Positions 1 to 64,000 of a stretch of 64,000 bases of DNA are shown one piece after another. The notes below the pieces were generated by a model that saw only the letters and a list, made by a program, of their open reading frames with translations, was not told the DNA's origin and ran no database searches. The stretch spans positions 4,849,001 to 4,913,000 of the forward strand of contig OX387202.1 in assembly GCA_947561715.1 (NCBI GenBank), in the 5' to 3' direction. Every line of letters starts with the position of its first letter. Position 1 is the stretch's first letter. The position numbers and the translations under genes were made by a program. This stretch comes from Ascidia mentula (taxonomy: Eukaryota; Chordata; Ascidiacea; Phlebobranchia; Ascidiidae).

Positions 1-1650
1 CTATCTTGTACACGGGACTGGAGCCACTTTTAAATGTCAGTGTTTCCTAATAATTAATCATCACCTCCTAACTCGCATGCTATGACGGAGCACAGAAAAA
101 CCCGACTGGTTCTGATCAGTCACTTGTTTCTACTTCAGTAGAAAAGAAAAAAAGGTGAATAAAAAATGCGTCAACCGTTTGATTTGGAAAAGTTTTAGAA
201 ACGCCCCTAAGGGCCCACAGACCTCAATGGGTTAATTCTTCCCTCCATCAAGCAAGCGACGAATGATTTGCGGGTTTTGCTGAACTGGCGCCGTCGTAAC
301 CACGCAACTATTCCACAATACGACAACAGGGGTTAAATGACCCTTGCGGTTTCTGGATGCCATGACACCGCTGTTGTTTTCATCGAGGCCCCGGGGAAAA
401 TTTTTCAGCTTTAAAGCTCAGGTTAACCGTCTTCCAAGATCCAACCAATGTACGAAGAAGTTTTTGCAAATGTACAAATATTGGGTGTTAGTCGGGACGA
501 TTATAAAAGGAAAATAATTCGAGTTACATAATTTGTTTTCCAAGAAAGTTTACTTTAAGTTACACAATGGAATCACTCAGTCATTTAAAATTACCTTACA
601 AGTTACAAGTTATAGTATAGAAAACTAAGTCATTTGTTGTTATGTTGGTTCTGAAAAATATATAAAAATCAAATACCAAGTCTTTGTTGCCCACAAGACT
701 CTTGGGAGGAGTTCTACCTTTACTTTACGAATAGTACATGTCTCAGGGGGTTAAATTTTGTGATTTGCGCAATACCGTTTAGTTTACATTTTATTTTAAT
801 TTAGTTTGCAGTCGAATTGCTGGTTGCGATGCAAGCACTTTTTCTTTCACCACTGCTCACTTCTATCTGATACAAAACTTTGACATGCTTTAAAAATAAA
901 GAAATGAAGAAATGGAAAAGTTGAAAACAAATGCAGTCAACAAAATTCAAATGCCAATTTGTTTACAGAACATGGTGTGGTAACATCTAAACATAGCAAC
1001 ATTACTACACCCCTCAGGCAAATGACGTTACCCGTTGTGCTTCGGCGTCGCGCATTTGGTTTATGGTTTCAGGCTTGTTTGCTTTCAACTCATGCTGCTA
1101 AGTGGCTGCAGAATGTCAGGGAAGTTGTGATGTTTTGGGTAAACAGCAGGCCACGATATTCGACAAATTTTTTTTTGAATTGCAACGAATCTGCCCTTCG
1201 GCACAATTTAAACGTAGACTTTTGTTTGTCTGCGCAACAGCAACACGATAGATTTGTTGATTTGCTTTTTTTGATAGTTTTTTTTGTTGGGTTTGCTCAC
1301 ATTCTAGAAAGACGACGATATTTTTTGATTGGCCGCGTGATGGTTTTGAGCCAATGATAATAATGAACCCACGTATTTGAATGGATTTTTTTCATCATTA
1401 TCTCTATATGCAATGACCACCAAACCATCACAATGGGCCTATGTCTCAAAACAGATTATAACCAAGCAACTAGTAAGAGAGAGTATTCAAGCAGATATAT
1501 TCTGACTGATAATCCTTTGCAAATTTTGTGTGAAAAACGAATGCTGAGTCTTATTATTTTGTTTCACCAGAAAAAATACAACATGTTTGTTTACGGCGTT
1601 AAATTCGGTCGTCCCTGCTTTGAAATCTGTTACGTTGTGCGTTTCAGCAG
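1..1650. other. Gene-free left flank
   Basis: No gene is supported here. The sequence is AT-rich with many homopolymer runs. One plus-strand open frame of 132 codons (959-1357) has no recognisable domain, no splice context and a composition like its surroundings, so it is not called. The stretch ends at the first unit of a 45-bp minisatellite. Confidence 0.5.
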
Positions 1651-2178
1651 GTCGTACGTCGAAACTAAACCAATTTTTTTGGTAATTTTTTTCAGGTCGT
1701 ACGTCAAAACTAAACCAATTTTTTTGGTAATTTTTTTCAGGTCGTACGTCAAAACTAAACCAATTTTTTTGGTAATTTTTTTCAGGTCGTACGTCAAAAC
1801 TAAACCAATTTTTTTGGTAATTTTTTTCAGGTCGTACGTCAAAACTAAACCAATTTTTTTGGTAATTTTTTTCAGGTCGTACGTCAAAACTAAACCAATT
1901 TTTTTGGTAATTTTTTTCAGGTCGTACGTCAAAACTAAACCAATTTTTTTGGTAATTTTTTTCAGGTCGTACGTCAAAACTAAACCAATTTTTTTGGTAA
2001 TTTTTTTCAGGTCGTACGTCAAAACTAAACCAATTTTTTTGGTAATTTTTTTCAGGTCGTACGTCAAAACTAAACCAATTTTTTTGGTAATTTTTTTCAG
2101 GTCGTACGTCAAAACTAAACCAATTTTTTTGGTAATTTTTTTCAGGTCGTACGTCGAAACTAAACCAATTTTTTTGCT
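1651..2178. repeat. 45-bp minisatellite, 12 head-to-tail units
   Basis: The word GTCGTACGTC recurs every 45 bases from 1651 to 2146, giving twelve units. The ten internal units are nearly or fully identical; only the first and last carry GTCGAAAC instead of GTCAAAAC. On the plus strand each unit contains a branch-site-like ACTAAAC, two T-rich runs and TTTTTTTCAG, then GT. Because 45 is a multiple of three, long artificial open frames (15-residue repeats) appear on both strands. The near-identity of the internal units points to recent expansion or ongoing homogenisation. Confidence 0.97.
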
Positions 2179-4755
2179 CTGTCAGCCAATAATTATCAGA
2201 AAGCCTAGATATACAAAAACATGCTTCTCCGTATAAAGTGCATGGTTCGACATTCACGATAAACATTATCAACATGAACATCAGTGTGTAGTTGTTGCTT
2301 GCAAGCAAAACAGTGGCACGGTCGGAATCGACATCACTCACCGACTAATTAAATACCTGAGAATAAAACGTTATGTAAGACGTACCTCCGCTATCCCTGT
2401 GGAATAACTCCACATTAAAAACCAACCGCGGGTTTTTCGAAGTTAAGCGAGGCCCAAGTTAAAAGGAATTAAGAGTGGGGGTTAGGGTTAGATGATCAAG
2501 GTGGAAGTAGATGGAAGAAAAGGTTGGAAGTTTTATTGAATGGTATTGAGAATATTATCACTGACTGACTGATTTGAATTACATCGTTTCATCCAAGTTA
2601 TTACGTGGTTTCCTGGTCTTTGTCAAACGAAAATCGTGAGCATGGAAATAGAAGAAGTTTTAAAAAAAAATTTTGTTGGAAGAATTGGCGGTCTACAGCT
2701 GCTTGGTACACACCAACATCGATGGCCTTTTTAAATCAACTTTTATGCTCCAAACAATCAAAAAACTACGATTAAAAAAAACAAAAATACGCAAAATACG
2801 CAGAGAAAAATAAATATATTCAAATGCTAGATCAAATAATACAGACGTTTCGTCAGTGCAAAGGCTAACTGTCAGACACAATTTTAACATCTTACGGCTC
2901 ACCACGAAATGCCAGAAATTATATGATGTCTATGTTTAGATCACGTGAATAGAAGATGTCACCACAACGGTTCGTGGAATTCCAAGTCCAACTACAGCTT
3001 CTGTCGTCCAGTTACTGACAAGGTTAATTTATTTGGCCATCACCATATACATTGCTTGTAATTGTGCATGTGCATTTATTGTAGCGCCGATGGTTTATCT
3101 ATTTAGATGGATAGTATATAGTCGCTTTTCGTAGGACTGAATATGTTATCCTGCAACATATTTACTCGTTCAGTTCGGTATGATGAACGACACTTTTAGT
3201 GGTTGGCGTCTTGCCGTTAGTTATACGGCAAAAAAGGTCGAAATTTTTAAACAAATGGAATTTCGCCAAATATTCATTTATTGCCTTTGATTGAAAAATA
3301 AATTAGGACAAAAATGAAATTTAATCCGCGCCTCTAATCTTGTATTTAACCGTTCGGACAAACAAATAAATGTATGGTTTAGTATGCAGCAGAACCTGAA
3401 CAAAACCCTCTTTTATAACCGTTGGCTTACTGTTGTGGCACAACTTGTAATAAGGTCGAATAAACCGCACGCTGGGATTTAACAATTTGGATGAAGGTCG
3501 CATGCAGTTTGTTGATTTTAAAAAGCAGTTTTTTTGCAGACTTGCAGTTTGCACTCTTTAGTGATATTTCTGCCATGATTTAAAAAATTTATGCGCGCGA
3601 CAATAATAATAAATTGATTTAGGCCCTACGTAAATTCAATCCTAGACCATATACCGCAGAAAGGACATTCCGTGCTTAACAACATTTGCGGCCGTTAATT
3701 ACCGACCGAATCCCGGCGGATTATCTATATCCGTTACGATGTCTCATGAGTGCAAGGCGTTGACACGATTTGGTTAAGATCCATCATGATCAAAGTGCCT
3801 CGCAGAGTGCATTGTGGATGCCTGGGAAATGCGCATTTGTAAAGAGCATACACTGGAGTGTTGTCCCTGTGACCGTTCGAAAACCCATTAAGCGCAATGA
3901 TGACGTCACATAACGATTCCGTATGTGCGATATTTGAGTGAAGAGAAATAATTTCCATTTGAGAGAAAAAAGGCGCAAATTCCAGGAAAACAAAAAAAAA
4001 CTCTAAGATGGAATGTGCATAAACCGAACGACGAATGCAATTAGTTGTAAAATGCAAAGGTTACCGGACTAATCACTTCCCCTTCTACCGGAAAAGCTGC
4101 CACCTGTACCTTTCAGGTGCGGTTTTTTTAGGGGGAAAAACGATTTCTCAAAAAATTAATGAACCGCAATCGTTAAATTGGGTAATCCCCTTCTTCGATC
4201 GAGAGCCAATATTTTTCTCATGCTTGCATGTGCCGATGGGCGTTTTAAATTATTAAAACGCTGTTTTGTGTGTGCCCGTAGAGTATGCTCTGCACTGGAC
4301 TTGACTCTTCGCTTGGATCACCTACCACGAGCAAGCAGCAGCACATTGTAATGGTAGGTTAGGTTATGGCAAGGCATCAAATGCACGGTTGCGTAGAGCT
4401 GCGTACTGGTTTTCTCCCGATCTTACGTCTTGTTAACTTGACCACAGCACGAAAGACATTCATTGGGTTGGGTTAAACACATTGTAACACGTCTGGTTGT
4501 GAAAGATTCTGTACAAATAATTTAGTTAACCATCACTTTGCGAAAAACGTCATATTTATACCAGTTCTTTGCAAAGGAAAGAATTTCGTAAATTTGTTTA
4601 CGTTAATAGTTGATATCTTTATTTCAATCTTGCGTTAAACAGCACACAGCTTTACAAAATATTCGAACCACTTCGTCACTTCGACAAAAAGCATTGACAG
4701 AATATCTAAATAAAGTATTCAAAGTTACGTCTATTGGTGCTTTATGTTACCATAG
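2179..4755. other. No gene recognised; upstream of the receptor gene
   Basis: AT-rich sequence with short, unconvincing open frames only. The first exons of the class B receptor that starts at 4756 (signal peptide and hormone-binding ectodomain with its six cysteines) should lie upstream of that point. I looked for a Cys-Trp-Pro type exon on the plus strand and did not find one, so those exons are either strongly diverged here or lie left of the window. Confidence 0.45.
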
Positions 4756-7700
4756 GAACCGACTTGTGAACGGAACCTGTATCGACTCGCCGTCGTGTCC
4801 TACGTGGGAAGGGGGATTTCCCTCGCTTCTCTCGTTTTCACCTTCATCATTTTCTGGGTTCTGAAGTGAGTTTTGTTTGATTTTATCGCGTGTTTTGTTG
4901 ATAAATCTGAGACGATTCAAACGCAATTTTTTGATTTGGTTCCGAAATATATTACCACGACTATTCGCTGTATGTTTATTCAATGTTTATTCTAGTCAAT
5001 ATTTATTTTGCACAAGAAACAGAAAAAGCGACGATTTAGTGTACGTCGAAGTTTGTTCTACCGACGCAGAAAGTTATTTCTTTCTTTGCAGAAACATCAG
5101 ATGTTGGCGGATCATCATTCACTGGAATCTGACTGCTTCACTCATCTTATGCAACCTCTCATGGATTCTACTCCATCTTCTCGTCAGCTACGACTCGATG
5201 GTCAACAACGCGGTGAGGGCGGAATTCGAACCCGTTATCTTCTGATTGTAACACCAAACTTTTGTGCAGTGATAATGGGGAGAGGAATTAAACTCTTCAA
5301 AATAATATTATTTTTACCAAACCGATTTTCCTGTACAGGGGGTGTACAAGTAAATAGAAACATACGTTCTGTATTAAAATATTATGGTTTAATTAATAAA
5401 CTGATTTGTGTTGTTAAGATTTTTTGCCGTTTTCTGATCACTATGTTCAACTACACACAAATGACCAACTACTTCTGGTGCTTCGTGGAGGGTTTATATC
5501 TACATATGATGGTGGTTTTTGCTTACACTCATGACAGGTTCAATCTCACCACCTATATGCTCGTTGGTTGGGGTACGTTCACTGTATACTAATAATATAT
5601 GTGGTGTACTGACATCATACAACTTAGTTCCATTGCATTCTGTGCAAATTGAAGTAACTCGAAGCGTAATCACTTCTTCACACATATTTAATGCAAGATT
5701 AGCGCCCTCACGTGGTTGTTTGATCTTTAAATCAACGCAATTTATTTCGAGTTGAACTTGGAGGTATCGAATTCTCCTCATATGTATCTATAGTAACGAG
5801 CACAAAGTTTCATAAACGCTGACAAAAAGCGGAATGTAGTTGTCAATACAGGCGTTTTTATAACCTCTGAAAAAAATTACTCAATGACAGGGGGGGGATT
5901 TTGGTCACGTGGTTTGGATAGCGAAGCACTTTTAGTGTTTTTTTGTAGCGTTTCTCCCACTGTTGGACAGCACTATACTGACAGACACTTAAGTACATAA
6001 GCAATGGAGCCAATAAAATGTTTTAAGTGAGCTGCAGACAGGGCCACCGTTCAAACTCCCAAATCTATTTTCAAGCAAACAAAACATAAAAAAATGGATT
6101 TATTAGGTGTGATTGTCAATGATGAAATCACAGAAAACGAAAATTCCTTATTGCATTTCCAGTGCTTCCAATTCCTTTTATTGGGGTATGGATGGCTGTG
6201 AAATTCGCCTACCAAGATTCGCATTGTTGGATTGCGCAACAAGAAGCTGACACCTTGAAAGCTGATTACTTCATACGGGTTCCTACGTTGGTCGTTTTAT
6301 TGGTAAGTGTGGATTAATCCAGCTAGCTATGCTTTCTTTGCAAAACTTGAAGATTCGCATGCAAAAATGTTTGTGTCAATCAATCATGATGATATTTTGT
6401 ATTGATGCAGACCAACGACATTTCGTTTTAATTTCGAAATATTCCAACCAGTGTCGAAATGCAGTTTATTTTTAGCAGAATTGTTTTGCTAAAAGGCATT
6501 AATTTATTTATTTATTATTCTGAAATTATGTGTGAACTTAAAAAAGTGGCGTAAAAAAACATTAATTCGACAAGGAAAATATCACCTTTGTTACCTGATG
6601 CAGGTGAATGCTGTTATCCTTTCCAACATCGTCCGAATCCTCATCACTAAACTACGGAGTAGCGGAAGTTCGGACGACAGAGGAACTAATTACTGGAAGG
6701 CTGTGAAAGCAGCTCTTTTCCTCCTTCCAATGTTAGGATTCACCTACATAATTTTCCTCGTAAATCCTGCTGCAGGAACTTCGGGAGAGTTGGTGTTTTA
6801 TTTTGTCAACACATTTCTACAGAGTTTTCAGGTGATTTTGTGATGTTTGTTGCGACTTGTTCATTTTTTTTTCGTAATTTTGTTTTTATTTGTGGAGCGC
6901 TTTGTTTCTAATTTTTTTACATTTGTTTTTAAGTTTTTTTTTGCTACTTTGTTAATTTCTTCAAAATGGCAGTTAGAGTTACTTACTAACCTTATCCCTT
7001 CCTGGAATTCGTAATTTGTTTGAGCAAAATGCACAAGAAATGTTGTTCACTAACAAACCCATTCATTGTGTTGTAGGGATTATTCGTCTGTGTGATTTTC
7101 TGCTTTGCGAACAGTGAAGTTCAAACAGCTGTCAGGAAAGCGTTGAGATCTTGGAGACATCACCACACTGTTCCCTGCTTCAAGGGTACTTCCCATAGTG
7201 AGTGTAAATCACTTGTTTTCCTTACATATGCTATAGTGTCAGGCTATGTTTGTGGGCAGTTGCATCCACAGTATTAGAAGAAAACAGTTTACCCTTTTTG
7301 TTTGATTTTGTTGCTGTTTGTTACTTTCCAAAATGAAGGTTTAGTATTGTTTTTTTTGGGTCCCTATGTACGTGCCTAGATAACAGCTCTGGGGCGCCAC
7401 ACCAAAAATTTCACCACTTCCCAGGAAAGGTCACATATTTTTGAGATGTAATTATTGTCCTCACAAGCAAAACAACTTAATCTATATTGAAGTCCAAAGT
7501 CACTCACAAACAGTTGCATACGATCAGCCATATATTATCATAAACTACACAGAATTTTGATTCAAAAGTGCGGATACTGACGACGCTGTTTAGGCGAGTT
7601 TAATGTTTCTGTGTACTTAAAAATAACAGATTGCCATGACACAGATCGTCTGCGACACTTTGTGAGTAATTTTGGATGTCTGACCAGTAGACAGATCCGT

Positions 7701-8712
7701 CGGTACCACCAAAGAATAATATCTTATTCCTGAAGCCTTAGTGATATTTTCCCTATACTTTGAGCCCGATCAAAAAATGTTCAAACCCCTCGAGCCCCAG
7801 TATATAGTTTTAGTGCTTTGCCGAAACTGTTAGTAGTGAACATGTACACGACAAACGTAATACCTAACCCTGTACACAGCATCAACCGATATTCATTGCT
7901 GCAAATTTTACGGAGTGTCGTGACTTTAACTTGGTTCATATCTTTATTGTATTACAATAGAATATCCAAGTTATGCTGTTCAGGAAATGTTACTTTACAG
8001 TTCGCACGAGTCTTGAGTATTGTGTTGTAATGTTATACAGACCCCACTTCGGAAGGGTTTTCTATCTGAATGGCGGTTTGCACGACTGAGTGTGTTCATA
8101 GGAATAAAGTGAAGGTGCATTTTGTGTCTTGGGCCTATGATCAAAGCATGCAACTGCCTGGTTACAGTTTATTGCTTGACATTTTCATTTCCAAAGGTGC
8201 ACGTTTTTACTCTGGTACAAAACTGGCCTCATGCGGGTTTTGATCAATGACTTTCAAGTGAATATTTTGCGTTAATCTTCGAACTATTTTTTGTACCTGA
8301 GTTTTCTTTTAGTTTTGTTACCAAGTTTATGTTAAATTACATAGAATCGCACTCAACCTGCATGCATTGAATCCTGGCGATATAGTCTGATATTGTGCAA
8401 TTTCTTTTAACAGAACGTAGGTTTTCAAGCATGTCACTGTCAAGGTCACTGAACAACACCCAAACCTTTCGTCTTTCGCATCGATCCCAAAACGGAAACG
8501 GCTTTTTAAATTTTCCCAACAACAACAAACTTTGCCACACTGAAGTGAGCTTCGACGAATCTACGGTCACCCAATGCCACCTAGTGAGCGATGCTGATGT
8601 GGCGTTTGACACACTAGATGGCGGCAGTAAGTGCGTTGGCAACAGTGCTGTGAAATGTTCCAGGGACCCAAGCGTAGATGAGGCAGCTTCGTTGGGAGAA
8701 ACTAATGTTTGA
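4756..8712 (+). CDS. Class B1 (secretin-family) GPCR, CRH-receptor type; 7TM region and C-tail
   Basis: Plasma-membrane peptide-hormone receptor, expected to couple to Gs/cAMP as vertebrate CRH receptors do. Exons: 4756-4865, 5092-5212, 5419-5572, 6163-6302, 6604-6831, 7077-7197, 8414-8712. All phases agree, giving 390 residues. TM1 is in exon 1 (GISLASLVFTFIIFWVL). Exon 2 starts RNIRCWRIIIHWNL, very close to the CRH-receptor RSIRCLRNIIHWNL. TM3 follows the ECL1 cysteine (FCRFL), and ECL2 has the partner cysteine (DSHCW). The TM5-ICL3 exon reads NIVRILITKLRSS. The TM7/helix 8 region has LVFYFVNTFLQSFQ and NSEVQTAVRKAL, and a Ser/Asn-rich tail follows. The call begins at the first recognisable exon (acceptor at 4754-4755), so the N-terminal hormone-binding domain and start codon are missing from it. 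A calcitonin- or DH44-like assignment is less likely given the TM2 match. Confidence 0.88.
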
Positions 8713-11614
8713 ATGAAGTCTTCGAAACCACAGATTTCTTTTTGAACATGAAAATGTATTGCATGTTATTGCAAACAACTGCTGAAGACCATGTGGGTGT
8801 AGCAGGGCGCACTGATTACAATTTTTTTGTAAACACTTTTCTCGAACGTAAAGACCTTAAAATCACTTTTACAAGCCTATGAAACAATGATTGGGCACAT
8901 TGGATAGGTTTGAAGCTATCAAGGTGTACCAAAATGCAAGCTGAATGTGATTCCATTTTCAAACAACATCATACCAACTTTGACACGCCCTGTGTTGTTC
9001 ACGCCTGAAAAAATAAATTGTCGAAAACAGAAAACAACAGTCAATATGAAACCAATTAGTGTTTTGTTGGTTTGTTTAATGTGTGGATGGAATACACTAT
9101 GACCTCTGGTTTAAAAACTAAATTCATAATACTTGTGCCTTCTGTACCTTTAGTCTCAACTCTTGTAGAAATTGGTGAATATTTTTTGCATATTGTGAAT
9201 AGATATTGTGAGTGTTGATGGAATTTTTATTTGATTTGCTGTAAATACAAGGCATGAATTTGTTTTTTCCTCCCGCTTTGTTATTGTCCGTTTTCTGTTT
9301 TTCCTTGCATTTAAAACATAATAATTAACTTGTGAAAATGCCCACATGGTTTTACACAAGAATATCTAGCAGTGTTGTGGGGGTTGGCCACATTGTCTAA
9401 ATGATGTTCGTAATATTGTCATTTTGCTGCTTCTTGTTCGTCAGAATCATAAATTTGTGCAATTCTTTAAAATGGGAATTTGTTTGAGAAGTTCATCCTA
9501 CCGGTCTTACATGAACTAAATTAGTCACAAAAATCGTCAATTTTAACAGGCTATCAAACTTATTTATGATTTAGTACCGCAAGTAATGCATTTCGGTTTG
9601 TGAAGTCTATTATATGTAAGTTTGTTGGTTTACGGTGATTAAGCAACTATCCTAAACATACCAACTCTAGTTAGAAACATCACAGTATCGAAGAGATGTT
9701 TAACTGTTGTACGATGACATGTGAAATACAAACTCATGCCAAATGAAGAACAATGTGGTGTCCGATTGCAAAGCAGGTTCCCCTAATTTGCATACATCAT
9801 GTTATTCAATGAAGGAAGTATCTTTCAACATCGTATGATAAAAACAATTCAATCGTTGACCAAGTCGTGTGTGTCATACAGAGCATACAGTTGGTTGTTC
9901 TTGTGTGCCGTGGTTCAATATTAAAAGATGCATTCTTCCATTTCTGTTTCTTGGAAAATCTAAGTAAAAGATCGCACTTTGAAAACATCCTAGAATGGAA
10001 ACTTTTTTTTTCGAAAATATCAACGTAGATTTCTATAACAGATGTTATGTCTGCTAATTGACGAGGTTTGTCGTATTATACCTGGCAGCGACAACAGCAA
10101 AACAAGAGGTTTGGATCTTCCTTTTTTAAGACTATGTTTACGACTCAATTTTAGCGTTGCCCACAGCAAAGATCACCTGTCTTCCTTTTTTTCGTGTTTA
10201 AGGGCGCTAGTCGCGCCCCTCTAACATTATTCATAAACAACTTTTGCGCCCCACATTCTTCGAAAAAAAATATTTTACTTATATTTAATATCACTCATCA
10301 ATTGGAGGGTTGGGCTCTTTTTAAAGCAGCTGTTTAATGCAAGATTTTGTGAGTGATACCACTGACAAAGTTTTACTGACAAGAGAGTGGTGGTCATGCA
10401 TTTTTTCTTGCATTTATTGTGATACACCTTTGTAATGCTGCTCAAATAACTTGAGCAAGCACCCGCCAAATGCCTGGCGTTACCCCCCAAAAAAATGTTT
10501 ACAGGATACTCCAACGGTGGCTGCGTACTCCTGCCAGAAAAAATACTGGATTCGTTTTTTTTATCTCACCGGCGGTGGCCTTTAGGAGACAACACAAAAC
10601 TCTTTTTTCGGTTTGGAAAAATCTTTTCTGGTTTTTGTAACCGGTTTGGAATGATGGTCCTTTAAGGTAAAGGAACATAAATAGTTCTCGTATGTCATAG
10701 AAAAATGCCATTTCTAAAAGATTTCCAAGATTGCATCAGCATCACAACCGTCAAAAGTAAACATATTTGTCACCCCTAAAGTGCAATCCTCACAGTCCAG
10801 CATTCTCGCCTGGTAGGAAGCGCTGCAGCTTTTCTGACACCTTTTGTGTTAAGACAATAGAGTTGCAAACTGAGAGGATGGCGTCCAGGACCAGGTTTGT
10901 GGGCATAACTTATTGTCTGTGAAAGGGTTGGCCTACATTGGCGCAAAATTTATCTTGGGACAGACAATGTCTGCAGAGGTCACGGCATGAGCTGGAGATA
11001 AGCTTATCTACTTTCTCTCGCACCTGGTTTCTCACGCATTTACTGTTGGTTTAATTTTTATCTTTATCGATTTAGCTTAACGGACTAAAAAAAAGTAGGT
11101 GTGCTATAATAGGTGAAGACTTGTTTTAGACGTCACTCAGTACCTTCCAAAACAAACGTTAGAATTCTCTTGACAGCAGATTGTAAAAAAATGGGGTGAA
11201 AGTAATCTATTTTGTTTAACAGCATACGATCAGACCTGAATAAATGTGCGACTATAAAATAGAAATATTAACATGGTAACATGGCAGCGATGCGTAAAGT
11301 GATAACCACTGGTGATTGGTTAATAAACAAAATCAACGATGCGTTTAAATCAATACGCTTTAGCTCGAACAGCTGCCAAAATCAAGTTCTAGTTGATAGT
11401 TTAAGTTCGTTTGACAATTAGTTAATGTTTACACAGAAATTAATAAATGAAATAGAAAACAGAATTTACCTTAGTGCTTACATAGCATATTTTCAAGAAC
11501 AACTTAGGTATCGACAACAGATACAGGCTAATCTTCGAAGTTATCATTAAAAGCATGCGTATGGTTGATTTTACTTAATTTCTGCTTCTTTGTAATGCCA
11601 GATTGGTTCTTTTT
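8713..11614. other. Intergenic, no gene recognised
   Basis: The 3' flank of the receptor and the upstream region of UBE2C. It is AT-rich with short open frames only. A small GC-rich patch near 10200-10222 (GGGCGCTAGTCGCGCCCC) is partly self-complementary, but no flanking duplication was seen. Nothing else is supported. Confidence 0.5.
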
Positions 11615-11616
11615 AG
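11607..11616 (+). promoter_or_regulatory. Acceptor-like site 25 nt before the UBE2C start
   Basis: A pyrimidine-rich run ending TTCTTTTTAG is followed by a 25-nt leader and the ATG at 11642. No upstream exon is visible. In ascidians such a site is the typical landing point of spliced-leader trans-splicing; a cis-spliced 5' UTR intron would look the same. Confidence 0.45.
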
Positions 11617-11641
11617 CAACAAATACACTGCATTTAAAAGA

Positions 11642-13438
11642 ATGTCTTCACAAAATGCAAACCCAATCAATGCGATGAACACTAGTACGAGAAAACCTAA
11701 AGAAACAAGTACAACATGTAAAAAAGATTCAGCTTCTGTAAAAAAAAGGTAAGGACATTTTTAAATCCCGTTAAAAATTTTTATATTTTGTTTTAAAATT
11801 TATTTTACACAGGTTACAACAAGAGCTGATGGGTTTAATGGTAAGTTTGCTTTATATTATGTTCTCTAGGATATTTTTGAGTGTATTGTTAATTTTTATT
11901 ATATGAAACTTCAATGAAACCATCTAATGTTATGCTTTTTACCAATGCTGTATGTTAAAATCGCTGATGGTTACCACTGGTTGCTTTTTACCCTGTAATA
12001 AATGACAATGTTTGCATGTCATTTATACATGCCATTAGTATCTAAATGTTGGTAGTTATGGCAATTGGATTAAAATTGACATCTTTTACAAATCACAGAT
12101 GTCCGCTGAAAAGGGTGTTAGTGCATTTCCTGAAGAAGACAATTTATTTTTCTGGGTTGGAACGATTGAAGGGCCAGTAGGCACGGTAAGAGATGTCTTC
12201 TGTAACCATGGTTACCATTTGTACCAACCAATAAATATGCACATTTTGGTCACCCCTCATCAGTTTTTCACTACACAATTTTATATAGTTGAATAAATTT
12301 CTTTCATTTGAACCTATAAAACAGAAAAAAGGGAAATAGCTGGGCACAAAATAAAAAAAAATAAGCATGTTTGTCAGAAATAAACACACACACACACACA
12401 CAGACATGATTCTTAAAAATGAGTACAAATCTTAGTAACAGGGGTGAAATGGTGACCCTGTCTTTTACATAATATGTTCTTAACCTAGTTATACGAAAAT
12501 TTTACATATGTATCCATTAGGTTTGTTATGTTGTAAATGTATTTTTGTTATAAATGTAATTTAAAGGTGTATGTAATTGAATATTTAGCTGTTATTTATT
12601 GATCATTGTAACCAAGGCATTGTGCACAATTGCAGGTCTACGAAAACCTAAAATACCGTCTTACCCTGGAATTTACAAGCACTTATCCGTATGATGCACC
12701 CACTGTGAAATTTTCTACCCCTTGCTTTCATCCTAATGTTGATGAGTTTGGAAATATTTGTCTTGACATTTTAAAAGAAAAATGGTCCGCCTTATATGAA
12801 ATTCGGACCATACTTTTATCCATCCAATCCTTGCTTGGTGGTAAGTTCAATTTTCATGTATTTAGTAGTGCAGTCTACACTAATATCAATAAATTTTGCT
12901 GAGCAATTTCTAACACATTTTCAGCTTTTTTGTATAAATACGTAAATGGTTTGTATCACAACAAAGTTATTATATATATGTCGCCCATTTATGCACATCA
13001 TTAGTATTGCTGAATGCAACAATGTAATTTAACACAAACATCAAGTCAGAAACTGATTTCAGTAGGAAGCTATTTAACTGATTGTCAGTTTTAATATACG
13101 AAATCAAGACAAAGAGCCTACGAAATGTTTGTCGGCGTCTCTCTGTTTATTATCACTGTTTTTACACCTGTACTACTTGTTGTCCTCAGAGCCAAACAAT
13201 GAAAGTCCACTAAACGTCCAAGCTGCTGATATGTGGGCTTCACAAACAGGTAATTATCATATATTTGGAAAATGGATAATGTGTTCTATTATGTTAAGTT
13301 GGGTGTTTACTTAACTATTCATCAATAATACATCATAGGCTACATTAAATTTCTTCTGTACTAACTCAGTTCCTTTTTGTAGTTTACAAGAAGCACTTGT
13401 TGAATCACTACGAAAAAAATGCCAAGCCAACTTTATGA
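11642..13438 (+). CDS. UBE2C: Ubiquitin-conjugating enzyme E2 C
   Basis: The E2 that works with the anaphase-promoting complex to start ubiquitin chains on mitotic substrates (known for the family). Exons: 11642-11748, 11813-11840, 12099-12185, 12636-12840, 13190-13249, 13383-13438. Phases agree and give 180 residues, close to human UBE2C (179). The N-terminal extension (about 35 residues, Thr/Lys-rich) precedes LQQELMGLM, as in UBE2C. The UBC core shows the HPN motif at residues 106-108 and the active-site Cys116 in [15 protein letters not shown]. The C-terminal helices contain [11 protein letters not shown]. The start is the first ATG after an acceptor-like site. The terminus lacks the longer vertebrate C-tail and ends [10 protein letters not shown]. 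Assignment to UBE2C rather than another E2 rests on the N-terminal extension and on [22 protein letters not shown]-type matches. Confidence 0.96.
12385..12402. repeat. (CA)9 microsatellite in UBE2C intron 3
   Basis: A simple alternating CA tract inside the 450-bp third intron of UBE2C. Confidence 0.95.
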
Positions 13439-13771
13439 TGAACGTTGTACAAATATGTGTGTTTCTAGTTTTATATATCCCTTCCATTATGTCCTACATA
13501 TTTTTTCCACATTTGCATTGTTTCTGGCAAATTTTTCTCTGGTAAAGGCAATTTTACATATTAATGCACAGTTTACCAAATTGATAGTATCGGTTTCATT
13601 CCTGTATAATCCCAACCAATCGGCAAATCCTCTGGAGGGTCGAAAACTTCCAAGTTACAATAAAGGATGGTCTTATTTAGTAAAGAGTGTTAAGTTCAGG
13701 GCAGATAGTTGATTTTAATGAAAGTGTTAATGTGTTTGAAAACGGATAAATTTTCAACATTGGAACAAATA

Positions 13772-13777
13772 TTTATT
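13772..13777 (-). terminator. Poly(A) signal of PIH1D1
   Basis: TTTATT on the plus strand reads AATAAA on the minus strand, about 85 nt after the PIH1D1 stop. Confidence 0.6.
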
Positions 13778-13802
13778 TTCGTTGAAAGCAACACTTTGCA
13801 GC

Positions 13803-13808
13803 AATAAA
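13803..13808 (+). terminator. Poly(A) signal of UBE2C
   Basis: AATAAA about 365 nt after the UBE2C stop. It lies downstream, in plus-strand terms, of the opposing PIH1D1 signal at 13772-13777, so the two convergent 3' ends should overlap. Confidence 0.6.
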
Positions 13809-13860
13809 TACACATAAACGTTTTACTATCCACAAATGTAACCAATATTAAATATTGTTT

Positions 13861-14766
13861 TCATTTGATTTGAACTTTCATAGTTACTGTCAAACACTTG
13901 GTCTTAACGTCAAATTGTGCCCCACACTCCTCCTGCACCAAATCAAATGGAAGAAATATATCTAGCAAGTATTGTTTTGGTCGAGTGCACACCACCAGTC
14001 TGTCCTCACCCACATCAACAAGCACAGAATTTGCTTTGTTGATTTTCGGCAACCAAACTTCAGCGATTAAAAACTGGGGATGTCCTTCTTCTGGTTCGCG
14101 TACAATCTTGAATTTGGGTTTTTTGGAAACGGTTTCTGTCACAAGTGGAGCTTTTTCTGGCATTTCTTGTATTAAAGTTTGCTTTCTCACATTTTGTTCA
14201 TCCACTCTTCCAAGAAACTTCTTGTGTTTTAAAAGCACCCAGTCACGTTCCAGTTGGACGTCATATTTATTCAGAAGACCTTCGAACACAATACTCATGA
14301 AAAAGCCAAAGAAAATTTTGCTGTTATTAATGGTGTGCAGAAATCCTGGGTTGATGATCACATCATAAGCAATACACCCCTTTCCTTTATTATCTGTTTC
14401 GGCATGTGCTTCACCCAAGCTCATTGGCACCCGATAGTCCACCATTTCATCTGGGTCTTCTAACTTTTCCAACATTTTTAACAATTCCTGTTCAGTGATT
14501 GCTTCTGGGGCTGGGACTGTGCTCGAAGTACAAATATTGATGAAAACTTTTTCGTTGGTCTTTGTATTTTTCGTTTTAATGCAGCATCCTGGGGTTGGTT
14601 TCACTGAGTTCCATGGTTGTGTTTGCGGTTGTGTTTGATCACCTCCTGCTTGCTGTGATTGGAGCAGAAGATCTTGGTAGAACTTTTGTAGATCTTCATC
14701 GTTCATGTCTTTGCCTGCAGAGGCACCAACATTAAACAACTCTGATGTGTCAACTTCTTCTGTCAT
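13861..14766 (-). CDS. PIH1D1: PIH1 domain-containing protein 1 (R2TP adaptor)
   Basis: A subunit of the R2TP co-chaperone complex, which with HSP90 assembles snoRNPs, RNA polymerases and PIKK kinases. The PIH domain binds phosphorylated acidic clients and the C-terminal CS-like domain binds RPAP3 (known for the family). The gene is one uninterrupted reading frame of 301 codons, start 14766, stop 13861-13863. Visible landmarks are KVFINICTSSTVP (start of the PIH domain, about residue 72), MVDYRVPMSLGEAHAETD, GCIAYDVIINPGFL (about 130-145), then the CS-like half with FLIAEVWLPKI and LDIFLPFDL near the end. Length matches the family (about 290). It lacks introns although both neighbours have many, so a retrocopy that replaced the parent, or intron loss, is possible. 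It is head-to-head with CTDP1 and tail-to-tail with UBE2C. Confidence 0.93.
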   Translation of the reverse strand: MTEEVDTSELFNVGASAGKDMNDEDLQKFYQDLLLQSQQAGGDQTQPQTQPWNSVKPTPGCCIKTKNTKTNEKVFINICTSSTVPAPEAITEQELLKMLEKLEDPDEMVDYRVPMSLGEAHAETDNKGKGCIAYDVIINPGFLHTINNSKIFFGFFMSIVFEGLLNKYDVQLERDWVLLKHKKFLGRVDEQNVRKQTLIQEMPEKAPLVTETVSKKPKFKIVREPEEGHPQFLIAEVWLPKINKANSVLVDVGEDRLVVCTRPKQYLLDIFLPFDLVQEECGAQFDVKTKCLTVTMKVQIK

Positions 14767-16236
14767 TTTTCCAAATCATTCACCTTTCTGCTGTTAGTGC
14801 ATAAAGATAAATGTCAATCAAAAGTTCATGTAATAAAACAACAATATAATAATAAAAGTAATTTAGTTTGTGTCGCACACTAGGTGATTGCTAAGCTCTT
14901 CATGTAATTGTGGAAAATTTATCTTTTTAATAATAGGCTGTTATAAGTTTCATTTTACATATGTAAACACAACAAAAAATCAAACAGCTTTGTGGAACTC
15001 TTTGGTTGAAAATCTACTGCTAACACATACACAATTAGCAGGCATTTTTTCTGTTTCATTTTGCAATTAAAGCTAAATTGAGGTAACCAATACAGAAAGA
15101 GAAAAGTGATGTATTATGTATGCAGCTTTGGAATGCTTTACCCCAATCACACTTCCTTTTCAAAATGACAAGAGAACGTTTCTAAAATATGCGAATTTAC
15201 GAACTTTCATACATAATTGTTATTCATTCGAAGTTTCGGATTTTCGCTTTTTAACAAACCTTTTCAAGATAACCGGAAAACAGGTACATCCCCTCGTTTC
15301 TAACTGTAAATTAGTCATGTGAAACGATGCGTGCATATTGTAAATTATTTTTTATTTGGGGAACATTTGAAAAATGTTCGTTTTTACGTTAAAAACACTT
15401 GGTAAATATTTACATATTTTTTTTTTCTGGGTCAAAGACATAACAAAATTACAAGGGGTGTTTTTTACCAGTTCTCGAAACTATTTAGCCCAAGTTTACG
15501 TGGGTCAACTGCTTTTACTACGGAAAAAATGAAATGTGTTGTTGTTTTGCGTATTAATTGATGTTGGTTGTTTGCATTGAATAATGTTGCTTTATTTGTT
15601 AAATATGTTGAATCATCAAACAGAAAACTCTATTATAAGGATTTAGTTTGAATTCTAATAAAAGCATGTGCACAAAACTTTTGCAAAACATGCATGGGTT
15701 GGGATTGGGAATTCTTATGTATATTACAATTACAACTGAGTTTGGTTTGTTTGCCAAAAAGTTTTTAGATAAAGGGTTTAAGGACTATGTCAACACAATT
15801 TTCTATATTAAGATATACAAACTATCCATATTTACAAATTTAGTGTCACACTTGTAGTTGCAGTTGCATATAAGTCATGTGTGAGTGTGAATGTGTGTTT
15901 ACATATTTGTTTTACACAAATACATCTTACCCATTCCTGTCATAATATATAGTTCTTATATTGGTATTGTACAATACTTACATTATGCCAGAAAATTATG
16001 TTATGAGAGTTAACATATCACATATTATATAGGCCTATAGCAGTAGAATGCTTTTTTATTAACACAATGTTAACATTTGTACCTGGCCACTAAATAATGG
16101 TCCAATACCAATGAAAATAATTGTGTATACACTAACATAACCAAAAATCTTTTATAAAAATATCTATGAACAACAGCCATAGTGTGACTTTTTAATTGTG
16201 TATTATCATTAAAATTTTAGCAAGGTAAACTTTAGT
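14767..16236. other. Head-to-head intergenic region, PIH1D1 / CTDP1
   Basis: About 1.5 kb of AT-rich DNA between divergent genes, expected to hold both promoters. No gene, repeat or convincing core-promoter element was recognised, apart from the acceptor-like site next to the CTDP1 start. Confidence 0.5.
16211..16220 (+). promoter_or_regulatory. Acceptor-like site 16 nt before the CTDP1 start
   Basis: AAAATTTTAG followed by a 16-nt leader and the ATG at 16237; a second AG lies directly at the start codon (TTTAG, 16231-16235). No 5' exon is evident. The arrangement matches a spliced-leader acceptor, though a cis intron in the 5' UTR cannot be excluded. Confidence 0.45.
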
Positions 16237-19200
16237 ATGGAGGAGGTGTTTATTCCTGGTGATAAACCAGTTCGTCTTATTGAGTGGTTGGTTAAATTGG
16301 ATGATTGGATCCAGTATGGAGCTCCCATAGCAATATACAGACAAGTGGAGGATCCGTCAAAGGGAATAAAAACAAAAGAAGTTCACATGAAATCGAAAAA
16401 TGTCGGCAGGGTTAAAAAGCTGTTGTTACAGATCGGACAAGTCGCTAAACCAGGGTGAGTGCAGTCTTCTTTTTTTAAGTTATGTTGCATATGTGAATGT
16501 GATTTTATGGTCTTTAAATTATGTCTGTGGTTTAGAATTTCAAAATAACATATCTTTTATTCAGTTTTCCATTACTTGAATTGGAAAGTTGTAGTCATCC
16601 AATTGTGATGAAAGATATGTGCGCTGAGTGTGGACAAGACCTCAGATTGTAAGGAAATGCAGTTTTGTTTATATATATATTGTTTTCTTAATAATTAGAC
16701 CAATTGTTTTCATCCTTTTTGGCAAAGTTTGAAACCAATTATATTGGCCAGGTGATTTTTAAAAAATAAAATAAAATTACTTTGCACCAGAAGAAATGTA
16801 TAAGAAAGAATATATATAATGGGAAACTATCATGGACCAGCAGTTGAGAAACTTTGGGCTGGAATTTATGTTAATGAAAGTCTGATGATCTAATCTATTG
16901 ATGACATAAAAAATACCAGATTTTGGCCTGGCTGTTCTCAAACTTTTTCTATTTTTTATACTTAGGTTAGTGGAAAAGCAAGGCCACAAGTCAGCTCATG
17001 TTTCCATGGTCCCAAATATTCCAGAGCTTAAGATAAGTGCTCGGGTAAGCTGGTGATTGGTTTGTGAATTTAAATAAATTTAAAGCTATGGAATTGGGTC
17101 AGAATTTCCCCACACTGTGGTGACCTATCCCATATTACAATTGGTAAAAACATTTCAAAGTTGCAACTGAAAGCAAAGAAATATCCCCCTAAAACTACGT
17201 TAAACAGCATTATGGACAGCGATCTTAGACAACGTTAATATATGTACCCTTGGTGGTCCAGATTAAAAGACCCACAGACCTGAAATTCAGGCCCTGAATT
17301 AGCCCATGTTTAGGGCAAACTGTTATGTTCAAGATGCATTTAATTTTTCTTTGTTACTCGCCTGTTACAATTAGATGAACTGATTGTAAGGTATATACAT
17401 CATAAAATAATGTTTCAAAAACCTTAGTCTCAAACACGCCTTAACTTTTTTTGTCTCAACAGCAAGCAGAAGAAATTGCGAAACAAGATGTGGAAAGACT
17501 TCATAAGATGAAGAAACTTGTTCTTCTCGTTGATCTTGACCAAACCTTGATTCACACGACCCAAAATGCCTTGTTTGCAAATTTGTGCAAAGCTGACAAC
17601 AAAGTTTGTATTATTTATACCCTTTTGTTTTATGTTTTTTTTGCTCAATATAAAACCACTGTCTAGGTATTAGATGCAATTACTTGTATTTAATTGTTGT
17701 ATATAAAAATAAATAGATACCTCTGCATAAATATTATTACTGTTGTGTTCATGGGCGTATCCAGGGGGGGGGTCCGGGGGGTGTAAATTATTTTGGTCTT
17801 TTTTGATAACTTAACAAACGCCACTGTATTTTTTGTCAAAATCCGCGTGAAAAACAGAAATTTTCTTTGACGTTGACCTAAAAACCGCATCGTGTTGCAT
17901 TCGCCATTGTTTCCAAACAGGGAGCATTGTTACCGAACACTTGGCATTGTTACCAAACATGTTGCATTGTTACGAAACAAGTGTCCTTTTTCGTCAGTTC
18001 ATGGACGTAACGTCGTTTTTCAGTGGCCACGTTGTAATGACAAGCGGTTTATTTGCGTGATAGTCAATTAGTTTAGTTGTTAAACTTTCCATAGCGTTAC
18101 ACAATTGCGCAATCCAGGCCAGAAAGCCACCGTTTATGTGACGATAGGCGCGAACACCGGCGTTCATATTTTGCGATTCTCGCCCACAATAGTTTATACT
18201 TACTTTGTACTTGAAAATCGGGGAATTCCCTAAAAAAATTTGGACCCCCCCCTTTAAAAATTCCTGGATACGCCCCTGGTTGTGTTGATTAAATACGTGA
18301 ATCAATAACTTTATGCTTCAAATAAATTCTTTTGAGAATTTTGTAGTTTAAAATGTTTGTTTTTGTGTTTTTGTTTTTGCAAACTGTTTTTGTCATTTTC
18401 ATTGCACCACAAAATATTTTTTCTTCAGGACTTCTACACTTTCCACTTGCACAAAAACGAGCCAACTTTATACACCAAACTCAGACCACACAGCCGGGAG
18501 TTTATTGACACAATTTCCAAGCTCTACGAGCTGCAGATTGTGACTTTTGGGTCGAGGCAGTATGCACACAAAATCGCAGACTTTATTGACCCTAACAAGA
18601 AGTACTTTGCAAACCGCATTTTGTCACGCGATGAATGCATAAATCCAATGAAAAAGTCTGGAAATCTAAGGTATAATGTATTTGTTATTGGAAATGTTTC
18701 GAACTATTGCATACAGTGTATTTTGATGGTTTTGGTGTGATGCTATTGCATATAATTAATGTATTGTGTTTTATCTGGTTATGCTTGAACATGTTGGAGA
18801 AAAATGTATTTTCCAAAGTGCCTAAATTGTGCAAAAAAAGAAAGTATCCTATGGCATTGCCAGCTTATTGACTGCGCCAAAGTTTATGAGCAAATTCTCA
18901 TTTTAGGCATTTATTTCCTTGTGGAGATTCGATGGTTTGCATCATTGACGACCGTGATGATGTTTGGAACGCGATCCCAAACCTCGTACTTGTGAAAAAA
19001 TATTCCTTCTTCCCTGGTTAGTTTATCACTACTTTAAAATAACTTTAATAAATTAGTACAAATATACATGATCTTTTATGTTAGTATCATATATCAGGGC
19101 CTGATGGCACTATTGGTTGAGCTTTGCTTGGCCATAGTGTTTCCACCTTGTTTTCTCCGTAAGGTTGCACCTAGTTTGGTGCCCAACGGATGACGGTGAT

Positions 19201-22200
19201 TGTATAGTCACCACAAAGTGGAAGTCTTTGCTTGGCCGTTTGGTCAGCAAAGTCGTCTGAAAGTCACACGAATGTATCAGTTTGTTAAGACCTTTTAGGT
19301 CGAAACAGTGGCCATCTGTCTGCAGCTTACACAATTTATCAGTTTGTTAACATTCACATGTTGTAGGGTCTGGTGACATAAATAGTCCAGATAAGCTTGA
19401 ATCCAACAAAACAAAGAATGGGAAACAAAGTTTAAAGAAGGTATTTTAAACACATACAATTTACAATGTGTGGTTTATATGTTTTATAGGTTGTTATATT
19501 CTGCGTGCAATCCACTTTTACAAAGCTATTTTATCCCTGGTTAGAATGGATCGGCATCTAAAGACGACAATGGAACTAAAGTTTCACCTCGAAAGAGAAA
19601 ATCGGAAGAAGATGAAACGTTAAGTGAAGTTGCGTCGTCCAAAGTACAAAAAACTTCGATTGATTTGGAAAATGAAATTGATTCCAGGAAAGATGTGGAA
19701 AATCTGCCGGCAGAAAAAAACGAGAAATTAGCGTCGTCAAACACAACCACAGGTAGTATTTGGATTTGAAACCAGTAATCTTTGAGTTTCACCTTTGCGT
19801 TGCATATGACCGAATATCAAATATGATTGATCTTTGAAATTTAAGAATATTGACAGGATATACTCCTGTAATTTAACATTTGGTCTCTTTTTTGTATGTG
19901 AAGATATGAAGGGAACGAAATCGAAAATCATTGATGAGAAAACTGTTGGTGAACCACCCACGGAAGCAGGGGAAAATACAACAAGTCATGAGGATGCTGC
20001 GACCAGAACAGAGACACAAGGCTCGGGCGACAAACTATCAGACGATGAAAATAACACTGAAAGAACACTTTCTTCTGTTGATTGCAACAAATCTGGCAAA
20101 GAAACGACAAACAATCATTCAGACAATCATACAGACAATAAAGACAACGAACAACATGATTCTTCTATTGAAAACAATAATAATATCAGGGAAAACAAAG
20201 ATGATGACATGTCGGATAGTAAAACAAACTGTAAAGCAAAACCTGCGCCAGCTCCAGGTTAGATGGGTTATTTTATTTTTTGGTTGGTGCAATGTTGCTA
20301 ACATTTTATTACAGCAGTGTGAAATAATTATTTTTTAGCATTTAACTCCAAAACAAAGTTTGCTGTGTGTATATTAGTGTAACTAATAACCATATCTATC
20401 TTTTCAAAAATTTTGTTCATTTACCTTACTTGATGAGAGTCTAATTTAATATAATTTATATTCCCTCATTGTCTTGTGCTTATCTGAAATCAATCAACAA
20501 CACCCAAAAATCAAATTGAAAATTTCAGGCAACGACGAACTTGAGGATAATGATGATTATCTTCTCCACCTCCAGCATATCCTCACAACTATTCATGAAA
20601 CTTATTACGATGCATATCAAAAACATAAAGATGGGGGGTTTGAACACCCCCCTGACCTTAGAGGAGTCGTTCCTTTCCTTAGAAGCCGGGTGGGTACAGG
20701 GAAATTCCATTTTCAATATGTTTTGGCAATTTTTACTATTCAAATTAATACTTATTTTCTTAAAAAATAAAATTTCATTAGAATTGTGCTAATAGTAAAA
20801 GTATATGCAAAAGTTTAAACAGCAATGTAACACGGAGTTGAGCTGCAATAATAAGAAAAAAAAATTCGTTGTTTATTTGGTTGTTTTAAATTGAAGTTGC
20901 TTGTTTTGGCAGCTTTTAGAATATATGTAAGCATTTCCTTCTGCAACAAAAGTCAAAATATATTTTATCAAAAATTTTTTCTTCTCCAGGTATTATTTGG
21001 ATGCAATCTTGTTTTTACCGGAGTCATTCCCAACAATTTTAAGGGGCTTCCCCACCAGCATAAGGCTCACATTATTGCGAAACAACTTGGAGCTGTTGTG
21101 GATACTAAGGTACCAACCTAATGTGCTGCTAAACCTACTAACACTACTACTAAGCATATTAAATGAAGGTTTCACAATACCACGCATCCATAGGCGTCGA
21201 TTTAGGGGTGACATGTCACCCCTCACAAACAAACAGGGGGTGACAATGTGTGTATTGTCACCCCTGGATTTCAGTTAAATTAAAAAGTATTGTCAGAAAA
21301 ACCACACACATTATACTATCCGCTAAGCAAGTTTCAAACGACTTGTATTATTATCATCACAATCAGGACAAACACAAGTGTCTCGTGGATTGTTACGCAA
21401 CAAAGTGACATGAAACGGAATTTACGTTGTTTTCCTATGTTTAGGGCGATACGACTGACGAAATGTTTTTCTGTGTGTTTTTAAAACCTGGAAAAGTCAC
21501 CCTTAATATTTTTCAAAACGTTAAAAAATCTACGCCTATGCACGCACCCTAGTATATTTATAGAGATTTTCAGCTTAATCTGTGTGTGATCCATAAACCA
21601 GTTATTTTCAGTCATTAACGCTTGTTGATTTTTATAATTTCCAAAGGTTTTTTTATTAATACAAGTTCTGTATAAGCACCAAATTACAATAATTGGTAAT
21701 ATTGCTGCTGCTCTGATGGTTAACAAGCTAAATACCATCCAAATGAAGTTTAGCAAAGATGAACTGGCAGAATACGTATGTAATTATGGCAGCTATAAAA
21801 CAATGACAGAAACCACATGAAATTGTGTGCATCAAATATTTGGAATAAAGTAATCATATTTTGTGATGTATTTTATAAACAGGCATTCAGTGACTGGTAA
21901 AGTAAATTATATTAAAAAATATATATAGAAAAAATAAAGTAAAACTATTGCTTTTGTTTCATGGTCGACAACAAGGTAAATGAAACGACGACACATCTAG
22001 TTGGTGGAAAAAAAGGCACTGCAAAATATCAGGAATGCATCAAAATTGGAAAAGACACAATTAAATTTGTGTCGATCGAATGGCTTTGGGCCTGCTCGGA
22101 AAGGTGAGCTAAGAAGTCGAACATGGGCAGAAACCAGTCATGTAAAACAAAATTGTAAGACACAACATGTCCCTCAAGTGAAACCATTTTGACATTAAGC

Positions 22201-24743
22201 TGAAATATGAATGCTCATATATTTGTTGGAAAATCGCGAACACCTCCAATCTTACTCTGTTTCAATGTGACTAGATCAAAAACTGCTATATGATAGCATT
22301 ACTTAAAAATACATCAACAAACAAGAACTGATCGCATTACCTTAAAATAAATTAACCAACCAGGTTGTGCTCATTACAAATCACATGAGCTACATGTGAC
22401 CAGTTCGCTTGCTGTCTTTCTTGATCCAAATACCGAAAAGTAATGCACAATCCATAATGGATGTGCTTTTGTGAATTTTTAAAGTGGTCTTGTATGTTTT
22501 TTTAATGCTTTTGTTCCTCTAGGTGGGAAAAAGTCGAGGAAAAGTTGTTCCCAATTCCAAAAAGTTCAGGCAGCAACACATTGAGCAGGGAAGGAACTCC
22601 ACCAAGCCAAGGTATGGAATGTTGATCAACATTTAATACTTTTACTGAAATTGTGACCATACTCACAGTTTTAATGCAAGGTATGGAGTGTTTAGCAATT
22701 CTCCGTATGGAAGAAATTTAGCCATAGTTTGTCTCTGTTGTTGGTAGCCCAACTGATCGACATTGACTTACTTAGTTTTTTTCCTAATTTTGAAAATTCA
22801 TTTACGCCAAACTGATGTCTGCCTGTTCTATTTAAACTTTAAGTAAAATAATGAATGTCCTTAGTGGTTGGCAACCTTTCTGGCTTGCGGGCTAGAAATT
22901 TCGGATCACATTATCATTGGGGTACATCAAAAAATACAATTTATGATCGTATTTACATTATCAAACTGTAATCAAAAAGCAGAAATATGTTAAATAATAT
23001 CAAACAAAACTACAGTTTTAATAGTTTTATGACCAACTAATATCAACCCCTGTTGGGCCAAATTTGAAGATTAAACAGATCAGAGAAAGGCCCACAATCT
23101 GCAGTTTGCCTTCATCAATACATGATGACTGTGCAGGATGGATAGACAACAAGTCCTGTTCTAATTCTGATAATTTTTTTCAGGAGGCAAATCCACCAAG
23201 CAAGATGGTTCTGGTCCAAAAACTTACAATGCCCTTACGGGAAAACTTGTGAAAAAAGTCAAGGATCCACGTTTTGATTTCATGGTTACAGAGGCAGTAA
23301 ATCGTGTTGTGGAGCACAAACGAGTTAATCCACTTTACTCATCCCTAATAGGTATTTTGTCTCTGTTTGTAAATATTTCTGGACAGGTATTTCAAATGGT
23401 GAAATTAATTTTTCCACAATAAAAGCAAAACTAAAACAAGAAACTCTGTGTAAACTCCACATTTAAGTTTGTATAAAAAAGTTCAAATAATAGTGTTTAG
23501 ATTTTAATGTAAGCATGTTGTTTATAAAATTAACCTTTTTTCAACTTATCTTTTTTGTTTTTGTCACTTTACTTTTTCCTGATTCAGACCCAAATGTTAC
23601 CGTTCCATTGGTGCCACAAGAAGTTCCAGAAACACTTCTGTCAACCTCATCTTCCACCAGTGAAAGTGAACAACCCTCGTCATCGAAGGCTGCAGGTGTG
23701 TTGAAATATTTGAACATATTATTGTGCATTAAGAGAAGTTATTTAAGAATAGAAAAAAATGAAGACATTTGTTGTCAAGTTGTTTTTGATTTTGCCTACT
23801 TTTAGGCATCATCAGTTTCACCTTTTCAAATCTAAGCTTGCTAATGTGCTAGATATAATTTGTCTGCAGTGCGGACACGCAAACCAAGCATGGTTGAAGT
23901 TATGGGGATTGGATATTCATTATCGACCAATGACATCGAAGATATGGACAAAGAGGTTTGGACATTACTTATGTTTTGTGAAGTGTTAGAAGTAAAAAAA
24001 TTGGGCTGCAAAACTAACTTTTTTGGAAACTAAACAATTGTTCTGTTGAAAACTGGTCTTTTCTAATCCTTCAATATGTAACAACTCTGCTACAGTTAGT
24101 AATTTTTTGTTGCTCATTGTTCCTGTAATGCTGATCTTGTATTCCTGCTTCTGTTAGGTTGATGATCTGATGAATGACGAAGAGGAAGATTCCCTTGGAA
24201 CAATGATCGATCTTCCATCTTCCTCCTCATCAAGTGAAGCGAGCAGATCTGCACGACTGTAAGTTGTTCTTCTTCCAAGTGATCATGAGTGTCAGTGTTT
24301 TAATATGTACAAAGTTTGGTGTCTTCTTACATGAACAGAAGTGAAAATAGAAACAAACCTTAATGTCATACTTGACTGAACTGAACAACGTTAAATAAAA
24401 AACAACATTTTTATGCCTTTGTACAAGATTTTGTTGCAAGATTTGCTTATTTTAGAATGTTTTAATGCTTCTAACGAAATTCATTGCAATGAAGCACACC
24501 GTTTATCGACAATGACCTTTAGTGACGTCATAATATACACGGGAGTAATTTGCATGAATATTGTTTCACGTAAGGACGCCGAGTCAGTTGACTGAACAAG
24601 TGCAGGAAACAAACGATGGCGAACCGTCAGAAAAATCCTCTAGTTCATCAGAAGAAGAGTTTGATCACATGGCGGAATTACTCGACCATGAAATGCATTA
24701 TGACGAAGACAATTTCGACGACAACCTTGACACGCTTGACTGA
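16237..24743 (+). CDS. CTDP1: RNA polymerase II CTD phosphatase FCP1
   Basis: A nuclear HAD-family phosphatase that removes phosphate from the Pol II C-terminal repeats and recycles the polymerase (known). Exons: 16237-16454, 16565-16648, 16966-17044, 17463-17603, 18429-18670, 18907-19016, 19367-19440, 19545-19752, 19904-20257, 20529-20689, 20990-21109, 21976-22103, 22523-22611, 23184-23351, 23588-23695, 23870-23955, 24158-24258, 24575-24743. All 18 phases agree, giving 879 residues (human 961). The N-terminal lipoyl-like part has CAECGQDLR. The catalytic DxDxT is DLDQT at 151-155, followed by TFGSRQYAHKIADFIDP, ILSRDECI and FPCGDSMVCIIDDRDDVW. An acidic Ser/Asn-rich linker follows. The BRCT domain (about 553-670) has VLFGCNLVFTGVIPNNF and SIEWLWACSERWEKVEEKL. 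Then come TGKLVKK and the MDKEVDDLM region, and an acidic C-terminus (EEFDHMAELL). Introns 4 and 11 each hold a hAT-type MITE. A strong donor (GTAAGT, 24765) 21 nt after the stop suggests a 3' UTR intron. Confidence 0.96.
17750..18278. mobile_element. Non-autonomous hAT element (MITE) in CTDP1 intron 4
   Basis: A 529-bp element with imperfect terminal inverted repeats, CATGGGCGTATCCAGG at the left and CCTGGATACGCCCCTG at the right. It is flanked by a perfect 8-bp direct repeat GTTGTGTT (17742-17749 and 18279-18286), the target-site duplication size of hAT transposons. There is no transposase frame inside. C/G homopolymer runs lie just inside both ends. Confidence 0.92.
21189..21540. mobile_element. 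Non-autonomous hAT-like element in CTDP1 intron 11
   Basis: A 352-bp element with ends CATAGGCGTCGATTTA and AAAAAATCTACGCCTATG. It is flanked by CACGCATC / CACGCACC, an 8-bp duplication with one mismatch. There is no coding capacity. The termini differ from the element in intron 4, so it is a second family. Confidence 0.85.
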
Positions 24744-25858
24744 ACGACGTGCGCAAAGTTGCGAGTAAGTTGCCCAATAGAATATTGGAATTTACAACGC
24801 GACACCCTTAACCGGATACCATGTAGTTGTGATCAGAATACAAAATAACAAATATTTCGTTTCTTCTCACTGATGGCGCTTCTTCAAAAACTATACGTCT
24901 GATAAAAGAAAATTACAAAAATTGCGATAATCGTAATGATAAAAAATCTACATTAGTTACTTTTTCATGTATATGCCGACTGACTGTATTGGCCTCCAGA
25001 ACACTTTTTGATGGAAAAGCGATTTATACAAAATGTCAAGTTTTGCATATTTTGTAGTTGTAATCTCACCAACTGTTTTTTTTTCAGCAGCAGAAAAGCC
25101 CGCTGTCTTGGTGCTGCCGGGAATCATATCTCCGCAAGATGGCGCAGCTGAGCAGTTTACTTGTTTGTTTTAAGTCACCCGTTTTTTCCACTTGTTTTTT
25201 TGTAAACTCTGATCGTGTTTTGCGAATGTGATTGTGACGCAAAATCAACCAAGCGTGAATTTAAACTTTACTTCGTGGTTTGTCGTAAATTTGTCGTAAA
25301 ATCAGTCGGTTCAAGATTGTCAAGTGTTGGAGTTATTTAGCATGCTGACAATTCTTCTTTTGAAGGTTATGGGACAAATTTTAGTTGTCTCATTGACTTA
25401 TTCTGATCAGTCAGGTCGTTCTCGGTATAATTTATATTCAGAAAATTTGCGTTATTTTTGGCATAATCTCAGTTTCACTAACTGATGAAAATAATTTCAA
25501 TCTTTATTTCGATTTTGTTGTCAATGCCAAATTCGCTATAGCTTACACTTCCTAGGTTAAACAACTTGCGGAATCTTGCAAAACATGTGTTTATTTTGAA
25601 AAAGAAGGAATTTTGAAATAGGCTGAAAAACTTAAACAAATCAAAACGTAACAGATAATAAGTTGTGCCATTCAGTTGATACAAAAGCAAAACAATGAAT
25701 GTTAACAACAGACAGACTGCAAATCTTCAAAGCAAACACTGCTAATAAGAAAAGTATAAACTACAGAAAAGGTTTTGTCACAGAATGGAATGAATGTGAA
25801 AAAAGGTGTCAAGACCACTAAACACATTCGAGGGATCTACCATCCTGATTACTATGAG
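24744..25858. other. CTDP1 3' region and start of the duplicated cluster
   Basis: A strong donor GCGA|GTAAGT at 24765 and an acceptor TTTTTTTTCAG ending at 25087 could delimit a 3' UTR intron of CTDP1. From about 25308 the sequence matches the left edge of the third cluster segment (59144 onward; shared TTGTCAAGTGTTGGAGTTAT), so the segmental duplication begins here. TTTATT at 25590-25595 is the likely minus-strand poly(A) signal of A1; it is kept at 42924-42929 and 59433-59438. Confidence 0.6.
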
Positions 25859-27994
25859 TTAACAGATCCGACAGCCATCACATTGTGGGTTTCCGTTCGG
25901 CAAGCAAACAAAACTACTACAGATGTTGTTTGAATATTTGCACCAAAGGTATGTTGCTCCAGCAAGTATGGAAACAACTATGATTAAGCCAAGAACAACA
26001 ACCAACAATCTTTGCCACCATTTCAATGTAAAGTATTCCTGAAAAACATAATTGCAATGAAAATATATAATTGTAAAAAAAATGTTCTCACTATCTGTTT
26101 AAGTCAGACCGCTTCTCACAACATGATCCTAAAACTGAGTTTTGGTGGTGATCTACATTTAAACACCTAGAGGCTGTTTCGCTTGCTTTTTAAAAACAAT
26201 TGGGACTTGTGACTCTTCAAGGGGGACTTGTATTGTTCAATAGATTCGTATACAGCTGCGTTACGTCAGTACCCATTTAGTTTTTTTTGGGTTCCTGGTA
26301 ATCGTGCTATTGTGGGATAAAACAGCCCCCGGGGGCTACTTCTAAAGCAGTGATTCCCAACCTTTTTGTGGTTGCGTACCACTTGGAGGTAAAACAATTT
26401 CGACGCGTACCTCCAAGCTGAGTGCTACAAAGTAACCTTGAGGATGAAGTAACGAACATTTTGAGATCACTTTACGATTTTTGTAAATTTGAACTATTTC
26501 CGCGACTTAAGGACCAGTAGTGGTACCGGTTGGGAAACACTGTACTGTGCAGAGAAGTGTTGGGACTAACATAAAATTAATTATAGTAAGACAACTATTT
26601 CTGAAGACATTACTAATGGGTATAAACTACTGTGATTCCTTTTTCCGCATATTTTACTTACATCAATGCTGTTATTTTTATCAAATTAATGTCCAACCTG
26701 CTATTAATTCGATACCAATTGCAAAAACAACATATTTTTTTACCTTCCCATCAAACTCCGTCGCCTCTCCACTGTATGATATTGTTTTCATTGTTGTTGA
26801 CGTCACTTCCTCTGTATTGTATGGCGGAGTCAAGGATATTTCCTCTTCAGTTGAATTGTTTTCAGCCCCAGTGAGATTGTGGCTTTTATCCGGATTGTTC
26901 GCATCTGTCACTTCGTATTTCTTGTTACTCTTCGTCCAATTTCGTTGATCTGCTGTTTCGTCGTGTGTCGTAAGTTCGTCTGGGCATTCTCTAAACAGAA
27001 GCAAAAATCTGGCAAAATCAAATATTAGTTTGCAATGTAGACTACGCATTTAGTATCGGAATGTTATAATTGGAAACATGCGCCAATGTTACCAACAATA
27101 CTTGAGTCTAAACATAACCATTGTAACGTAGCGCCGATCTATTCTAAATTTGCATGGATCTGAATACCACGATGTCGGCTAGCAATGTTCAAAAACATTT
27201 TTAACTTGGACGAAATAGCTTCAATTATCAGTGTATCGATGGCATTGCAAACAACAAACGTTTTCCGTCCCCGAAGATGCAGAAGCAAAATCCCTTTTTC
27301 ATTTTCTTTTGTTGCAAAATCTGTTTAAACTTGCTGCTGTTTTGTTACATTACAACATTTAACTTCTAGAAATAAAAAGCAATTCTAAATTCCTTTTGCG
27401 TCAGAAATCCCAAATACATTCTTTTTGATAAAAAACAGCATATTTACTGAATGTAAAAGAAGCATGTGTTTCTGGTGTTGGGAGCACAGTTAGTGAAACC
27501 ACGAGGGCACGGAAGACAACTGTATTTGTACCAAAACTGGTTTGCTTCACACATTCCACCTACGTATCCTCTTTCTGTTCGTATTTTTCTGAAATCGGGT
27601 ACCTGAAAAAAAAAATCTAAACCAATGGTTCTTGGCCGGTGGAAAATTTTCTACTTATAAAAGGGAAAATATAAAGTTGTAGGTGGGTAATTAGTCTGCA
27701 CCAAAATATACAAAAGTTGTTGTTATGTTTTGTATTCACTGTGTGTCATACAACTATTGGCAATTGGTCACTCAATGCCTAAACATTTTGTAAAAAGTGA
27801 GCAGATATTGCGCAAATGCAATGATGAAATTCTATGTTAAAAAACTTACCAGTGGGAAAAAAGGATTACCTTTAAATTGAAAGTGGGAAATGAGATCTAA
27901 ATGTTTAAATACGTCTTACCGCATATCCACGATGGTTATTAAGATACATGCAATAGATAAATGTTACGAGAAGCCTGACGCCTTTCACGAACAT
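25859..27994 (-). CDS. Type A single-module TNFR-like membrane protein, copy A1
   Basis: Not a family I can name. Exons in reading order: 27994-27920 (signal peptide MFVKGVRLLVTFIYCMYLNN), 27602-27448 (Cys-rich module), 26990-26744 (stalk), 26038-25859 (TM and tail). Phases 0/0-2/2-0/0 agree, giving 218 residues. The module has the spacing C-x10-C-x2-C-x6-C-x7-C-x6-C and contains SCLPCPRGFTNC, similar in style to TNFR or GCC2/GCC3 modules. The stalk (about residues 77-159) is rich in Asn, Thr and Glu with several N-glycosylation sequons (NWT, NLT, NNS). The TM is about residues 168-190 (LLVVVLGLIIVVSILAGATY). The 28-residue tail is Cys-rich (GNPQCDGCRIC). A type I receptor or ligand at the cell surface is an inference. 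The frame is open 37 codons upstream of the chosen Met, but only this Met gives a proper signal peptide. A hAT MITE sits in the last intron. Confidence 0.82.
26348..26542. mobile_element. hAT MITE in the A1 last intron
   Basis: A 195-bp element with ends CAGTGATTCCCAACC and GGTTGGGAAACACTG. The left target duplication TTCTAAAG is present; the right one is no longer recognisable. It is orthologous by position to elements in A2 and A3, so it inserted before the cluster duplicated. Confidence 0.9.
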
Positions 27995-28640
27995 CCCGAT
28001 TGAATCTGAGCTAATGATAATTACGTCCGACTGCCAACATGAACAACCCCTGTAAATTGTTAAAATAGTTTTATTTTCCCGCCAGTTTCTGAAAAATTCG
28101 GACATACAATACTTTGTATCAAATTGTTGGTTAATTTTACTTCTCGATGCAGAAATGCGTTGGACCCGAAGAATGCCGCTCTCCTGTCCGGCACAAGGTC
28201 ATAGCAATTGCTAAACACCAGCATTTCCATCACCTTATATCAGTTGTGTGGAAAGCACCAACCACGAAACCTAATGCAAATTGCCAACCAAGTCCAAAAA
28301 GAAAGCAAAGAAACAAGTTCGAACAATTAAATGAGCGGCATACGTGTTTCAGTTGCATGAGTCGGGTACTTTCGGTATTTAACCAGTTGCTTTAATTGTC
28401 AGACTCGACGCCACGCAATAGATTAACGTAAACACGTCAGAGATGAGATTTTGCATAATTGCCGATTAGTTGCGCACTGAAAAGCTACGTTATAGGAAGT
28501 GCAGGCAACACTCTCGACAAACCGCATGCGCCAAATTAGACATTTAATAACGTCACTGTTTACATTTATCGGTTAACTCGCTCAGAAACCCGTGATAACA
28601 AGACATGGACCTGTCAGTCATGTTACTTACAGAAAAACCG
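27995..28640. other. A1 5' flank with a conserved open frame on the opposite strand
   Basis: This flank, presumably the A promoter, is strongly conserved in all three A segments. It contains a plus-strand frame of 82 codons (28147-28395, starting MQKCVGPEECRSP and ending LSVFNQLL) that is open in every copy. Its minus-strand complement encodes a hydrophobic stretch (NLFLC..FGLGWQFALGFVVG). Neither reading has a recognised domain. It could be a small divergent gene, an alternative first exon of A, or just conserved promoter DNA. Confidence 0.4.
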
Positions 28641-28993
28641 TCTTTTTCTTCACCGGCTGTCGTACTGACGTATCGACACGGGAGCAATGTTAACAAAGTT
28701 TGGTTTTATAAAAAAAATCGCCGCGATAAGAAATACTGGCAACCATATTTTGAAATGCAATAACCATAGACAACACCAACATTTATGTATATTAGAATGA
28801 TCGTCTTGTGGTAAGAAGTTCAAGAAATAACAAGTGACAACACGTAAAACACAAACGATAACTTTTGGCAGCAAAGTAGGCACAGTAAATGGAATCCCTT
28901 TCCAACTTTCCTTAAAGTTATTGCCTAAAGTAAAAACCCCAACACTTGAAATCATCATACAGTGGTTGCATGGTATTCAGGATTCTGAATAAC

Positions 28994-29883
28994 CTATTCT
29001 TCCCCATGTAGGAAAGGTTGACCTGCTTCTGGTGGTTCCAAACGTTGATCTGCTTCTGGTTGTGCCAAACGCCTTTCACCAGGGTGATACCCTGAAAGAC
29101 TTAAGCACTTACGTCGATGTTTATAAATAAGGAAAATCGCTGCTGTGGCGAGAAGTATTACCACGATCACAATCACCCAGATATACCATTTGATTTCCTG
29201 CAGTAAAAAAAGTTTGAATTATGTAGTTGTGACAAATGTTGTTCCCAGAGATAATGTTTAAAGCAAGTGAAATAATGAAACATATTTAGCGCCTTTTTGC
29301 CATTTTCTAGCATAAATGTGGCCGCTTTTTTGGACCCTCACTGTATTGCAGTTTTGAACGATTCTGGCTTTGTTGTATTTCCATCATCTGTACTTACATT
29401 GTGATTGTTGTGTTGAGGTTGATGGGTGGTATTTTTCTCGTGGGTGGTGTTGTTTGTTGACTCATCACGACATTCACTGCATAAAAATTGCACACCATTT
29501 TAAACAACGGCAACTTTGATATGTACACTTGAAGCGCAGATTTTTCATGCCTTTGCCATACAATGCCAACACTGCGTCAATACGATGCTAACATTAGGTT
29601 AATATTCAGCTAAATTAGCTTATTTTTTGCAGATGCACAAACCTTAATTTTGAGAATAAACATGACTAAAAAAAATTGTTTTTTGTTACTGGAAAACTAC
29701 TGGGAGAAAAGTTAAATTTCAGAAATACACTCACCTCGGTTCATAATAACAAGTGTCACATGTGTTGTTGTAACAGTTGGTAAGATGTGGTTGACACTTT
29801 TCACAAACTTTATTGTTCAAAAACTCATCCGGTTTGCAAAATCCTTTTTCTAAGCCATGTTCAGTTTGTATCCATGATGGATT
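28994..29883 (-). pseudogene. Type B receptor-like gene B1, broken
   Basis: Exons in reading order: Cys-rich module 29883-29735 (NPSWIQTEHGLEKGFC..., spacing C-x10-C-x2-C-x6-C-x4-C-x2-C-x7-C), stalk 29476-29342, TM plus tail 29197-28994 (TM WVIVIVVILLATAAIFLIY, tail CLSLSGYHPGERR and only two repeat units). Three defects are visible. The signal exon (remnant near 29942-30012) has lost its donor and its start codon. The stalk is one base shorter than its sisters, so it no longer joins the TM exon in frame. The tail stops at TAG (28994-28996), with VIQNPEYHATTV and a stop following in the same frame. It could still supply a second module to B2 transcripts, but the phases do not fit. The host gene family is the same as B2 to B8. 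Confidence 0.7.
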
Positions 29884-29997
29884 CTAAATCACCAAAACAT
29901 ATGTTTAAACTTGAAGATGCAAAATATGTTATGCTACAATGGACAATCGCACAAAAACCACAAACGAGCAAAAGGCACCAATCGCAATATCATCCGA

Positions 29998-30869
29998 TTA
30001 TCCACTCTTACGTTGTATTTGTTGAGTTGGACCCTTATACCGCATAATATAGTTATTATGCGGTATATCTTTGGCTGGTGTTGAAGCAGAAGTTGACGCC
30101 GTGATGTTGTTTGTCGCAGTGTTGTTGTTTTCTGTATCAACAGTCGAACCATTGTCGGAATTGGTGGAGTTGCTGTTTTGAACGCTTTCTGGTTTTGTTG
30201 TGTTTCGATCATCTGTACTTAGATTGTGATGGTTGTGTTCAGGTACCAGCTCTCCATGATGGGTGGTATTTTTTTCGTGGCTGATGTTGTTTGTTGACTC
30301 ATTACGACATTCACTGCATAAAAATTGCACAAAACGCACAACAGTTAAACAACGGCAACTATGATATGTACACTTGAAGCGCAGATTTTGCAATCATTTG
30401 CCATAAAATGCCAACATTGCGTCAATACGATGCTAACATTAGGTTAGCATTGAGCTAAATTAGCTTATTTTTTGCAGATGCGCAAACGTTAATCTTAAAA
30501 CTATAAAAAATTAGTTTTGTGTTACCGGAAACTACTAGGAGAAAAGTTTAATTTCAGAAATACACTCACCTCGGTTTATAATAGCAAGTGTGACATGTGT
30601 TGTTGTAACAGTTGGTGTGATCTGTTTTACACTTTTCACAAACTTTATTTGGCAAAAATTCGTCCGGTTTGCAGAATCCTTTTTCTAAGCCTTGTTTAGT
30701 TTGTATCCATGATGGATTCTAAATCACCAAACATATGTTTAAACTTGAAGATGCAAAATATGTTATGCTACAATGGACTTACCTGAAAACAACCTTGTAC
30801 TGGAGGACAATCGCACAAAAACCACAAACGAGCAAAAGACACCAGCAGCATCCAATGATAAACTCTCAT
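29998..30869 (-). CDS. Type B gene B2, predicted secreted module plus stalk
   Basis: Exons: 30869-30783 (signal peptide MRVYHWMLLVSFARLWFLCD), 30718-30570 (Cys-rich module with KPDEFLPNKVCEKCKTDHTN), 30313-29998 (stalk to stop). Phases agree, giving 183 residues. The stalk is long, Asn/Thr/His-rich and full of sequons (NIS, NTT, NLS, NST, NIT). The TM/tail exon that should follow is missing: next to the stalk lies the broken signal exon of B1. The donor used by B5 (ATA|GTAAGG) has been replaced by a palindrome at 30037-30066. Read through, the frame ends 18 codons past PHN. So the gene as it stands encodes a soluble glycoprotein, unless an unseen splice is used. Whether it is expressed is unknown. 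Confidence 0.6.
30037..30066. repeat. Perfect 13-bp inverted repeat at the B2/B1 junction
   Basis: The arms ATACCGCATAATA and TATTATGCGGTAT are separated by TAGT. Only the right arm exists in the sister gene B5, where it is stalk-end sequence, so the left arm was added by a fold-back or template-switch event at the breakpoint that removed the TM exon. Confidence 0.9.
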
Positions 30870-31680
30870 GTTTAAATTTATAGCTTCCACTATCATTTAC
30901 TATTTTGCACCTAAATATATACAAAAAGCAAAATAAGCAGCATGAGTCATTTCGTTCAGGTTAATCGTCCTCGTGCATAAGCGTTGTACTCGGTAATAAC
31001 TTTGCCATAGCTATTTGGTCAGAATTCTCCCAACTAAACATAATGGAAAAGGCAAAAGACCGCTATTTATACACCTTACCAAATATGGAAACGTTCCGCA
31101 TCAAATGCCTTGAAAAGCGATACAGTGAATCGCGATACAGTGAATCGCGAACCACGCTTTGTCCGTTTCTCCTACTGAACAACTGTATGACGTTTGGTCC
31201 TATAGTTGCTCTTTAACTTTGTACAGTAGTAAAATACAAAAAAAAACAATCCTGCAATTTACAATTTTTTAATCGTCAAGAACAATTTAAACCTTTGAAC
31301 TAATCATTTTCGAACAAAGAATTCTTTACTGATTGTCCAACATCGGTATTCTTTGTATCACAAGGCTAAAATCAGTGGAAAGGCTAAAATCAGTCAGCTT
31401 TCTTACGCAAGACAAATATATTTCGCAAAATTAAACATCGTCACTGTCCTTATCAAATAGAATATTACTGAGTATTCTTTACAAAATAGAATTTTAGTCC
31501 CATCAATCTGTCAATTTCGCTGTGTGATGGACAAACGTATTTAAGCAAAGCTCTAGCTCTAGCACCTAAATTGCGAACCACAACCTACTCTGTTTAGCGC
31601 CAACCACTCTCTACAATAACAGTGTTTTTTACAGTTTGGATGTTTTCATACGCAGCTTGTCATGTGATCGTGACACGGGA
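30870..31680. other. B2 5' flank
   Basis: Similar to the flanks upstream of B4 (38750 onward), B5 (48110 onward) and B7 (53787 onward), including GCGATACAGTGAATCGCGAA and TTTGTCCGTTTCTCCTACTG. It presumably holds the type B promoter. No gene is seen. From about 31674 the sequence switches to the 3' flank of the next tail array (CGACACGGGAGCAATGTTAACA, also at 28674, 46130 and 50190). Confidence 0.5.
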
Positions 31681-31950
31681 GCAATGTTAACACAATATGG
31701 TCTTGTATTAAAAATTGCCGCGATTAGAAATACTGGCAACCATATTTTAAAATGCAATAACCATAGACAACAACATCATTTATATATATTAGAATGATTG
31801 TCTTCTGGTAAAAAGTAAAGAAATAACTAGTGTCAACACGTAAAATACAGAAATTAACTCGTTGCAGCAAAGTAGGCACAGTAAATGGAATCCCTTTCCA
31901 ACTTTCATTAACGTTATTGCCTAAAGTAAGAACCCCAAAACTTCAAATCA

Positions 31951-32040
31951 TCATACAGTGGTTGCATGGTATTCGGGATTCTGAATGTCCTCTTCTTCTC
32001 CATGTAGGGAAGGTTGTTCCTCATCGGTTGAACGTTGATC
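31951..32040 (-). pseudogene. C-terminal end of an orphan type B tail (B3)
   Basis: Reads, in the frame used by B5, RSTDEEQPSLHGEEEDIQNP and then EYHATTV-stop (stop 31951-31953). This is the best-kept version of the family C-terminus, with an NPEY motif (NPxY type, known to bind PTB domains or clathrin adaptors) and a terminal TTV (class I PDZ ligand type). No TM exon lies upstream before 37.5 kb; only repeat arrays and stalk/intron fragments do. Confidence 0.7.
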
Positions 32041-35000
32041 TACTTCTGCTGGTGGCAAACGTTGACCTGCTTCTGGTGGTGGCAAAAGTTGACCTGCTGC
32101 TGCTGGTGGCAAAGGTTACCTGCTTCTGTTGGTGGCAAACTTTGACCTGCTTCAGCTTGTGAAAAAATTTGACCTGCTTCTGGTGGGGGCAAACGTTGTT
32201 CTTCTTCTGTTGGTGACAAATGTTGACCTGCATCTGCTGGCGGAAAACAATGACCTGATTCTAGTGGGGCAAACGTTGATCTTCTCCTGCTGATGGCAAA
32301 CGTTGACCTGCTTCTGCTGATGGCAAACGTTGACCTGCTTCTGCTGTTGGCAAACGTTGACCTGCTTCTGCTGGTGGCAAACGTTGACCTGCTTCTGCTG
32401 TTGGCAAACGTTGACCTGCTTCTGCTGGTGGCAAACGTTGACCTGCTTCTGCTGGTGGCAAACGTTGACCTGCTTCTGCTGTTGGCAAACGTTGACCTGG
32501 TTCCGATGGGGCAAACGTGGATATTCTTCTGCTGGTGGAAAACGTTGACCTGCTTCTGCTGTTGGCAAACGTTGACCTGCTTCTGCTGGTGGCAAACGTT
32601 GACCTGCTTCTGCTGGTGGCAAACGTTGACCTGCTTCTGCTGGTGGCAAACGTTGACCTGCTTCTGCTGTTGGCAAACGTTGACCTGGTTCGGATGGGGC
32701 AAACGTGGATATTCTTCTGCTGGTGGAAAACGTTGACCTGCTACTGCTGGTGGCAAACGTTGACCTGCTTCTGCTGGTGGCAAACTTTGACCTGCTTCAG
32801 CTTGTGAAAAAATTTGACCTGCTTCTGCTGGGGGCAAACGTTGTTCTTCTTCTGTTGGTGACAAATGTTGACCTGCATCTGCTGGCGGAAAACAATGACC
32901 TGATTCTAGTGGGGCAAACGTTGATCTTCTTCTGCTGATGGCAAACGTTGACCTGGTTCTGCTGATGGCAAACGTTGACCTGCTTCTGCTGGTGGCAAAC
33001 GTTGACCTGCTTCTGCTGATGGCAAACGTTGACCTGCTTCTGCTGGTGGCAAACGTTGACCTGCTTCTGCTGGTGGCAAAAGTTGACCTGCTTCTGCTGT
33101 TGGCAAACGTTGACCTGGTTCGGATGGGGCAAACGTGGATATTCTTCTGCTGGTGGAAAACGTTGACCTGCTACTGCTTGTGGAAAAAATTGACCTTCTT
33201 CTGCTGGTGGAAAACGTTGATGTTCTTCTGCTGGTGGCAAAAGTTGACCTGCTTCTGGTGGTTGCAAACGTTGACCTGCTTCTGGTGGTGGCAAACGATG
33301 ACCTGCTTCTGCTAGTGACAAAAGTTGACCTGCTTCTGGTTGAACGTTGATCTACTTCTGCTGGTGACAAACTTTGACCTGCTTCTGCTGGTGGCATACG
33401 TTACCTGCTTCTGCTGGTGGCAAACGTTACCTGCTTCTGCTGGTGACAAACGTTGATCTTCTTCTGCTGATGGCAAACGTTAACCTGCTTCTGCTGTTGG
33501 CAAACGTTGACCTGCTTCTGCTGTTGGCATACGTTGACCTGCTTCTGCCGATGGCAAACGTTGACCTGCTTCTGCTGTTGGCATACGTTGACCTGCTTCT
33601 GCTGTTGGCATACGTTGACCTGCTTCTGGTGGTGGCAAACGTTGAAGTTCTTCTGCTGGTGGCAAAAGTTGACCTGCTTCTGGTGGTTGCAAAGGTTGAC
33701 CTGCTTCTGGTGGTGGCAAACGATGACCTGCTTCTGCTAGTGACAAAAGTTGACCTGCTTCTGGTTGAACGTTGATCTACTTCTGCTGGTGACAAACTTT
33801 GACCTGCTTCTGCTGGTGGCATACGTTACCTGCTTCTGCTGGTGGCAAACGTTGACCTGCTTCTGCTGTTGGCATACGTTGACCTGCTTCTGCTGTTGGA
33901 AAACGTTGACCTGCTTCTGCTGTTGGCATACGTTGACCTGCTTCTGCCGATGGCAAACGTTGACCTGCTTCTGCTGTTGGCATACGTTGACCTGCTTCTG
34001 CTGTTGGCATACGTTGACCTGCTTCTGCTGGTGGCAAACGTTGAAGTTCTTCTGCTGGTGGCAAAAGTTGACCTGCTTCTGGTGGTTGCAAAGGTTGACC
34101 TGCTTCTGGTGGTGGCAAACGATGACCTGCTTCTGCTAGTGACAAAAGTTGACCTGCTTCTGGTTGAACGTTGATCTACTTCTGCTGGTGACAAACTTTG
34201 ACCTGCTTCTGCTGGTGGCATACGTTACCTGCTTCTGCTGGTGACAAACGTTGATCTTCTTCTGCCGTTGGCATACGTTGACCTGCTTCTGCCGATGGCA
34301 AACGTTGACCTGCTTCTGCTGTTGGCATATGTTGACCTGCTTCTGCCGTTGGCATACGTTGACCTGCTTCTGCTGGTGGCAAACGTTGATCTTCTTCTGC
34401 TGGTGGCAAACGTTGACCTGCTTCTGCCGTTGGCATACGTTGACCTGCTTCTGCAGTTGGCATACGTTGACCTGCTTCTGCCGTTGGCATACGTTGACCT
34501 GCTTCTGCTGGTGGCAAACGTTGATCTTCTTCTGCTGGTGGCAAACGTTGACCTGCTTCTGCTGTTGGCAAACGTTGACCTGGTTCGGATGGGGCAAAAG
34601 TGGTTATTCTTCTGCTGGTGGAAAACGTTGACCTGCTACTGCTTGTGGAAAAAATTGACCTTCTTTTGCTGGTGGAAAACGTTGATGTTCTTCTGCTTGT
34701 GGAAAACTTTAACCTGGTTCTGGTGGTGGCAAACGATGACCTGCTTCTGCTAGTGAGAAAAGTTGACCTGCTTCTGGTGGTGGAAAACATTGACCTGCTT
34801 CTACTGGTGGCAAACGTTGACCTGGTTCGGGTGGGGCAAACGTGGATATTCATCTGCTGGTGGAAAACGTTGACCTGCTACTGCTTGTGGAAAAAAAGAC
34901 CTTCTTCTGTGGTGGAAAACGTTGATGTTCTTCTGCCAGTCGCTAAAGTTGACCAGCTTCTGCTTGTGGAAAACTTTGACCTGCTTCTGGTGGTGGCAAA

Positions 35001-35130
35001 CGATGACCTGCTTCTGCTAGTGACAAAAGTTGACCTGCTTCTGGTGGTGGAAAACATTGACCTGCTTCTACTGGTGGCAAAGGTTACCTGCTTCTGCTGA
35101 TGTCAAATGTTGATCTTCTTCTGCTGGTCT
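32036..35130 (-). repeat. Tail minisatellite array 1 (27-bp unit, about 115 units)
   Basis: Degenerate 27-bp repeat. The coding-strand consensus CGTTTGCCACCAGCAGAAGC-AGGTCAA encodes the 9-residue unit RLPPAEAGQ in the frame shared with the B1 and B5 tails. Variants alternate EAGQ with EEDQ or EEHQ and PPA with PTA or PSA. Larger repeats of about 400-420 bp are visible (for example GAACGTTGATCTACTTCTGC at about 33345, 33765 and 34165). Many units are one base short or long (the CGTTTGCCCCATCCGAACC type), so the frame changes repeatedly, yet no minus-strand frame acquires stops quickly. Confidence 0.93.
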
Positions 35131-35311
35131 TTCTCCTTTCTGTAGGGTTATACCAAAATGAAGTTGGTTTGTGTTAAGAAGTGGTGAAGGCAAAAGCGTA
35201 TTCCAAAAACAAACAAGTTTGACACTTATATTTGCCGATTTCGACCCTTAATGTATTGCTGTTTTGAACGATATCATGTTTTGTTTTGTTTTGTTTATCT
35301 GTTGATGTGAT
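35131..35311 (-). pseudogene. Stalk-end plus intron fragment inside the tail arrays
   Basis: Array units run directly into the last part of a type B stalk exon (GATATCGTTCAAAACAGCAA type), its donor region and the start of its intron (ACCCTACAGAAAGG), and then into the next array. The same fragment recurs at about 36126-36305 and 36731-36905. These are recombination products, not functional exons as far as can be seen. Confidence 0.75.
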
Positions 35312-36125
35312 GTTGATCTTCTTCAGCTGGTGACAAATGTTGACCTGCTTCTGCTGGTGGAAAACGTTTATCTTCTTCTGCTAGTGGCAAAAGGTGACCT
35401 GATTCTGTTTGTGGAAAACGTTGACCTGCTTCTACTGGTGGCAAAAGTTGACCTGCTTCTGGTGGTGTGAAGCCTTGACCTGCTTCTGGTGGTTGCAAAC
35501 GTTGATCTTCTTCTGGTGGTGGCAGGCGTTGACCTGTTTCTGCTGGTGACAAACGTTGATCTTCTTCAGCTGATGGCAAACGTTGACCTGCTTCTGCTGT
35601 TGGCAAACGTTGACCTGCTTCTGCTGTTGGCATACGTTGACCTGCTTCTGCTGTTGGCAAACGTTGACCTGCTTCTGCCGTTGGCATACCTTGACATGCT
35701 TCTGCTGGTGGCAAACGTTGATCTTCTTCTGCTGGTGGCAAACGTTGACCTGCTTCTGCTGTTGGCAAACGTTGACCTGCTTCTACTGGTGGCAAAGTTT
35801 ACCTGCTTCTGCTGATGGCAAGTGTTGATCTTCTTCTGCTGATGACAAATGTTGACCTGCTTCTGCTGGTGGAAAACGTTGATCTTCTTTTGCTAGTGGA
35901 AAAAGTTGACCTGCTTCTGGTGGTGGCAAACGTTGACCTGCTTCTGGTGGTGGGAAGCGTTGATCCCAGTCTGCTTGTGGAGATCGTTTGTGACAAACGA
36001 TGATCTGCTTCTGTTCGTGACATAAGTTGACATGCTTCTGCTGGTGGAAAACATTGACCTGCTTCTACTGGTGGCAGAGGTTACCTGCTTCTGCTGAAGG
36101 CAAATGTTGATCTTCATCTGCTGGT
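35312..36125 (-). repeat. Tail minisatellite array 2 (about 30 units)
   Basis: The same 27-bp unit as array 1, joined at its right end to a stalk/intron fragment. In the EAGQ frame an uninterrupted run of about 55 units' worth of residues is not reached; frame changes occur at shortened units. Confidence 0.9.
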
Positions 36126-36305
36126 CTTTCTCCTTTCTGTAGGGTTATACCAAGATGAAGTTGGTTTGTGTTAAGAAGTGGTGAAGGCAAAAGCGTATTC
36201 CAAAAACAAACAAGTTTGACACTTATATTTGCCGATTTGGACCCTTACTGTATTGCTGTTTTGAACGATATCAGGGTTTGTTGTATTTCTCTGTTGATCT
36301 GATGT
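36126..36305 (-). pseudogene. Second stalk-end plus intron fragment
   Basis: Nearly identical to the fragments at 35131-35311 and 36731-36905: the intron start (TTGGTTTGTGTTAAGAAGTG on plus), then the stalk end with its ACA|GTAAGG donor, then fusion to repeat units. Array plus fragment therefore forms a higher-order repeat of about 600-1000 bp. Confidence 0.75.
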
Positions 36306-36725
36306 TGATCTTTTTCTGCTAGTGGCAAAAGTTGACCTGATTTTGCTTGTGGAAAACGATGACCTGCTTCTGGTGGTGGCAAACGTTGATCTTTTTTGGT
36401 GGTGGCAAACGTTGACCTGATTCTGCTGGTGGCAAAAGTTGACCTGCTTCTGGTGGTGGCAAACGTTGACCTGCTTCTGCTTGTTGAAAACGTTGACCTG
36501 CTTCTGGTGGTGGCAAACGTTGATCTTTTTTGGTGGTGGCAAACGTTGACCTGATTCTGCTGGTGGCAAAAGTTGACCTGCTTCTGGTGGTGGCAAACGT
36601 TGACCTGCTTCTGCTTGTGGAAAACGATGACCTGCTTCTGGTGGTGGCAAACGTTGACCTGCTTCTACTGGTGGCAGAGGTTACCTGCTTCTGCTGGTGG
36701 CAAATGTTGATCTTCTTCTGCTGGT
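36306..36725 (-). repeat. Tail minisatellite array 3 (about 15 units)
   Basis: 27-bp units of the RLPPPEAGQ type, flanked on both sides by stalk/intron fragments. Confidence 0.9.
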
Positions 36726-36905
36726 CTTTATCCTTTCTGTAGGGTCATACCAAGGTGAAGTTGGTTTGTGTTAAGAAGTTGTGAAGGCAAAAGCGTATTC
36801 CAAAAACAAACAAGTTTGACACTTATATTTGCCGATTTGGACCCTTACTGTATTGCTGTTTTGAACGATATCAGGGTTTGTTGTATTTCTCTGTTGATCT
36901 GATGT
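36726..36905 (-). pseudogene. Third stalk-end plus intron fragment
   Basis: The same structure as the two fragments to its left. On the minus strand it reads in from array 4 through GAAGATCAACATCAGATCAA into stalk sequence. Confidence 0.75.
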
Positions 36906-37215
36906 TGATCTTCTTCTGCTAGTGACAAATGTTGACCTGCTTCTGGTGGTGGCAAACGTTGATCTTCTTCTGGTGGTGGCAAACGTTGACCTGATTCTGC
37001 TGGTGGCAAGCGTTGACCTGTGTTGGCAAACAATGACCTGCTTCTGCTGGTGGCAAACTTTGACCTGCTTCTGGTGGTGGGAATCGTTGACCTGTTTCTG
37101 CTTGTGGAGAACGTTGACCTGCTTTTGGTGGTTCCAAACGTTACCTGCTTCTACTGGAGACAAACGTTGATCTTCTTGTGCTGGTGGCAAACGTGGTCCT
37201 ACTTCTGCTTGTGGA
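36906..37215 (-). repeat. Tail minisatellite array 4 (about 11 units)
   Basis: 27-bp units. At its right edge it abuts the 3' UTR of the B4 tail exon (AAAGTTATTGTTAAATG), which marks a duplication breakpoint. Confidence 0.88.
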
Positions 37216-37232
37216 AAACCTTGTAGTCCCTT

Positions 37233-37565
37233 TCAGCATATATTAAAGTTATTGTTAAATGTAACAACCCCAACACTTGAAATCATCTTACAGTGGTTGC
37301 ATTGTATTCGGGATTTTGAATAAACATTTTTTTCCCCATGTAGGAAAAGTTTTCCGTCATGGGGTAAACGTTGACTTGTTTCTGCTTGTTGCAAATGTTG
37401 ATCTGCTTCTGCTTGCGGCAAACGCGTTTTTCCAGGGTAATGCCGTGAAATACTTAAGCACGGATGTCGACGTAGAAACTTGAGGAATTTCATTGTTGCT
37501 GCTGGGGCGAATAGTCTGACCACGATCGCAAAGACCACAATCACCTCGTTAGACCATTTGTTTTC
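37233..37565 (-). pseudogene. B4 transmembrane/tail exon, cut off from its gene
   Basis: Acceptor CAG at 37566-37568, then a TM-like stretch (VIVVFAIVVRLFAPAATMKF), CLSISRHYPGKTRLPQ, about two repeat units, and LFLHGEK. From there the frame differs from the family C-terminus, so the ending is not NPEY-HATTV but runs on to 37233. The exon begins in the family phase (0), but the B4 stalk stops before reaching it. Confidence 0.65.
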
Positions 37566-37715
37566 CTGCTGAAAAAAATGTTTGAATTATATTGTTGAGA
37601 CAAATTTTGCTCTACATAAAGATAATGTTTAAATCAAGCAGAAAAAGCAAACATTCCTGTGTAAATGTAGCCGCTTTTATGTAAACAGCCCGGTGATTTT
37701 GTCTTTCTCCTTTGT

Positions 37716-37925
37716 CTTCTTCTGGTGGTGTGAAGCGTTGACCCGCGTCTGCTTGTGGAGAACGTTGACCTGCTTCTGGTGGTGGCAAACGATGATCTGC
37801 TTCTGTTCGTGACAAAAGTTGACATGCTTCTGCTGGTGGAAAACATTGACCTGCTTCTACTGGTGGCAGAGGTTACCTGCTTCTGCTGCTGGCAAATGTT
37901 GATCTTCTTCTGCTGGTCTTTCTCC
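37716..37925 (-). repeat. Tail minisatellite fragment (array 5) inside the B4 intron
   Basis: About seven 27-bp units lie in the intron between the B4 stalk (38.1 kb) and its TM exon (37.5 kb), at the point where B5 has plain intron. This shows the tail repeat was copied into an upstream intron. Confidence 0.85.
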
Positions 37926-38120
37926 TTTCTGTAGGGTTATACCAAGATGAAGTTGGTTTGTGTTCAGAAGTCGTGAAGGCAAAATCGTATTCCAAAAACA
38001 AACAAGTTTGACACTTATATTTGCCGATTTGGACCCTTACTGTATTGCTGTTTCGAACGATATCAGATTTTGTTGTATTTCCATCATCTGTGCTTACATT
38101 GTGATGGTTGTGTTCAGGTT

Positions 38121-38749
38121 TCAGCTCTCCTTAAAGGGTGGTTTTTTTCTCGTGGGTGGAGTTGTTGACTCATTACGACATTCACTACATAAAAGTTTCA
38201 CAACAGTTAAACAACGGCAACTATGATATGTACACTTGAAGGTAGATTTTGCAATCATTTGTCATACAATGCCAACACTGCGTCAATACGATGCTAACAT
38301 TAGGTTAACATTGAGCTTAATTAGCTTGTTTTTGCAGATGCACAAACGTTAATTTTGAGAATAAATGTGACTAAAAAAAATTGTTTTTTGGTACTGGAAA
38401 ACTACTGCGAGAAAAGTTAAATTTCAGAGATATGCTTACCTCGGTACGTAATAACAAGTGTGACATGCGTGGTTGTAACAGTTGGTAAGATGTGGTTGAC
38501 ACTTTTCACAAACTTTATTGTTCAAAAATTCGTCCGGTTTGCAAAATCCTTTTTCTAAGCCATGTTCAGTTTGTATCCATGATGGATTCTAAATCATCTA
38601 AATCACCAAAACATATGTTTAAACTTGAAGATGCAAAATATGTTATGCTACAATGGACTTACCTGAAAACAACCTTGTATTGGAGGACAATCGCACAAAA
38701 ACCACAAACTAGCCAAATACACCAGCACCAACCAAAAATCCACTCTCAT
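38121..38749 (-). CDS. Type B gene B4, short secreted form
   Basis: Exons: 38749-38663 (signal peptide MRVDFWLVLVYLASLWFLCD), 38588-38440 (Cys-rich module, CQPHLTNCYNHACHTCYY), 38184-38121 (stalk start ECRNESTTPPTRKKPP, then stop). Phases agree, giving 99 residues. Compared with B1, B2 and B5 the stalk has a 4-base gap after TCAACA, which changes the frame and ends the protein 20 codons into the exon. The predicted product is a small soluble Cys-rich protein with no membrane anchor. B7 shares the gap. This is either an early pseudogene stage or a decoy-like secreted variant; the sequence cannot decide. Confidence 0.6.
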
Positions 38750-40630
38750 GTTTGAATTCCTAGTTATCACTGTCATATACTAATTTTCACCTAAATAATA
38801 ACAAAAAGCAAAATTGTGCAGTATGAGTCATTTCGTTCAGGTTAATTGTCCTTTTGCGTAAGCGTTGTACTAGGAAATAACTTTGCCATAGCTATTTGGT
38901 CAGAATTCACTAAACTTATCACAATTAAAAAGCAAAAGACCGCTATTTGTTCACCTTACCGACAATGACAACGTTCCGTATCAAATGTCTTGAAAAGCGA
39001 TACAGTGAATCGCGAACTACGCTTTGTCCGTTTCTCCTACTGAACAACTGTAGTAACTTTACCACTATGACGTTTGGTCCTACAGTTGCTCTTTAACTTT
39101 GGACAGTAGTAAAATACAAGAAAAAACAATCCAACAATTTAAAAATTTTTTATCGTCAGCAACAATTTGAACAATTAAACTGCAAATACATTTCAGTCTG
39201 GTTGTCTAACGTTTGAAAACAAACCACTTGCACTTACCCATAAATGGCGAATCACACTGCCAACACACATGTGCAGGGCCAACCACTACCTCCGATATAA
39301 GGCTTTTACTTTCCATGGGGGTTAGCGATTGGCAACATAGGTTAAGCGTACAAAACCTGAATGTATCCAGGTTGAAAATATCAGCGCAAGATCAGAAGTG
39401 TTTTACACAGTTGTTTTAGAACAAATTATCTTCATTTGAATTGATCAGTTTTGATCCGAAAAAGGAGGAGTTGTAAACCTAAATGACACTATAAATACTT
39501 CGGAAATCGCCTGCTCAACTTCCAAATAACCACTTTAATACTCATATTAAGGGTCACACTGTGCAGTAAGGTAATTACAAAAACATAAACTAGTGCCTTT
39601 ACTAGAAGGACATATCTTAGTATTGCGTGATCGTCACTTCTTTCTCAGCACATGTGTCAAGTTTTGAGTAATTGGTATGTTGCCTCTGGTTTGCTTTGTA
39701 ATCAATTTCAAATTAGCTGTTGCCACTAATAGGGAATAACATGTATGTCACAATTTTCAATTTGTCAGTGTTTGTTGCCCACACCCAATTTTTTACGTTG
39801 TTATGAAAGACCATCCAAGCATAATCAACACTTCTACTGTCAGTACAATGACAAGACTGAGTTATCACATGTCTAATTCCTTCACTTGTCAGCACTGATT
39901 TTGCTCATTATCACTTCTTATGCATTTTTTGTCATCCACGGTATGCTACACGTTTTTATAAGAACATCTTTCTGCACAAGCATATGACAAGAACTGACAT
40001 GTTTACAATGGCTTTTACAGCATCTCTCTGGTCATGAACAACATCGCTTCCCATGCGCCCACAATATCAGACGGGTCTAGAATCATCCATACGGCTCAAG
40101 GTGGTGCTGTTATAAAATGTTGGGGTTCGTGACGTAAAAAAAATGTTTGAATTAATCGAATTTAATCGCTCCTCGGTAACATTGCAAGGAAACAATTATA
40201 TTTCTTACGGCGTGTTTTGTTTAAATTTATTGCAAAAATAAAAATATTGAGAATGCGTCACCTTTTGGTGTAAATGATTCGCATGAGTGATTTACCAGCT
40301 ATTAGGCTCTGTTTTGGTCGACCCCCAAAAAATTTCAATTTTCAAAACAAACAATAAAGCCCATACATCTGCTGGGGAATTCATTTTTGAGACGTTTCGG
40401 TTGTAAATACAAAACCGCAAGTTATTTTCCATTTTGCACTTTTATTGCAGTCCAAAATTTAGAAAATTTGTGATGTTGTACAATCTTTTACCAGTTAAAA
40501 GGGACTTGTGATTTACAACGTGTATTTTCCCACTTGTCTTACTTCTATTTGGGTACCTTCAGTATGCTATAAGTTATTTGCTCAAACTCTTGTTACTATG
40601 CATGTAAAAAGTGTCGTTTGAAATTTGAAA
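38750..40630. other. B4 5' flank and C1 upstream region
   Basis: Nearly identical to 53787-55636. It holds the type B promoter region, a few short open frames, and an AT-rich stretch upstream of the C1 frame. Nothing further is recognised. Confidence 0.5.
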
Positions 40631-42404
40631 ATGTCTAAAAAATATTTACCAATGGTGATAGAAGATGAAACTCCTGGTGTATATGAAGGTAGAAAGTTAT
40701 GTTGCGATGTTTGTTCAGAAGTTGCAACATTTTCCCGTTGGACCACAATTGTGCAAAAGAATTAAAAATCAACTACCATCATATCGTGATATACTTTCTA
40801 CCATCTAACTTTTGTATTCGCACTGACACAAACTGCGTTTTGTTTTCAACCTACACAGGTAATAGTTGATACAACTTGCCTTAGTGGTATGTCAGTTGGG
40901 CTTAACTACTGCCCATACAGTGTTTTTGACAGAATTAACATAAAAAATGGAGGAAAACAGACTTCTGTTCTCACACAATCACAAACGAATGTTTCTTTGT
41001 GGTTTGAATCATCACAAACGACGCTATCCATAGTTAACTTCCCTAATTATAACATGTGGCGAACAGTAAACTTATCTTTTGGCACTGCTGTCAGTAAGTA
41101 AATACAGTCTCGAAAGGATTCACACGTAGCCACACGACGCCGCGACAAACACTCATATTTTGTTGTCAAATTTGATGTTAGGATTAACTGCTTTTCTATG
41201 TAGATAAAGTTATCGTCTAAGCATTCACTTATAAAAACGATATAGCCTTCAACTTGCACTTATACTGTGCCGTCTTGTTCGCAAGAGCATACTACCTCAC
41301 AGTCTGTTGATTTTGTACCTCGCTTGAATGACCAACCACTCAAGATTTAGCCGAGAAGAGTATCCTGTTTACGATCACATGCAGCTAAAATTCCGAAGCG
41401 ATTTGGTTCCAGTGCGCCATCTGACGGTTGACTACATTCAACAGACACACATTGATTGCCATTCGAATTTATCGACTAAACTTATCAAACTTTGACCCAT
41501 TGTATATCCCAGAATCGTATTCGATTTGAACCAGTTAGGCTTGTAGATGGCATTTAAACTTTTGAAAAAAATATTTATTAACACCTAAAGCTACAGGGAC
41601 GTGACTTGTTCTGCCGTGTTATCCCGGTTGTTGCCAACGAAACATCAAGTATTTTTGACGATTGGAAAAAGTATTTCATTGGGATTTTTGTGCACGTATT
41701 TGATCAACTACAGCTAATAGCAGTCAAACTGTGCAAAAAACTTAATGCATTTTAATCAGTTCAAAGAATCAGGGTAAGTTGTAAATTTAAAATTTACGTT
41801 TATGTTTGTCACTGCAGATTTGCTACTGAGGTAAGATTGCTTCCTCCTTAGTGGAAAACAGGAAATATTTAACCAGACTGTGAGAATTAAACGAGAGACA
41901 TTCCTGAAAGTTGTTAATTCCGAGTACATCTACGAGGTGAAAAAAGTTTTTATTCAATATTTACCAAACTGTTATTTGGATTCGATTTTGAATGTACCAG
42001 ACATCAACAAACTACATTTGACAACACCCTATGTCTTAATTCCAATACATCACTACGAAAAAAATGCAAGAAAAATGTTAAAATGGTCAAAACATCAGGT
42101 AAACAAATGTGTAAATGCACTTTGTGTCGGTTCACTTGCGATTTCAATTAGAGAAAAGCTGATGGTGCATTCACCAAATAAGTTTGCTAGTTATTGCAAT
42201 TTATATAGACCTTCGACCCACAGGGTTCATGACACCATGATTCGTGTGACTCAATTTTCTATACTTAAACTTTCAAACCATTGCTTGTGTGACGTATGCA
42301 CCTATGGGCTTAGCAGTGAGTTTAACGCAATACGGAAGTTCCCTAAAAGTGCAGGCATTTCCCACCCACCCGTGTTGGACACTTTCACATCACGCAAAGT
42401 TTAA
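40631..42404 (+). CDS. Type C putative gene, most complete copy (C1), uncertain
   Basis: Not recognised. There are three open pieces on the plus strand. (1) 40631-40765 is a 44-codon frame starting MSKKYLPMVIEDETPGVYEG, with a CCDVC motif. (2) 40859-41093 is an exon-like piece with acceptor CTACACAG and donor TCA|GTAAGT, encoding CLSGMSVGLNYCPYSVF and FESSQTTLSIVNFPNYNMW. (3) A 174-codon frame ends at 42404, with RIKRETFLKVVNSEYIYEVK and HDTMIRVTQFSILKLSNHC. Joining pieces 2 and 3 in frame would need a 13-nt exon and a 21-nt intron (41831-41851), which is implausibly short. Copies C2 and C3 keep piece 1 open but break pieces 2 and 3. It may be a decaying gene or a duplicated non-coding block that happens to be open here. 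Confidence 0.3.
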
Positions 42405-42425
42405 GAGGTGAATTTTACCACGTTC

Positions 42426-42826
42426 ATTCGGCTTTATTTGTGATGGCTTGAAATTAAAACAAGCAACAATGACACATAGTACAACATATAAAGAAAAACA
42501 ACCAGAAATAATTTAGCTGTTAAAGCGCTTGATGCTTTGTTGCCAGAGTCGCGCAGAGTTGAAGGAGAGCGAGCAACACTAAAACACGAGTATATAAGGT
42601 GGTAACCGCGACACGAGAAAAAGGTAAAAGCACGCTTTGATGCACAGGCGAACACTGCAGTTCGGTCGCCGCAGGACCCCCTGCCTGAAAAGGGGCAAGT
42701 TTCACGCTGGATAAAGTTGCTGTGGCCGTACATTGCGCCGCGGTCTGCCTTATTCTGGGGGTACCGCAACCGGAACTGGTATCGTGACGTGAGCCGGCTT
42801 ACGGCGGTCGATTAAAATCGTTTGTA
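42426..42826 (-). mobile_element. Ty3/gypsy fossil fragment
   Basis: GC-richer than its surroundings. It contains a segment (about 42718-42826) that matches the end of the longer gypsy fossil near 57390-57500, plus adjacent sequence that may be LTR remnant. It sits exactly between block C1 and segment A2, as the longer fossil sits between C3 and A3. It is a broken fragment, older than the segmental duplication. Confidence 0.6.
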
Positions 42827-43193
42827 TTTTGTATTCGTTTATTTTAATAAGGTTGTTATTCATGCGAAAATGGCTATAGCGTATAGTTTTTTAAACAACT
42901 TGCGGGGTCTTGCAAAACATGTGTTTATTTTGAAAAAAAAAGGAATTTTGACATAGGCTATACAACCTAAACAAATAGAAACGTAACAGATAAGAAGTTG
43001 TGCCATTCAGTTGATACAAAAGCAGAACTATAAATGATATCAACAGACAGACTGCAAATCTTCAAAGCAAACACTGCTAATGAGAAAAGTATAAACTACA
43101 GAAAAGGTTTTGTCACAGAATGGAATGAACGTGAAAAAAGGTTTCAAGACCACTAAACACATTCGAGGGATCCACGATCCTGACGGTTATGAG

Positions 43194-45384
43194 TTAACAG
43201 ATCCGACAGCCATCACATTGTGAGTTTCCGTTCGGCAAGCAAACTAAACGTCCACTGGTGTTGTTTGAATATTTGCACCAAAGGTATGTTGCTCCAGCAA
43301 GTATGGAAACGACTACGATTAAGCCAAGAATAACAACCAACAATCTTTGCCACCATTTCAATGTAAAGTATTCCTGAAAAACATAATTGCAATGAAAATA
43401 TATAATTGTTATAAAAATGTTCTCACTGTCTGTTTAAATCAGACCGCTTCTTACAACATAATCCTAAAACTGAGTTTGGTGGTGAGCTGCATTTAAACAC
43501 TTAGACACCTAGATGCTGTTTCGCTTGCTTTCTAAAAACAATTGGGACTTGTGACTCTTGTAGTGGGACTTGTATTGCTCAATAGATTTGTTTGCAGCCG
43601 CATGAAGTCAGCACCCATTTAGTTTTCTTGGGGTTCCTGGTAATCGTGCTATTAAAGGATAAAACAGCCCCGGGGCTAATTCTAAAGCAGTGATTCCCAA
43701 CCTTTTTGTTGTTGCGTACCACTTGGAGGTAAAACAATTTCGACGCGTACCACCAAGCTGAGTGCTACAAAGTAACCTAGGGGTCGAAGTGGCGAACATT
43801 TTGAAATCACTTTACGATTTTTGTAAATTCGAACTATTTCCGCGACTTACGGAAAGGTGCTCGCGTATCACTTGGAATACCGGTAGTGGTATCGGTTGGG
43901 AAACACTGTTCTAAAGACTGTGCAGAAAAGTGTTAGGACTAACATAAAATTAATAATGGTAAGACAACTATTTCTGAAGACATTACCATAGGGTATAAAC
44001 TACTGTGATTCCTTTTCTCGAATATTTAACTTACATCCATGCTGTTATTTTTATCAAATTAATGTCCAACCTGCTATTAATTCAATAACAATTGCAAAAA
44101 CAACATATTTTTTCACCTTCTCGTCAAACTCCGTCGCCTCTCCATTGTATGATATTGTTTTCATTGTTGATGACGTCACTTCCTTTGTATTGTATGGCGG
44201 AGTTAAGAATATTTCCTCTTCAGTTGAATTGTTTTCAGTCTTAGTTAGATTTTGGCTTTTATCAAGGTGGTTCGCATTTGTCACTTCGTATTTCTTGTTA
44301 CTCTTCGTCCAATTTCGTTGATCTGCTTTTTCGTGGTGTGTCGTAAGTTCGTCTGGGCATTCTCTAAACAGAAGCAAAAATCTGGCAAAATCGTATATTA
44401 GTTTGCAAGTAGACTACGCATGTAGTATCGGAATGTTGTAATTGGAAACATGCGCCAATGTTACCAACAATACTTGAGTCTAAACATAACCATTGTGACG
44501 TAGCGCCGATCTATTTAAAATTTGCATGGATCTGAATACCATGATGCCGTCTATCAATGTTCAAAAACATTTTTTAATTGGACGAAATAGGTTCAATTAT
44601 CAGTGTATTCATGGCATTGCAAACAACAAACGTTTTCCGTCCCCGAAGATGCAAAAGCAAAATCCCTTTTTCATTTTTTTTTGTTGCAAAATCTGTTTAA
44701 ACTTGCTGCTGTTTTGTTACATTACAACATTTAACTTCTAGAAATAAAAAGCAATTCTAAATTCCTTTTGCGTCAGAAATCCCAAATACATTCTTTTTGA
44801 TAAAAAACGGCATATTTACTGAATGTAAAAGAAGCATGTGTTTCTGGTGTTAGGAGCACAGTTAGTGAAACCACGAGGGCACGGAAGGCAACTGTATTGG
44901 TACCAAAACTGCTTTGCTTCACACATTCCACCTACGTATCCTCTTTCTGTTCGTATTTTTCTGAAATCGGGTACCTGAAAAAAAATAATCTAAACCAATG
45001 GTTCTTGGGCGTTGAAATATTTTCTACTTGTTGGGAAAATATAAAGTTGTTGGTCGGTAATTAGTCTGCACCAAAATATACAAAAGTAGTTGTTATGTTT
45101 TGTATTCACTGTGTGTCATACAACTATTGGCAATCGGTCACTCAATGCCTAAACATTTTGTAAAAAGTGTTAAAAAACTTTCCATTGGGAAAAAAGGATT
45201 CCCTTTAAATTGAAAGTTGGAAATGAGAGAATAAAGGGTTGAAAATCACTCACAATATAAAAATTACTTCCTACTTTCAGAAAGATCTAAATGATAAAAT
45301 ACGTCTTACCGCATATCCACGATGGCTATTTAGATACATGCAATAGATAAATATTACGAGGAGACTGACGCCTTTCACGAACAT
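43194..45384 (-). CDS. Type A single-module TNFR-like membrane protein, copy A2
   Basis: Exons: 45384-45310 (signal peptide MFVKGVSLLVIFIYCMYLNS), 44974-44820 (Cys-rich module), 44363-44117 (stalk), 43373-43194 (TM and tail). Every exon has exactly the same length as in A1 and A3 (75, 155, 247, 180), giving 218 residues. Differences from A1 are mostly single substitutions (for example CEAKQFWYQYSC for CEANQFWYKYSC, and NNTSGRLVCLP for NNICSSFVCLP in the tail). All module cysteines and the TM are kept, which argues for selection against loss. The tail difference removes one cysteine. The role is unknown; see A1. Confidence 0.82.
43688..43908. mobile_element. hAT MITE in the A2 last intron (most complete copy)
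   Basis: 221 bp, from CAGTGATTCCCAACC to GGTTGGGAAACACTG. A perfect 8-bp target-site duplication TTCTAAAG lies on both sides (43680-43687 and 43909-43916). Confidence 0.95.
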
Positions 45385-46130
45385 CCCGATTGAATCTGTG
45401 CTAATGATAATTACGTCCGACTGCCAACATGAACAACCCCTGTAAATTGTTAAAATAGTTTTATTTTCCCGCCAGTTTCTGAAAAATTCGGACATACAAT
45501 ACTTTGTATCAAATTATTGGTTGATTTCACTTCTCGATGCAGAAATGCGTTGGACCCGAAGAATGCCGCTCTCCTGTCCGGCACAAGGTCATAGCAATTG
45601 CTAAACACCAGCATTTCCATCACCTTATATCAGTTGTGTGGAAAACACCGACCACGAAACCTAATGCAAATTGCCAACCAAGTCCGAAAAGAACGCAAAG
45701 AAACAAGTTGGAACAATTAAATGATCGGCATACGTGTTTCAGTTGCATGAGTCGGGTACTTTCGGTATTTAACCAGTTGCTTTAATTGTCAGATTCGACG
45801 CCACCCAATAGATTAACGTAAACACGTCAGAGATGTGATTTTGCATAATTGCCGATTGGTCGTGCACTGGAAAGCGGCGATATAGGATGTGCAGACAACT
45901 CTCTCGACAAACCGCATGTGCCAAATTAGACAAAATAACGTCACTGTTTACATTTATCGGTAAACTCGCTCAGAACCCGTGATAACAAGGCATTGACCTG
46001 TCAGTCATGTTACTCACAGAAAAAGGCTCTCCTGGCAAAAACGTGTTTAAAAATCAGAATCATGTTTAGGGACGTACATTTAATGTACAGCTGTGCTGCA
46101 GAGAAACAACGACTGTCGTATTGACGTATC
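45385..46130. other. A2 5' flank
   Basis: Matches the A1 flank. The 82-codon plus-strand frame lies at 45537-45785 with a few substitutions and no stop. The complementary strand has a stop (or a donor, ATAAG|GTGATG) in the middle of its open stretch, as in A1. Confidence 0.4.
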
Positions 46131-46539
46131 GACACGGGAGCAATGTTAACACAGTTTGATCTTAAATTAAAAGTCGCCGCGATAAGAAATACTGGCAACC
46201 ATATTTTAAAATGCACGAACCATAGACAACAACATCATTTAGATATATTAGAAAAACAAATTTGAAAAAGAAAATAACTTATCGGAAATCTAGACACAAA
46301 TGTGGTCGAACAGGAAAACGGAAAACAAACCACGAAGGAATACAACAGTTATTCTGGCCACGATTTCGGCAAAATATGCATGATTGTCTTGTGGTAAAAA
46401 GTTAAGGAAATAACAAGTGACAACACGTAAAATACAAAAAAAATAACTTGTGGCAGCAAAGTAGGCAAAGTAAATGGAATCCCTTTCCAACTTTCATTAA
46501 AGTTCTTGCCAAACGTTACAATCCCAACACTTGAAATCA

Positions 46540-48068
46540 TTATACAGTGGTTGCATGGTATTGGGGGCTTTGAATAAGCTCTTCTTCTCCATGTAGCAAC
46601 GGTTCTTCCTCATCGGTTGAACGTTGATCTTCTTCTGGTGGTGGCAAATGTTGACCTGCTTCTGGTGGTGGCAAAAGTTGATGCTCTTCTGGTGGTGCCA
46701 AAGGTTGACCTGCTTCTGCTGGTGCCTCAAGTTGATCTTCTTCTGGTGGTGCCAAAGGTTGACCTGCTTCTGCTGGTGCCTCAAGTTGATCTTCTTCTGG
46801 TGGTGCCAAAGGTTGATCTACTTCTGCTTGCTGTGGCAAACGTAGACCTGCTTCTTGTGCCAAACCCCTTTCACCAGGGTAATGCCCTGAAATACTTAAG
46901 CACCGACGTCGACGTTTAAAAATGAGGAAAATTATTGCTGCTGCTGCTGCTACTGCGGCGAGGAGTATTGCCACGAGCGCCCAGAAATACCACGGCATGG
47001 TTTCCTGCAGTAAAAAAATGTTTGAGTTAGTTTTGACAAATTTTGTTCTGCCATTTTTCTGAAAAATGTAGGCGCTTTTTTGTCAACAGATCGGTGATTG
47101 TGTCTTTCTCCGTTCTGTAGGGCCATACCAAGATGAAGTTGGCTTTTGTTAAGAAGTGGTTGAGGCAAAAGCGTATTCGAAATACAAACAAGTTCAAAAC
47201 TTATATTTGCCGAGTTGGACCCTTACTATATTATGCGGTATATCTTTGGCTGGTGTTGAAGCAGAAGTTGACGCCGTGATGTTGTTTGTCGCAGTGTTGT
47301 TGTTTTCTGTATCAACAGTCGAACCATTGTCGGGATTGGTGGAGTAGCTGTTTTGAACGCTTTCTGGTTTTGTTGTGTTTCGATCATCTGTACTTAGATG
47401 GTGATGGTTGTGTTCAGGTACCAGCTCTCCTTGGTTGGTGGTATTTTTTTCGTGGCTGATGTTGTTTGTTGAGTCATTATGACATTCACTGTCCAAAAAT
47501 TGCACAAAAAGCACAACAATTAAACAACGGCAAATTTGATGTATAAACTGGAAGCGTAGATTTTGCAATCATTTGCCATAAAATGCCAACAATGCGTCAA
47601 TACGATGCTCAACATCAAGTTAACATTGAGCTAAATTAGCTTATTTTTTGCAGATGCACAAACGTTAATTTTTTTGAAATAAATGTGACTAAAAAAACTT
47701 AGTTTTTTGTTACTGGAAAACTAATGGGAGAAAAGTTAAATTTCAGAGATGCACTCACCTCAGATAATGATAACAAGTGTGACATGTGTTGTTGTAACAG
47801 TTGGTGTGATCTGCTTTACACTTTTTACAAACGTTATTTATCAAAAATTCGTCCGGTTTGCAGAATCCTTTTTCTAAGCCTTGTTTAGTTTGTATCCATG
47901 ATGGATTCTAAATCAACAAAACATATGTTTAAACTTAAAGATGCAAAATATGTTATGCTACAATGGACTTACCTGAAAACAACCTTGTATTGGAGAACAA
48001 TTGCACAAACACCACAAACTAGCCAAAGACACCAGCAGTATCATCCGATAATCCACTCTTCCACTCAT
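46540..48068 (-). CDS. Type B membrane protein with repeat tail, B5 (intact)
   Basis: The reference member of type B. Exons: 48068-47973 (signal peptide MSGRVDYRMILLVSLASLWC), 47907-47759 (Cys-rich module: CKPDEFLINNVCKKC, then NCYNNTCHTC), 47488-47227 (stalk), 47004-46540 (TM and tail). Phases agree, giving 323 residues. The stalk (83-169) is Asn/Thr/His-rich with many sequons. The TM is about 174-198 (ALVAILLAAVAAAAAIIFLI), followed by KRRRR as the stop-transfer signal. The cytoplasmic tail has CLSISGHYPGERG, then about eight 9-residue repeats (EAGQPLAPP alternating with EEDQLEAPA), acidic and Pro/Gln-rich, and ends LIQSPQYHATTV. SPQY replaces NPEY, and TTV fits a class I PDZ ligand. A 41-bp tandem duplication spans the start codon. 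Interpretation as a signalling or adaptor-binding receptor is inference. Confidence 0.82.
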
Positions 48069-48109
48069 GACACCAGCAGTATCATCCGATAATCCACTCT
48101 TCCACTCAT
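48028..48109 (-). promoter_or_regulatory. 41-bp tandem duplication across the B5 start; upstream ORF
   Basis: 48028-48068 and 48069-48109 are identical direct repeats. The outer copy supplies an extra ATG (48109-48107) whose 14-codon frame stops at a TGA that overlaps the real start codon (TCATGA). This is a termination-reinitiation type arrangement. No sister gene has it. Confidence 0.85.
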
Positions 48110-49527
48110 GTTCAAAGTGTTAGCTTTCATTTATTTACTAATTTTCACCTGAAAAACAAATCGCATGAGTCACATCCTTTAAAGTTCAGGCCAGTCGTGA
48201 TTTGTGTGTGTGTGTGTGTTTTAAAAGTATTTACCCAACCATTTGGATACTTCAACATAATACAAAAGCAAAATACCGCCTGTTCTATTTGGCTAATCCG
48301 ACTGTGTACACTTTACAAACATTGGCCACGTTATACATCAAATGCTTCGAAAACCGATACATTAAGTCGCGAACCACGTTTTGTCCGTTTCTCCTACTGA
48401 ACAACTGTAGCAACTTTACCTGCGTGATGTTTGATCCTACAGTTTCAACTCCATACAATTGTAAAAGCTTGACCTCACGCAGCTGTACAATGGCAATCCT
48501 GCAGTTAACAATATTTTAATTGTCTATCTACAGTTTAAACCTTTGAACTGATCATTTTCAAACATAGAATTCTTCACTGATTATCCAACATCAGTGTTCT
48601 TTATATCACATGCAGCATGGAAAGGCTAAAATCAGTCAGCTTTCTTACGCAAGACAAACATATTTCGCAAAAGTAAACATCGTCAATGTCCAAATCAAAT
48701 AGAATATTACTGAGTATTCTTTACAAAATAAAATTTCGAATTCATTTTAATCTGTCAATTTCGCTGTGTGATGGACAAACGTTTTTAAGCAAAGCACTTG
48801 CTCTAGCACCTATATTGCGAACCACACCCTACTCTGTTCAGCGCCAACCACTCTCTGCAATAAAAGTGTTTCTCACAGTGATGTTTTCATACGTGCATCT
48901 TGTCATGTGATCGTGACGTCGGTGCCGCTCTCGAAGGTTCCAGCGCAAGTTCTAGAATCAATCATACAAAATGGCGCTGTTATAAAATGTTAAGGTTCGT
49001 GACGGGAAAGTATTTGAATTAATTTTCGAATTTAATCTCTCCTCGGTAACATGATAAGAAAATATTCATGTTACTTTTTGTTTAAATTCGATGCAAAAAT
49101 ACCTACCTGGTAAAATAAAAATATTAGGATGCGTCACAGTTTGGCTTAAATGATTCGCATGAGTGATTTACCAGCTATTTGGCTCTGTTTTGGTCGACCC
49201 AAATTAAATGTTTTTCAATCTTCAAAACAAACTGTGAAGCCCATGAACCTGCTATGAATTTTATTTTTCAGACTTTTCAATTGTAACTACAATCACTCTC
49301 TTGTTTTGAATATTTATAAAACCCTTTTCCAATTTTATTGTGTTGTTTCCTAACTTTTGAAAATTTGTGATATTGCACAATCTTTTAACAGATAAGCGGG
49401 ACTTGTGGTTTACAAATTGCATTTTCACACTTGTCTTACTTCTTATCGGGTACCTTCAGTATGCTATAAGTTATTTGCTCAAACTTTTGTTACTATGCAT
49501 GTAAAAAGTGTCGTTTGAAATTTTGAA
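48110..49527. other. B5 5' flank
   Basis: Type B promoter-like flank, shared in part with 30870-31680. It contains a (TG)8 microsatellite at 48203-48219 and the shared TTTGTCCGTTTCTCCTACTG block. From about 48960 it matches the region upstream of C1 and C3. No gene was recognised. Confidence 0.5.
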
Positions 49528-49995
49528 ATGTCTAAAAAATATTTACCCATGGTGATAGAAGATGAAACTCCTGGTGTATATGAAGGTAGAAAGTTATGTT
49601 GCGATCTTTGTTCAGCAGTTGCAACATTTTCCCGTTTGACACCAATTGTGCAAAAGAATTAAAAATCAACTACCATCATAATGTGATACATTTTCTACCA
49701 CCTAACTTTTGTATTCGCACTTGCACAAACTGTGTTTTGTTTTCAACCTACACAGGTAATAGTTGATCTACTTGCCTTAGTGGTATGTCAGTTGGGCTCA
49801 ACTGCTGCCCATGTGACAGTGTTTATGATAGAATTAAATTAAAAGGAAGGAGGAAAGCAAACTTCTGGTCTCACACAATGACAAACCTATGTTTCTTATT
49901 GGTTTGATCATCATAAACGTCGCTATCCATTGTTCACTTCCCCAATTACAACATGACGCTAACAGTTACGTTATCTCTTTGCACTGCTGTCAGTA
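49528..49995 (+). pseudogene. Type C block, decayed copy C2
   Basis: Keeps the 44-codon frame (49528-49662; KLCCDLCSAVATFSR) without any gap. The second piece (from 49757) carries indels and stops compared with C1, and the third piece is missing: the block ends near 49995 and is followed by a B-tail 3' flank. Confidence 0.5.
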
Positions 49996-50467
49996 AGTAA
50001 AGACAGCGTGGTTATTGAAATTGTTTATTCTTTAAATTTGTCCAAACGTTGTTTAGACTCCAATATAACACCACATATGAAAAAACAAAGATACTTTCAA
50101 GCGACGTAGAGGAAGAATCATGTTTAGGGACACACATTTAATATAAGCTGTGCTGCAAGAAAACACAGGCTGTCCTACTGACGTCTCGACACGGGAGCAA
50201 TGTTAACACAATATGATCTTGTATTAAAAATTGCCGCGATAAGAAATACTGGCAACAATATTTTAAAATGCAACAACCATAGACAACAACATCATTTATA
50301 TATATTAGAATGATTGTCTTCTGGTAAAAAGTTAAGGAAATAACAAGTGACAACACGTAAAACACAAAAATTAACACGTGGCAGCAAAGTAGGCAAAGTA
50401 AATGGAATCTCTTTCCAACTTTCATTAACGTTATTGCCTGAAGTAAGAACCCCAACACTTGAAATCA

Positions 50468-52625
50468 TCATACAGTGGTTGCATGGTATTCGGGATTCTG
50501 AATGTCCTCTTCTTCTCCATGTAGGAAAGGTTGTTCCTCATCGGTTGAACGTTGATCTTCTTCTGCTGGTGACAAACTTTGACCTGCTTCTGGTGGTGGA
50601 AAAAGTTGACCTGCTTCTGCTGGTGGCAAACGTTACCTGCTTCTGCTGGTGGCAAACGTTGATCTTCTTCTGCTGATGGCAAACGTGGACCTGCTTCTGC
50701 TTGTGAAATAATTTAACCTGCTTCTGCTGGGGGCAAACGTTGTTCTTCTTCTGCTGATGGCAAACGTTGACCTGCATCTGCTGGCGGAAAACAATGACCT
50801 GATTCTAGTGGGGCAAACGTTGATCTTCTTCTGCTGGTGGCAAACCTTGACCTCCTTCTGATGGTGGCAAACGCTGACCTGCTTCTGCTGATGGCAAACG
50901 TTGACCTGCTTCTGCTGTTGGCATACGTTGACCTGCTTCTGCTGTTGGCATACGTTGACCTGCTTCTGCTGGTGGCAAACGTTGATCTTCTTCTGCTGGT
51001 GGCAAACATAGACCTACTTCTGCTGTTGGAAAACGTTGACCTGGTTCGGGTGGGCCAAACGGGGATATTCTTCTGCTGGTGGCAAACGTTGACCTGCTAC
51101 TGCTTGTGGAAAAAATTGACCTTCTTCTGCTGGTGGAAAACGTTGATGTTCTTCTGCTAGTGGCAAACGTTGACCTGCTTCTGGTGGTGGCAAACGTTGA
51201 CCTGCTTCTGGTGGTTGGAAACGTTGACCTGATTCTGCTGGTGGCAAGCGTATACCTGTTTCTGCTTGTGGAAAACTTTGACCTGCTTCTGGTGGTGGCA
51301 AACGATGACCTGCTTCTGCTAGTGACAAAAGTTGACCTGCTTCTGCTGGTGGAAAACATTGACCTGCTTCTACTGGTTGCAAACGTTGACCTGATTCTGC
51401 TGGTGGCAAGCGTTTACCTGTTTCTGCTTGTGGAAAACTTTGACCTGCTTCTGGTGGTGGCAAACGATGATCTTCTTCTGCTGGTGACAAATGTTGACCT
51501 GCTTCTGCTGGTGGAAAACGTTGATCTTCTTCTGCTAGTAGCAAACGTTGACCTGATTCTGTTTGTGGAAAACGTTGACCTGCTTCTGCTGCTGGAAACC
51601 GTTGATATTCTTCTGCTAGTGGAAAAAATTGACCTGATTCTGTTTGTGGAAAACTTTGACCTGCTTCTGGTGGTAGCAAACGTTGATCTTCTTCTGGTGG
51701 TGGCAGACGTTGACCTAATTCTCCAGGTGGCAAGCGTTGCCCTGCTTCTGCTTGTGGAAAACGTTGACCTGCTTCTGCTGGTGGCAAACGTTGACCTACT
51801 TCTGCTGGTGGTAAACTGTTGACCTGCTTCAGCTGGTGGCAAACGTTGACCTGCTGCTGCTTGTGGAAAACATTGACCTGCTTCTGGTGGTGGTAAACGT
51901 TAACCTGATATTACTGGTGGCAGTGTGTTGACCTGCTTCAACTGGTGGCAAACGTTGACCTGCTTCTGCTTGTGGAAAACGTTGACCTGCTTCTGCTGGT
52001 GGCAAACGTTGACCTACTTCTGCTGGTGGCAAACTGCTGACCTGCTTCAGCTGGTGTCAAACGTTAAACTGATTCTACTGGTGGCAAACGTTGATCTTCT
52101 TCTGCTCTTGGCAAACGTTGACCTACTTCTGCTTGTGGAAAACATTGACCTGCTTCTGGTGGTGGTAAACGTTAAACTGATTCTACTGGTGGCAAACGTT
52201 GATCTTCTTCTGCTGTTGGCAAACGTTGACCTACTTCGGCTGGTGGCAAACGTTGATCTTTTTCTGCTGGTGGCAAACGTTGACCTACTTCGGCAGGTGG
52301 CAAACGTTGATATTTTTCTGCTTGTGGAAAACACTGACCTGCTATTGCTAGGGGCAAACGTTAATCTTCTTCTGCTGGTTGCAAACGTTGACCTACTTCG
52401 GCTGGTGGCAAACGTTGATCTTTTTCTGCTGGTGGCAAAGTGTTGACCTCCTTTAACTGGTGGCAAACGTTGACCTGCTTCTACTTGTGGAAAACATTGA
52501 CCTGCTTCTGGTGGTGGTAAACGTTGATCTTCTTCTGTTGATGGCAAACGTTGACCTGCTTCTGGTGGTGGGAAGCGTTAACCTGCGTCTGCTTGTGGAG
52601 AACGTTGAATGCTTTTGGTGGTTCC
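50468..52625 (-). pseudogene. Orphan type B tail exon with large array (B6)
   Basis: The C-terminus is well kept (stop 50468-50470; FLHGEEEDIQNPEYHATTV), as in B3. Upstream are about 77 repeat units and then, at about 52620, a jump straight into intron sequence (GATAATGTTTAAATCAAGCA, matching 37622 upstream of the B4 TM exon). The TM exon itself is absent, so the tail has no anchor. Frame changes at shortened units also prevent one continuous reading of the whole array. The flanking B7 exons (53.1-53.8 kb) are in the right order to have been its 5' part. Confidence 0.65.
50548..52620 (-). repeat. Tail minisatellite array 6 (27-bp unit, about 77 units)
   Basis: The same consensus as arrays 1-5. 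It contains local higher-order repeats, for example CTACTTCGGCTGGTGGCAAA-type units between 52220 and 52420. It ends abruptly at an intron breakpoint on the right. Confidence 0.93.
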
Positions 52626-53069
52626 AAACGATAATGTTTAAATCAAGCAGAAAAAGGAAACATTCCTGTGTAAATGTAGCCGCTTTTATGTAAACAGCCC
52701 GGTGATTTTGTCTTTCTCCTTTCTGTAGGGTTATACCAAGGTGAAGTTGGTTTGTGTTAAGAAGTCGTGAAGACAAAAGCGTATTCCAAAAACAAACAAG
52801 TTTGACAATTTTATTTGCCGATTTGGAGCCTTACTGTATTGCTGTTTTGAACGATATCAGGTTTTGTTGTATTTCTCTGTTGATCCGATGTTGATCTTCT
52901 TCTGCTGGTGACAAATGTTGACCTGCTTCTGCTGGTGGCAAATGTTGATCTTCATCTGCTGGTCTTTCTCCTTTCTGTAGGGTTATACCAAGGTGAAGTC
53001 GGTTTGTGTTAAGAAGTTGTGAAGGCAAAAGCGTATTCCAAAAACAAACAAGTTTAAAACTTATATTTG
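52626..53069 (-). pseudogene. Intron/stalk fragments and a three-unit repeat between B6 and B7
   Basis: Order on plus: intron piece (52626-52820), stalk-end fragment with donor (about 52821-52885), three repeat units (about 52893-52965), and intron start (52966-53069). This is the same modular fusion seen between arrays 1-4. Confidence 0.7.
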
Positions 53070-53139
53070 CCGATTTGGACACTTACTGTATTGCTGTTTC
53101 GAACGATATCAGATTTTGTTGTATTTCCATCATCTGTGC

Positions 53140-53786
53140 TTACATTGTGATGGTTGTGTTCAGGTACCTGCTCTCCTTAAAGGGTGGTATTTTTCTCGTG
53201 GGTGGAGTTGTTGACTCATTACGACATTTACTGCATAAAAGTTTCACAACAGTTAGACAACGGCAACTATGATATGTACACTTGAAGCGTAGATTTTGCA
53301 ATAATTTGTCATACAATGCCAACACTGCGTCAATACGATGCTAACATTAGGTTAACATTGAGCCTAATTAGCTTGTTTTTGCAGGTGTCAAACGTTAATC
53401 TTGAACTAAACATTACTATGAAAACATAGTTTTTTGTTACTGGAAAAATACTGCGAGAAAAGTTAAATTTCAGAGATATGCTTACCTCGGTACGTAATAA
53501 CAAATGTGACATGTGTTGTTGTAACAGTTGGTAAGATGTGGTTGACACTTTTCACAAACTTTGTTGTTCAAAAATATGTCCGGTTTGCAAAATCCTTTTT
53601 CTAAGCCATGCTCAGTTTGTATCCATGATGGATTCTAAATCACCAAAACATATGTTTAAACTTGAAGATGCAAAATATGTTATGCTACAATGAACTTACC
53701 TGAAAACAACCTTGTATTGGAGGACAAACGCACAAAAACCACAAACTAGCCAAATACACCAGCACCAACCAAAAATCCACTCTCAT
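53140..53786 (-). CDS. Type B gene B7, short secreted form
   Basis: Exons: 53786-53700 (signal peptide MRVDFWLVLVYLASLWFLCV), 53634-53486 (Cys-rich module; KPDIFLNNKVCEKC and NTCHICYYVP), 53230-53140 (stalk start, KCRNESTTPPTRKIPP, ending LNTTITM-stop). Phases agree, giving 108 residues. It shares with B4 the 4-base gap in the stalk, so the two derive from one truncated ancestor by segmental duplication. The module is complete apart from conservative changes. There is no TM. The product would be secreted if the gene is expressed. Confidence 0.6.
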
Positions 53787-55636
53787 GTTTGAATTCCTAG
53801 CTATCACTGTCATATACTAATTTTCACCTAAATAATAACAAAAAGCAAAATTGTGCAGTATGAGTCATTTCGTTCAGGTTAATTGTCCTTTTGCATAAGC
53901 GTTAAACTGGGAAATAACTTTGCCATAGCTCTTTGGTCAGAATTCACTAAACTTAACAGAATTAAAAAGCAAAAGACCGCTGTTTGTTCACCTTACAGAC
54001 AATAACAACGTTCCGTATCAAATGTCTTGAAAAGCGATACAGTGAATCGCGAACTACGCTTTGTCCGTTTCTCCTACTGAACAACTGTAGTAACTTTACC
54101 ACTATGACGTTTGGCCCTACAGTTGCTCTTTAACTTTGAACAGTAGTAAAATACAAGAAAAAACAATCCAACAATTTAAAAATTTTTTATCGTCAGCAAC
54201 AATTTGAACAACTGAACTGCAAATACATTTCAGTCCCTTCAATCTGTATTTTTTTGCTGTTGTCTGTCTGGTTGTCCAACGTTTTGAAACAAACCACTTG
54301 CACTTAACCATAAATGGCGAATCACACTGCCATGGGGTTGGCGATTGGCAACATAGGTTAAGCGTACAAAACCTGAACATATCCAGGTTGAAAATATCAG
54401 CGCAAGATCAGAAGTGTTTTACACAGTTGTTTTAGAACAAATTGTCTTCATTTGAATTTATCGGTTTTGATCCGAAAAAGGAGGAGTTGTAAACCTAAAT
54501 GATACTATAAATACTTCGGAAATCGCCTGCTCAACTTCCAAATAACCACTTTAATACTCATATTAAGGGTCACACTGTGCAGTAAGGTAATTACAAAAAC
54601 ATAAACTAGTGCCTTTACTAGAAGGACATATCTTAGTATTGCGTCATCGTCACTTCTTTCTCAGCACATGTGTCAAGTTTTGAGTAATTGGTATGTTGCC
54701 CCTGGGTTGCTTTGTAATCAATTTCAAATTAGCTGTTGCCACTAATAGGGAATAACATGTATGTCACAATTTTCAATTTGTCAGTGTTTGTTGCCCACAC
54801 CCAATTTTTTACGTTGTTATAAAAGACCATCCAAGCATAATCAACACTTCTACTGTCAGTACAATGACAAGACTGAGTTATCACATGTCTAATTCCTTCA
54901 CTTGTCAGCACTGATTTTGCTCATTATCACTTCTTATGCATTTTTAGTCATCCACGGTATGCTACACGTTTTTATAAGAACATCTTTCTGCACAAGCATA
55001 TGACAAGAACTGACATGTTTACAATGGCTTTTACAGCATCTCTCTGGTCATGAACAACGTCGCTTCCCATGTGCCCACAATATCAGACAGTTCTAGAATC
55101 ATCCATACGCCTCAAGGTGGCGCTGTTATAAAATGTTGGGGTTCGTGACGTAAAAAAAATGTTTGAATTAATCGAATTTAATCGCTCCTCGGTAACATTG
55201 CAAGGAAACAATTATATTTCTTACGGCGTGTTTTGTTTAAATTTATTGCAAAAATAAAAATATTGAGAATGCGTCACCTTTTGGTGTAAATGATTCGCAT
55301 GAGTGTACCAGCTATTAGGCTCTGTTTTGGTCGACCCCCAAAAAATTTCAATTTTCAAAACAAACAATAAAGCCCATGCATCTGCTGGGGAATTCATTTT
55401 TGAGACGTTTCGATTGTAAATACAAAACCTTGAGTTATTTTCCTTTTAGCACTTTTATTGCAGTCCAAAATTAGGAAAATTTGTAATGTTGTACAATCTT
55501 TTAACAGATAAACGGGACTTGTGAATTACAACGTGCATTTTCCCACTTGTCTTACTTCTATTTGGGTACCTTCAGTAAGTTATTTGCTCAAACTTTTGTT
55601 ACTATGCATGTAAAAAGTGTCGTTTGAAATATGAAA
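53787..55636. other. B7 5' flank and C3 upstream region
   Basis: A near copy of 38750-40630, with a deletion of about 60 bp near 54330. No gene was recognised. Confidence 0.5.
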
Positions 55637-57330
55637 ATGTCTAAAAAATTGTTACCCATGGTGATAGAAGTAGAAACTCCTGATGTACATAAAAGTACAA
55701 AGTTATGTTGCGATGTTTGTTCAGCAGTTGCAACATTTTCCCGTTTGATCACAATTTTGCAAAAGAATTAAAAATCAACTACCATCATAATGTGATACAT
55801 TTTCTACCACCTAACTTTTGTATTCGCACTTGCACAAACTGTGTTTTGTTTTCAACCTACACAGGTAATAGTTGATACAACTTGCCTTAGTGGTATGTCA
55901 GGTGGGCTTAACTACTGCCCATGTGACATTGTTTATGATAGAATTAATATAAAAAATGAAGGAAAACAGACTTTTGTTCTCACACAATGACAAACGAATG
56001 TTTCTTCGTGGTTTAAATCATCACAAACATCGCTATCCATAGTTAACTTCCCTAATTATAACATGTGGCGAACAGTGACCTTATCTCTTGGCACTGCTGT
56101 CAGTAAGTAAATACAGTCCCGAAAAGATCCACACGTAACCACACGACACCGCGACAATCAAACATATTTTAAAGTTGAATTCGATGTTAGGATTAACTGC
56201 TTTTCTATGTAGGTAAATTATCGTCTAAGCACTCACTTATAAAAACGAAATAGCCTTTAACTTGTATCTAACACTGTGCCGCCTTGTTCGCAAGAGCATA
56301 CTACGTCACTGTCTGTTGATTTTGTACCACGCTTGAATGACCAACCACTCAAGATTTAGCCGAGAAGAGTATCCTGTTATACGGTCGCGTGCAGCTAAAA
56401 TTCCGATGCGATTTGGTTCCAGTGCGCCATCTGACGGTTAACTGGATGGCATTTAAACTTTTGAAAAAAAATATTTATTTCCACCTAAAGCTACAAGAAC
56501 GCGACTTGTTCGGCCGTGTTTTTCCCGGTTGTTGCCAACGAAACATCAAGTATTTTTGACGATTGGAAAAAGTATTTTAATGGGATTTTTGTGCACGTAT
56601 TTGATCAACTACAGCTAATAGCAGTCAAACTGTGCAAAAAACTTAATGCATTTTAATCAGTTCAAAGAAACAGGGTAAGTTATAAATTTAAAATTTACTT
56701 ATAAGTTGCATTTTAATTCTTTTCGTAATATTTTCCATCAGTTACATTTATGTTTGTCACTGCAGGTTTGCTACTGATGTAAGACTGCTTCCTCCCTAAT
56801 GAAAAACAGGAAATTGTTAAGTTGACTGTGAGAATTAAACGAGAGACATTCCTGCAAATCGTTGATTCCGAGTACATCTACGAGGTGAAAGAAGTTTTTA
56901 ATCAATATTCATCAACCTGTTATTTGGATTTGACATCAACAAACTACAAATAACCACACCCTGTGTTTCAATTCCAATACATTACTACGAAAATTGCAAT
57001 AAAATTGTTAAAATGGTTATAACTTTGTGTAAAATATGTGTAAATGCACTTTGTGTCGGCTCACTTGCGATTTCAATTAAAAAATAGCTGATGGTGCATT
57101 CACCAATATAAGTTTGCTAGTTTTTGCAATTTAAGTACTGGGTGGGAAATGCCTTTCGACCCACAGGGTTCATGACACCATGGTTCGTGTGACTCAACTT
57201 TCTATACTTAAACTTTCAAACCATTGCTTATGTGACGTATGCACCCATGGGCTTTGCAGTGAGTTTAACGAAATACGGAAGTTCCCTAAAAGTGCAGGAA
57301 TTTCTCACCCAGTTTGGACACTTTCACATC
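55637..57330 (+). pseudogene. Type C block, decayed copy C3
   Basis: The 44-codon frame is open (55637-55771; MSKKLLPMVIEVETPDVHKS) with many replacement changes. The second piece (from 55866) has an in-frame TGA, and the third (from about 56820) has several deletions and stops compared with C1. It is colinear with C1 over its full length. Confidence 0.5.
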
Positions 57331-57389
57331 ACGCAAAGTTTAAGAGGTGAATTTTACCGCGTTCATTCGGCGGTATTTGTGGTGGCTTG

Positions 57390-59110
57390 AAATTGTACAT
57401 TGCGCCGTGGTCTGCCTTATTCTGGGGCTACCACAACCGGAACTGGTATCGTGAGGTCGACGTGAGCCGACTAAAGGCTGTCAATCGGAATCGTTTGTGG
57501 ACGACCTCCCATGTCCAAAGTGAATATTTTGGCCGATGCCTGCAAGACTAGGTGTTGGCAATCGTATGGCCTGGTCAGCGGTGGTCTATGAATATCGCGA
57601 CGAATACATATGGGCTGGTCCTCAACGAGGAAGGGACGGACATTCGGAGGTTGGCGCGACGTGACATCGGCTGCGACAATGTTCGTTTAATAGTTTCCCG
57701 CAATGATGCCAAAAACTTGACAGTGGAGTCGCCTGCAGGGATAAGGAAATCACCAGGAACGGTCAAAGTGTTTCCGTAAACAAGCTCGGCGGAGACTTCC
57801 AGGTCATCTTTGGGTGCGGTCCGAACACCAAGTAACACCCACGGTAACTCGTCCAACCAATTGAAGTCGGTTGACAACCCATTAACGCCTTCTTTAAATT
57901 GCGATGAAAGCGCTCCACCAAGCCGTTCGCTTGTGGGTGAAAAGCTGTCGTGCGGTAAAGACAGATACCGAGCAGTTGACCAATGGTTGTCCACAGTTCG
58001 GACGTGAACTGAAAACCACGGTCCGACGAATGTAACTGGAAATGTCGAACCTATAACCCAATGAAAAACAAAAGCACGCGCACAAGTGATGGTAGTGGCA
58101 TCATCCATTGGTATCGCTTTCGACCATCGGGTAAAACGGTCGACCACGGTTAATAAATACCTTTGACCTCGACAAATTGGAAGAGGACCAATGATGTTGA
58201 TATTTATGTGTTGAAAACGAGATGTCGGAGGGCTGTACTCGGCAAGTGGAGCCCGAACGTGCTGCTGAACCTTGGCGCGCTGACAAGCTACACATTGCTT
58301 GGCCCACAACGCTACTTGCTTTCTTAACCCATACCAAACAAATTTGGAGGCAACAAGGTTCTTCGTGGTGCAAATGGACGGGTGGAACAACCCGAACGGC
58401 ATCGAACACCTTCTTTTGCCAGGACGAGGGAACGACGGGCCGAAGTCTTCCAAGGGATGTATCAAACAGCAGCGTGGTTCTTGAATTGCAAACCGGGACA
58501 TCCTTCAGACGGAACCCGGTAATTGCTGTGCGATAAAATTGCACTTCGTCGGTTTGTTGCGCGCGTGCCAGCCAGAACCTCGCAATCTAGGTCGAACAGA
58601 GGCACCCGTATGGAACTCAAGAAAGACCTCTGGAAAGTGCGTCAGTGACAGCATTCGATATGCCGCTAATGTGTTAGACATCGGTAGTAAACTCTGAAAT
58701 AGAAACAAGTTGACGTTGCTGGTGAGCAGATCAAGGGTCGGCAGCCTTCTTGAATGCAAGGGTGTTTGTGGTCGGTTTACGCAGTAAACTTGCGCCCGTC
58801 CAGAAAATAACAGAAGTGCTTAAGGGCCAGCAGGTGCAGCGCAAAAAGCTCGCGGTCAAAGGCGCTGCACGTTATTTCCGGCTTTCTCAACTAAAGGCTG
58901 TAGAAAGCAAGAGGGGCCAAACGACCTCCTCAAAATTGTACAAGGACCGAACCCCCAGCGGTCTCAGAGGCAACTGTCATGAGTGCGATGCAGGCTTTTC
59001 ACTGTGGATGATACATTAGCGTAGCATTGGCAAGAGCATGTTCAGTCTTATCGAAAGACTTCAGCAGGTGACCGACCACATCAGTTGTTTAGGTTTGCCC
59101 TCTAAAGCAC
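57390..59110 (-). mobile_element. Ty3/gypsy LTR retrotransposon fossil, pol region
   Basis: Minus-strand pol remnant. In reading order it has an RNase H piece near 58750-58870 (ELFALHLLALKHFCYFLDGR), a linker region, then an integrase with zinc-binding part and core (about 58500-57570; CVACQRAKVQQHVRAPL, VVDRFTRWSKAIPMDD), and the usual C-terminal end near 57400-57500. It is GC-richer than the host DNA around it. It is broken in several places, and complete LTRs were not found at either end. Age: older than the cluster duplication, since a related fragment occupies the same place at 42426-42826. Confidence 0.85.
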
Positions 59111-59701
59111 CATTGAGCGGTTTCATAATATTGGCCATATTGGGAAGATTGTCAAGTGTTGGAGTTATTTAGCAGGCTAACAATTCTTGTTTTGAAGGTT
59201 GTGGGGCAAATTCTAGTTGTGACTTATTCTGATCAGCCAGCTCTTTGTCGGCATCATTTCTATTCGGAAAGTCTGGTTTATTTTCGGCATAATCAGGTTT
59301 AAGCAACTGATCAAAACGGTTTCAATCTTTATTTATTTTGTATTCGTTTATTTTAATAAGGTCGTTATTCATGCGAAAATGGCTATAGCGTATAGTTTTT
59401 CAAACAACTTGCGGGGTCTTGCAAAAAATGTGTTTATTTTGAATAAAAAGGAATTTTGACATAGGCTATAAAACCTAAACAATTAGAAACGTAACAAATA
59501 AGAAGTTGTGCCATTCAGTTGATACAGAAGCAGAACTATAAATGATATCAACAGAGAGACTGCAAATCTTCAAAGCAAACACTGCTAATAAGAAAAGTAT
59601 AAACTACAGAAAAGGTTTTGTCACAGAATGGGAGGAACGTGAAAAAAGGTTTCAAGACCACTAAACACATTCGAGGGCTCTATGATCCTGACTACCATGA
59701 G

Positions 59702-61698
59702 TTAACAGATCCGACAGCCATCACATTGTGAGTTTCCGTTCGGCAAGCAAACAAAACGTCCACTGGTGTTGTTTGAATATTTGCACCAAAGGTATGTTGC
59801 TCCAGCAAGTAAGGAAACGACTACGATGAAGCCAAGAACAACAACCAACAGTCTTTGCCACCATTTCAATGTAGAGTTTTCCTGAAAAACATAATTGCAA
59901 TGAAAATATATAATTGTTATAAAAATGTTCTCACTGTCTGTTTAAATCAGACCGCTTCTTACAAAATGATCCTAAAACTGAGTTTGGTGGTGATCTGCAT
60001 TTAAACACTTAGACACCTAGAGGCTGTTTCGCTTGCTTTCTAAAAACAATTGAGACTTGTGACTCTTCAAGGGGGACTTGTATTGCTCAATAGATTTGTT
60101 TGCAGTCGCATGAAGTCAGCACCCATTTAGTTTTTTTGGGGTTCCTGGTAATCGTGCTATTGAGGGATAAAACAGCCCCGGGGGATAATTCTAAAGCAGT
60201 GATTCCCAACCTTTTTGTGGTTGCGTACCACTTGGAGGTAAAACAATTTCGACGCGTACCACCAAGCTGAGTGTTACAAAGTAACCTAAGGGATGAAGTA
60301 ACGAACATTTTGAGATCACTTTACGATTTTTGTAAATATGAACCATATCCGCAACTTACGGAAAGGTATTCGCTGTTATTGAAATCAATGCTGTTATTTT
60401 TATCAAATTAATGTCCAACCTGCTATTAGTCCAATAACAATTACAAAAACAACATATTTTTTCACCTTTTCATCAAACTCCGTCGCCTCTCCACTGTATG
60501 ATATTGTTTTCATTGTTGTTGACGTCGCTTCCTCTGTATTGTATGGCGGAGTTAAGAATATTTCCTCTTCAGTTGAATTGTTTTCAGCCCCAGTGAGATT
60601 GTGGCTTTTATCAAGGTGGTTCGCATTTGTCACTTCGTATTTCTTGTTACTCTTTGTCCAATTTCGTTGATCTGCTGTTTCGTCGTGTGTCGTAAGTTCG
60701 TCTGGGCATTCTCTAAACAGAAGCAAAAATCTGGCAGAATCGCATATTAGTTTGCAAAGAAGACTACGCATATAGCATTGGAATGTTGTAATTGGAAACA
60801 TGCGCCAATGTTACCAACAATACTTGAGTCTAAACATAACCATTGTGACGTAGCGCCGATCTATTCTAAATTTGCATGGATCTGAATACCACGATGTCGG
60901 CTATCAATGTTCAAAAACATTTTTAAGTTGGACGAAATAGCTTCAATTATCAGTGTATTGATGGGATTGCAAACAACAAACGTTTTGCACCCCGAAAATG
61001 CAAAAGCAAAATCCCTTTTTCATTTTCTTTTGTTGCAAAATCTGCTGTTTTGTTACATTCCAACATTTAACTTCAAGAAAAAACTAGCAATTCCAAATTA
61101 TTTTTGCGTCAGAAATCCCAAATACATTCTTTTTGAGAAAAACGGCATATTTACTGAATGTAAAAGAAGCACGTGTTTCTGGTGTTAGGAGCACAGTTAG
61201 TGAAACCACGAGGACACGGAAGGCAACTGTATTTGTACCAAAACTGCTTTGCTTCACACATTCCACCTACGTATCCGCTTTCTGTTCGTATTTTTCTGAA
61301 ATCAGGTACCTGAAAAAAAATAATCTAAACCAATCGTTCTTGACCGGTGGAAAATTTCCTACTAGTTGGGAAAATATAAAGTTGTAGGTGGGTAATTAGT
61401 CTGCACCAAAATATACAAAAGTTGTTGTTATGTTTTGTATTCACTGTGTTTCAAACAACTATTGGCAATTGGTCACTTAATGCCTAAAAATTTAAAAAAG
61501 TGAGCAGATATTGCGCAAATGCAATGATGAAATTCTATGTTAAAAAACTTACCAGTGGGAAAAAAAGGATTTCCTTCAAATTGAAAGTGGGAAATGAGAT
61601 CTAAATGTTTAAATACGTCTTACCGCATATCCACGATGGTTATTAAGATAAATGCAATAGATAAATATTACGAGGAGCCTGACGCCTTTCACGAACAT
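59702..61698 (-). CDS. Type A single-module TNFR-like membrane protein, copy A3
   Basis: Exons: 61698-61624 (signal peptide MFVKGVRLLVIFIYCIYLNN), 61309-61155 (Cys-rich module), 60712-60466 (stalk), 59881-59702 (TM and tail). Exon lengths equal those of A1 and A2, giving 218 residues. The module and its cysteines are unchanged (MCEAKQFWYKYSCLPC). The TM exon starts ENSTLKWW, creating a new sequon next to the membrane. The tail is like A2 (NNTSGRFVCLP). The poly(A) signal is at 59433-59438. The role is unknown; see A1. Confidence 0.82.
60197..60375. mobile_element. hAT MITE in the A3 last intron, right end lost
   Basis: The left end CAGTGATTCCCAACC and left flank TTCTAAAG are as in A2. The right terminus and adjacent intron are deleted (junction near 60375). 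Confidence 0.85.
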
Positions 61699-62875
61699 CC
61701 CGATTGAATCTGTGCTAACGATAATTACGTCCGACTGCCAACATGAACAACCCCTGTAAATTGTTAAAACGTTTTATTTTCCCGCCAATTTCTGAAAAAT
61801 TCGGACTTACAATACTTTGTTTCAAATGATTGGTTGATTTCACTGCTATGCAGAAATACGGTGGACCCGAAGAATGCCGCTCTCCTGTCCGGCACAAGGT
61901 CATAGCAATTGCTAAACACCAGCATTTCCATGACCTTATATCAGTTGTGTGGAAAACACCGACCACGAAACCTAATGCAAATTGCCAACCAAGTCCGAAA
62001 AGAACGCATAGAAACAAGTTCGAACAATTAAATGAGCGGCATACGTGTTTCAGTTGCATGAGTCGGGTACTTTCGGTATTTAACCAGTTGCTTTAATTGT
62101 CAGATTCGACGCCACCCAATAGATTAACGTAAACACGTCAGAGATGTGATTTTGCATAATTGCCGATTGGTCGTGCATTGGAAAGCGGTGGATATCCGAT
62201 TTGCAGGCAACACTATCGACAAACCGCATGCGCCAAATTAGACATTCAACAACGTCACTGTTATACAGTTGTGGGGTTTCAAGCACAGAAACACATAATA
62301 ACGTCCACCAGTTTCCGTTCATTTTGTTGCTTGAGTCGTTTCAAATACAATACTTATAAAACAGGCACTTAGACTTTCTCGTTGGCCCAACTGATTGTAT
62401 AAAAAGCAACTTCTAGTATGGTTTGTTGCGTATTGGCAGAGCAACCTCACATTGTTTGTATGCTGTTGAACAATGTGATTTTTGCAGACGTAAACAACTA
62501 AAGACGATGATGGTTAGGTTACGTTCAAATTACTTAAATCATATTTGCGGATATCAAAAAAATTTTTCACTCTCGCATACAGCCAAAACTAAACATATTT
62601 GTTCGAAGATAATTCTTTAGTTTTTGTAATATGAAAGCAAAGCACATTATGGCATTTACAGGAACAAGTGAGCTAGTTTTAGACGTAAGCGTCTTGTGTA
62701 AAAATGTCATGCAAAATAAATAACACGTGACTGCAAAATTTGCAAAGTACTAACATGCAGTAATAAATAGAAAACACACAGGCGTAAATCACAATAGCAT
62801 TACTTGACACTTAAGAAGTCATTGCAAAACGTACGTCAAAATATAACAAACATTTAAAAGCATTATGCAGTGGTT
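61699..62875. other. A3 5' flank and B8 3' flank
   Basis: The flank carries the third copy of the conserved plus-strand frame (61830-62096, 88 codons). Here the complementary strand is also open over 114 codons (62059-61715). Beyond about 62270 the sequence diverges from the other segments. Short frames only follow up to the B8 tail. Confidence 0.4.
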
Positions 62876-63956
62876 TCATGGTGGCGGGGCCTGAAGATGC
62901 TCTTGTTCCTCGGTTGACAAATGCTCCTCACCTTGTTTCTGCCTTCGTCCATATAAACAAACAATCCCTATTAGAATTGCAACCGGAGCCAGGACAAAAA
63001 ATACCACGGCCACTATGACACCGATGTCCGTCTTGTTTTGCTGTTAAACAAATATTTCAATCTTAAACTCGTAAAACGGAAATACCAAAAAAGTAACTTT
63101 AAAAATTGAAAATTTGGGATCTAACAGAAACTGCAGATACAAGCCTAGCGATCACTGTGACTTTCGTAGTAATACCAAAAAAAGAAGTAGGTTTTTACTA
63201 CAGGATCAGCCTGGCTATCTTGCATATTGACAACAACGTGGGCCGCATAATCTGTGTTATTTGTCGCAGTTTGGTTGGTTTCTACATTAACAGTTGAAGC
63301 ATTTTCGGGATTGGTGAAATTGCTGATTTGAACGATTTCTGGTTTTGTTGTATTGCCATCGTCTGTAGTTTGATTGTGTTGGCTGTCTTTGGGTACCAGC
63401 TCTCCTGTATGGGTGATATTATGTTCATGACCGGTGTTGTCTGTTGCCTCATTAGAACATCGGCTGCATAAAAATTCAAGCATGATTGCCATTGTTAAAT
63501 AGCGGTATGTTTGAGTGAATACGATGCTAACACTGGATTAACATTGATCCAAGATTGTTTTTTGTAGATGCACACACGTTAATATTGATACTAAACGTGA
63601 CTAAGAAAACTTTTTTTGTTACTGGAAAACTACTGGGAGAAAAGTTAAATTTCAGAGATACACTTACCTCGGTTCATAATAACAAGTGTGACATGTGTTG
63701 TTGTAACAGTTGGTAAGATGTGGTTGACACTTTTTACAAACGTTATTTATCAAAAATTCGTCCGGTTTGCAAAATCCTTTTTTTAAGCCTTGTTCAGTTT
63801 GTATCCATAATGGATTCTAAATCATCAAAACATATGTTTAATCTTGAAGATGCAAAATATTTTATGCTAAAATGGACTTACCTGAAAACAACCTTGTATT
63901 GGAGAACAATTGCACAAACACCAGAAACTAGCCAAAGACACCAGTCGCAGTATCAT
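62876..63956 (-). CDS. Type B membrane protein without tail repeats, B8
   Basis: Exons: 63956-63882 (signal peptide MILRLVSLASFWCLCNCSPI), 63816-63668 (Cys-rich module, GFCKPDEFLINNVCKKC), 63463-63202 (stalk, 262 nt as in B5; sequons NIT, NQT, NTT, NFT, NAS), 63040-62876 (TM and tail). Phases agree, giving 216 residues. The TM is about 168-192 (GVIVAVVFFVLAPVAILIGI), followed by YGRRQKQ. The tail is only about 24 residues (GEEHLSTEEQEHLQAPPP) with no 9-residue repeat and no HATTV end. An upstream in-frame start used by B5 is lost (ATG to ATA), so the next ATG is chosen. The stalk donor is the weak GTAGTA. It may represent the pre-expansion tail state or a separate branch. Confidence 0.8.
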
Positions 63957-64000
63957 CCGATAATCCACTCTTATGTTCAAAGTGTTAGCTTTCATTATTT

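Follow-up and report, generated by a model that had tools for sequence, protein, structure and literature searches.

A tandem cluster of single-module cysteine-rich membrane protein genes in the ascidian Ascidia mentula

Results

Organisation of the locus and of the gene family

The window, i.e., the whole 64,000-nucleotide stretch of Ascidia mentula DNA that we analysed, lies on chromosome 6 and encodes two types of genes, A and B, on its minus strand between 25.9 and 64.0 kb (Table 1). Both types have four exons, encoding the signal, a Cys module, a stalk, and a transmembrane (TM) segment with the tail. In the GT-AG gene models, the first and third introns are in phase 0 and the second is in phase 2, which is the common plan that the first-pass annotation had described for A and B. 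The cluster itself is real: five genes (A1, A3, B1, B2, and B3) are intact, with GT-AG introns and a frame open from Met to stop.

Table 1. Coordinates of the features of the cluster within the window.
Feature	Position	Strand	Description
B3	25859..27994	-	intact, 218 aa
A5	28994..30869	-	chimeric, with module and stalk exons each present twice
A5 TM/tail	29197-28994	-	
A5 short stalk	29476-29398	-	
A5 second module	29883-29735	-	
A5 first stalk	30313 downwards	-	donor rearranged
A5 first module	30718-30570	-	
A5 exon 1	30869-30783	-	
27-bp minisatellite stretches	32031..37917	-	resemble the repeated A tail exon; no continuous open frame
A4	37300..38749	-	decayed; open in exons 1 and 2; exon 3 carries a 4-bp deletion; final exon degraded (by-eye reading)
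B2	43194..45384	-	intact, 218 aa
A3	46540..48068	-	intact, 323 aa
27-bp minisatellite	50548..52963 (50548-52630, 52888-52963)	-	downstream of A2
A2	53087..53786	-	decayed; open in exons 1 and 2; exon 3 carries a 4-bp deletion; minisatellite downstream
B1	59702..61698	-	intact; exons 61698-61624, 61309-61155, 60712-60466, 59881-59702; 218 aa
A1	62876..63995	-	intact; exons 63995-63882, 63816-63668, 63463-63199, 63040-62876; 230 aa

The window contains nine module exons (six A and three B), and five single-module searches of the genome retrieved 12 others outside it. This brings the genome to a minimum of 21 module exons, spread over three loci: 11 inside the window or within 75 kb of it, two on chromosome 3, and eight on chromosome 5. 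Since none of these 21 exons, the nine of the window or the 12 elsewhere, has an internal stop, the module family is more than a product of chance.

Two paralogous types do lie on one strand, as had been proposed, but they do not simply alternate: the unit of duplication is a segment of about 15-17 kb comprising an A gene, a B gene, and a decayed A gene, which was rearranged afterwards. The B region is present in three copies (87-94% identity) and the decayed-A region in two (92%), and the exon-3 deletion, measured against the other A copies, is common to A2 and A4. A5 is a chimeric A gene made from two copies, in which exon 1, exon 2, the short stalk, and the TM exon form a phase-compatible set. 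The tandem copies of the window, some decayed and one chimeric, bear out the copy-number change suggested earlier.

The module, the stalk, and the membrane anchor

The core C-x10-C-x2-C-x6-C noted at first is shared by A and B but is incomplete: it is extended by -x7-C-x6-C, and its last Cys is encoded in exon 3, past the phase-2 intron. The common pattern is C-x10/12-C-x2-C-x6-C-x7-C-x6-C wherever the sixth Cys was read, and the six core Cys are invariant across 15 aligned modules for which the start of exon 3 was read. An additional module Cys occurs together with a Cys in the part encoded by exon 1 in A, in the gene C70:4987672, and in one chromosome-5 gene; the two probably form a fourth disulfide.

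The ectodomain has a single Cys module and a stalk with sequons, in agreement with the first-pass annotation. The stalks are rich in Asn, Thr, and Ser, and sequons exceed the shuffled expectation in two of the five stalks tested (A1, P 0.007; C69:15362334, P 0.003), the signal being weak or absent in the other three. All five intact genes of the window encode a hydrophobic TM segment, so the secreted members that had also been announced are not shown there.

Contrasting constraint on the A and B modules

The B module is constrained (three of its eight changes are non-synonymous, P 0.010), and the stalk, signal, and tail of B are near-neutral. The A module, in which 16 of 19 changes are non-synonymous for an expected fraction of 0.82 (P 1.0), is near-neutral, without detectable constraint, and the non-synonymous share differs between the two types (Fisher test, P 0.027). 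This contrast is compatible with the idea of clustered recognition receptors (for self/non-self or microbes), in which A diversifies, B is a constant partner, and the tails are incidental. The turnover of tandem copies, with decay and a chimera, fits this idea, as does the position of the differences among four A modules, since four of the 16 variable positions are in the loop between the third and fourth Cys (C3-C4) and four between C5 and C6. However, the A module does not evolve above neutrality, and in none of the five intact genes of the window is the TM segment followed by a Yxx[LIV] motif. We regard a recognition role as rather unlikely.

Tails and putative adaptor motifs

The tails are variable, as had been anticipated: short and Cys-rich in B; long, acidic, and Pro-rich in A3, with in-frame 9-aa repeats (46623-46864). 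On chromosome 5, where tails were assigned to modules by position, three of the four tails read end in PIQEENL, PIQEENL, and SKQEENL. These ends resemble the PIQEE of OX40, which is described as recruiting TRAF2, 3 and 5 (PMC12536988). The pattern [PSAT]x[QE]E is present in five of the 12 tails examined: there are five matches in A3 (shuffle P 0.039) and one in each of three chromosome-5 tails (shuffle P 0.061, 0.032, 0.048), and the A1 tail gave a shuffle P of 0.325.

These tails bear on whether the proteins are structural or mucin-like surface glycoproteins (of the tunic, the follicle, or an epithelial coat), with the stalk as the working part and the Cys module as a cap. The composition of the stalks, the excess of sequons in two of them, and the near-neutral signal, stalk, and tail of B are all in line with such a role. 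Yet the constrained part of B is the module and not the stalk, and three chromosome-5 genes have similar tail ends, which makes this explanation less probable still than recognition.

Searches for a known family

The first-pass annotation knew of no named family with this design, and neither Pfam nor PDB sequence searches place A or B in one. At E<=10, TNFR_c6 (PF00020) matched none of the three full proteins and none of the 13 modules scanned against Pfam, and the death domain is absent from the same three proteins. Searching the genome with PF00020 gave four matches, all elsewhere and none at the module loci, and hhalign comparison of the module profile with the TNFR repeats of this genome was at chance. 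Ephrin_rec_like/GCC2_GCC3 (PF07699) had no Pfam match among the three proteins and 13 modules, and none of its 30 genome matches (E<=0.01) is at the module loci. The PDB searches assigned the modules to no named family; the sole match at E<=10 for a chromosome-3 module was TNFRSF11B (E 0.52). In the Pfam and PDB libraries searched, the family has no catalogued counterpart.

We modelled an A-first and a B-first structure, both at low confidence (mean pLDDT 65-68). In Foldseek, the B-first model resembles the Cys-rich domains of TNFR, Eph, and class-C GPCR proteins, with E of 0.66-4.6 for the TNFR and Eph rows. The 50 rows listed among 142, many of them different chains of the same few proteins, comprise 18 TNFR, 17 Eph receptor, 11 mGlu/CaSR/GPCR, 3 EGFR, and 1 thyroglobulin. 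The low-confidence A-first model showed no resemblance to TNFR, Eph, or class-C GPCR Cys-rich domains. The proposed comparison with TNFR folds thus yields a low-confidence resemblance for one model and none for the other, and with the profile comparison at chance, the label TNFR-like is plausible but weak.

Likeness to TNFR_c6 lies in being a Cys-rich receptor module and, among the matches listed, in the 4-1BB, CD40, OX40, and HVEM rows; the genome matches elsewhere and the chance-level comparison separate the two. For Ephrin_rec_like, the likeness lies in the EphA2/A4 rows, again among the matches listed. The B, C52, and C70:4987672 modules start with C-x10-C-x2-CP-x-G, which we take to be a spacing like that of PF07699 (GCC2/GCC3), and the second half of Ephrin_rec_like presumably differs from the A/B module.

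Descent from the TNFR superfamily followed by very strong divergence could account for the fold matches of the B-first model, the weak TNFRSF11B match, and the TRAF-like tails. Against this, support from sequence profiles (Pfam, the PF00020 genome search, and hhalign) is absent, and the C3-x6-C4-x7-C5 spacing is unlike that of the TNFR repeats read in the same genome. True TNFR descent is, in our opinion, doubtful.

Discussion

Fn14, BCMA, BAFFR, and fly Grindelwald are single-CRD TNF receptors, and we tentatively favour, at somewhat under even chances, that the A/B proteins are single-module receptors working like them. They would be type I membrane glycoproteins, of a family expanded in the Ascidia mentula genome. 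Signal cleavage would leave one compact module, whose six core Cys would pair in three disulfides, held off the membrane by the stalk and followed by a single TM helix and a tail that varies from one subfamily to another. The module would most likely bind a protein ligand. The chromosome-5 subfamily, and perhaps A, would most likely signal via TRAF adaptors on short tail motifs, and B, with its short Cys-rich tail and conserved module, may rather be a non-signalling partner or decoy.

The likeness to single-CRD TNF receptors is one short extracellular Cys-rich module. The A/B family differs from them in its sequon stalks, its tandem clusters, a TRAF-type motif restricted to the minority of tails given above, and the lack of a sequence match. 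Grindelwald (Grnd) serves as a precedent: it is described as combining a single CRD and a TM segment with an intracellular region that binds Traf2, and as being very poorly homologous in sequence to the other TNFRs (PMC8024323); its helical module, as described there, has C-x3-C / C-x3-C, unlike the Cys spacing of A/B.

The tunicate immune or recognition genes include fuhc and fester, and the A/B family resembles these, VCBP, and vCRL1 in that all are surface or secreted proteins, some of them variable. VCBPs, described as having Ig and chitin-binding domains, and vCRL1, described as complement-receptor-like (PMC5465252), are set apart by those domain descriptions.

A bolder proposal, which we hold to be fairly improbable, is that these clustered single-module receptors are a new class, perhaps restricted to tunicates, that independently evolved a TNFR-like job. 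It would combine a six-Cys head with an optional fourth disulfide, a sequon stalk, OX40-type TRAF motifs on chromosome 5 or the expandable TRAF-like repeat of A3, and B as a constrained non-signalling partner.

If the A/B proteins are receptors, they would show how a non-vertebrate chordate builds up minimal TNFR-like molecules as a multigene set, in which partners that signal and partners that do not may lie side by side in tandem, and they would provide defined candidates for surface proteins in tunicate immune or gamete recognition.

Gene models and duplication in the window

The window spans C70:4849001-4913000. Its two paralogous gene types, A (copies A1 to A5) and B (B1 to B3), were modelled on the minus strand with four exons (signal, Cys-rich module, stalk and transmembrane (TM) segment with tail) and GT-AG introns, and these models match the intron phases claimed in the first-pass annotation. 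The frame is open from Met to stop in A1 (230 aa), A3 (323 aa) and the three B copies (218 aa each). All five intact genes encode a strongly hydrophobic segment of 20 residues close to the C-terminus (mean hydropathy 2.6-3.2), so the earlier proposal that some members are secreted was not borne out. Two probable pseudogenes, A2 and A4, also have open exons 1 and 2 but carry a common 4-bp deletion in exon 3. The chimeric A5 has module and stalk exons in duplicate; the donor of its first stalk is broken by a short inverted duplication of template-switch-like appearance, yet phases remain compatible across exons 1 and 2, the short stalk and the exon for the TM segment.

Self-comparison of the window revealed three copies of the B region (87-94% identity), two of the decayed-A region (92%) and mutually related A segments bearing modules (76-91%). 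Since equivalent genes are also spaced 15.0-17.4 kb start-to-start, the copied unit is a segment of A, B and decayed A that was rearranged afterwards. The 27-bp minisatellite that encodes part of the A3 tail has expanded into kilobase arrays next to the decayed A copies, and outside A3 none has a frame open over its full length.

Features of the window other than the A and B gene models
Feature	Position	Strand	Remarks
45-bp tandem repeat	1648-2176		11.8 copies, 99% matches; several frames open
PIH1 domain protein	13861-14775	-	conserved flanking gene
NIF-type phosphatase exon	18336-18740	+	conserved flanking gene
Inverted duplication, A5 stalk donor	30037-30066		perfect 13-base arms, 4-base loop
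27-bp minisatellites	within 32031-37917 and 50548-52963		similar to the 9-aa repeat encoded in frame in A3's tail
27-bp repeat, A3 tail	46623-46864		coding, in frame
LTR-type element fragment	57575-58504	-	between B1 and A2; Integrase_H2C2 E 3.5e-8, rve weak

The family across the genome

Five single-protein queries (the A, B, chromosome-5, chromosome-3 and C70:4987672 modules), searched in the Ascidia mentula genome alone (195.8 Mb), converge on at least 21 module exons, none of which has an internal stop (0/21); all counts from this search are lower bounds. Eleven lie on chromosome 6 (C70; six A-type, three B, one at 4970404 and one at 4987672), two on chromosome 3 (C52) and eight on chromosome 5 (C69). 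Only the C70:4987672 query recovered all 21, the other four reaching 14, 15, 15 and 20 places. Its 22nd place, on C73, was rejected as a member: the Cys-rich frame there (L076, C73:87408-87713) reads by eye as a Ly6/uPAR-like domain unrelated to the family.

Read by eye, both chromosome-3 genes (L015 and L016, C52:19.21 Mb) seem to have lost intron 3; their stalk frame, which differs from that of the TM exon, continues to a hydrophobic C-terminus that has no basic tail and is possibly a GPI-type end. Stalk-like exons are repeated downstream of chromosome-5 modules (L079 and L080), which suggests duplication of the stalk exon.

We aligned 15 of the 21 modules together with the start of exon 3 (leaving out A2 and five chromosome-5 modules) and found the invariant columns G, G, C, C, C, N, C, C, C. 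The six Cys (C1 to C6) are spaced C-x10/12-C-x2-C-x6-C-x7-C-x6-C, and the sixth is in exon 3, beyond the phase-2 intron. Among the six unaligned genes, this Cys is at the expected place in A2 and four of chromosome 5; in the sixth, C69:15396867, exon 3 was looked for and not found. The A genes have an additional module Cys before C5 and a Cys at the exon-1 end (GCFQ), and the genes at C70:4987672 and C69:15365617 have one after C4 and another in the exon-1 part. The B, chromosome-3 and C70:4970404 genes have no extra module Cys, and their sole exon-1 Cys lies within, or ends, the likely signal peptide. That the two Cys occur together points to an optional fourth disulfide, but the cleavage sites were placed by eye, A has three further Cys near its cleavage region, and exon 1 is tentative in the other seven C69 genes, in which the extra module Cys is also present.

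Stalks, selection and tails

Five stalks were tested for sequons against shuffled sequences. They are clearly in excess in A1 (7, P = 0.007) and C69:15362334 (5, P = 0.003), weakly so in A3 (P = 0.09) and B1 (P = 0.08), and not above shuffle in C70:4970404 (P = 0.27). Structural glycoproteins are one rival reading of such genes.

The modules of A and B differ in their substitutions (Fisher P = 0.027). About 3 of 8 changes are non-synonymous in the B modules (P = 0.010 against neutrality; B outside the module is near-neutral, P = 0.26), whereas 16 of 19 are in the modules of A1, A3 and A5 (P = 1.0); these are rough counts, taken as half of pairwise Nei-Gojobori sums without transition bias. For six modules of chromosome 5, many of the 15 pairwise comparisons give dN of about the same order as dS. 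Recognition receptors, which the first-pass annotation had considered possible, are a further rival reading.

The general TRAF-type motif [PSAT]x[QE]E is present in 5 of 12 tails. Shuffled tails reached the observed count with P values of 0.061, 0.032 and 0.048 for the chromosome-5 tails ending in PIQEENL or SKQEENL, 0.039 for A3, where the motif occurs five times, and 0.325 for A1; these tails are non-independent and the motif was picked after inspection. Tails were read for four of the eight chromosome-5 genes and assigned to modules by position; three end in PIQEENL, PIQEENL and SKQEENL, and that of C69:15365617 in RRRYEML. The PIQEE of OX40 is described as recruiting TRAF2, 3 and 5 (PMC12536988).

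Comparison with known domain families

Neither the three full proteins nor the 13 modules compared with Pfam had a relevant match. Genome searches at E<=0.01 with TNFR_c6 (four places) and Ephrin_rec_like (thirty places) hit none of the family loci. Sequence searches of the PDB with two profiles and five single modules gave no credible match: one chromosome-3 module had a single weak match to TNFRSF11B (E 0.52), and other modules matched unrelated proteins equally weakly or more strongly. In hhalign, the family scored 10.7 against four TNFR repeats of the same genome, which was reached by 28 of 100 shuffles of columns with Cys kept and by 19 of 100 full shuffles. Searches of the open-access literature aimed at such a family listed no description of it; a review of tunicate immunity mentions TNF receptors of Ciona in general terms (PMC5465252).

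We do not claim membership of the TNFR superfamily: the sequence comparisons gave no support, and of two low-confidence structure models one resembles TNFR, Eph and class-C-GPCR Cys-rich domains and the other does not. The best reading is that these genes encode putative receptors working like single-CRD TNFRs. There is a precedent in the fly for a single-CRD receptor with very poor sequence homology: the Drosophila TNFR Grnd, which is reported to bind Traf2 (PMC8024323).
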